Shown here: positions 1 through 32,153 of the stretch, in pieces
Layout: the number at the start of each line of letters is the position of its first letter
How positions within the stretch are numbered: position 1 is the stretch's first letter
Assembly (NCBI GenBank): GCA_023481165.1
Contig: JAMCWO010000029.1
Location: forward strand, 1-32,153
Origin: Planctomycetota bacterium
GTDB lineage: Bacteria > Planctomycetota > Phycisphaerae > Sedimentisphaerales > Anaerobacaceae
DNA length: 32,153 bases
Direction of reading: 5' to 3'
Notes under the pieces: model-generated
What the model saw: only the letters and a program-made list of their open reading frames with translations
What the model was told of the DNA's origin: nothing
The model's database searches: none
Program-made: the position numbers and the translations under genes

Positions 1-1632
1 CCGATCTATGACCAGGATGGGCAGATCACGGAGATCCTCGCCGTTGGAACGGACGTTACCGAGCGCAACCGTGCCGAAGAGGCCCTGCGGGAGAGTGAGG
101 AACGTTTCCACCGCCTCTTCGAGGAGGATTTGACGGGCGACTTCATCAGCACGCCGGAGGGACAGATTCTCTTGTGTAATCCCGCCTTTGCCAGGATCTT
201 TGGATTTTCATCCGCCGTCGAGGCCGTGGGGACCAGCATACTGGACCTCTACCTCGATTCCCAGGAGCGCGAGCCGCTCGTGGCGCGGCTGCGGCAGCAA
301 AAGAAGATCGAACGCCTGGAGGTCTGGCGGAAACGCCGCGATGGGAAACGAATCTATGTCGTCGAGAATCTCGTCGGTCATTTCAACGAGCGCGGGGAGA
401 TGTACGAGGTCAAAGGGTATATTTTCGATGATACGGAACGGAAACGCGCAGAGGAGGCGCTGCGTGAGCTGAACACGACCTTGGAGAGCAAGGTAGCCCA
501 GCGTACGGCGGAATTACAGCACCGGGCCCGGCAGCTCCAGAAGCTGACGCTGGAACTGTCGGAGACCGAGGACCGCGAGCGCCGGCAACTGGCGGAGATC
601 CTGCACGACGACTTGCAGCAGCAACTGGCCGCCGCGAAGTTCCACCTGAGCCTGCTGAACAGCCGGGCGAAGCACGACCCGTCCCAATTGGCGGTCGTCG
701 CCCAGGTCGATCAGATGCTCATGGAGGCCATCCAGAAGTCGCGGAACCTGTCGCACGAGCTCAGTCCGGCGGTGCTGTACCACGCGGATTTCGCCGGGGC
801 GCTCAATTGGCTGGCCGGCCAGTTGCACGCCAAGCACGGGCTGAAGGTGACGGTCGATGCCTTCGGGGAGGTCAACATGCAATCGGAAGCTCTCAAGACC
901 TTCTTGTACAAGTCGGCCCAGGAGTTGCTGTTCAACGTGGTCAAGCATGCCCGGGTCAACAAGGCCCGCATCCGGATACGGCGGCTGGGACGATGCATCT
1001 GCCTGTCGGTCTCCGATCGGGGCCGCGGTTTCGACCCGCAAGATCTCCGCCAGACCCGAGGCTTCGGATTGCTGAGCATCCGCGAGCGCGTCGAGCTGCT
1101 CGGCGGGCGGATGAAAATCCACAGCGTCAAGGGCCAGGGCACGACGTTTCACATCGTGGTCCCGGATGGGGCGCTGATCGAGAACGGGTATCCAGGGACT
1201 GTAGGGGCGGGCCCCCGTGCCCGCCCGCCGTCAGAGGCCGAAGGGGGCGGCCACGCGGGGCCGCCCGTGCGCGTGCTGCTGGCGGACGATCATGAGATCG
1301 TGCGCGAGGGCCTCCGGTCGCTCTTGAGCGACGAGCCCGATGTCGAGGTCGTGGGCGAGGCCGTGAACGGCCGGGAGGCGGTGGACCAGGCTTACCGGCT
1401 TCAGCCGGATGTGATCATCATGGACGTCGCCATGCCCCTGATCAACGGCGACGACGCCACGCGCCAGATCAAGATGCACCTGCCCCAGACGCGGGTGATC
1501 GCGCTATCCATGTACGAAGAGCCCGACATGGTGGAGAAGATGCATCGCGCCGGGGCTGAGGGCTATATTCTTAAAACCGCCCCCTCCGAGGAACTCCTCG
1601 CCGCCATCCGCGGCAAGCGCCCGCCGGCGTGA
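1..1632 (+). CDS. PAS sensor histidine kinase fused to a receiver domain (5' partial)
   Basis: The frame is open to the left edge, so the true start is outside the window; 543 residues are visible. Domains in order: the end of one PAS/PAC unit (to about residue 30), a second PAS domain (about 31-150), a coiled coil, a HisKA_3-type dimerisation domain with the phospho-acceptor His202 in EILHDDLQQQ, a HATPase with N box (ELLFNVVKHA) and G box (DRGRGFD), a low-complexity linker, then a NarL-type receiver with acceptor Asp475 (IIMDVAMP) and Lys525. The protein stops just after the receiver, so there is no LuxR-type DNA-binding output. It probably autophosphorylates in response to an unknown PAS-sensed signal and passes phosphate to its own receiver or another partner. 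The linker is a translated palindromic repeat (1201-1266). A GTG at 1267 could serve as an internal start for a free receiver. The fused architecture is seen directly; the signal is unknown. Confidence 0.93.
   Translation, partial: PIYDQDGQITEILAVGTDVTERNRAEEALRESEERFHRLFEEDLTGDFISTPEGQILLCNPAFARIFGFSSAVEAVGTSILDLYLDSQEREPLVARLRQQKKIERLEVWRKRRDGKRIYVVENLVGHFNERGEMYEVKGYIFDDTERKRAEEALRELNTTLESKVAQRTAELQHRARQLQKLTLELSETEDRERRQLAEILHDDLQQQLAAAKFHLSLLNSRAKHDPSQLAVVAQVDQMLMEAIQKSRNLSHELSPAVLYHADFAGALNWLAGQLHAKHGLKVTVDAFGEVNMQSEALKTFLYKSAQELLFNVVKHARVNKARIRIRRLGRCICLSVSDRGRGFDPQDLRQTRGFGLLSIRERVELLGGRMKIHSVKGQGTTFHIVVPDGALIENGYPGTVGAGPRARPPSEAEGGGHAGPPVRVLLADDHEIVREGLRSLLSDEPDVEVVGEAVNGREAVDQAYRLQPDVIIMDVAMPLINGDDATRQIKMHLPQTRVIALSMYEEPDMVEKMHRAGAEGYILKTAPSEELLAAIRGKRPPA
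1201..1266. repeat. Two-hairpin GC-rich palindromic element inside the HK-receiver linker
   Basis: Two hairpins follow each other: GGGCGGGC pairs with GCCCGCCC across CCCCGT, and GGGCGGCC pairs with GGCCGCCC across ACGCGG. The left end, GTAGGGGCG, matches the short family seen at 13118-13145 and 14408-14435. It is 66 bp, or 22 codons, and lies exactly between the ATPase and receiver domains, keeping the frame open. Confidence 0.75.
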
Positions 1633-1650
1633 CCGCCCGGCACGGACTCT

Positions 1651-1679
1651 GTCATCCTGAGGCAAAGCCGAAGGATGAC
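1651..1679. repeat. Palindromic element, GTCATCC family, copy 1
   Basis: GTCATCCTGAG and its near-complement CGAAGGATGAC form an imperfect inverted repeat. It lies in the 79-bp gap between two convergent genes. A longer relative with the same ends is at 18110-18160. It could act as a bidirectional transcription stop, but there is no T-run. Confidence 0.65.
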
Positions 1680-1711
1680 AAGCGGCGCGCACGAATGAAC
1701 CAGAATCCGTA

Positions 1712-2905
1712 TCATTGGGATTTTGGCTTCCGCAGATCGGGGTTCTGCTTCGCCGCCGACGCACGACTGGCAAACGTTTCCTCCTTCGGGACATTTTCGA
1801 GGCCATAGCGGGCGGCCGCTTCCCGGCGGATCTGACGCATGATCAGGGCGAAATGGGCCTCGGGCACGATGCGCGTGCCTTGCCCATCCGGATAAACGAT
1901 GCGGAGAATCTTGTTCTTTTCCCACTCGTGTGGCGCGATCTCGACCACCACAGCAAAACCGTAGCTGGGCAGGTCCCGGAGGGTGGGTGCGGGATAGGGC
2001 TGCGGCTCGGCCCCCGGGCAAGCCGGGACGTTGGGCACCAGGATGGGCGTGGCGTACCCGGTCTCCACGCCGATGTCGAGGCCGCGTTTTTTCATGTTGA
2101 TGAAGGTGCCGATGCTGCCGGAGTACCATTTGTACTGCACGGAGGCGCTGGCCCGCTTGGCCACGGCGGCCGGCTGAACGCCCAGTTTGCGCATCTCTTC
2201 GTCGAGGGCGAGGGTCATGGCTTCGTCATAGCAGTGCGCCGTGTCCCGCAGGGCCTTCGCCGCGAGGTAGGTGCCGAGCAGGTTCGAGAAACTGTCCTCC
2301 CAGGAAAACGCGGAGTGAAACTCCGGCACGAAGAAGACCGACTTGTAGCCGTACCAGGTGAGAATCTCGTGCCAGGTGACCAGCGTATAGGCCAGGTACG
2401 GCCCCATGGTCAGAGCCACCTCGCGGGCGAGCGGCCGGCGCTGCTCCAGGGATCGGCTCGCCCAGTCGGCGGGATAGGTGATCTGGACGTAATGCGGGGA
2501 ATGCCGATCGGCAATCATCCGGAAGGAGAAGCTCGGGTCGCCCCGCAGCAGGTGTTGGTAGCTTTCGGCGGCCAGGTGCGCCGTCCAGTCCGCCGCAATC
2601 CGCAGGTGCGTCGTGTCGATGTGGCCAGCGCGGCAGGTGTACAGGACGCCGTTTCCCTCTGCCGAGCGATAGTGGTATCCATGCGTTCCGAGATTCTCGC
2701 CGATGAACTGTTTGCCCATGAAGACCAGAGTCGGAGATTTGCCGTAGCGCAGCCGCGGCGTGGAGTTGAAATCGGTGGCCAGGGCGTCGCTGGACGGACC
2801 CGCGATGGGCCTGTCCGGCACCACACTGCACCCGCCCCCGACCAGTCCGAGCCCGACGAAACCAAGCAGCAACCAACGTCCAACAGTGGAATTGTTCCCA
2901 ATCAT
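1712..2905 (-). CDS. DUF4056-like lipoprotein
   Basis: 397 residues. The N-terminus is a lipoprotein signal: a hydrophobic run then the lipobox LVGGGC, so the mature protein should be anchored through Cys26 to a membrane. The body resembles the DUF4056 family as I remember it: RLRYGKSPTLVFMG near the N-terminus, a central TWHEILTWYGYKS block with HE, then FHSAFSWEDSFSNLLGTYLA. The HE and WED positions might be catalytic or metal-binding, but no activity is known to me. The ATG at 2905 is preceded by a G-rich stretch (GGGGGGTAAAGGG) that can serve as a ribosome site. It is transcribed alone, divergent from the next gene and convergent with the kinase. Family assignment is from pattern memory, not from a search. 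Confidence 0.85.
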   Translation of the reverse strand: MIGNNSTVGRWLLLGFVGLGLVGGGCSVVPDRPIAGPSSDALATDFNSTPRLRYGKSPTLVFMGKQFIGENLGTHGYHYRSAEGNGVLYTCRAGHIDTTHLRIAADWTAHLAAESYQHLLRGDPSFSFRMIADRHSPHYVQITYPADWASRSLEQRRPLAREVALTMGPYLAYTLVTWHEILTWYGYKSVFFVPEFHSAFSWEDSFSNLLGTYLAAKALRDTAHCYDEAMTLALDEEMRKLGVQPAAVAKRASASVQYKWYSGSIGTFINMKKRGLDIGVETGYATPILVPNVPACPGAEPQPYPAPTLRDLPSYGFAVVVEIAPHEWEKNKILRIVYPDGQGTRIVPEAHFALIMRQIRREAAARYGLENVPKEETFASRASAAKQNPDLRKPKSQ

Positions 2906-3353
2906 CCCTTTACCCCCCAGGTTATCTGACCCAAAACACGGCGATACACACCGCTCTTTGCCATTATGGGAAGGCCGGGATTCTGCCCGCCACTGGTCAT
3001 TTTTCCGTGATTGATGTCATCGAAAGTCTTTCATTGAAAACAAGGACACGCCAGTGCTGAGAAATGCGTCTGGAGTGCGGCTGACTCCGGGCGGAGAGAT
3101 GGTTGGGCGGCCATCACCGCAACCAACCGGCAGGCTTACCATTCCCGGACGTTGACCAGAGGCGGCCGGAGCTGCGCGTCACAAAATCTGGTCCCGCGGT
3201 CTTGGCTTGCCGATAACGGAGGCAGAATACCCTCCAGCCCGGGGTGTAAAGATGCGAGCTTCAAAGGGGAACAGAAACTGTAGAGGCCGTACCCGGCCGC
3301 AAGAGCAAGGCGGTTCCGGCGTGCGGCAGAAACAGGGAAAAGGAGAGAAGAAC
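2906..3353. other. Intergenic region between divergent genes, no gene seen
   Basis: This 448-bp stretch separates two divergent envelope-protein genes and must hold both promoters. I found no ORF with a ribosome site and none of the repeat families seen elsewhere. No promoter hexamer pair was convincing. The last 20 bases carry the AAAGGAGAG ribosome site of the downstream gene. Confidence 0.6.
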
Positions 3354-3839
3354 ATGAAGTCGAAAATTGCTGTCGCGATTCTGATGGGTTTGATTTCTAC
3401 CTGTGCCTTCGCCCAGGACAAGCTCGGCCTCGGCTTCATCCTCGGCGAGCCGACCGGTTTTACCGTGAAGTACTGGCTGGATGAAGAGCACGCCATCGAT
3501 GGCGCCGCCGCGTGGTCGTTCTGGGATGGAGATGGCTTCCAGCTCCACAGCGACTTCCTGTGGCACGATTTTGACCTGCTCGACGCCCCCGGCGACGCGG
3601 ATGGCAAGCTGCCCGTCTACTTCGGCGTCGGCGCGCGGCTGAAATTCCGGGATGACGCCGGCCGAAACCACGATGAGAACGAGACCATTTTCGGCATCCG
3701 GGCCCCTCTCGGCATCAGCTATCTGTTCGAGGGCAAGCCCTTCGATCTCTTTGCCGAGGTCGCCCCCATTCTGGACCTGGCGCCGGACGTCGAGCTCAAC
3801 GTCAGCCTCGCCGTCGGCATGCATTTCTACGTCAAGTAA
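3354..3839 (+). CDS. Small exported envelope protein, DUF3996-like
   Basis: 161 residues. The start is the ATG at 3354, because AAAGGAGAGAAGAAC directly precedes it and the sequence then opens with a clean signal peptide (MKSKIAVAILMGL ending at CAFA-Q). The longer open frame upstream lacks a ribosome site. The mature part is made of alternating, short amphipathic stretches (LGLGFILGEPTGFTVKYW, VYFGVGARLKF, LGISYLFEGKPFDLFAEVAP) and ends in an aromatic-containing strand, typical of a small outer-membrane beta-barrel. The LGEPTG-KYWL pattern and the closing GMHFYVK strand fit my memory of DUF3996. No enzymatic residues are apparent. Convergent with the cold-shock gene, with a terminator between them. 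Confidence 0.85.
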   Translation: MKSKIAVAILMGLISTCAFAQDKLGLGFILGEPTGFTVKYWLDEEHAIDGAAAWSFWDGDGFQLHSDFLWHDFDLLDAPGDADGKLPVYFGVGARLKFRDDAGRNHDENETIFGIRAPLGISYLFEGKPFDLFAEVAPILDLAPDVELNVSLAVGMHFYVK

Positions 3840-3870
3840 GCACGATTTCACGCCCGGCCTGCGGGCGGCG

Positions 3871-3904
3871 CAAACAAAAAGGCCCCGGCAGCGTGCCGGG
3901 GCCT
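3871..3904 (-). terminator. Rho-independent terminator of the cold-shock gene
   Basis: Read on the minus strand, an AGGCCCCGGCA / TGCCGGGGCCT stem with a short loop is followed at once by TTTTTGTTTG. It lies 27 bp past the stop codon of the minus-strand gene. The plus strand has no T-run, so it is directional. Confidence 0.88.
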
Positions 3905-3930
3905 GTGATTCCTGCGTCCGGGTTGGCCGG

Positions 3931-4134
3931 TCAGCAAGGCGTAACATTCGTCGCGCACGGGCCCTTGCGCCCCTGCCCGACCTGAAAATCAACCTTCTGG
4001 CCCTCATTCAGGGAAGCATAGCCCCCCGTCCGGACCTCCGAATGATGCACGAACAGATCGTCGCCGCCATCGTCCGGGGCAATGAAGCCGAAGCCCTTAT
4101 CCGCATTGAACCATTTTACCGTACCTTTTGCCAC
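3931..4134 (-). CDS. cspA: Cold-shock protein, CspA family
   Basis: 67 residues, the usual length for a single cold-shock domain. Both RNA-binding motifs are intact: RNP1 as KGFGFI and RNP2 as DLFVHH, after the standard GTVKWFN opening. It binds single-stranded RNA or DNA and acts as an RNA chaperone in the cytoplasm. The start codon is GTG at 4134, with TAAGGAG about 7 bases upstream. The C-terminus ([13 protein letters not shown]) is the usual tail with two extra cysteines. Transcribed alone and closed by a strong terminator. Which of the several csp paralogues of a typical genome this is cannot be told. Confidence 0.96.
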
Positions 4135-4338
4135 TGCTGTTCTCCTTAGGCCCGGCGGGCCTGTGAACGCGCTATCCCTCTGTTCTGGGTATGAGGTGTA
4201 AACTCCGAGGGAGGAAAGTGTACCCCTTTTTACAAGCCCCTACCCTATCTGCCGCCCGGGCTTCTGTCTACACAATAAATCGAAAAAGGGGAAAATCCCC
4301 ATGCGGGCCGTGTTTCTTATACTTTCTTGGGGTGCTTT

Positions 4339-4548
4339 ATGAAGACATTTTGGCAACATGCAAGTGGCGAGGTCTACGCGGTCGAGAGCGACACATTCGG
4401 CACCGTCGTCGGCGCCGCCGGCCCGCTGTCGCTCGACAGGCTGCGCGACCCCAGCGAGTACAACTACAGTTGCGGCCTCGTCGGCTGGGTCAAGAAAGCC
4501 ATCGGACAGCGGAAGCTGCACCGGATTAATCCGGCCCTGAAACGCTGA
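4339..4548 (+). CDS. Hypothetical 69-aa protein
   Basis: The ATG at 4339 opens a 69-residue frame (MKTFWQHASGEVYAVESD at the start). The open frame extends to a TTG at 4327, but the ATG looks more natural. There is no signal peptide or membrane segment. The composition is normal for a soluble protein: aromatic N-terminal half, basic C-terminal end (KKAIGQRKLHRINPALKR). A TATACT about 20 bases before the ATG could be a -10 element, which would give a very short leader. I do not recognise the family. The gene is divergent from the cold-shock gene and convergent with bacterioferritin. Confidence 0.6.
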   Translation: MKTFWQHASGEVYAVESDTFGTVVGAAGPLSLDRLRDPSEYNYSCGLVGWVKKAIGQRKLHRINPALKR

Positions 4549-4594
4549 CGGCCGGCAGGCGGTCGTCAAACAGTGGCGGTGGCGGAGCTTGTTG

Positions 4595-4645
4595 GTAGTG
4601 TGCTCGTAAGAGCATAAAGAAGATACCGCCTCACGGCGTCACTAC
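4595..4645. repeat. Palindromic element, GTAGTG...CACTAC family, copy 1
   Basis: It begins GTAGTGTGCTCGTAAGAGCA and ends CGCCTCACGGCGTCACTAC: an outer inverted repeat (GTAGTG/CACTAC) enclosing two small hairpins. It sits between two convergent genes. Relatives lie at 20675-20718 and, inside a coding region, at 29630-29695. Confidence 0.8.
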
Positions 4646-4684
4646 AAACCGGAACCAGCCGCACAACCGCCGGACGACTCCCGA

Positions 4685-5152
4685 TCACCCGGTCTGCTCA
4701 ACGAGGTAATTCTGGATGCCCATCTGCTCGATCTGACTCTGCTGGGCTTCGATCCAGTCGATGTGACCTTCTTCCTCCCGCAGGATCGATTCGAGGATTT
4801 CGCGTGTTCCGTTGTCGCCGACCTCCCGCGCCACCTCGACGCTCTCGTTGTACCCTTTGATCGCGATCTCCTCGGCCTTCCAGTCGTTCTTGTGCATCTT
4901 TTCGACATCGGGACCGATGTTGATCTTGTTGAGGACACTCACGACCGGCTTTCCCTCCAGGAACAGGATGCGGGTGATGAGCTTCTCGGCGTGCCGCATC
5001 TCCACGATGGCGCGTTTCTGAATCTCCTCGTGGAGGTGCTCGTAACCCCAGTTGTCGCACATTTCGGCATGGACCATGTATTGGTTGATTGCCGTCAATT
5101 CGTCGGCCAGCCGGGCGTTCAACTGTTCGATGACTTTCGCGTTTCCCTGCAT
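4685..5152 (-). CDS. bfr: Bacterioferritin
   Basis: 155 residues, full length for the family. All di-iron ferroxidase ligands are present at the E. coli positions: Glu18, Glu51, His54, Glu94, Glu127 and His130. The haem-binding Met52 is also kept (EMRHAEK). The protein should form a 24-subunit shell that oxidises Fe(II) and stores it as a ferric mineral, with haem at subunit interfaces. AAGGAGGA lies about 10 bases before the ATG. The SGNH hydrolase gene ends 66 bp upstream on the same strand, so read-through is possible, but there is no functional link. I saw no clear Fur box; regulation is unknown. Confidence 0.96.
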   Translation of the reverse strand: MQGNAKVIEQLNARLADELTAINQYMVHAEMCDNWGYEHLHEEIQKRAIVEMRHAEKLITRILFLEGKPVVSVLNKINIGPDVEKMHKNDWKAEEIAIKGYNESVEVAREVGDNGTREILESILREEEGHIDWIEAQQSQIEQMGIQNYLVEQTG

Positions 5153-5217
5153 GGTGTTGGATCCTCCTTCACTGTGCGTTTACGAAGTAACACGGACATC
5201 TTGCCCATACGTCGAAG

Positions 5218-6360
5218 TCATGGCTTGGGTTTCACAAACCACGATTTTGTAGTCACATTAGTCTGAAAGAACTTCAGCAGCAGGTCGGCGACCTTCTGGC
5301 GGCCGGCAGGACTCGGGTGCGTGCCATCCGGCCCCAAGTCGTCACGGTTCCAGATCAGACCGTCGCCCTGTCGGGCCTTGGTCCCATCGGCCCACAGATA
5401 CGGCCCCCACAAGAGCAGCGGTGCCTTGACCTCGCCCTTGGCTGGGTCGTAGTTCAGATTCGGATCGTTCGCGACCTGGGACTCGATCAGCCAGCGGACG
5501 GAAAACGCCGACTCATAGGCATAGGGCTCCGGGTTCAAGGTCGTCACCGCGTAGCCCGCATAAATCCGACTCGACAAATAGGCGAGCGTCAAGTTCGGGA
5601 ACCGCGTTTTGAGTTGGCGCAGACACACGGCGATGTTGTCCCGCAGGGTCCGGGCGTGGGCCGGGAATTCGCCGTATTGGGACGGCCGGATCTCGGCCTG
5701 CTTGAGCCAGAGGACCTGGACCTGTGGCGCCGCCACGCCGGCGGCCTTGATCCGCTGATCCATGATGTCCCAGGGCGTCCGACCACCAGGTCCAGCCTGG
5801 GGATAGGCCCACTGGCGGGCCGCCTGGCCGCCTTGGGCACAATCGACGATGGTCACCTGCGGCGCTTTGTTGGGGTCCGCATCGGCAATCTTCTTGAAGA
5901 CCGAGAACTCCTGCGTCGTATTGGACATGCCCAGCGAGATCACGACGATCTTGCCGGTGGGCGACGGATTCCCCCGAGCGTCGCGCGGCACGATCCGGGC
6001 CGTCTGCACCTGGGCCGCCTTGAGGTGCGCTTCCGGCGGGACATTCCGGCCCCGGCCGTAGAGGCCGCCCGTTTGCTCCTGGTACAGGCCGTCCCCCATT
6101 TCCGTGAGCGGGACCAGCCCCGTCGTCTCCCGGGCCGGCGGAACCTGGTTCGCCTGCATCTGGTTGCGGCGCTGCTGTTTGGCCCGGTCCAGATAGGCCC
6201 GCTCCTGACCGGTCAGCGTTTGGCCCTGCCGCTCGCGGCGGAGCAATTCCTGGGCCCGCTGCCAGTCGATCGGCTGGTTGGCCCAAGCCGTCGGGACGGT
6301 CACCGTCGTCAGAAGCCAAAGCGAGGCAGCAACACATGTACGGAAGCGATTCACAGTCAT
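5218..6360 (-). CDS. Secreted SGNH/GDSL-type hydrolase
   Basis: 380 residues. A signal peptide covers about residues 1-28 (cleavage after PTAWA). Residues 30-75 are a charged, Gln/Arg-rich helical stretch. The hydrolase core starts near 137 (GKIVVISLGMSN), where Ser146 stands in the block I position usually written GDS, and ends with Asp345 and His348 in PDGTHPSPAG, the typical block V D-x-x-H. The family removes acyl groups from carbohydrates or lipids; the substrate here is unknown. Start: ATG at 6360 with a modest GGAAG site. It faces the 424-bp divergent region that holds a palindromic repeat cluster. The family call is good; the exact subfamily is not assigned. Confidence 0.82.
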   Translation of the reverse strand: MTVNRFRTCVAASLWLLTTVTVPTAWANQPIDWQRAQELLRRERQGQTLTGQERAYLDRAKQQRRNQMQANQVPPARETTGLVPLTEMGDGLYQEQTGGLYGRGRNVPPEAHLKAAQVQTARIVPRDARGNPSPTGKIVVISLGMSNTTQEFSVFKKIADADPNKAPQVTIVDCAQGGQAARQWAYPQAGPGGRTPWDIMDQRIKAAGVAAPQVQVLWLKQAEIRPSQYGEFPAHARTLRDNIAVCLRQLKTRFPNLTLAYLSSRIYAGYAVTTLNPEPYAYESAFSVRWLIESQVANDPNLNYDPAKGEVKAPLLLWGPYLWADGTKARQGDGLIWNRDDLGPDGTHPSPAGRQKVADLLLKFFQTNVTTKSWFVKPKP

Positions 6361-6784
6361 AGGATACTTCCCATCAGAAGCTCCGTTCTATTCGCCGCAG
6401 GCGCTTATGGTAGATGTCGGAAGACGGATCGTCAATGACCAAAATCCCGCGGGTGCGTGATCGTTGCTGCGCCCCCCGGGTGGAGGCCGGAGGATTGGTT
6501 CCAGCCATCCACTCCAGATAGTCCCGCCGGGACGACCGACCATAGCCCACCGTTTCAACGGTGGGTGCCCAGGTCCCAGACAACATCAAGCCCCGCAGGG
6601 GCGACAGGGCCCGGCACCCCGGCGAAGAGGTTTTTTCGCCCTCCCGGCTTGAGCGGCCGCCTGAGGCGCAAGAACGGTCATGCACCTGATCGCGCTTCGG
6701 GGTTGTCTCCGAGTCTTGTCATTTGCTTCTTGTCCTCGGATCCGCCATAAAGGGCCGGCGGAAGGCCCGTGGAAGGATTCGAAC
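6361..6784. other. Intergenic region between divergent genes, repeat-bearing, no gene
   Basis: It contains the three-palindrome cluster at 6521-6602 and a hairpin with GGCGAA and TTCGCC arms at about 6622-6641. The open frames here are low-complexity Arg/Pro/Ser sequences without ribosome sites and are not counted as genes. GGAAGGA near the right end belongs to the 72-aa gene. Confidence 0.6.
6521..6602. repeat. Cluster of three palindromes
   Basis: In order: GTCCCGCCGGGAC (6521-6533), CCCACCGTTTCAACGGTGGG (6546-6565, a perfect 9-bp stem) and GCCCCGCAGGGGC (6590-6602). The three close hairpins suggest one composite extragenic element. No second copy is in this window. Confidence 0.65.
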
Positions 6785-7003
6785 ATGACAAAGAACAAGC
6801 GTGTCTCGTTCTACCTGGAGGAGCAGTGGCTGGGTGCGATCACCGGATTGGCCGACACGTTCGGCGTCCTGTACGACGCCTGGAAGCGTGCGAAGGCGAG
6901 CCAGCCGGGATACGCGATAGCACAAGTCGATACGGAAACCGCCGGCCATAAGCCAAGCGCCGGCAAGACCTGGGCCGTCCTGAAAGATGGCCGGATCATC
7001 TGA
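6785..7003 (+). CDS. Hypothetical 72-aa protein
   Basis: Start at the ATG at 6785, preceded by GGAAGGA at normal distance. 72 residues opening MTKNKRVSFYLEEQWLGAI. No signal peptide or clear membrane segment. The first half is helical-looking with several aromatics (FYLEEQWLG, YDAWKRAKASQPGYA); the C-terminal half is polar and ends in GKTWAVLKDGRII. I do not recognise the family. It is convergent with the CYTH gene, with a half-copy of a common repeat between them. The good ribosome site and non-repetitive composition support a real gene. Confidence 0.6.
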   Translation: MTKNKRVSFYLEEQWLGAITGLADTFGVLYDAWKRAKASQPGYAIAQVDTETAGHKPSAGKTWAVLKDGRII

Positions 7004-7026
7004 CGAGGCCCCCTGACCGCACACAA

Positions 7027-7060
7027 TGTCACTGCAAGCGAAGCGAAGCAATCTCAATAG
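7027..7060. repeat. Half element of the GTCATTGCGAG family
   Basis: TGTCACTGCAAGCGAAGCGAAGC continuing to CAATCTCAAT matches one arm of the longer inverted repeats at 12748-12847 and 25852-25930. The partner arm is missing. It lies in the gap between two convergent genes. Confidence 0.6.
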
Positions 7061-7078
7061 CACGATTTGCGAAGGACA

Positions 7079-7594
7079 CTATCGATTCAGAAGAAGGTCG
7101 ATATAAGCCCCGTCGATGAGCTGGTTGGAGGAGATGTCAAGCTTCTCCATGAGTTCACGGGCAATGGCGGCACCCTCGGACGAACTCTGCTCGGGGCGCA
7201 GGACCACCTCCAGCTCGACGAATTCGCCCAGCCCCTCGACCCGGTCCAAGTGTACTCTCGTCTGGCCGATGAGGTAGACCGCCCGCCGCTTGCGAACCAC
7301 GCCGCGAATGTCGAAGGCGGCGGCAAGCACCTCTCGCAAACCTTCCGCGTCCGCCGTCGGGTGCACGAGGTACTGACTCTCCCTAGGTCCTGAACTCTCC
7401 GGCCGCTCATAGTAGATTAGCTCCGCCTCCGTACAGCCGCCGAATCGCCTCAGCTTCAACCGTCCGCGCGGGCATACGAAGAACGTGTCCTCCTGCTCCA
7501 ACTCCATCGGCCCACTGTCGGCGAGTCGTTCCACGATCCGGCCCACGGCCGCCAGATCCGCTACCTTCGCCTTGATCTCCACGTTCCTTTTCAT
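7079..7594 (-). CDS. CYTH-domain protein (class IV adenylate cyclase / triphosphatase-like)
   Basis: 171 residues from the ATG at 7594 (MKRNVEIKAKV). The CYTH fold is a beta tunnel that binds triphosphates and divalent metal. The N-terminal signature is usually ExExK; here it reads EIKAK, so the second Glu is replaced by Lys, as in my memory of many bacterial paralogues. Later strands carry the expected charged residues: RGRLKLRRFGG, AELIYYERPE, RRAVYLIGQTRVHLDRVEGLG and VELEVVLRPEQ. The substrate may be ATP, thiamine triphosphate or inorganic triphosphate and cannot be told from sequence. An upstream ATG at 7612 is possible but less likely. Transcribed alone, convergent with a small hypothetical gene. 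Confidence 0.88.
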   Translation of the reverse strand: MKRNVEIKAKVADLAAVGRIVERLADSGPMELEQEDTFFVCPRGRLKLRRFGGCTEAELIYYERPESSGPRESQYLVHPTADAEGLREVLAAAFDIRGVVRKRRAVYLIGQTRVHLDRVEGLGEFVELEVVLRPEQSSSEGAAIARELMEKLDISSNQLIDGAYIDLLLNR

Positions 7595-7818
7595 CCGACA
7601 TCCCTGAAGCACGCGAGCATAATAGCCGAGTCATCGAGGCGACAACGTGCCACAGCCTGGAGCCAAGTATCACTAACGCGCGACCGTCAGTCAATCACGG
7701 CGCTCCAACAATCCGATAGCTGCGGGCCGGCGGAAATCTGTGTCTCCCGACCGGTTTTTACCGCCACCGCCGAAGAAATAGCGCATGGTTTAGGTAGAGG
7801 GAGAGGCGGGGGTGACAT

Positions 7819-8178
7819 ATGAGCCAGGTTGCCAACAGCGTGTGCGAGTTAGAGCCAGCCGAAGCATGCGATCTTTACGCACCGCGGCCGGACTCCCTTC
7901 ATTCTCGGACTCTCGTAAAACGATACTTCCTCGATCCGGTGTTGCCCGTCCTTACTTTGCTGTCCATGTCGGCCCTGACCATCGTCATGCTCGTGGTGAT
8001 CGTGACGACGGTGGCCGACATGGACCGGCAACTGCCGGGCAGCTACGTCGGCGTCGATCCGTGGGCCGGCTGGGAAGCTTCTCCCCCGGGCGAGCCCTAT
8101 CCGGACCAGGCCTATGCCGACTTCGCCGTCTCGATGGGCCCGGCCGAGGAGCGTGAGCCCTGGCCCGGCGCCCGGTAA
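7819..8178 (+). CDS. Hypothetical single-pass membrane protein
   Basis: 119 residues from the ATG at 7819, preceded by a G-rich site (GAGGCGGGGGTGACAT). One hydrophobic helix is clear at about residues 40-66 (FLDPVLPVLTLLSMSAL then TIVMLVVIVTTV), with a positively charged residue pair just before it, which suggests the N-terminus stays in the cytoplasm. The C-terminal 50 residues are Pro/Gly/acidic (VGVDPWAGWEASPPGEPYPD) and would face the periplasm or paryphoplasm. No family is recognised. It stands alone, convergent with the deacetylase gene. The TM segment supports a real protein; function unknown. Confidence 0.6.
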   Translation: MSQVANSVCELEPAEACDLYAPRPDSLHSRTLVKRYFLDPVLPVLTLLSMSALTIVMLVVIVTTVADMDRQLPGSYVGVDPWAGWEASPPGEPYPDQAYADFAVSMGPAEEREPWPGAR

Positions 8179-8229
8179 GCGAACGACCCCTTCTGAGGGG
8201 CCGGACAAGCTCCCGGATCGAAGCAGAGA

Positions 8230-9660
8230 TCAATCGCCTGGGGCGGTCGCGTCCGCGATCTCCAGGATGCGCCACGAAGTCCAGTCGAGCGGCACGGGTC
8301 CCGCGTGCATCTGCGCGGTGGCGAAGACCTTCTGCGGCCGGCGCAAGGTCGTCAGCGGCACGCGGATCTGAATGTCCCGTCCAGCGCGGTGCACCCGGAT
8401 TTCCCGAGACGCGACCTCTCGGCCCCCATCGAAGACCTCATGGGTCAGCTCGCCGAGCACAACGTGGAGCTTCGGCATCTCAGGAAAGGGTGTAGCGCCG
8501 CGATAGCCGAACAGGTATACCGAGCAGCCGACCTCCCGCGCGAGCGGACGGCTCAGCCGGATCGAGAAGACCAGTGTCTCGCCCTCGATCTTAGCCGTCC
8601 ACATCACCACTCCCACCAGATACCCCCGCTCCTCCTGAGTCACCGGCGTCAGACCCTCCGACTCGCGGGACACACGCGCCGGCGGTGGCACGGCCTGCCC
8701 GGATAACGCGATCGGCGGGAAGTCGCCGAACAATTCGTTCCGCCGTACGAACGAGTCGAGAAAACGCGGCGTCGTCTCGTACTGCGTCTTGTGCTTCTTC
8801 AAAGCGTCCCTTTTGATACCCACCTGCCGCCCGTCGAGAGCGATGACCTCCCAGGGAATCCGGTCTTTGAGAAAGGCGGGCGGCTCCAACGGCGCCGCGG
8901 GATGAAATCCGAATGGCACCGGCCACTTCGTATAGTGCACCAGGTAAGGGTACACACGAGGCGTCATCGCCGGGGCAAGGTCGAAGAGCGCTACGCGGGC
9001 GAACAGGTAGAACGCTTTATGATCCGGATGATGGTCCGCCGGATGCGAGACGAAGACCTTCGTCGGGCGAAACTCGCGCAGGATCGTCGTCAGGTCCTTC
9101 AGAACCTCATCGCCCTTGTACGGCGCTCCCGGCCGAAAGGCATTCTGGTACGGCACCGCCGTGGCGCGCGAGAGCCTGCCCCGCACCGGCCGCGCACCGT
9201 CCCAGGCCCGATACCACATTTGGAGTGTCCCGAAATCCGGATAGCCGAGAAAGACGAGATCGGCCGCCGGAGCGCCCAGCGTCGCATCCGCCGCCAGGGC
9301 CTCGCCGTGCCGGATTTCGCCCATGCCCTCGACGCCGCGCGGGGTGAGTACCGGACGTTTCTCGTACCGAATGAAGGACCACTCGTAGAAATCCCCGTAG
9401 GTCAGAAACACGATCCGGATAGGCAGCCCCAGGGCCACGCCCTGCTGGATGACCCCGCCGCAGCCCAGGACTTCATCATCCGGATGCGGGGCCAGGATCA
9501 GCAGGCGATCCGCCGGAGCGAGCGTCAGCTTGGGCCGGGGCAGACCCTCGACTTGCGCCGTTCCGCCCTGATCTGCCAGGACGATGGATGACCTGACACA
9601 CAGGAACGCCATCGCCCACGCGATGGCGGCGGGCATGAAGATGTCCTTCCGTGGCTTCAT
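8230..9660 (-). CDS. Exported PIG-L family deacetylase
   Basis: 476 residues. Start is the ATG at 9660: AGGAGGA lies just upstream, and the longer open frame to 9684 would place that ribosome site inside the coding region. A signal peptide (about 1-30, ending IVLADQ) predicts export. The zinc-binding motifs of the LmbE/PIG-L fold are present: APHPDDE at 57-63 and HPADHHPDH at 206-214. The family removes acetyl groups from GlcNAc-type substrates such as GlcNAc-PI, GlcNAc-inositol or bacillithiol precursors; the substrate here is unknown. Residues from about 330 to the end form an extra beta-rich domain. It follows the GNAT gene by a single base, so the two are translationally coupled. Confidence 0.92.
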   Translation of the reverse strand: MKPRKDIFMPAAIAWAMAFLCVRSSIVLADQGGTAQVEGLPRPKLTLAPADRLLILAPHPDDEVLGCGGVIQQGVALGLPIRIVFLTYGDFYEWSFIRYEKRPVLTPRGVEGMGEIRHGEALAADATLGAPAADLVFLGYPDFGTLQMWYRAWDGARPVRGRLSRATAVPYQNAFRPGAPYKGDEVLKDLTTILREFRPTKVFVSHPADHHPDHKAFYLFARVALFDLAPAMTPRVYPYLVHYTKWPVPFGFHPAAPLEPPAFLKDRIPWEVIALDGRQVGIKRDALKKHKTQYETTPRFLDSFVRRNELFGDFPPIALSGQAVPPPARVSRESEGLTPVTQEERGYLVGVVMWTAKIEGETLVFSIRLSRPLAREVGCSVYLFGYRGATPFPEMPKLHVVLGELTHEVFDGGREVASREIRVHRAGRDIQIRVPLTTLRRPQKVFATAQMHAGPVPLDWTSWRILEIADATAPGD

Positions 9661-9661
9661 C

Positions 9662-10318
9662 TCAATCCTCCTTTGTCCACCCATAGATGACGGTCAATGT
9701 CCTCTTATATCCTCTTCCTTCAGGCAGGATCAGCGGCTGCTCCCCGAGCAGACGAAATCCCATCGTCTCGAAGAACCGCCGGCCTCCCTCATTCTCGCCC
9801 CAGGCGACCAGGTGAATGCCCCGAATGCTCTGCTCCAGAACCTGCCGGCGGAAATGCTCGATCAGTTGCCGGCCCAGACCCCACCCGCGAAAACCCTGCC
9901 GCAGGTTGATATGGAGATGAGCCGGGTACTTATTCAGGTCCGGCCTGGGCCGACCTCCGGCCCAAGCCGTCTTGATAAAGGCTGCCAGAAGCCGATACGT
10001 CTCGGCCCGCCAAAGCGCGCCGCGGCGGATCGCCCCGAGCACGGCGGCGGGAACAATCTTCCTCGCGATCACCCGGTCGCACCGGTGCGTATCCAGGCAG
10101 CCGGTCAGGTAGCCAACCACTATCCCGTCACATTCGGCCACCCAAAGCGATTGCGGTTCCCAGTCCGTATAGTAGCGCATCAGGAAGTCCGCGACGGCCT
10201 CGTGGTCGTGGAAGTACAAATCGACCGTGCGCCCCTTGTCGGCGGTATTCCAAGAGATCTCCCGAACCACCTCCCGGTCCTCCGACCGATACTTGCGAAC
10301 GATAGCATCTTGGCTCAT
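9662..10318 (-). CDS. GNAT family N-acetyltransferase
   Basis: 218 residues from the ATG at 10318; GGGA lies about 5 bases upstream, and the frame runs only four codons further to a TTG. The acetyl-CoA pyrophosphate loop is clear: QGFRGWGLGRQL, with Arg144-x-x-Gly-x-Gly. The preceding strand (PAHLHINLR) and the following GIHLVAWGENEGGRRFFETMGF are the usual beta4-beta5 and C-terminal GNAT features. It transfers an acetyl group from acetyl-CoA to an unknown amine. Its stop codon is one base before the start of the PIG-L deacetylase, so an acetylation/deacetylation pair on related substrates is an attractive inference, not shown. Confidence 0.92.
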   Translation of the reverse strand: MSQDAIVRKYRSEDREVVREISWNTADKGRTVDLYFHDHEAVADFLMRYYTDWEPQSLWVAECDGIVVGYLTGCLDTHRCDRVIARKIVPAAVLGAIRRGALWRAETYRLLAAFIKTAWAGGRPRPDLNKYPAHLHINLRQGFRGWGLGRQLIEHFRRQVLEQSIRGIHLVAWGENEGGRRFFETMGFRLLGEQPLILPEGRGYKRTLTVIYGWTKED

Positions 10319-10410
10319 CACAGTTCCCAATGCTCTATTCGCCTAGCATTCTATCCGCGCGGGTATCTGACGAGAATTGAGCAATTGGAGCTTATTGTGC
10401 GGAACAGGAT

Positions 10411-10542
10411 CGCAAGCCTGGCTTGGGTGGCACGGCCAAACTCGTTTGACCGTGCTCCATCGCATACAGGAAACACGCTCAATCCTTCGGCGCGATCAGG
10501 GGGGTCGCTGCGCTGGGGCGTGCCACCAGAGCAAGGCTTGCG
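10411..10542. repeat. Nested 132-bp inverted repeat downstream of bipA
   Basis: The outer arms start CGCAAGCCTGGCTTGGGTGG on the left and are matched by GTGCCACCAGAGCAAGGC on the right, an imperfect inverted repeat of about 23 bp. Inside is a shorter palindrome, GCACGGCCAAAC / GTTTGACCGTGC (10430-10455), related to 12897-12945. The element ends 2 bp before the bipA stop codon. A small palindrome, CCGCAAG/CTTGCGG (10548-10565), lies in the last bipA codons. Confidence 0.75.
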
Positions 10543-10544
10543 TT

Positions 10545-12416
10545 CTACCGCAAGACCGCTTGCGGCCCCAAGCGCTCGGCCCGACGACGCTGGCCTTCCT
10601 TGAGCAGGCGTTTGCGCATCCGCAGCGAACCCGGGCAGACTTCCACCAGTTCATCCTGCTGGATGTACTCGAGCATCGCCTCCAGGCTCAAGATCCGCGC
10701 CGGGCGGACCCGGGCGGCCTCATCCTTGCTGGACGTCCGCATGTTCGACATTTGCTTGGCCTTGGCCGCGTTGACCACGATGTCGTTGTCCTTGCAGTGC
10801 TCGCCGATGACCTGGCCCTCGTAGACCTCATCGCCCGGCCGGACGAAAAAGAAGCCCCGCTCGTAGAGTGCGTCCAGCGCGTAGGCAGTCACAGAGCCGG
10901 TCTCGCTCTGAATCATCACGCCGGCCTGCCGGTCGGGAATCGAGCCCCGCATCGGCTCGTACCGCTCGAACGTATGGTGCATGATCGCCCGGCCCTGGGT
11001 GGCTGTCAGAATGCGGGCATTGAGGCCGAAAAGGCCCCGCGACGGGATCATGAATTCCATATGCACGTAGTCGCTGGCGCCGCTTTTGGTGTCCATTTTG
11101 AGCAGCTCGCTGCGGCGGGTGCCGATCAGGCTCATCACCGCGTTCTGGCAGTCCGCCGGGCACTCGATGACCAAGCGCTCGATCGGCTCCTGCTTGACGC
11201 CGTCCTTCATCCGGATGATGACCTCCGGCTTGCCCACGCAGAGTTCGTAGTCCTCCCGCCGCATATTCTCCAAGAGGATACCCAAGTGCATCAGGCCCCG
11301 GCCGGAGACGATGAATTCGTCGGCGGCCCGCCCCTGCTCCACGCGCAGGGCCACATTCGTCTGAAGCTCCTTGTCCAAGCGGTCGCGAATCTGCAGCGAC
11401 GTCACATACCGCCCGTCCCGGCCCGCGAACGGACCATTGTTGACCTGGAAGGTCATGCTCATCGTCGGCTCGTCGATGGCCACGATGGGCAGCGCGGTGG
11501 GCTCATCCGGACAGGCGATCGTATCGCCGATATCGACCGGGTCCAGACCGCCCACGGCGCAGATATCCCCCGCCCAGACTTCGTCGGCCCGTTTCTTGGC
11601 GATGCCCTCGTACTCGTACAACTGGACCACCTTCTGCTGCGTGTGATTGCCCTGCTTGTCAATCACGGTGATCGGCTGGGCCTGGGTGAGCTTGCCCGCG
11701 AAGACCTTTCCGACCGCCACGCGCCCGACGTAGTCGGAGTATTCCAGCGAGGTCACGAGCATCTGCAGGGGCTTGTCCGGGTCGGCCTTCGGGGCCGGAA
11801 TATTGCGGATGATCGCCTCGTAGACCGGCTTCATATTGCGGTTGGGCTTCGACAGATCCATCGTCGCCCACCCTTCCTTGGCCGAGGCGTAGATCACCGG
11901 AAAGTCCAGCGAATCGTCATTGGCTTCCAACTCGACGAACAGGTCAAAGACTTCGTTGACCACGTCCTCGGGCCGGGAATCGGGGCGGTCTACCTTGTTG
12001 ACCACCAGGATGGGTTTTAGACCGTGTTGCAGGGCCTTGGTCAGCACGAACCGCGTCTGCGGCATCGGCCCATCGAACGCATCGACGACCAGCAGCACGC
12101 CATCGGTCATCTTGAGCACCCGCTCGACCTCGCCGCCGAAATCGGCATGCCCTGGCGTATCGACGATATTGATCTTGTACTCCCGCCCATCGCCGTTGCT
12201 GTACTGGATGGCGCAATTTTTGCTGAGGATCGTGATGCCGCGCTCGCGTTCGAGCGGGTTGGAGTCCATGATCAGGCTGTGGTCGCCGCCGGACATCTTC
12301 TCCAGCTCTTCCTGCCGGAACATGCCCGACTGATAGAGAAGCTGGTCCACCAGCGTCGTCTTGCCATGGTCTACATGGGCGATAATCGCCACGTTGCGTA
12401 CATTTTCTGCAAACAT
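10545..12416 (-). CDS. typA: Ribosome-associated GTPase BipA/TypA
   Basis: 623 residues from the ATG at 12416 ([20 protein letters not shown]), which matches the family N-terminus; GAAGGA precedes it. An ATG at 12446 is in frame but would add ten residues. The GTPase motifs are intact: G1 AHVDHGKTT, switch region RERGIT, G3 DTPGH, G4 NKVD. The EF-G-like domains III and V and the BipA-specific C-terminal domain follow ([34 protein letters not shown]). BipA binds the 70S ribosome, assists 50S assembly and is needed under cold and other stresses. Near residues 48-57 ([10 protein letters not shown]) lies a 30-bp stretch that recurs in the isomerase gene. A promoter is at 12663-12690. The tail after RRRAERLG is slightly longer than usual. 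Confidence 0.97.
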
Positions 12417-12462
12417 AGTCCTTCGATTTCCTTTGACCTCGTCCATAGTGGGCCCGGCTCGG

Positions 12463-12522
12463 AGTTTGAAGTTCGAGTGTGAAGTCTGAAGTTCTCTGAC
12501 TTTACACTTCCTGCTTCAAACT
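12463..12522. repeat. TTTGAAG inverted repeat, copy 1
   Basis: AGTTTGAAG at the left pairs with CTTCAAACT at the right; the interior repeats GTGTGAAGTCTGAAGTT-like motifs. It would be in the 5' leader of the bipA mRNA. A relative is directly upstream of the NUDIX gene at 24194-24290. Confidence 0.65.
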
Positions 12523-12662
12523 TGCCACTTTCTTCTTTGCCATCGGGGGAGCCATGACACCTGCAACCTCGCATACGCCATACTGGATGCGGCATCGCAG
12601 TGTTCATGTCCTTGAGCGGCGTCGAATGCCCGGCCGATTCTGAACCCAGCTACAAGTCCAGT

Positions 12663-12690
12663 ATTGTACCAGATGGCACACCAAATGCAA
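12663..12690 (-). promoter_or_regulatory. Predicted sigma-70-type promoter of bipA
   Basis: On the minus strand TTGCAT (12690-12685), a 16-bp spacer and TACAAT (12668-12663). Transcription would start near 12655, giving a leader of about 240 nt that includes the TTTGAAG repeat. The same TTGCAT-N16-TAnAAT layout lies before dctP. Confidence 0.5.
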
Positions 12691-12747
12691 GACCATTAGC
12701 GACTCCCCGCGAGGCAAACGCAAAGCCCGTCAACGGCGCCCCCTGTA

Positions 12748-12847
12748 TGTCATTGTGAGCGAAGCGAAGTAATCTCCTGTGCTGGGGAGTGAGATTGCTT
12801 TCCCCGCCTGCGCGGGGGCAGGCTTCGCTGCGCTCCTCGCAATGACA
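12748..12847. repeat. GTCATTGCGAG-family inverted repeat, copy 1
   Basis: It runs from TGTCATTGTGAGCGAAGCGA to CTCCTCGCAATGACA, an imperfect 100-bp inverted repeat with an inner CCCCGCCTGCGCGGGGG hairpin. Relatives are at 25852-25930 (full) and 7027-7060 (half). Confidence 0.8.
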
Positions 12848-12896
12848 TAATTCCTTTTTTTGCAACAACTTACGTCGCCCACCCAGATCCGGACGG

Positions 12897-12945
12897 CGCG
12901 GCCAAACCACGCCCAGAGCGGGGTCGAATGGGTCGTTTGACCGTG
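12897..12945. repeat. GGCCAAAC...GTTTGACC palindrome, copy 2
   Basis: GCGCGGCCAAAC and GTTTGACCGTGC flank 25 bp. The same ends make the tight palindrome at 10430-10455, inside the nested repeat downstream of bipA. So related ends lie on both sides of bipA, about 2.4 kb apart. Confidence 0.6.
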
Positions 12946-13117
12946 CTCGTCCGGAAATGATCCACAGCCCGCCTGCGTTCTCCCGTCCGGAATGAGCGCA
13001 AGGCGTCGCAAGCCCTCCCCACCGGTACCCCAAACGCGATAAACACGGTTTCCCCAGCGGATGTAAAGTATGTTCTGCAAATGACTTGCGCCACGGCCGC
13101 AGAGTCATCCCTCGTCT

Positions 13118-13145
13118 GTACGGGCGAAAGGTCTTTCGCCCCTAC
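13118..13145. repeat. GTAGGGGCGAA hairpin, copy 1
   Basis: A 28-bp near-perfect palindrome: GTACGGGCGAAAGG then TCTTTCGCCCCTAC. The same length and ends occur at 14408-14435. Confidence 0.75.
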
Positions 13146-13419
13146 CCTTGGGGGTTCCACCCCCAATCCCCCGAGGTTCTCCGCTTTGGGCCAATGGCAT
13201 GGTAGCAGGAGCATGTCGCATTTCCTTTGTCTGGAGGCAGATAGACCACTATGATGAGCAGCGCGTGTAATTGCGGGCGAATTTGCGCGACGCCATGTTC
13301 AATTCGGGACCGAAGTAAGCTTTTCCGGGGATTCCTTGCACTTTCCTAATGGCTCGACCAAGATGGGATGGCGCAAAGGACCTCCGTGCGGTCACCTTTG
13401 AAAGACGTGGGAGATCAAT

Positions 13420-14322
13420 ATGGCAAGCAGCGATCGAGGGAAAACCGAGTGGGTAGTCAATCGTCGCAATGCGCTGCGCGTAATAGCGAGTTCGGGGGCC
13501 GTTCTCATGGCCGGCGGGGCAAAGGCTTCCAGGGGCGAGCGGACCGGCGGCGCGGGGCGGATCAGGCAGTCGGTCGCCTACTGGTGCGTGCAGAAGTACT
13601 GGAGAAGATGTCCGGCGGCGACCACAGCGCGGGAACTTGGGTGCCGGAGCGTCGAGTTGGTCGAGCCGAAGGATTGGCCCATCCTCAAGAAGTATGGGCT
13701 CGTGTGTGCCATCGCCAATAGTCACTGGTTCGACAAGGGCATGAACAACCCGCAATACCACGAGATGTGTCTGGGCAAGTTGCGGGAGGCCATTGAAGCG
13801 TGCGGGGATGCGGGGTTTCCCAACGTGATCACGTTCACCGGACTGGCTGGGGGGATCGGGCCGGAGGAGGGCATCAGGAATTGCGTCGCCGGATATAAGA
13901 AGATCATGAGCTACGCGGAAAAGCGGAAGGTCAACCTCTGCCTGGAAGTGCTGAACAGCCGCGTGGCGGTCGATATGGTGGGCGTCCCCGGCTACCAGGG
14001 CGACCACACGGACTATTGCATGAAGATCGTCCAGCAGGTGGGCTCGCCCCGGATGAAACTGCTGTTCGACATCTTCTATGTGCAGATCATGGATGGGGAC
14101 ATCATCGCCCGCATCCGGCAGTACCGGGACTACATCGGGCACTACCACACCGCCGGCAATCCCGGCCGAGGCGAACTGGACGACCGGCAGGAGATCAACT
14201 ATCGCCCCATCATGGAGGAGATCGCCCGCAGCGGCTATAGCGGCTACGTCGGTCACGAATTCATCCCGACGCGCGACCCGCTGGGCGGCCTGCGGCAGGC
14301 CGTCGCGCTAGGCGATATGTAA
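13420..14322 (+). CDS. Exported hydroxypyruvate isomerase-like TIM-barrel protein
   Basis: 300 residues from the ATG at 13420, with GGGAG upstream. The N-terminus is Tat-like: NRRNALRVIASSGAVLMAGG, then AxA. The core is a sugar-phosphate isomerase/epimerase barrel close to hydroxypyruvate isomerase (Hyi), which interconverts hydroxypyruvate and tartronate semialdehyde. The paired catalytic glutamates of the family are likely Glu176 (CLEVLNSR) and Glu280 (YVGHEF), and HYHTAGNPGRGELD is characteristic. Export makes a classic role in glyoxylate metabolism uncertain; an extracellular sugar isomerase is possible. Residues 60-70 ([11 protein letters not shown]) are encoded by a 30-bp stretch identical to part of bipA and do not resemble the family there as I remember it. 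Transcribed alone. Confidence 0.86.
   Translation: MASSDRGKTEWVVNRRNALRVIASSGAVLMAGGAKASRGERTGGAGRIRQSVAYWCVQKYWRRCPAATTARELGCRSVELVEPKDWPILKKYGLVCAIANSHWFDKGMNNPQYHEMCLGKLREAIEACGDAGFPNVITFTGLAGGIGPEEGIRNCVAGYKKIMSYAEKRKVNLCLEVLNSRVAVDMVGVPGYQGDHTDYCMKIVQQVGSPRMKLLFDIFYVQIMDGDIIARIRQYRDYIGHYHTAGNPGRGELDDRQEINYRPIMEEIARSGYSGYVGHEFIPTRDPLGGLRQAVALGDM
13599..13628. repeat. 30-bp exact inverted duplicate of bipA 12276-12305
   Basis: Starting CTGGAGAAGATGTCC and ending GGCGACCACAGC, all 30 bases equal the reverse complement of 12276-12305. In bipA the frame reads [10 protein letters not shown]; here a different frame is used. Confidence 0.9.
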
Positions 14323-14407
14323 TTCTCGGTCCCAAACACCGACTATTTCAACGTGGTCGGCCGACCCATGGCATCGCCTGACGGTGCCGTGGTTTGTTCC
14401 GTCCGTT

Positions 14408-14435
14408 GCAGGGGCGAATGATTATTCGCCCCTAC
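14408..14435. repeat. GTAGGGGCGAA hairpin, copy 2
   Basis: GCAGGGGCGAATGA then TTATTCGCCCCTAC, a 28-bp near-perfect palindrome in the 191-bp gap between two tandem genes, about 80 bp before the next start codon. Same family as 13118-13145. Confidence 0.75.
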
Positions 14436-14513
14436 CGCCCGCGGTCAAGGCCCGGGCGGAATTTGCCGATAATCCTTTGTCCCTTTTCCGCTACCTTTCG
14501 GGAGGATTATCGT

Positions 14514-15491
14514 ATGCGCGCAGAGCAAACGGCCGAGGCGACACCGACAGAACGTCCGATATCCGGACTGCCCGTGGACACGGGCATTCTCTTCGCCAAC
14601 CATAAAGGCGTCTACCAGCGGGGCATCGAGAAGACCAAGACAAAACTGCTACGAAAACTGGGTTTTCTCGCGAACTTCCTGGACGCGGACGAGAAGATCG
14701 TCTTCGTCACGACCGGCTGCTCCCCCTATTCGACGTTCGAACTCCTGACGATGGGGGCCGTCTGGGTGAGTCTGCTCAAACGGTCCTTGTTCGTGTTCAC
14801 GAATAAACGTCTGTTCCTTATCCCTACCACCTGGCAACTGGACTACCGCGGGTCCATCGCGCAGATCCTGTACCAGGACTGCAAGCGGCTGCAAGTCAGC
14901 GGCTCGGGACTGGTGGCGGAGTACCATACCGGCAAGAAGGACCGGTTCCCCAACATCCCGCGCCGGGACCGCCAGATCATCAAGCACTTCCAATTCGTGA
15001 CCGGCGAATCCGACCAGCGCAGCGAGACTCCGCAGCGGAATCATCTATGCCCGAATTGCACGCAGATTCTGCCCACCCGCGCCGTGACATGCCCCTCCTG
15101 CGGGCTCGAATTCAAGAGCCGGGCCAAGTCCCTCACGCGGTCCATCCTCCTGCCGGGCGGCGGGTACTTCTACACCGGGCACCCCTTCCTGGGGGCCTGC
15201 GACGCCCTGGGCGAGGCCTATCTCGTGATTCTCAACCTGGTGGTCCTCTTCGCCGGCCTGCGCGGCGACGCGGAGGCCATGGCAACCTTGCCGGTGTTTC
15301 TGGTGCTCCTGGCAATCGAAAAGATAGGCACCGTTTACCACTCGAACAGCTTCCTGGCCGAATTCATTCCGGAAAACCTCAAAGCGCTCCTGCGCGGCCG
15401 GCCGGTACAAAGGACACAGCCGGAACCGCCGCCCATCCCAGCGCCGCCGCAACCCCGACATCAGCCCGAAGATGTCCTGTCCCTCCGTTAA
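14514..15491 (+). CDS. Membrane protein with PH-like domain and zinc ribbon
   Basis: 325 residues from the ATG at 14514, which has GGAGG 8 bases upstream; the longer open frame has no such site. Residues about 15-160 look like a bacterial PH-like module (SLLKRSLFVFTNKRLFLIP is typical of these). A zinc ribbon follows, with four cysteines in CPNC-x(11)-CPSC. Next, PGGGYFYTGHPFLG and two hydrophobic helices (AYLVILNLVVLFAGL, TLPVFLVLLAIEKIG) suggest TM2-like membrane insertion. The C-terminus is a Pro-rich tail. The likely role is a membrane-bound sensor or scaffold; no enzyme is implied. Partners are unknown and the neighbours do not help. Confidence 0.75.
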   Translation: MRAEQTAEATPTERPISGLPVDTGILFANHKGVYQRGIEKTKTKLLRKLGFLANFLDADEKIVFVTTGCSPYSTFELLTMGAVWVSLLKRSLFVFTNKRLFLIPTTWQLDYRGSIAQILYQDCKRLQVSGSGLVAEYHTGKKDRFPNIPRRDRQIIKHFQFVTGESDQRSETPQRNHLCPNCTQILPTRAVTCPSCGLEFKSRAKSLTRSILLPGGGYFYTGHPFLGACDALGEAYLVILNLVVLFAGLRGDAEAMATLPVFLVLLAIEKIGTVYHSNSFLAEFIPENLKALLRGRPVQRTQPEPPPIPAPPQPRHQPEDVLSLR

Positions 15492-15511
15492 ACGTACACT
15501 ACAGATTGAAC

Positions 15512-15582
15512 GGTGCGTGGTACGCACCCTACAGCCTACAGCCGCAGGCCGCACGTCATTCGTAGGATGCGTGCCACGCGCC
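15512..15582. repeat. GGTGCGTGGTACGCACCCTAC palindromic element, copy 1
   Basis: The left end GGTGCGTGGTACGCACC is itself a hairpin; the right end GTCATTCGTAGG leads to ATGCGTGCCACGCGCC, its inverted relative. A second, shorter copy is at 27213-27258. Confidence 0.75.
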
Positions 15583-15640
15583 GTCGTCATCTGCAGCGCC
15601 ATCCTCCGGACCACCGGCCCGACATCCTCTTTTCCGCCGC

Positions 15641-15669
15641 TTGACATGGGTCCCGCGTTTCATTCCAAT
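15641..15669 (+). promoter_or_regulatory. Predicted promoter of the dienelactone hydrolase gene
   Basis: A consensus -35, TTGACA (15641-15646), is followed by a 17-bp spacer and TCCAAT (15664-15669). The -10 lies in a perfect 10-bp palindrome, TCCAATTGGA (15664-15673), a possible operator. CAATTGGAG recurs about 35 bp downstream, before the ribosome site. Confidence 0.6.
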
Positions 15670-15727
15670 TGGAGCCGAGGATGTTCCGAAATGGATCGGC
15701 AATTGGAGAAAAGAAGGAGAGCAGATC

Positions 15728-16579
15728 ATGAACACACGATGGACTGATCTATACGATGCCTGCGCCGGCCGCTTAGTGGCACGGCGGGAATTCGTCACGG
15801 GAGCGGTCGATCTCGTCGGAGGTGCGGCGGTCGTCGCCGCCCTGGTGCCTGCGATCACGGCCCAGGCCGACATCGTTCCCAAGGATGACCCGCGTCTGCA
15901 CACCGAATGGATTCGATACTCCGCGCCCGCGGGCGAGATGCGGGCCTACCTCGCCCGGCAGAAAGAAGAGAAGAAACGGCCGGCCGTGGTCGTGATCCAC
16001 GAGAATCGCGGTCTTACGCCGCACATCCAGGATGTGGCCCGGCGGATGGCGCTGGAGGGATTCCTGACCCTGGCGCCGGACGCCCTCTCGCCCATGGGAG
16101 GGACTCCCGAGGACACCAGCCAGGTCCCCGCCCTGATCGGGAAGCTGGACGCCGAAACAACGGCCCGGAACTTCGTCGCGGCGGTCCAGTACCTCAAGAC
16201 CCATCCGCTCTCTACGGGCAAGGTCGGGTGCACCGGCTTCTGCTGGGGCGGCGGCATGACCAACCAGGTGGCCGTACGCTCGCCCGACCTGCTGGCGGCC
16301 GTGCCCTACTACGGCATGCAACCGGCATTGCAGGATGTGCCGAAGATCAAGGCCGCCCTGCTCCTTCAGTATGCGGGCAACGATGAGCGGATCAATCGCG
16401 GCATACCGGCGTTCGAAGAGGCCCTCAAGAAGGCCAAAGTCGAGTCCAAGATCTACATCTATCAGGGGGCCCAGCACGCGTTCAACAACGACACGAACCC
16501 GGACCGCTACAACAAAGAGGCCGCCGACCTGGCCTGGAAGCGCACGATCGCGTTCTTCAAAGAGAAACTCCAGACGTGA
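15728..16579 (+). CDS. Exported dienelactone hydrolase family protein
   Basis: 283 residues. Start at the ATG at 15728, directly after AAGGAGAGCAGATC. Residues 16-47 (VARREFVTGAVDLVGG onward) are hydrophobic and end in AxA-like sites, a probable Tat-like export signal. The alpha/beta-hydrolase core has the family's triad: Cys172 in GFCWGGG, Asp219 in GNDERI and His250 in GAQHAF; Glu92 in HENRGL corresponds to the conserved Glu that deprotonates the cysteine. Dienelactone hydrolase opens lactone rings in aromatic degradation, but exported relatives may act on other esters. No chlorocatechol genes lie nearby, so a broad carboxylesterase role is more likely. It is convergent with the sulfatase maturase, with a palindromic element in the gap. 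Confidence 0.92.
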   Translation: MNTRWTDLYDACAGRLVARREFVTGAVDLVGGAAVVAALVPAITAQADIVPKDDPRLHTEWIRYSAPAGEMRAYLARQKEEKKRPAVVVIHENRGLTPHIQDVARRMALEGFLTLAPDALSPMGGTPEDTSQVPALIGKLDAETTARNFVAAVQYLKTHPLSTGKVGCTGFCWGGGMTNQVAVRSPDLLAAVPYYGMQPALQDVPKIKAALLLQYAGNDERINRGIPAFEEALKKAKVESKIYIYQGAQHAFNNDTNPDRYNKEAADLAWKRTIAFFKEKLQT

Positions 16580-16616
16580 TGTAAGAGCGACACGAACGCC
16601 GAACAAGATCGAGTCC

Positions 16617-16688
16617 GTAGGGTGGGCTGTGCCCACCATTTACCGTCCGGCTTACCCGTGGGTGATTGGTGGGCACAGCCCACCCTAC
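16617..16688. repeat. GTAGGGTGGGC element, copy 1 (72 bp)
   Basis: GTAGGGTGGGCTGTGCCCACC at the left is mirrored by GGTGGGCACAGCCCACCCTAC at the right. It lies between the convergent hydrolase and maturase genes. The copy at 22507-22578 has the same length and both end sequences. Confidence 0.9.
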
Positions 16689-16707
16689 GCGACTGAACTA
16701 GAGGTTC

Positions 16708-17967
16708 TCAAGAGGCTTCCCCGCGCCCGAGGCAGCAATTCTTGTACTTGCGGCCGCTGCCGCAGGGGCATGGGTCGTTGCGACCCATGCGGGGCACGGT
16801 CTGAGGCGCCACGGCCGGTCGCGCCGGCGGTTGTGGCTGCTGCCACAACGCCGCGACCTGGGCCACGAACGGCCGGCAGTGCGTGAAGAAACGTTTGTAG
16901 CCGCTACACAGGTAATTCAAGCCCGGCTCGCCATCGGGAGTCACAAGAAAGCGATTCTTGGGACACTCGCCGTTGCACATGGCCCGGACCTCGCAGACCT
17001 GGCAGCACCGTGGCAGTGTGTCCCGCTTGGCCCGCCCGAACGCCTGCTGCGCGGGGCTGTCCAGCAACGCGGCCAGCGGCGTCTGGCGGATGTTGCCCAG
17101 GCGATGCTCGCCGTCGGTGAAGTGGTCGCAGCAGTAAAAGTCCCCGTTGTGCTCGACCACGGGCACGCCGCCGCAGACCTCCTTGAAGATGCACAACGTG
17201 TGCTCCTGCTGGAACGCCGGTCGGACCGCCTCCTCGAAAATCTGCACCTTGACCCGCCCGATGTCCCGCGCCACCCACTCGTCGAAGACGGCACGGAGGA
17301 AGCTACCCCAGGCCTCCGCCGGTACCGTGCGCTCGCTCACGTCCCCTTTGGCCTCCGACTGTCGCTCCACCAGGGGAAGAAAGCTCAGATACGGCGCCTC
17401 CAACTGCCGCAGGAATCGATACACGTCGGACGGGGATTCCACGTTGTGCGCGCCGACCACGCACAGGATTTCGCAGGGAACGTGATGCTGCTGCAGCAGT
17501 CGATAGCCGCGCATTGCCTGCTCATGGACCGGCCGGCCATCTTTTGTCCGGCGGTACCGGTCGTGCATTTCCCGCGGGCCGTCGATGCTGATCCCGACAC
17601 GGAAGTCCTCCGCCGCCCAGAAGCGACACCAGTCTTCGTCCAGGAGTGTGCCGTTGGTCTGTATCCCATTGACGATGCGACGACCGGCGGGTTGATGCTT
17701 TCGTTGGAGCGCCACGATTTGGCGGAAGTAGTCCAGTCCCAACAGGGTTGGCTCTCCCCCATGCCAGGAGAAGGGAACTACCGGCTCGGTGCAGGCGTCG
17801 ATGTGTTGAACGATATACTCCTCCAGCAGGTCATCGGACATGCGGAAGGACTCCCCTTTCGGGTACAGCCTGTCCCTCCCGACGTAGTAACAGTACGCAC
17901 AGTCCAAGTTGCAGACCGGACCGGCCGGCTTGGCGAAGACCTGAAACTCACGAGACGCTCGGGCCAT
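16708..17967 (-). CDS. Radical SAM anaerobic sulfatase maturase with SEC-C tail
   Basis: 419 residues. AAGGTGG precedes the ATG at 17967. The radical SAM cluster site is Cys19-x3-Cys23-x2-Cys26 (CNLDCAYC). SPASM-region cysteines follow (CGGVPVVEHNGDFYCCDHF, CCQVCEVRAMCNGECPKNRF), expected to carry two more 4Fe-4S clusters; the Asp of YCCDHF fits the proposed catalytic base. The enzyme oxidises a Cys or Ser of a sulfatase to formylglycine without oxygen, in the cytoplasm before export. The C-terminus adds a Pro/Gln linker and a SEC-C zinc motif (GRNDPCPCGSGRKYKNCC), known from SecA. No sulfatase gene lies in this window, so it probably serves targets elsewhere. A related peptide-modifying SPASM enzyme is possible. 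Confidence 0.93.
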   Translation of the reverse strand: MARASREFQVFAKPAGPVCNLDCAYCYYVGRDRLYPKGESFRMSDDLLEEYIVQHIDACTEPVVPFSWHGGEPTLLGLDYFRQIVALQRKHQPAGRRIVNGIQTNGTLLDEDWCRFWAAEDFRVGISIDGPREMHDRYRRTKDGRPVHEQAMRGYRLLQQHHVPCEILCVVGAHNVESPSDVYRFLRQLEAPYLSFLPLVERQSEAKGDVSERTVPAEAWGSFLRAVFDEWVARDIGRVKVQIFEEAVRPAFQQEHTLCIFKEVCGGVPVVEHNGDFYCCDHFTDGEHRLGNIRQTPLAALLDSPAQQAFGRAKRDTLPRCCQVCEVRAMCNGECPKNRFLVTPDGEPGLNYLCSGYKRFFTHCRPFVAQVAALWQQPQPPARPAVAPQTVPRMGRNDPCPCGSGRKYKNCCLGRGEAS

Positions 17968-18109
17968 GGGTCCACCTTCATATCAGACGGCAAATCTGGG
18001 CCGCCAGAGGAGTGAAGGGTAGCACATTCGATCATTGGCGTCGAACGAAACCTGTCGCAATGCGATCAGTCGTACGGATTCGGAGGAATCGGTGCGCGGC
18101 AGGGATTCT

Positions 18110-18160
18110 GTCATCCTTCGCCGCGTTCAGCGCTTGCCCGGAGCGTAGCGAAGGGATGAC
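18110..18160. repeat. GTCATCC-family palindromic element, copy 2
   Basis: GTCATCCTTCG at the left and CGAAGGGATGAC at the right enclose a GAGCGTAGCG-type centre. It is downstream of the nitric oxide reductase gene and is a longer relative of 1651-1679. Confidence 0.7.
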
Positions 18161-18191
18161 AAGCGCAGCGCGCGAGTCAATCCAACCCACA

Positions 18192-20510
18192 TCACGATGG
18201 CTTTGTGACGAACGCGCCGGCGGGTTCCTCGGTGCCGACCGTCGCCGGACGGTTGCGCCGGTAGAAGGTCCGCAGGGCCAGGTAGACGATGGGGAGGATG
18301 CCGCCGACGATGAACAGGATGTCGCCGGGGAGGCGCGCCCATTCCAGGCCACGGACCAGCGGCTGCGCGTAGAACTCCGCCGTGCGGGCGTGCCAGTAGC
18401 CGTTTTGCAGGCTGTCGCGGAATTGCAGGAAGCCGACCGGGACAAGATTGATGAAGAGCATCCAGGCCAGGCCGAGATTCAAACTCCAGAAGGAAATCCC
18501 CATCGCCGCGTTGCTGGCACGGTCCTGCGGAATGAAGTAGCGGGCGACGAAGACCAGGAACCCCATTGCCAGCATGCCGTAGACACCCATCAGGGCCCCG
18601 TGGCCGTGATTGGCGGTGAACTGGGTCCCGATTTCATAATAGCTGACGATCGGCAGATTGATGAGGAAGCCGAAGACCCCGGCTCCGAGGAAATTCCAGA
18701 AGCCGACCGCGATCAGGAACATGACCGCCCATTTGTGAGGAAAGGCCCGGCCGCTGGTGCCGAGCATCGTCCGTTTCTCCGGCGGCGTGCCCAGTTGCAT
18801 GAACCGGTACGCTTCATAGGTCAGCAGGAGCAGCGGGATCACCTCCAGCGCCGAGAAGAACGCCCCCAACGCCATCTCGACGGCGGGCGAGCCGTTGAAA
18901 TAAATGTGATGCAGCGTGCCGATGACGCCACCGACGGAGTAAAGAATGATATCGAGGTAGATCACGGTCGTCGCCACGACCACCGGCACCACGCCGAGCA
19001 GCACGAAGACATAGGCGACCATGATCGTCGTGAAAAGCTCCAGGAAATCTTCCACCCACAGGTGCACCACCCAGAACCGCCAGAAGTCCGCCACCACGAA
19101 GGAGACCTCCTTGCCGATCGCCAGGCCGACCGCGTAGAACAAGGGGAGCGACAGGGCGCTGTACAGGAACAGGTACGGCATGTTGCCCGGATGCTCGCCG
19201 CGCAGGGCCGGCCAGATCCCCCGGGCGACAATCACCAGCCAGATCACCATCCCGACGACCAGCAGGATCTGCCAGAGCCGGCCCAGGTCGAGGTATTCCC
19301 AGCCCTGATCGCCGATCCAGAACCAGGGGCCTTTGAGGTAGCCCTGGATGGACGCCGCCTCGCCGATCAGGCTGCCGACGACGATCGCCACGAGGGCCAC
19401 GAACATCACCAGGGCCAGCGTGCCCTGATGCTTCGGCTCGCGGCGCGCGATCAGCGGGGCGATGAAAATGCCCAGGGCCAGGAAGCTGGCCACGATGAAG
19501 AACAGGGCCAGTTGGACATGCCAGGTCCGCGTCAGGTTGTAGGGAAGCCACTGGGCGAGAGCCGCGCCGCCGATGCCTTCGGGCGCCGCGTGATAATGGG
19601 CGTTCGCTCCCCCCAGGAGTCCCTGGGCCAGGAATAGTCCCGCCACGACCAGGAAGTACCACGCCGTCATGCGCTGCGACGGCGTCAGTGCCACGCGGCC
19701 GGGCTCACTGAAGACCACCTTCTGTTCCTGATCCGCCGGCACACGGTGCCAGCCCAGCCAGGCGTACTGCCCGAACAGAAAGAAGATGACTCCCGCCCCG
19801 CAGAGCAAAGCGACCAGGCTCAAGGCGCTCCACAAGACGGCATCGGCCGTCGGGGCGTTGGCAGCCGCCGGCTCGGCGGGCCAGTTGTTCGTGTAGGAGT
19901 AGTCCGCGCCCGGCCGGGTCGTTGTGCAGGCCCACACGGCCCACGAGAAGTAGCTGGTCAGGGCGCGAATCTCCTGCGGGTCGAGGATAGAGGGTCTCTT
20001 GAGCCCCTGCTGCCGGTCAAGCGGTCCGAACCAGCCCGCGTAGTGCTCCACCAGGGCTTGATAGGCATGAATTTGTCCCGCGCTGTATGTGATCGTCCGC
20101 GTCTGCGGGTCCCAGGTGTTGCGTTTGGAGTCGTCGATCACTTTCTGACGGATGGCCGCCGTGATCTGGGCTCCCGGCGCACCGGCATAGAACGTCAACA
20201 TCATCTGCGTGGCCCGGTGCAAATAGTCGGCGGTGAAGTCCGGCCCAAGATAAGCCCCGTGACCAAAGATCGTCCCATGCTGCATCAGGCCATACTTGCG
20301 GAATACCTGCTGGCCCGCCTGGATGTCCTGGCCGGTGAACACGACCTCGCCCGTGGCGCTCACAACCTTCTCCGGGATGGGCGGGTGCTGCGTATAAACC
20401 TTGTAGGCCATGATCCCCAGCACGACGAATCCGACCAGAAACGTCAGAATGGCAATCTGGGCCCACCAGTGCGAGATGACCATCGGTTTGCGGGGCGTAT
20501 CCATATCCAT
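18192..20510 (-). CDS. norB: Quinol-dependent nitric oxide reductase (qNOR)
   Basis: 772 residues, the size of qNOR rather than the 450-aa cNOR subunit. The ATG at 20510 has GGGGAG three bases upstream; 51 extra codons of open frame lack support. The N-terminal periplasmic domain (QQVFRKYGLMQHGTIFGHGA) is the NorC-like region without a CxxCH haem c site, which marks the quinol type. All metal ligands fit: His331 and His637 for haem b, His635 for haem b3, and His483, His534, His535 with Glu487 for non-haem iron. It reduces two NO to N2O using quinol. No norC, norQ or norD is nearby; single-gene qNORs are normal and often serve NO detoxification. It is the last gene after the TRAP cluster but has its own promoter. 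Confidence 0.96.
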   Translation of the reverse strand: MDMDTPRKPMVISHWWAQIAILTFLVGFVVLGIMAYKVYTQHPPIPEKVVSATGEVVFTGQDIQAGQQVFRKYGLMQHGTIFGHGAYLGPDFTADYLHRATQMMLTFYAGAPGAQITAAIRQKVIDDSKRNTWDPQTRTITYSAGQIHAYQALVEHYAGWFGPLDRQQGLKRPSILDPQEIRALTSYFSWAVWACTTTRPGADYSYTNNWPAEPAAANAPTADAVLWSALSLVALLCGAGVIFFLFGQYAWLGWHRVPADQEQKVVFSEPGRVALTPSQRMTAWYFLVVAGLFLAQGLLGGANAHYHAAPEGIGGAALAQWLPYNLTRTWHVQLALFFIVASFLALGIFIAPLIARREPKHQGTLALVMFVALVAIVVGSLIGEAASIQGYLKGPWFWIGDQGWEYLDLGRLWQILLVVGMVIWLVIVARGIWPALRGEHPGNMPYLFLYSALSLPLFYAVGLAIGKEVSFVVADFWRFWVVHLWVEDFLELFTTIMVAYVFVLLGVVPVVVATTVIYLDIILYSVGGVIGTLHHIYFNGSPAVEMALGAFFSALEVIPLLLLTYEAYRFMQLGTPPEKRTMLGTSGRAFPHKWAVMFLIAVGFWNFLGAGVFGFLINLPIVSYYEIGTQFTANHGHGALMGVYGMLAMGFLVFVARYFIPQDRASNAAMGISFWSLNLGLAWMLFINLVPVGFLQFRDSLQNGYWHARTAEFYAQPLVRGLEWARLPGDILFIVGGILPIVYLALRTFYRRNRPATVGTEEPAGAFVTKPS

Positions 20511-20531
20511 ATTCTCCCCTATCGCGCCTCT

Positions 20532-20560
20532 ATCTAACCGCGACAGCACAGACAGGTCAA
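20532..20560 (-). promoter_or_regulatory. Candidate promoter of the NO reductase gene
   Basis: On the minus strand TTGACC (20560-20555), a 17-bp spacer and TTAGAT (20537-20532). The -35 is good, the -10 weak. I found no clear FNR/NnrR or NorR box here, so NO-responsive control is not shown. Confidence 0.35.
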
Positions 20561-20674
20561 GATCATCACACAGATACGTGGTCGCCTCCAAGCCGGAATT
20601 CTCCTGATTTGGCAGGCGCGTTTTGCTCACGTGGAGGCCCGCGACACTACTGTCAAAATGCATGGGGCCGGTTT

Positions 20675-20718
20675 GTAGTGTGCCCGTGAGGGCATAGAAG
20701 AACGCCTTACGGCGTCAC
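20675..20718. repeat. GTAGTG...CACTAC element, copy 2
   Basis: GTAGTGTGCCCGTGAGGGCA then CGCCTTACGGCGTCAC. The final CACTAC is altered. It lies right after the dctM stop codon (7 bp), before the NO reductase gene, where it may separate the two transcripts. Confidence 0.8.
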
Positions 20719-20725
20719 GGCGAAC

Positions 20726-22030
20726 CTAGGGATGGATCCAACGGGGCAGGATCAGGGCGATGTCGGGAAAGAGAATCAGAAGAATGGCGACGACAATCAT
20801 CGCGACCAGGAACGGCATGGAGCCGCGAAAGATCGTTTCCAGCGGCACATCCCGGTTCATCCCGCTGACGACATACACGCACACGCCCACCGGCGGCGTG
20901 ACGACGCCCATCTGCGTCACCAGCACGATCATCACGCCGAACCAGATCGCGTCGTAACCCAGGTTTATCACGACCGGGTAGAAGATGGGAATCGTCAAGA
21001 GGACCAAGGCCAAGGCATCCACAAAGCAGCCGGCGATCAGGTAAAAGACCACGATCAGCCCCATGACAATCCAGCCCGGCAGGGCCAGGCCACCCAGCCA
21101 CGTTGCCAGGGCGAAGGGAATGCGCGTCACCGCCAGGAAATGCCCGAAGACGACCGCCCCCGCGACGATGATCATCACCATGCACGAGGTCCGCAGCGTC
21201 TCCCTGAACGATTGCACGAGCGTCTTGAAGCTCAGGTTGCGCTTGAGGACCGTGATCAGGATGGTGCCGGCCGCTCCGATCGCAGCGCCCTCGGTAGGCG
21301 TGAAGAAGCCGTAGAACATGCCGCCCATCACGGCCAGGAAGAGCACCAGTGTCTCCCACATGCCCCGCAGGGACAGGACCTTCGCCTTCCAGGGCGTGGA
21401 GGGCGCCCGCGGCCCCAGCTCCGGCCGGCGAACGCACTGCCAGTAGATCACGAGACAAAACAGCAGCGCCGTCAGAATCCCCGGCAGAATCCCCGAGATG
21501 AAGAGCTTGCCGATGGATTGCTCGGTCATGATGGCATAGACGATGAATACGACGCTGGGCGGGATCATCATGCCGATGCTGCCGCCGGAAGCGATCGTGC
21601 CGCAGGCCAACTCCATGCTGTATTTGTATCTGCGCATCTCCGGCAGGGCCACCGCCGCCATCGTTGCTGTCGTGGCCGGGCCCGAGCCGCAGATCGCCCC
21701 AAAGGCGGTGCAGGCGCCGACCGTCGCCATCGCCAAGCCGCCGGGCAGAGGTCCCAGCCAATGATACGCCGCATCGAAGAGCCGCCGGCTGATCCCGCCG
21801 TGAAAGGCCACCTGGCCCATCAGAACGAATAGCGGAATCACGGTCAGGCTGTACGAGGCGAAGGTCTTGTAGAGATCGAACGTCAGAACGCTGACGGCCG
21901 CGTGAAGATTGACGACCACCGCGAAGCCGACGAACCCCACCACCGCCATCGCGATCGCCACCGGTATGCTGCTGCACAACAGCACCACCAGCGCCACGCA
22001 TCCAACAATCCCTATCTGTTCCGGCGTCAC
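20726..22030 (-). CDS. dctM: TRAP transporter large permease, DctM
   Basis: 434 residues from a GTG at 22030 that overlaps the dctQ stop codon (GTGA), so the two are translationally coupled. Further upstream the frame overlaps dctQ and is not coding. About 12 hydrophobic segments are visible, with glycine-rich motifs typical of DctM (SGPATTATMAAVALPEMRR, ASGGSIGMMIPPS, PTEGAAIGAAGTI, CFVDALALVLLTIPIFYPV). It is the ion-coupled permease that, with DctQ, imports a solute handed over by the DctP binding protein at the expense of a Na+ or H+ gradient. Length is normal for the family (about 425-435). The substrate is set by DctP and cannot be read here. Confidence 0.96.
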   Translation of the reverse strand: MTPEQIGIVGCVALVVLLCSSIPVAIAMAVVGFVGFAVVVNLHAAVSVLTFDLYKTFASYSLTVIPLFVLMGQVAFHGGISRRLFDAAYHWLGPLPGGLAMATVGACTAFGAICGSGPATTATMAAVALPEMRRYKYSMELACGTIASGGSIGMMIPPSVVFIVYAIMTEQSIGKLFISGILPGILTALLFCLVIYWQCVRRPELGPRAPSTPWKAKVLSLRGMWETLVLFLAVMGGMFYGFFTPTEGAAIGAAGTILITVLKRNLSFKTLVQSFRETLRTSCMVMIIVAGAVVFGHFLAVTRIPFALATWLGGLALPGWIVMGLIVVFYLIAGCFVDALALVLLTIPIFYPVVINLGYDAIWFGVMIVLVTQMGVVTPPVGVCVYVVSGMNRDVPLETIFRGSMPFLVAMIVVAILLILFPDIALILPRWIHP

Positions 22031-22602
22031 GGCTTCATCAGCTCCTTCCCCGGATGCGTCATCTGGTACAGGAGCACCAGGATCGTCGCCGCCGTGCACA
22101 GAGCCATCCAATGCGCCAGCCAGAAGATCGGCCACCGCAGCGTGACCATCCCCTGGTGATTGGCCTTCAGCTCCATGCCGTACAGGACGAACCGCCACGT
22201 CAGAAAGGCGAACACGGAGATGAAGACGAGGGCCACGAGCGTGCTCAGCACGATCCGCCCGCGTGCGGAAAGCTTCTGGGGGAGAAACTCGATAGATACG
22301 TGCCCACGGCAGGCCGTCGTGTAGGGCAGCGCCCCGGTAATCGCGATCGCCCCCAGGACCTCCACGAGGTCATAGGCACCGTTGAGGGGATATCCCAAGC
22401 GGCGGGCAACCACGTCCACGCACGTCAGGATGATCATGGCCGCCACAGCCAGCCCTGCGGTGCCCGCCAGGAGCCCGACCAACCGGCGCAGAAGTACCGC
22501 GTAGGCGTAGGGTGGGCTGTGCCCACCATTCGTCGTTTTGTTCATCCGTGGGGGATTGGTGGGCATAGCCCACCCTACGAGTTGCAGAAGAGCTGGCTTC
22601 AC
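22027..22602 (-). CDS. dctQ: TRAP transporter small permease, DctQ, with repeat-derived N-terminus
   Basis: 191 residues from a GTG at 22602 that follows the dctP stop codon (TAA) with no gap. Four hydrophobic helices are visible (for example LAVAAMIILTCVDVVARRLG and IVLSTLVALVFISVFAFLTW), with the family's GAYDLVEVLGAIAITGALP and GHVSIEFLPQ region. Residues 9-32 (VGWAMPTNPP through NGGHSPPYA) are the translation of the 72-bp repeat at 22507-22578, so this N-terminus is not homologous to normal DctQ. Starts within the repeat (ATG codons at residues 13 and 20) would shorten it; no good ribosome site follows the repeat. DctQ joins DctM in the membrane. Stop overlaps the dctM start by 4 bp. Confidence 0.9.
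   Translation of the reverse strand: MKPALLQLVGWAMPTNPPRMNKTTNGGHSPPYAYAVLLRRLVGLLAGTAGLAVAAMIILTCVDVVARRLGYPLNGAYDLVEVLGAIAITGALPYTTACRGHVSIEFLPQKLSARGRIVLSTLVALVFISVFAFLTWRFVLYGMELKANHQGMVTLRWPIFWLAHWMALCTAATILVLLYQMTHPGKELMKP
22507..22578. repeat. GTAGGGTGGGC element, copy 2 (72 bp), inside dctQ
   Basis: Same length and same ends as 16617-16688 (GTAGGGTGGGCTGTGCCCACC ... GCCCACCCTAC), with differing bases mainly in the centre. At 72 bp it adds 24 codons to dctQ without shifting the frame. Confidence 0.9.
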
Positions 22603-23694
22603 TTACTGACCTGTCGACGGGGAATACTTCGCAATCAGGTCCTGGGCATCCTTGAGGAACTGGTCTCCGGGCAGATTCTTCTCCTTCGCGGCCTTCACAT
22701 AGTCGTCCAGGACCGGCTGCACGGCCTGCTTCCACTTCTGCTGCTCCTCGGCCGACAGTGAGATCATTTCGCGCTGGAGGCCCTCGACGAACTCGCACCC
22801 CTCGGCATCGGCCTGGTCCCAGGCCTGCCCATGCCTGGCCACCCATTCTTGGCTGACCTCCGTGAAGACCTTCTGGATATCGGGCGGCAGGCTCTCCCAC
22901 TTTTTCGCATTCATCGTGACGAACATGGCCGTCGTGTAGCCGACCGCCGGCACTTCCGTGATCGAATTGATCACCTCACCCTGCTTCCAGCCCTTGAGGG
23001 TCTCGATGGGACACAGGGTCGCATCGACGACCCCCTTCTGCAGGGACTCGTAGGTATCGCCCTGCGGCATTCCGACGGGCGCAGCGCCCAAGGCCGTGAT
23101 GATCTTGGCGGAAAGTCCCGTGCCGCGGACCTTCATGCCCTTCATGTCTTCCAGGCTCTTGACGGGCTTCTTCGAGGCCAGCAATCCCGGCCCGTGGGCA
23201 TGCGCGTACAGCACGTGCGTATTCGCCACTTCCGCCGGCTTGTACTTCTCCGTCAACTCGGTGGCAATCCGCGTCGCGACAGTGCCGTTGGGATAGCCCA
23301 GCGGCAGGTCCAGTCCCTCCAGCAGCGGGAACCGTCCCGGCGTGTAGGCAAAACAACTCATGCCGATATCCGAGATGCCGTTGACCACGCCCTCGTAGCA
23401 TTGCGGGGCCTGCGTCAGCGCGCCGCCGGGGAAGATCGTGATCTTGACACGGCCATTGGTCCGCGCCTCGATCTCCTTGGCCCAGGCCGCGGCCGTCTTG
23501 GTCTGGATATGGGTCGGCGGGAAGAAGATGCTGTAGTTGAGCTCAATCGGCTTGGAGGCGGCCGGGCTTGCGGCTTTGGGTGCGGCTCCGGGCTTGACGG
23601 CACCGGCCGGTTGCTTCTTGCAGCCCACCAAGGAAAGTCCCATAATAACACTGATCGCGATCGTTGGCAGCAGACACCGTGTGCCTCGATTCAT
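22603..23694 (-). CDS. dctP: TRAP transporter substrate-binding lipoprotein, DctP
   Basis: 363 residues from the ATG at 23694, with GGGAGG 6 bases upstream. A lipoprotein signal ([16 protein letters not shown], lipobox SLVGC) predicts an anchored binding protein rather than the usual free periplasmic form. An Ala/Pro/Lys linker follows. The body fits the DctP family: [66 protein letters not shown], and the conserved arginine of the substrate-binding motif (KVRGTG). Substrate unknown; carboxylates or taurine-type solutes are usual. First gene of dctP-dctQ-dctM, with a strong promoter at 23779-23806. Confidence 0.95.
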
Positions 23695-23778
23695 GTGTGG
23701 CCTCCCAAAACCTACCCTTGTGACTGGCCCGGTACCAGCCAATCTGCCGTTGCCCGAAAACACGCACAGGACACAGGG

Positions 23779-23806
23779 ATTTTACCATCCCGGCGCCGCA
23801 ATGCAA
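23779..23806 (-). promoter_or_regulatory. Predicted promoter of the TRAP operon
   Basis: On the minus strand TTGCAT (23806-23801), a 16-bp spacer and TAAAAT (23784-23779), about 75 bp before the dctP ribosome site. It has the same -35 and spacer as the bipA promoter. Confidence 0.55.
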
Positions 23807-23843
23807 GCCCCGATCTAGCGCCGGCGTGTCCCGGGGGAGCTTC

Positions 23844-24059
23844 CTATTCGGCTGAGGCCACCCAAGCCGCCTCTGCCTGAGCAGTGTCAGGATGCAGCTC
23901 CGAGGCGGTGCCGCGTGTGACGCCTTGGCGGATCACGCACTCCTCGGATCGGATCATCGCAGACTTGTGCGACTCCATCCGATCCGCATCAATTATGATG
24001 CATCCGGTTGCCCAAACCGTCGTCAGAGCCAGGGTGGTCATCCACAGGTACGTCTTCAT
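23844..24059 (-). CDS. Small lipoprotein, 71 aa
   Basis: 71 residues from the ATG at 24059, with GAAGGGAAG directly upstream. MKTYLWMTTLALTTVWATGC is a lipoprotein signal with a terminal cysteine. The mature part is short, polar and acidic (IIIDADRMESHKSAM, then Glu/Ala-rich) and contains a second Cys. No family recognised. It stands 150 bp upstream of dctP on the same strand and has its own promoter (24107-24135). A longer frame to 24095 is open but has no ribosome site. Confidence 0.65.
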   Translation of the reverse strand: MKTYLWMTTLALTTVWATGCIIIDADRMESHKSAMIRSEECVIRQGVTRGTASELHPDTAQAEAAWVASAE

Positions 24060-24106
24060 GATCTTCCCTTCGCACAGAGACCTCAGGGCCGCCAATTCAG
24101 CCCGGC

Positions 24107-24135
24107 ACGATACCAGATTGCCGTGATGGCGTCAA
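24107..24135 (-). promoter_or_regulatory. Predicted promoter of the 71-aa lipoprotein
   Basis: On the minus strand TTGACG (24135-24130), a 17-bp spacer and TATCGT (24112-24107). Transcription would start near 24100, leaving a leader of about 40 nt. Confidence 0.5.
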
Positions 24136-24193
24136 ACGGCACCGCGCGGAATTCGCACCGGCCTCCGCTGCTTATTGGAAGTGTGATCTTTGG

Positions 24194-24290
24194 AGTTTGA
24201 AGGGTGGAGTTTGAAGGGTAAAGTGTAGGGTGTGAAGTGTGAGGGCGGGGCTGCGCCGACTTCAAACTTCACACTTCAGACTTAAAACTT
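24194..24290. repeat. TTTGAAG inverted repeat, copy 2
   Basis: AGTTTGAAGGGTGGAGTTTGAAGG at the left, ACTTCAAACTTCACACTTCAG at the right. It ends 10 bp before the NUDIX start codon, so it lies in or next to the NUDIX leader and ribosome site. Related to 12463-12522. Confidence 0.65.
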
Positions 24291-24299
24291 GGTGGACAC

Positions 24300-24923
24300 A
24301 TGGACCCGAATTGGCTCAAGTGGGCAAAGCAATTGGCGGCTTTATCCCAAGATGGCTTGACCTACTCCGACAACGAGTATGAGATCGAGCGGTACCAACA
24401 GATCCGGCGGATCGCGGCGGAAATGATGTCCGCCGGCTTCGATCTGGAGGCCAAGGCGTTCATCGAGCTGTTCGCCCGGGAGCAGGGCTATGCCACGCCC
24501 AAAGTGGACGTCCGGGGCGCGGTCTTCCGCGATGACAAGATCCTGCTGGTGAAGGAAAAGATCGACGGCGGCTGGACGCTGCCGGGCGGCTGGGCCGACC
24601 CCTGCCAGTCGCCCTCCGAGGCGGTGGCCCGCGAGGTCTTCGAGGAGGCCGGCTTCGAGGTCCGCGTGGTCAAGCTGGCGGCCGTCTACGACCGCAGCAA
24701 GCACCCGCACCTGCCCCCGATGCCTTTCCACCTCTACAAGCTCTTCTTCCTCTGCGAGATCACCGGCGGCCAGGCCACCGAGAGCTACGAGACCACCGGC
24801 GTCGCCTTCTTCGCCGAGGACAGCATTCCCGAGCCGCTTTCCATCTCGCGGACGCTCCCCTTCCAGATCGCCCGCATGTTCGAGCACTACCGCAACCGCG
24901 CCTTGCCGACGGACTTCGATTGA
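24300..24923 (+). CDS. NUDIX hydrolase with N-terminal Nudix-associated domain
   Basis: 207 residues from the ATG at 24300, with a GGTGG site upstream. Residues 1-65 match the helical N-terminal domain that precedes Nudix domains of the YjhB type (WAKQLAALSQDGLTYSDNEYE). The Nudix box starts at Gly97 and contains REVFEEAGF (111-119). The canonical Glu six residues after the first Gly is Gln103 (DPCQSPSEA), while the metal-binding EE is intact. The family cleaves nucleoside diphosphates linked to another group, using Mg2+ or Mn2+; the substrate is unknown. The downstream permease starts 4 bp after the stop codon, so the two form an operon. The repeat at 24194-24290 abuts its start. Confidence 0.93.
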   Translation: MDPNWLKWAKQLAALSQDGLTYSDNEYEIERYQQIRRIAAEMMSAGFDLEAKAFIELFAREQGYATPKVDVRGAVFRDDKILLVKEKIDGGWTLPGGWADPCQSPSEAVAREVFEEAGFEVRVVKLAAVYDRSKHPHLPPMPFHLYKLFFLCEITGGQATESYETTGVAFFAEDSIPEPLSISRTLPFQIARMFEHYRNRALPTDFD

Positions 24924-24927
24924 CCGC

Positions 24928-25833
24928 ATGCTCCAGGCAATCCTGACTTCCATTCTGTTTGCCCTGTCCGCCGTCAGTGCGGGGCGCTCCACGCGTCTGC
25001 TCGGGGCGGGCACGGCGAATCTCTGCCGGCTGATTCTGGCCACCGCGTGCCTGGCCCTGTGGGCCCATATCTTCGGCGCTGGCCTGAGCGGCGCCGGCCT
25101 GCCGTGGCTGTTTCTCAGCGGTATCGTCGGCTTTGGCATGGGCGACCTCGCCTTGTACGGTGCCTACTGCCGCCTCGGTCCGCGTCTGGGCGTGCTCTTG
25201 TGCCTGTGCCTGGCCGCGCCGCTGGGGGCCCTCCTGGAATGGCTGTGGCTGGGCACGAAACTGACGCTCTATCAGATCCTGTGGGGCGCGACGATCCTCG
25301 TGGGCGTGTTCGCCGCCCTGGCGCCGGACAGCCGCGTGGCCGTCGGGCCACGGATGTGGGGCATCGGCATCGTGCTGGGCACCATAGCGGCCTTGGGACA
25401 AGGCGGCGGCGCCGTGCTCACGCGCAAGGCGTTCGACGTGGCCGGACAGGTGGGCCAGCACATTGACGGCGGCACCGCCGCGTATCAACGAATTCTCGGC
25501 GGCCTGCTGCTGACCATTGTGTTCCTGCTCGCCAGGCATGGGCGGCAGTGCTTCCCGATGTTAACCCAGGAACCCCCCGCCGGAGACAGGCCCTGGCGGC
25601 AGGCATGGCCCTGGGTCATCGCCAATGCGTTAGCGGGCCCCACCCTGGGCGTGGCCTTCTACCAGTGGGCCCTGGCCATAGCCCCTACCGGCATCGTGCT
25701 ATCCATCGTAGCCACCACCCCCCTCGTCGTGATCCCCTTCACGATGCTCCTCGACGGCGAGCGGCCGACCGTGCGGTCTCTGGTAGGAGGCGCCGTCGCC
25801 GTCCTCGGCGCCGTAGCCCTGGCGTATAAGTAG
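24928..25833 (+). CDS. EamA/DMT-family permease
   Basis: 301 residues, the normal length, with about ten hydrophobic helices in two repeated halves (for example LPWLFLSGIVGFGMGDLALY and AIAPTGIVLSIVATTPLVVI). Conserved features of the drug/metabolite transporter family are present, including a terminal GGAVAVLGAVALAY helix. It probably exports or exchanges a small metabolite; the substrate is not readable. The ATG lies 4 bp after the NUDIX stop codon, so co-translation is likely. A link with the NUDIX enzyme's product is an inference from position alone. The frame ends 18 bp before a palindromic element. Confidence 0.9.
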   Translation: MLQAILTSILFALSAVSAGRSTRLLGAGTANLCRLILATACLALWAHIFGAGLSGAGLPWLFLSGIVGFGMGDLALYGAYCRLGPRLGVLLCLCLAAPLGALLEWLWLGTKLTLYQILWGATILVGVFAALAPDSRVAVGPRMWGIGIVLGTIAALGQGGGAVLTRKAFDVAGQVGQHIDGGTAAYQRILGGLLLTIVFLLARHGRQCFPMLTQEPPAGDRPWRQAWPWVIANALAGPTLGVAFYQWALAIAPTGIVLSIVATTPLVVIPFTMLLDGERPTVRSLVGGAVAVLGAVALAYK

Positions 25834-25851
25834 AGTTTGAACTGCAAGAGA

Positions 25852-25930
25852 TGTCATTGCGAGGAGCGCAGCGACAAAGCAATCTCAATCTCACGCGTGG
25901 AAGACTGCTTCGCTTCGCTCGCAATGACAT
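25852..25930. repeat. GTCATTGCGAG-family inverted repeat, copy 2
   Basis: TGTCATTGCGAGGAGCGCAG and CTTCGCTCGCAATGACA are inverted arms around CAATCTCAATCTCACGCG. It lies between convergent genes. Related to 12748-12847. Confidence 0.88.
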
Positions 25931-25983
25931 GTTTGAGGCTGTCTCCCCTGCATTTGCCGGCGTCCCATGGAGCGTCTGCCCCG

Positions 25984-27045
25984 TCACATACTCCCCACGA
26001 AGCTCCATCCGTTTGCAGCGTGATAGCGGTCTGTGATGTCGCTTGGCCGCATCCAGACGACCTGTCCCTGCAAGTGCTTATCGATCCGCTCGGCCACCGT
26101 GGTGAACGCCGGCCAACCGACGCCTCTGGCCGGATTCAGGCCCTGCCAGTGAGCGTACCAGATGCAATAAGGCGCCCCGGCCTGAAGGTGCCGAACGAGA
26201 ATGCCGGACTTGCCATCGGCCGTAATGTAGTAGTCGGGATCGACACGCTGGGGGTTGTTCTCCCAGATGCCGAAGTGGTCGCCCGCATTGGGCATCAGGT
26301 CGTAGACACCGTATGCGCCGTCGCTCGCCTTGCGATGAATGGTCCCTTCGGTTTCGCTGGAGTCGAAGAAGCACGGCACGGTCCGCCCGCGAAACTTCCC
26401 TTCCTTCGCCAGGTTGAGCAGCGCCTGCCACATGGCGGGGTTGGGCGCCCGATGACCGCTCGCCCGCAACTCGGCGTACCGCTTCGTACAGGCCTCGCAA
26501 CTGCAGCCCGGCCACGTGAACCCCGTGAACCGCACACCGCCGCGTTGACCCTCGGCAAGGATGTCCCCGAAATAGCGTTGGTACTCTTGGACGGTGACGG
26601 CGGGCTCATGCAACCACAAGCCTTCATGGACGACGTCCTTCTTCTCGCGATTGGCGGCGAAATCGAACAGGCCGCGGTGGGTCATAATCTCCATGTGCGT
26701 GTCGATGCCGCACTCCCAGGCCCGCGCGACTTGCTGAAGAAATGCCTTCTCTTCCGCGCTCGGATTACGGGCCATGCTATGGCCGCCCGTGCCCAAGATG
26801 GCACTGGCTTCGCCGCGGATGCCCTGCTTGGCGCAATAGTCGAGAAACGTCTCGAACGCCTTGGCCCCCGCCACGCCGGGGCTCGTGTCGTCGCAATAGA
26901 ACGACAGGATCATTTTGCGCTCGCGCGCTTTGCCGGGACTTTCCGCACCGACTCGGTGGGATCGTACGACCGTTCCAGCCACCGCCGATGCGGCGGCAAC
27001 ACGAAGAAATCGCCGACGGGTCCAGGATTGTCTTGTGGTAGTCAT
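25984..27045 (-). CDS. Tat-exported polysaccharide deacetylase-like protein
   Basis: 353 residues from the ATG at 27045, with GGAGG upstream. MTTTRQSWTRRRFLRVAAAS is a textbook twin-arginine signal. The mature part opens KMILSFYCDDTSPGVAGAKA, a DD motif like those of NodB/DUF2334-type metal-dependent deacetylases, and later has HMEIMTHRGLFDF, the likely His-rich metal site. GFTWPGCSCEACTKRY carries three cysteines, which may form a disulphide or bind metal. This family assignment is by pattern memory and moderate; the substrate, perhaps a carbohydrate, is unknown. It stands alone, convergent with the permease operon. The 61 extra open codons upstream of the chosen start are not coding. Confidence 0.7.
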   Translation of the reverse strand: MTTTRQSWTRRRFLRVAAASAVAGTVVRSHRVGAESPGKARERKMILSFYCDDTSPGVAGAKAFETFLDYCAKQGIRGEASAILGTGGHSMARNPSAEEKAFLQQVARAWECGIDTHMEIMTHRGLFDFAANREKKDVVHEGLWLHEPAVTVQEYQRYFGDILAEGQRGGVRFTGFTWPGCSCEACTKRYAELRASGHRAPNPAMWQALLNLAKEGKFRGRTVPCFFDSSETEGTIHRKASDGAYGVYDLMPNAGDHFGIWENNPQRVDPDYYITADGKSGILVRHLQAGAPYCIWYAHWQGLNPARGVGWPAFTTVAERIDKHLQGQVVWMRPSDITDRYHAANGWSFVGSM

Positions 27046-27212
27046 CTTACATCCTCCACAGACGCCTTGCTCTTTCGGGTGCGACTGACATCCCGTTGCC
27101 ACGATCACTGCGGGGTCCATCGTACTGTGCCAACCATCCCCTCGCAAGGGACGAAGACGCGAGGGCAATTGTACGTTCACCCGTGGAATCCTGATATCCC
27201 ATAAAGAAAGGC

Positions 27213-27258
27213 GGCGCGTGGCATGCACCCTACGGGCCCCAGCCGTGCGTCATTCGTA
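27213..27258. repeat. GGTGCGTGG element, copy 2 (short)
   Basis: GGCGCGTGGCATGCACCCTAC then CGTGCGTCATTCGTAG. It matches the left two-thirds of 15512-15582 but lacks the closing ATGCGTGCCACGC arm. It lies 7 bp from the stop of the MBL-fold gene. Confidence 0.7.
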
Positions 27259-27265
27259 GCTCAAT

Positions 27266-28072
27266 CTACTTGGCGGCGAGTTGGCGGAGCAGCGCTTCGA
27301 GGCCCGCTTGATCGATACCGACGAACGGGTCGGCCAGGCGCGCGGAGGCCACGAGGCCGAGCAGTTCTTCATTCATGCCGGAGGCAGCGGGCAGATGACT
27401 GCTGAGAATGACAGAGGGCGCCATGTCGCGAATGCGATCCAGAGTGTTGGTGAATAGAGTGTAGTCCATCATGTGCAGCCAGGGCGAGTCCACCGTCGTC
27501 CACGTGACCAGGCCTTCCCGGAGGTCTTCCGAACGGATGTCGGCCGCGTTGTCCAGAGGCTCGGACATCAGAGCGCCGAAGGAATCTACACTGAAGAACG
27601 CGCGCGACTTGCAGTCGTAGAAGCCGGTGCTCTCGGGGGCATCGAAGGTGGGCGGCCGGACGGCGGTGAGCGTACGGTCCCCTGCTTCCAGGCTCTGGCC
27701 CGGATTCAACAGGTAGACGCGGTCCGGCGGCAGCGGCCGAAACAGCATCAGTTTTCCGAAAGCAATGAACGTCGTAATGACCCGCAGATGCGGGACCTCC
27801 TCGACGAGCCGGTGGAGGCTGCCGGTATGGTCCGGATCGACGTGGGTGAGCCACAGCCACCGCAGGTCCTGGGGATCGATCACGGAGGATAGTTGGGGCA
27901 GAAACTCCTCGTTCAGCAGCGTCAGCCCCGTATCGACCAGGACCGGCTCCGCCGCCTTGAGCACAAACGCATTGATCGGCAGGATGCCGTAGCCGGGAAT
28001 GGGAAAGTAGGACGGCAGTACATCAATATCCGGCGCCGCCGAGTAGGGCTCGAGCATCGTCGGCTTATCCAT
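27266..28072 (-). CDS. MBL-fold protein, flavodiiron/ODP-like
   Basis: 268 residues from the ATG at 28072, with AGGAG 10 bases upstream. The metallo-beta-lactamase motif is HVDPDH (His77, Asp79, Asp81, His82), followed by Asp163 (FSVDSFG) and His226 (SSHLP). This pattern and the PESTGFYDCKS block resemble the di-iron oxygen/NO reductase domain of flavodiiron proteins. However, the His usually found in the HWP-like loop is replaced (PPTFDAPES), so a full di-iron site is doubtful. There is no flavodoxin domain. It may be a hydrolase rather than an NO/O2 reductase. Transcribed alone; the 5' neighbour is 180 bp away. Confidence 0.82.
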   Translation of the reverse strand: MDKPTMLEPYSAAPDIDVLPSYFPIPGYGILPINAFVLKAAEPVLVDTGLTLLNEEFLPQLSSVIDPQDLRWLWLTHVDPDHTGSLHRLVEEVPHLRVITTFIAFGKLMLFRPLPPDRVYLLNPGQSLEAGDRTLTAVRPPTFDAPESTGFYDCKSRAFFSVDSFGALMSEPLDNAADIRSEDLREGLVTWTTVDSPWLHMMDYTLFTNTLDRIRDMAPSVILSSHLPAASGMNEELLGLVASARLADPFVGIDQAGLEALLRQLAAK

Positions 28073-28251
28073 AGGTTCCGATCTCCTGAGAAATCGCGCT
28101 CTCGATCGCAAGGCATCGGATTCGCGAAGGCCCGGCGTGTGCGGGCTGGGGCCATCACGAACCGGCACTCCCTCCCTACGTCGCCCATTTCCGATAGCCC
28201 GCGCAGGCGCACCAGGGAATTCCGCATTCCTGATGCGGCAATCTGCCTGTA

Positions 28252-28671
28252 CTACCGTTCCAGCGCCAAGACCGTGTTGGGCTTCAGGAAGAATGGTGGC
28301 ACGAGGGCCGGGATGTTGGTGTACTCGAAGTAGGCGATTTCGGCGGGCGAGCAGAAGGTCCGCAGGCCCGTGTCGGGGTGCATCAGGATCGCCGTCGTGT
28401 TCGTCATGTTCTCGCAGCCGGCCAACTCGCGCAGGGTGTCCACGAGGTACGCAGGCAAGTCGATGGCCTGCACGCCGCCCAGATGCTCACAGACCGCGAA
28501 GTACTTCCAGCCGACGCATCCCACCGTGGCCGCCCAGGGCGGCAAAAGCAAGGCCCAGTGCCCGTGCCCACCTGGATCATCGGGTGCCCGCTTGGTTTGC
28601 CCTAAGCTTCTGGAGTCCTCACATTGCGGCTTTCGCTCCGTTGTATCCCCCACCGTTTTGAATAGAGTCAT
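28252..28671 (-). CDS. Hypothetical ORF, 139 aa, low certainty
   Basis: The frame is open far upstream, but only the last ~95 residues look protein-like (VGWKYFAVCEHLGG, AIDLPAYLVDTLRELAGCE, TAILMHPDTGLRTFCSPAE), with a balanced composition. I placed the start at the ATG at 28671; no ribosome site is visible, and GTG codons nearer VGCVGWK are alternatives. A tiny open frame, MDDSIQNGGGYNGAKAAM, overlaps the start in another frame. No signal peptide or family was recognised. It could be a degenerate gene. Divergence from known families cannot be judged without a search. Confidence 0.4.
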   Translation of the reverse strand: MTLFKTVGDTTERKPQCEDSRSLGQTKRAPDDPGGHGHWALLLPPWAATVGCVGWKYFAVCEHLGGVQAIDLPAYLVDTLRELAGCENMTNTTAILMHPDTGLRTFCSPAEIAYFEYTNIPALVPPFFLKPNTVLALER

Positions 28672-29116
28672 CCATAATAACGATAGTACGAATCTCTGAC
28701 CGGGCGCGCGGTCGGATGGAGCTGAAGCAAGGACGCAAGGCAGCGCTCGCCTGAGGGTGGTGCCGGGCCGGATGGGATTCCCGGCCGGAATCAGAGGCGT
28801 GCGGAGAATAGTCGAGCGGGACAGAGCCGAGTGCATATAACGATGGGGCGGCGCGCAGCACAGACCGCCTCCTGAGGTGTCTGCGTATGCACACAGAGCG
28901 CACTCCTCTGGGCCCGCTCGATTTTCTCTCCGCCGCCGGTCTCGGCACATCCGGTTCGGCCGGCTTCGAAGGAGAGGGTACGGCAAAGACAAAACGTACG
29001 ATTGCCTTACCTTTGTGGGAGGGATGACTGCCGCCACGCGGGCATCCCTCCTGCATTTTTCCCTCCGGTGCCCTGCACGCACTTTTCCGAGTCCGTATGA
29101 CAGCGCAGCGTCGGAG
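28672..29116. other. Gap of 445 bp, no gene seen
   Basis: Open frames here are Arg/Pro/Ser-rich and lack ribosome sites. One GC hairpin, CCGGGCCGGATGGGATTCCC with GGCCGG, is at about 28777. I saw no second copy of any repeat family and no RNA gene. It may hold a degraded gene. Confidence 0.5.
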
Positions 29117-30583
29117 TCATTTGCTCCCCAGGTAGAGAACGGCATCGCCCGGCCAAGGTGCGTGGAGAGTCCGGCGACCGCCCCCGGCGGTCGGCTCCGC
29201 GCGAACGGTGGTCCCCTCAACCGGGTGCAGCCACTCCGTGCGCAGAGCTCCCGAGGCAGCGGAGAGGTCCACCGTCACTTCACCCCCTTGCGGCAGATAG
29301 ACGAGATACTCCCGGCCCGGGTCGGCCAGACAAAAGCCGGTGGAGGCCAGCTCGCTATGCGGAATCGCCGCGGCCAAGTTCATCCGCTCAGCGCAGGCAC
29401 GTGTCCGGCCCAGTGCCTCCCGCAGCGGGTCCCAGTAGGGATCGGGCTTGCCGCGGGCCGGATTGTTGCGGCCCGGATCATGGCTCGGATCGAGGTAGGG
29501 GTCCATGAACAGGCACTGGTTGCCCCGCGTGAAGTTCTCCCAGACCCAGGCCCGCTGGGCCGCCACACCATCCTGCTTCAAGCCGATCCAGAAATAAGAA
29601 TGATCGGTGTCGTTGACAACCACCTTAAAGTTCGTAGTGACGCCGTGAGGCGTTTCTTGCTCACCTGAAGATGCCCTTACGGGCACACTACAAACGAACA
29701 GCTTCGCACCGGGCGAGATCCAATCGGCGGGACCGGCCAGCAAGGCGGCCTCGCTGCCCTGCGGGTATTGCTGCGTCATGCCGACCGGATGCTGCCTGGC
29801 CTTGCCCGCTTCATAGCCTTTGATGAATTGGATCATGTGGACCTGCCACGCGGTGTCGTCGGCCCCACCGCTATCCTCGTTCGAGATCTCGTACAGCACG
29901 TTGTCCAAGTCGGTGACGGTATCGATGACCTTGCGGATGTAGGCTTCCTGATGGGCCGTGACAGTTGGATGGGAGAGGGTGTGGATGGCCTTGCCACTGC
30001 CGGCGTCGATCCCGTTGATGTTGTTCTTCGGATGGAAAGGATGTCCCTGCCAGGGGTCGCCGCCGACGTTGCCTTTACCCTCAACACTGAAACCGTTGAA
30101 GAGCATGATCGAGGCGTAGATGCCGCGGTCCCGGGCGGCCACGACACGGCTGCGCAGGCGGTCGAAGTACGCCTGGTTGAACGCGGCCAGATCGAACTTG
30201 GGCTTGCCGTCCAGGGCCAGTCCGGGGCCGGGCCGCTGGTAAGGCATGGGATCGTATCGGATCGTCCCCTGTTTGGCGTTGGGATTGAAGGGGCTTTCCC
30301 AGGCCCACAGCCGGAAGAAGTTGTGGTTGTGCTGCTGCAGGAAGGCGAGGTAAGCGTCGAAGTCCAGCGTCGGCGGCGAGGGCAGTTTGTCGTACGTGTA
30401 GTCCTGAAGATTGCCCCAGGTGTGGGAGCCGGTCAGGAAGATGATTTTGCCGCTGCCATCGGCAAAGTAGCGGGGATTCGCCGCACTGATGCGCAAGGGT
30501 CCCGTGGCCGGCGTGCCGGCCCGCACGGACGGTATCCCAAGCAGCAGCATCACGATCGCGATTTCGTGGGTGGTCCTTCTCAT
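29117..30583 (-). CDS. Secreted glycoside hydrolase-like protein with collagen-binding-like C-terminus
   Basis: 488 residues from the ATG at 30583, with AGGAGAAG upstream; the 70 open codons before it are not coding. A signal peptide ends near residue 22. The body is a GH5-like barrel of the DUF4038/DUF6298 type: HTWGNLQDY, NFFRLWAWES, IMLFNGFS, and VLYEISNED with Glu236 as probable acid/base. The C-terminal domain (GREYLVYLPQGGEVTVDL, ALRTEWLHPVEG, DAVLYLGSK) resembles the putative collagen-binding fold of these proteins. It should cleave an extracellular glycan; the substrate is unknown. Residues 297-318 (VCSVPVRASSGEQ to GVTTN) are the translation of a palindromic repeat and sit between ISPGA and KVVVNDTDH, where homologs have nothing similar as I remember. 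Confidence 0.82.
   Translation of the reverse strand: MRRTTHEIAIVMLLLGIPSVRAGTPATGPLRISAANPRYFADGSGKIIFLTGSHTWGNLQDYTYDKLPSPPTLDFDAYLAFLQQHNHNFFRLWAWESPFNPNAKQGTIRYDPMPYQRPGPGLALDGKPKFDLAAFNQAYFDRLRSRVVAARDRGIYASIMLFNGFSVEGKGNVGGDPWQGHPFHPKNNINGIDAGSGKAIHTLSHPTVTAHQEAYIRKVIDTVTDLDNVLYEISNEDSGGADDTAWQVHMIQFIKGYEAGKARQHPVGMTQQYPQGSEAALLAGPADWISPGAKLFVCSVPVRASSGEQETPHGVTTNFKVVVNDTDHSYFWIGLKQDGVAAQRAWVWENFTRGNQCLFMDPYLDPSHDPGRNNPARGKPDPYWDPLREALGRTRACAERMNLAAAIPHSELASTGFCLADPGREYLVYLPQGGEVTVDLSAASGALRTEWLHPVEGTTVRAEPTAGGGRRTLHAPWPGDAVLYLGSK
29630..29695. repeat. GTAGTG...CACTAC element, copy 3, inside the hydrolase gene
   Basis: On the minus strand it starts GTTTGTAGTGTGCCCGTAAG and ends CACGGCGTCACTACGAAC. 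As I delimit it, it is 66 bp (22 codons). Same family as 4595-4645 and 20675-20718. Confidence 0.88.
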
Positions 30584-30849
30584 GATCACTTCTCCTGATG
30601 CCCGGAAACAGCCTATTCGGTGCGGATTCTGTTTCGCTGCCGCTATCATCGCCAACGGCCAGGCGAAGGCCAGCAAGAACAGGCGCGGCCCGCCCGAGCC
30701 GTGCGACGTGTGACCTCCGCGTGATCCTCTTCGGCGTGAAGAGTGGCCGCCGGACGCTGGATTAGGACCCCGAATTCCGGGTAGGTCGGCCACGTCCGGT
30801 TGTCGGCGGCACGCGCATGGATCCGCCCCGTTATCCCCGGAATTCCTTC

Positions 30850-31152
30850 CTATTCATCGTCCCCCATGGGCACTCGGACGCAGTTCACCGTATGCGCCTT
30901 GCCCGTCTTCTCGGAAAGCTCCGAGGCCCGTGCCTCCGCCTCGCCTTTCGCCGGGTACGGGAAAGACGCGATCTCCTTGGAATTCTCGTCAACGACTGTC
31001 CAGATGAATTTCATACGCTTCTGTTTTGGCGGGGCCTTTCTGGAGCGGGACGCCTTCCGCACACCCGTTTTGGGTTCCTTCTCCTCGGCCTCGATCGAAG
31101 CTTCCTCGGCCATCCGTTCAATTCGTTGCTTATTCGACAGTCGCCTTGCCAT
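30850..31152 (-). CDS. Small basic hypothetical protein, 100 aa
   Basis: 100 residues from the ATG at 31152, with GGAGG directly before it. The N-terminal half is charged and disordered-looking, first acidic (AEEASIEAEEKE) then Lys/Arg-rich (RKASRSRKAPPKQKR). The C-terminal half is a compact beta/alpha module (MKFIWTVVDENSKEIASFPY, GEAEARASELSEKTGKAHTV). The basic linker suggests nucleic-acid or ribosome contact, but that is inference. Family not recognised. A promoter candidate is at 31215-31243. It is divergent from the exonuclease gene. Confidence 0.7.
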   Translation of the reverse strand: MARRLSNKQRIERMAEEASIEAEEKEPKTGVRKASRSRKAPPKQKRMKFIWTVVDENSKEIASFPYPAKGEAEARASELSEKTGKAHTVNCVRVPMGDDE

Positions 31153-31214
31153 GGGATCCTCCGTTTCTCAGAGTCGTCTGATAGAAAATCTTGTGGACCG
31201 ATACGGCAAACAGG

Positions 31215-31243
31215 ACTTTATCAGATATACCGTCGCGGTGCAA
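31215..31243 (-). promoter_or_regulatory. Candidate promoter of the 100-aa basic protein
   Basis: On the minus strand TTGCAC (31243-31238), a 17-bp spacer and TAAAGT (31220-31215). The -35 resembles the TTGCAT of bipA and dctP. A second, overlapping pair (TTGCCG...TTCTAT) is possible. Confidence 0.4.
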
Positions 31244-31338
31244 ATCGTTTTGACCGGAGGAAAGGCGTGGTGGAGCGTGGGCGGATGGATTACAATCACG
31301 GCCGGCCCTACAAAAGCTGAAACAATCTTGGACGGCTG

Positions 31339-31980
31339 ATGACGGATTCAAGCATGACAGAGTGGAATACACCCGAGGCATTGGGCGTGCCTTCTGACGC
31401 CGCCTGGCCTCGGATGACCAAGGAGCAGATCAATGCGCACCCGATGCGAAAATATCCAGGACACATCCATTTGATTCGCAGCTCCGCGCAAGTCGAGCCG
31501 GCGGTCCGGCAGTTGGAAAAAGAGACAGTCCTGGGGTTTGACACGGAAACCCGGCCCACGTTTCGCGTGGGGCAGAGCTACCCGCCGGCGGTCCTGCAAC
31601 TGGTCGGGGAACAAACGGCCTACATCTTTCAATTACGCTACTGCCGTTTGTCCGAGGCTTTACGTCGGCTGCTGGCCAATCCCAGGATCATCAAGGCAGG
31701 CGTCGCTTGGGATCGAGATGTACAGGAACTGAAGAAGTTGGCCCCGTTCCAACCGGCAGGATTTGTGGATGTGGGAGAACTGGCCAAACAGGCAGGTTGT
31801 ACGAATCATGGTCTGCGCGGGCTGGCCACCCTGTTGCTGGGATTCCGGGTGTCCAAGCGTTCCCAGACGTCCAACTGGGCCAACGAAACCCTGACGCGGG
31901 CGCAGATCGAATATGCGGCCACGGACGCCTGGGTGGGGCGCGAGCTGTATCAGAAGCTGCAACGGCTCTTGCGAAAATAG
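31339..31980 (+). CDS. DEDDy 3'-5' exonuclease domain protein (RNase D-like)
   Basis: 213 residues from the ATG at 31339; a second ATG at 31354 is possible and the ribosome site is weak. The exonuclease core carries the DEDDy acidic residues: Asp68 and Glu70 (GFDTETRP), Asp125 or Asp127 (AWDRDV), and Tyr192 with Asp196 (EYAATDAW). GLRGLATLLLGFRVSKRSQTS is the usual helix before the third motif. This is a single-domain protein without the HRDC domains of E. coli RNase D. It should remove nucleotides from RNA or DNA 3' ends with two Mg2+ ions; the substrate is unknown. About 29 bp separate it from the transposase tail at the right edge. Confidence 0.92.
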   Translation: MTDSSMTEWNTPEALGVPSDAAWPRMTKEQINAHPMRKYPGHIHLIRSSAQVEPAVRQLEKETVLGFDTETRPTFRVGQSYPPAVLQLVGEQTAYIFQLRYCRLSEALRRLLANPRIIKAGVAWDRDVQELKKLAPFQPAGFVDVGELAKQAGCTNHGLRGLATLLLGFRVSKRSQTSNWANETLTRAQIEYAATDAWVGRELYQKLQRLLRK

Positions 31981-32009
31981 GGCGCGTCCCGAATGGCATG
32001 AAGATAAGG

Positions 32010-32153
32010 TCATCCGGTTTTCCTCCGCAGAGCTTGCCGTAGTTCCTGTCGGGGCTTGTTGAGACGGTCGTATTCCTTGGGTCGGCGCTTCACCGCGCGG
32101 GGTTCGAGGCGGCCGGGACGGTACGGGAGCGTATCGTGGGCGATCCATTCCAG
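32010..32153 (-). mobile_element. C-terminal end of an IS4-like transposase (cut by window edge)
   Basis: On the minus strand 47 codons are open from the edge to TGA at 32012-32010. The residues include LPYRPGRLEPRAVKRRPKEY and end in LRRKTG. The RPGR-EPRAVKRRPK block is a hallmark of the C-terminus of IS4-family transposases as I know them. The frame was too short to be listed as a full gene. Terminal inverted repeats were not found, because most of the element is outside the window. Confidence 0.7.

Follow-up and report, generated by a model that had tools for sequence, protein, structure and literature searches.

GTAG-tagged palindromes, very probably REPs of a RAYT system, and TGTC-tagged repeats at the gene junctions of a Planctomycetota contig

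Introduction

GTAG-tagged and CGTC/TGTC-tagged REP superfamilies have both been published, Planctomycetes included, and the occurrence of several REP families within one genome is also in print for Planctomycetes, according to the available part of PMC3733652; catalogue-wise, a genome holding several such families is therefore ordinary. Table 1 of that paper lists GTAGGGTGGGCTTcAGCCCACC for the RAYT of H. influenzae. In the same part, this 2013 survey describes the CGTC/TGTC REPs as lacking a dedicated transposase, and a CGTC transposase is likewise not reported in the available parts of PMC12306157 and PMC6006769. How CGTC/TGTC REPs spread without a dedicated transposase is the open question touched by the present analysis. 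PMC2817692, seen in part, was the sole relevant title among the listed matches to the exact REP strings.

Results

Palindromes at gene junctions

We analyzed a stretch of 32,153 nucleotides from a Planctomycetota bacterium (contig JAMCWO010000029.1), referred to here as the window. An earlier note had described about nine palindrome families in its gene junctions and had taken them for non-autonomous mobile or REP-like elements, perhaps mobilised by a transposase elsewhere. The listed sequences are present at their places, the palindromes are real, 18 of the 20 elements are intergenic and six of the nine families are genome-wide repeats, but TTTGAAG and the triple palindrome were not confirmed as repeats. 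The family list also needed correction: the element at 7027 is a half element, that at 27213 is degenerate, that at 13118 reads GTACGGGCG and is exact at its other end only, and that at 1201 is a GTAGGGGCGGGCCCCC variant. With provisional gene ends called from ORFs and Pfam, random placement gave a mean of 3.8 intergenic elements, and 18 or more were reached in 0 of 20,000 placements. These calls put a small gene (3929–4136), where no element lies, in the wrong frame, and take 22485 as the dctQ start, leaving the REPIN at 22507 outside a gene whose longest ORF would include it. The two ORF-internal elements are those at 1201 and 29630. A generic inverted-repeat search found pairs at eight of the 20 elements (1650, 10408, 12746, 13118, 16616, 22506, 24179 and 25851), with the other 12 below its thresholds. 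Folded as DNA, all ten elements examined beat nearly all of their shuffles, with z values from -2.4 to -10.2 and 0 to 2 of 200 shuffles equally good. The junction bias may reflect survival chiefly between genes, through selection against coding hits, with rare in-frame survivors.

Copy numbers in the genome

Most families are not single-copy in this genome, and six recur. The DNA search placed GTAGGGTGGGC and GTAGTG at no fewer than 40 genome places each, and GGCCAAAC had 44 matches, many of them partial. Exact 11-mers of GTCATTGCGAG numbered 82 against 0 for the reversed-pattern control, while GTAGGGTGCGT was counted 62 times (control, 4) and GTAGGGGCGA 118 times (control, 9). GTCATCC is a low-copy family with five pattern places, four of them plausible and two of those inside the window. 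Comparison of the window by blastn with 808 kb of other DNA of the same genome, a target set chosen partly via the families themselves, returned 17 intervals: 13 belonging to the six recurrent families, both GTCATCC places of the window, each matched in one locus, and two stretches of coding sequence. The elements at 6521, 12463, 12890, 24179 and 27213 gave no match in those 808 kb. Twenty contigs were sampled, one for roughly every 18 contig numbers; this sample is slightly biased against REPs, because two choices were shifted by one off contigs with known hits (C81 and C171).

GTAG-tagged elements

Aligned copies of GTAGGGTGGGC, GTAGGRTGCGT, GTAGTG and GTAGGGGCGA all carry GTAG next to a hairpin. 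Very probably, GTAGGGTGGGC, GTAGGGTGCGT, GTAGTG and GTAGGGGCGA are GTAG-tagged REPs, in which a GTAG foot is followed by a short hairpin, and the window samples one genome in which several REP populations live together. Inverted pairs (REPINs) are the usual form of GTAGGGTGGGC, GTAGGGTGCGT and GTAGTG, while GTAGGGGCGA usually occurs as a single palindrome with a GTAG foot at both ends. The two GTAGGGTGGGC REPINs, each detected by the inverted-repeat and DNA searches, lie in a convergent-gene junction (16617–16688; fold z -10.2) and at the 5' end of dctQ (22507–22578; fold z -9.0); both halves carry a hairpin and a GTAG foot of their own, and the near-perfect inverted ends have arms of 26–29 nt. 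In the GTAGTG element, two unlike hairpins with GTAA loops, TGCTC-GTAA-GAGCA and ACGCC-GTAA-GGCGT, are regularly paired. Its first copy (4551–4690; DNA search and blastn) has longer outer inverted arms around a core at 4587–4649 (core fold z -2.4), the second (20672–20725, plus strand; aligned copies and blastn) has a degraded right end, and the third (29630–29697, minus strand; DNA search, fold z -3.9 and orthologue comparison) lies in frame within ORF 30793–29117, which is DUF6298/collagen-binding-like. GTAGGGGCGA REPs are located at 13118–13145 (inverted-repeat search, genome count, fold z -4.5) and 14408–14435 (genome count; blastn matches in at most 19 loci). A further GTAG-type REP (GTAGGGGCGGGCCCCCGTGCCCGCCC) is positioned in frame at 1201–1226 on the plus strand, within the linker of an ORF with histidine-kinase and receiver domains (130–1632; sequence, ORF and domains), with 28–29 bp matches of 93% at two other genome loci. 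Two GTAGGGTGCGT-type REPs stand with their GTAG feet face to face at 15512–15583 (genome count, fold z -2.9), and a degenerate GTAGGGTGCGT-like REP at 27213–27258 was recognized from sequence only.

The in-frame GTAGTG copy at 29630 is absent from an 81% identical orthologue in a same-genus genome, and the orthologue alignment gives an insertion of 18 residues (54 bp). At this point the orthologue has a short variable loop, and the window gene has a longer one that holds the element; the loop is variable among homologues, of which 11 loci (L242–L252) were collected and only three passed the ORF filter into the protein alignment. The alignment of the window with one relative's contig (G007:C124) was confined to a single orthologous gene and TGTCATCC-like repeats, and it therefore offered no empty site between genes.

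The RAYT gene and its flanks

Contig C81 of this genome carries an apparently broken RAYT gene, with one in-frame TGA and inverted GTAGGGTGGGC REPs on both sides. Against NF047646, the model for REP-associated tyrosine transposases (cut-off, 80 bits), same-genus homologues of the C81 protein, itself outside that scan, reached 195 and 190 bits, and the C81 query gave no further match in this 86.8% complete genome at 1e-10. At 30 RAYT loci, comprising C81 and relatives, a GTAG hairpin was found within 330 bp on at least one side in 27 and on both sides in 17, compared with 57 and 0 of 1,200 random windows drawn from loci other than the RAYTs. The three loci without a GTAG hairpin by the definition used here are L223, which begins 174 bases from a contig end, L229 and L240. 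An earlier flank run, covering the 23 of 30 loci left after a motif filter, gave 20 with any flank and 14 with both (control with a looser hairpin rule, 26% and 2.4%). Some of the relatives' RAYTs are accompanied by GTAGGGTGCGATG REPs, which are similar but not identical to the REPs here.

The reading as REP-like, perhaps mobilised elements holds well for GTAGGGTGGGC, with its genome-wide copies, its REPIN build and a RAYT elsewhere bounded by the same REP. GTAGTG, GTAGGGGCGA and GTAGGGTGCGT resemble it in build and copy number. The search found five Y1 genes in the genome, and not one could be linked to these three families; given the 86.8% completeness of the genome, this is a weak absence.

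TGTC-tagged repeats

GTCATTGCGAG and GTCATCC are TGTC-tagged repeats resembling the published CGTC/TGTC superfamily. On inspection, they have a TGTC foot, an AT opening the stem and head-to-head pairs. GTCATTGCGAG copies have an ATTGC/GCAAT stem, a longer center and a CTC tail in place of the published stem of 8–9 bp, loop of 4–5 and CCA-like tail; we therefore call these repeats TGTC-tagged and resembling, and place them in no listed family. GTCATTGCGAG REP pairs in head-to-head arrangement lie at 12746–12849 (inverted-repeat search; 11-mer count, one end exact) and, in a convergent-gene junction, at 25853–25928 (inverted-repeat search, 11-mer count, fold z -4.2), and a half GTCATTGCGAG REP lies at 7027–7055 on the plus strand (sequence and blastn). 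The TGTC-tagged GTCATCC palindromes are the TGTCATCC...GGATGACA copy in the convergent-gene junction at 1650–1680 (inverted-repeat and pattern searches, fold z -5.6) and the copy at 18110–18160 (pattern search, fold z -3.3). GTCATTGCGAG is REP-like as the earlier note had it, but neither this genome nor the relatives searched gave a transposase that could be linked to it, and none was found for GTCATCC.

In 119 related genomes, counted with a narrow motif, TGTC repeats are frequent in many that gave no C81-type RAYT, including a few that gave no Y1 gene of any kind. Phage contigs carry the same TGTC 28-mer. In related phage contigs, TGTC REPs are located between structural genes, nearly always in sense orientation and, in the contexts viewed, often shortly before a start codon. 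IS110 elements split TGTC-REPs at loci whose records bear titles of several phyla. A composite TGTC transposon was sought in nine relative stretches with close TGTC hits and rejected: the one transposase between motifs was an IS110 splitting a REP, and the other eight, judged by printed ORF starts rather than a family scan, had no obvious transposase (a tenth stretch, G007:C124, was fetched for synteny).

Remaining palindromes

GGCCAAAC has neither a GTAG nor a TGTC foot and is assigned to neither group. Downstream of TypA/BipA it forms a compound palindrome (10408–10545; genome matches, inverted-repeat search, fold z -5.0), and a second palindrome, read from the letters only, lies at 12890–12950. 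The triple palindrome at 6521, previously taken as REP-like, contains an Acido-Lenti-1 RNA (RF01687; 6520–6565, minus strand) at 49.1 bits against a gathering threshold of 37, and no second copy was found in 862 kb of genome DNA, overlapping loci and the window counted. TTTGAAG was likewise not confirmed as a repeat family: it is a degenerate TTTGAAG/GTGTGAAG run with an inverted copy, at 12463–12535 (sequence) and 24179–24290 (inverted-repeat and run searches), and the same 862 kb, counted likewise, hold one comparable run outside the window (L099). A looser TTTGAAG-like run occurs in L033.

Discussion

We consider it very probable that the GTAG REPs are miniature elements of the RAYT system. 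From published work or by extension of it, a Y1/HUH transposase would cut single-stranded hairpins at the GTAG foot, with copies landing elsewhere. The single canonical RAYT found contains a TGA in frame, and spread driven by it may therefore have stopped. That the palindromes are instead intrinsic terminators or RNA-processing hairpins selected at gene ends is quite unlikely: five of the 20 elements do sit between convergent genes, and terminator-like sites are in excess in positions 1–19000 (26 versus 13.4 in shuffles, sd 3.8), but positions 14000–32153 have no clear excess (16 versus 12.9, sd 3.6), hairpins with T-runs coincide with just four elements of the 20 (at 4587, in the 6521 region, at 14408 and at 27213), and the same sequences are repeated genome-wide, with two copies inside ORFs. 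The elements may have a secondary effect on transcripts. Classical MITEs, moved by a DDE transposase through terminal inverted repeats with target-site duplications, would account for the long near-perfect ends of GTAGGGTGGGC; this reading is highly improbable given that a RAYT is located between the same ends, that each GTAGGGTGGGC half has its own hairpin and foot, and that no duplication stood out by eye in the printed flanks of the aligned GTAGTG and GTAGGGTGGGC copies.

Movement of the TGTC family (GTCATTGCGAG) in trans, by a GTAG-type RAYT or another Y1 transposase, is rather unlikely. The dimer build common to both groups is consistent with it, as are the medians from the narrow motif, neither difference being decisive: 20 TGTC hits for the 31 RAYT-positive genomes versus 7 for the 88 that are RAYT-negative (Mann-Whitney p 0.07), and 2 for the 17 genomes lacking a Y1 match versus 10.5 for the rest (p 0.07). 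However, 29 of the 88 RAYT-negative genomes reach at least 20 hits, versus 16 of the 31 positive ones; G022, G027, G097 and G046, drafts that may miss transposases, have 92, 23, 21 and 14 hits without a Y1 match; and TGTC motifs flank both sides in 0 of 40 stretches around relatives' Y1 genes, picked among the matches listed. The genomes without a RAYT or Y1 match and the phage contigs that hold the motif are therefore places to look for its mode of movement. It is unlikely, and we offer it as speculation, that TGTC REPs spread without a Y1 transposase and cross phyla on phages; on this reading, their sense orientation between phage structural genes, often before a start codon, would mark them as late-operon RNA elements, acquired by bacteria and used as IS110 landing sites.

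Among known systems, the Acido-Lenti-1 RNA is matched by the 46-nt, two-hairpin RNA above the Rfam cut-off, here in a host that appears planctomycete from its genes. The REP-targeting IS110s IS621, ISPa11, ISPpu9, ISPpu10 and ISRm19, as presented in the available part of PMC1525189, likewise split a REP that is readable across both flanks, whereas the split REP here is of TGTC type and the loci come from records titled with several phyla. As in the CGTC-tagged REPs covered by the available part of PMC3733652, including RPE-4/RPE-6 and dRS3, the TGTC repeats have AT at the stem start, head-to-head pairs and no attached transposase, with TGTC for CGTC; they differ in the CTC rather than CCA tail, in an outer stem under the published 8–9 bp and in the longer center. 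The GTAG-tagged elements resemble the GTAG REPs, REPINs and RAYTs of PMC3733652, PMC2817692 and PMC3116915, to the extent of their available text: GTAG foot, hairpin, inverted pairs and a RAYT flanked by matching REPs are alike, as are the mainly intergenic location, some intragenic copies and several families per genome. Compared with PMC3733652 by its text, figures aside, the GTAGTG element is unlike them in pairing two different GTAA-loop hairpins.

Palindromic elements in the window and its genome

The window is a complete contig (C216) of a 6.05-Mb genome that comprises 376 contigs and is 86.8% complete. Judging by the Pfam hits, the genes on it appear to be those of a planctomycete. The palindromes that the earlier note had placed at gene junctions were found in the window sequence where it had located them. 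Based on our own gene calls, 18 of the 20 elements are intergenic, compared with a random mean of 3.8, and the elements occupy 1183 of the 6241 intergenic bases. The proposal of nine families held for six to seven. In the genome, the TGTC-tagged pattern GTCATTGCGAG has 82 exact matches (reversed-pattern control, 0), while the GTAG-tagged patterns GTAGGRTGCGT and GTAGGGGCGA have 62 (control, 4) and 118 (control, 9), respectively. For GTAGGGTGGGC, 80 match rows merge into at least 40 places, because every palindrome matches both strands (best 40 of 117 candidates scored), and GTAGTG yielded 41 rows at no fewer than 40 places (best 40 of 81 candidates scored). GTCATCC...GGATGAC occurs at 5 places, one likely by chance.

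Comparison of the core counts in the window and 20 sample contigs (313 kb) with a first-order Markov model revealed a clear excess for GTAGGGTGGGC (11 versus 0.2 expected), GTAGGGGCGA (9 versus 0.2), GTCATTGCGAG (8 versus 0.4), TTTGTAGTG (5 versus 0.2), and GTAGGRTGCGT (4 versus 0), and an approximately two- to threefold excess for TGTCATCC (19 versus 9.0) and GGTGCGTGG (7 versus 2.6). In the same 313 kb, GGCCAAAC (18 versus 12.4) and GTTTGAAGT (2 versus 1.2) showed no clear excess and GTGTGAAG (5 versus 6.8) none. Since the GGCCAAAC core is near expectation, the claim that GGCCAAAC is a repeat depends on its compound form, with at least 44 matches, many of them partial (40 of 47 candidates scored). 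The triple palindrome, previously taken for a repeat family, contains an Acido-Lenti-1 RNA (RF01687; 6520–6565, minus strand; 49.1 bits versus a gathering threshold of 37) between divergent genes. The TTTGAAG/GTGTGAAG runs at 12463–12535 and 24179–24290 are purine-rich heptad-like tracts followed by inverted copies; they are hardly repeated, with one comparable run beyond the window in 862 kb.

Architecture of the elements

Both GTAGGGTGGGCTGTGCCCACC and GTAGGGTGCGTNNNACGCACC form inverted pairs, that is, REPINs, with a spacer of approximately 25–31 bases in the former and a shorter one in the latter. The plus- and minus-strand matches of GTAGGGGCGA often lie 18 bases apart, forming a single palindrome with GTAG at each end. 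Analysis of 25 distinct GTAGTG copies with an intact first hairpin indicated the order GTTTGTAGTG, hairpin TGCTC-GTAA-GAGCA, a short spacer, a second hairpin (ACGCC-GTAA-GGCGT) that reads on the opposite strand, and CACTACAAAC; some copies, including that at 4551–4690 of the window, have longer outer arms. On the reverse strand of locus L104, a GTAGTG element is interrupted by a different palindrome. The GTCATTGCGAG pairs consist of two related hairpins arranged head to head over 75–100 bp in the aligned copies, and back-to-back neighbours are also present.

REPs within and at the ends of genes

In the window sequence, the GTAGTG element at 29630–29697 lies in frame inside the ORF 30793–29117. 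The orthologue in the related genome G007 is 81% identical and matches on both sides, with a loop 18 residues shorter; the loop is variable, because two further homologues in the alignment have different, shorter loops. Judged from the ORF and its domains, the REP at 1201 is located in the linker joining a histidine kinase to a receiver domain, and in a kinase paralogue of the same genome (L017, 52% identical) a REPIN at the equivalent place (approximately 1501–1577) gives a stop codon. We infer that the REP at 1201 fused two genes. In locus L046, a UDP-glucose dehydrogenase ORF (16456–17922), complete with all three Pfam domains, contains one GTAG REP in frame, and a second REP provides its TAG stop. 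Intragenic REPs and REPs supplying stops have already been described in the portion of PMC3733652 consulted.

Y1 transposases and the GTAG families

The PF01797 profile identified five genes in the genome (contigs C81, C289, C35, C195, and C196). The suggestion of a transposase elsewhere with matching ends was borne out for one family by the C81 gene, which is enclosed by two inverted GTAGGGTGGGC REPs, with an additional REP pair directly outside them, and which contains one in-frame TGA. Relatives of the C81 protein, a REP-associated Y1 transposase (RAYT), are present in 31 of 119 genomes, this genome included. A GTAG hairpin lies within 330 bp of the match at 27 of 30 RAYT loci (C81 included), and on both sides at 17, versus 57 and 0, respectively, of 1200 random windows drawn from the sample contigs and 40 other Y1 stretches.

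The C289 gene is IS200-like, judged from its score, and the C35, C195, and C196 genes are of a different kind by sequence. The C195 gene is flanked by GGAATTCCGGGGACACC inverted repeats, and its protein scores 71.4 bits on NF047646, under the cut-off of 80; it resembles the TIRYT class, whose ends are GGGGWSAS in the part of PMC3733652 consulted. In L034 (1263–2155), a TIRYT-like transposase has inverted ends GGGGACACC and is preceded by a 108-nt tandem duplication. In L033 (4–589), seven dispersed copies of a AATTGGSTTYGTTTTGCAC-type 28-mer lie upstream of a Y1 transposase.

The TGTC family: transposases, phage contigs, and IS110

GTCATTGCGAG is present in 94 of 119 genomes. At least 20 matches occur in 16 of 31 RAYT-positive versus 29 of 88 RAYT-negative genomes, and the full counts are somewhat higher in the RAYT-positive genomes (p 0.07). 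The 17 genomes lacking a PF01797 match at E 0.001 have a median of 2 matches versus 10.5 in the rest (p 0.07), yet G022, G027, G097, and G046 among them have 92, 23, 21, and 14. TGTC motifs flanked both sides of the Y1 gene in none of 40 stretches of relatives, taken among the matches listed (3 with IS200-like genes and 37 with genes of the lower-scoring type); some TGTC-like motif was present in five. In the consulted portion of PMC3733652, CGTC repeats, often turned into TGTC, are described as having no association with transposase genes. The present results agree with this published negative, short of proof.

The exact TGTC-REP 28-mer GTCATTGCGAGCGAAGCGAAGCAATCTC matched 37 IMG/VR stretches (L332–L368), and a 21-mer of GTAGGGTGGGC, a 25-mer of GTAGGGGCGAAT, and a 27-mer of TGTCATCCTGAG matched 5, 8, and 13, respectively, these being non-normalised counts for patterns of unequal length. 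Two virion genes, one for a head protein (phrog_212) and one for a structural protein (weak phrog_399 match), have homologues in 17 of the 37 stretches; in these 17, our pattern placed 40 REPs in sense and 4 in antisense orientation relative to the two genes; these 44 REPs are not independent, because one such REP drew each stretch and the contigs are related. By eye, an ATG follows the REP within approximately 60 bases in most of 8 phage contexts. The lack of a transposase and the occurrence in phage contigs are surprising, and we regard both as leads, not results.

In locus L253 (1037–2762), an IS110 transposase gene (PF01548, PF02371) interrupts a TGTC REP; the REP halves to its left and right point toward one another, and the flanks put together give a complete TGTC REP pair. 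A scan of genome contigs turned up relatives at 29 loci; at six of these the sequence runs out no more than 130 bases from the gene, so that only the other side could be judged. TGTC motifs were found on both sides at four (L303, L304, L323, and L326), on one side at seven, and on neither at 18. L304 is apparently the L253 contig, and L303 carries the same IS at another site; in L303, L323, and L326, the IS110 elements are likewise inserted inside TGTC-tagged REPs. Among the one-sided loci, the left half agrees in place and orientation in L305 and L306, and does not in L309, L313, L314, L325, and L328. REP targeting by IS110 is already known from the consulted parts of PMC1525189 (see also PMC11208160), and the confirmed palindrome families are themselves a known kind of element.
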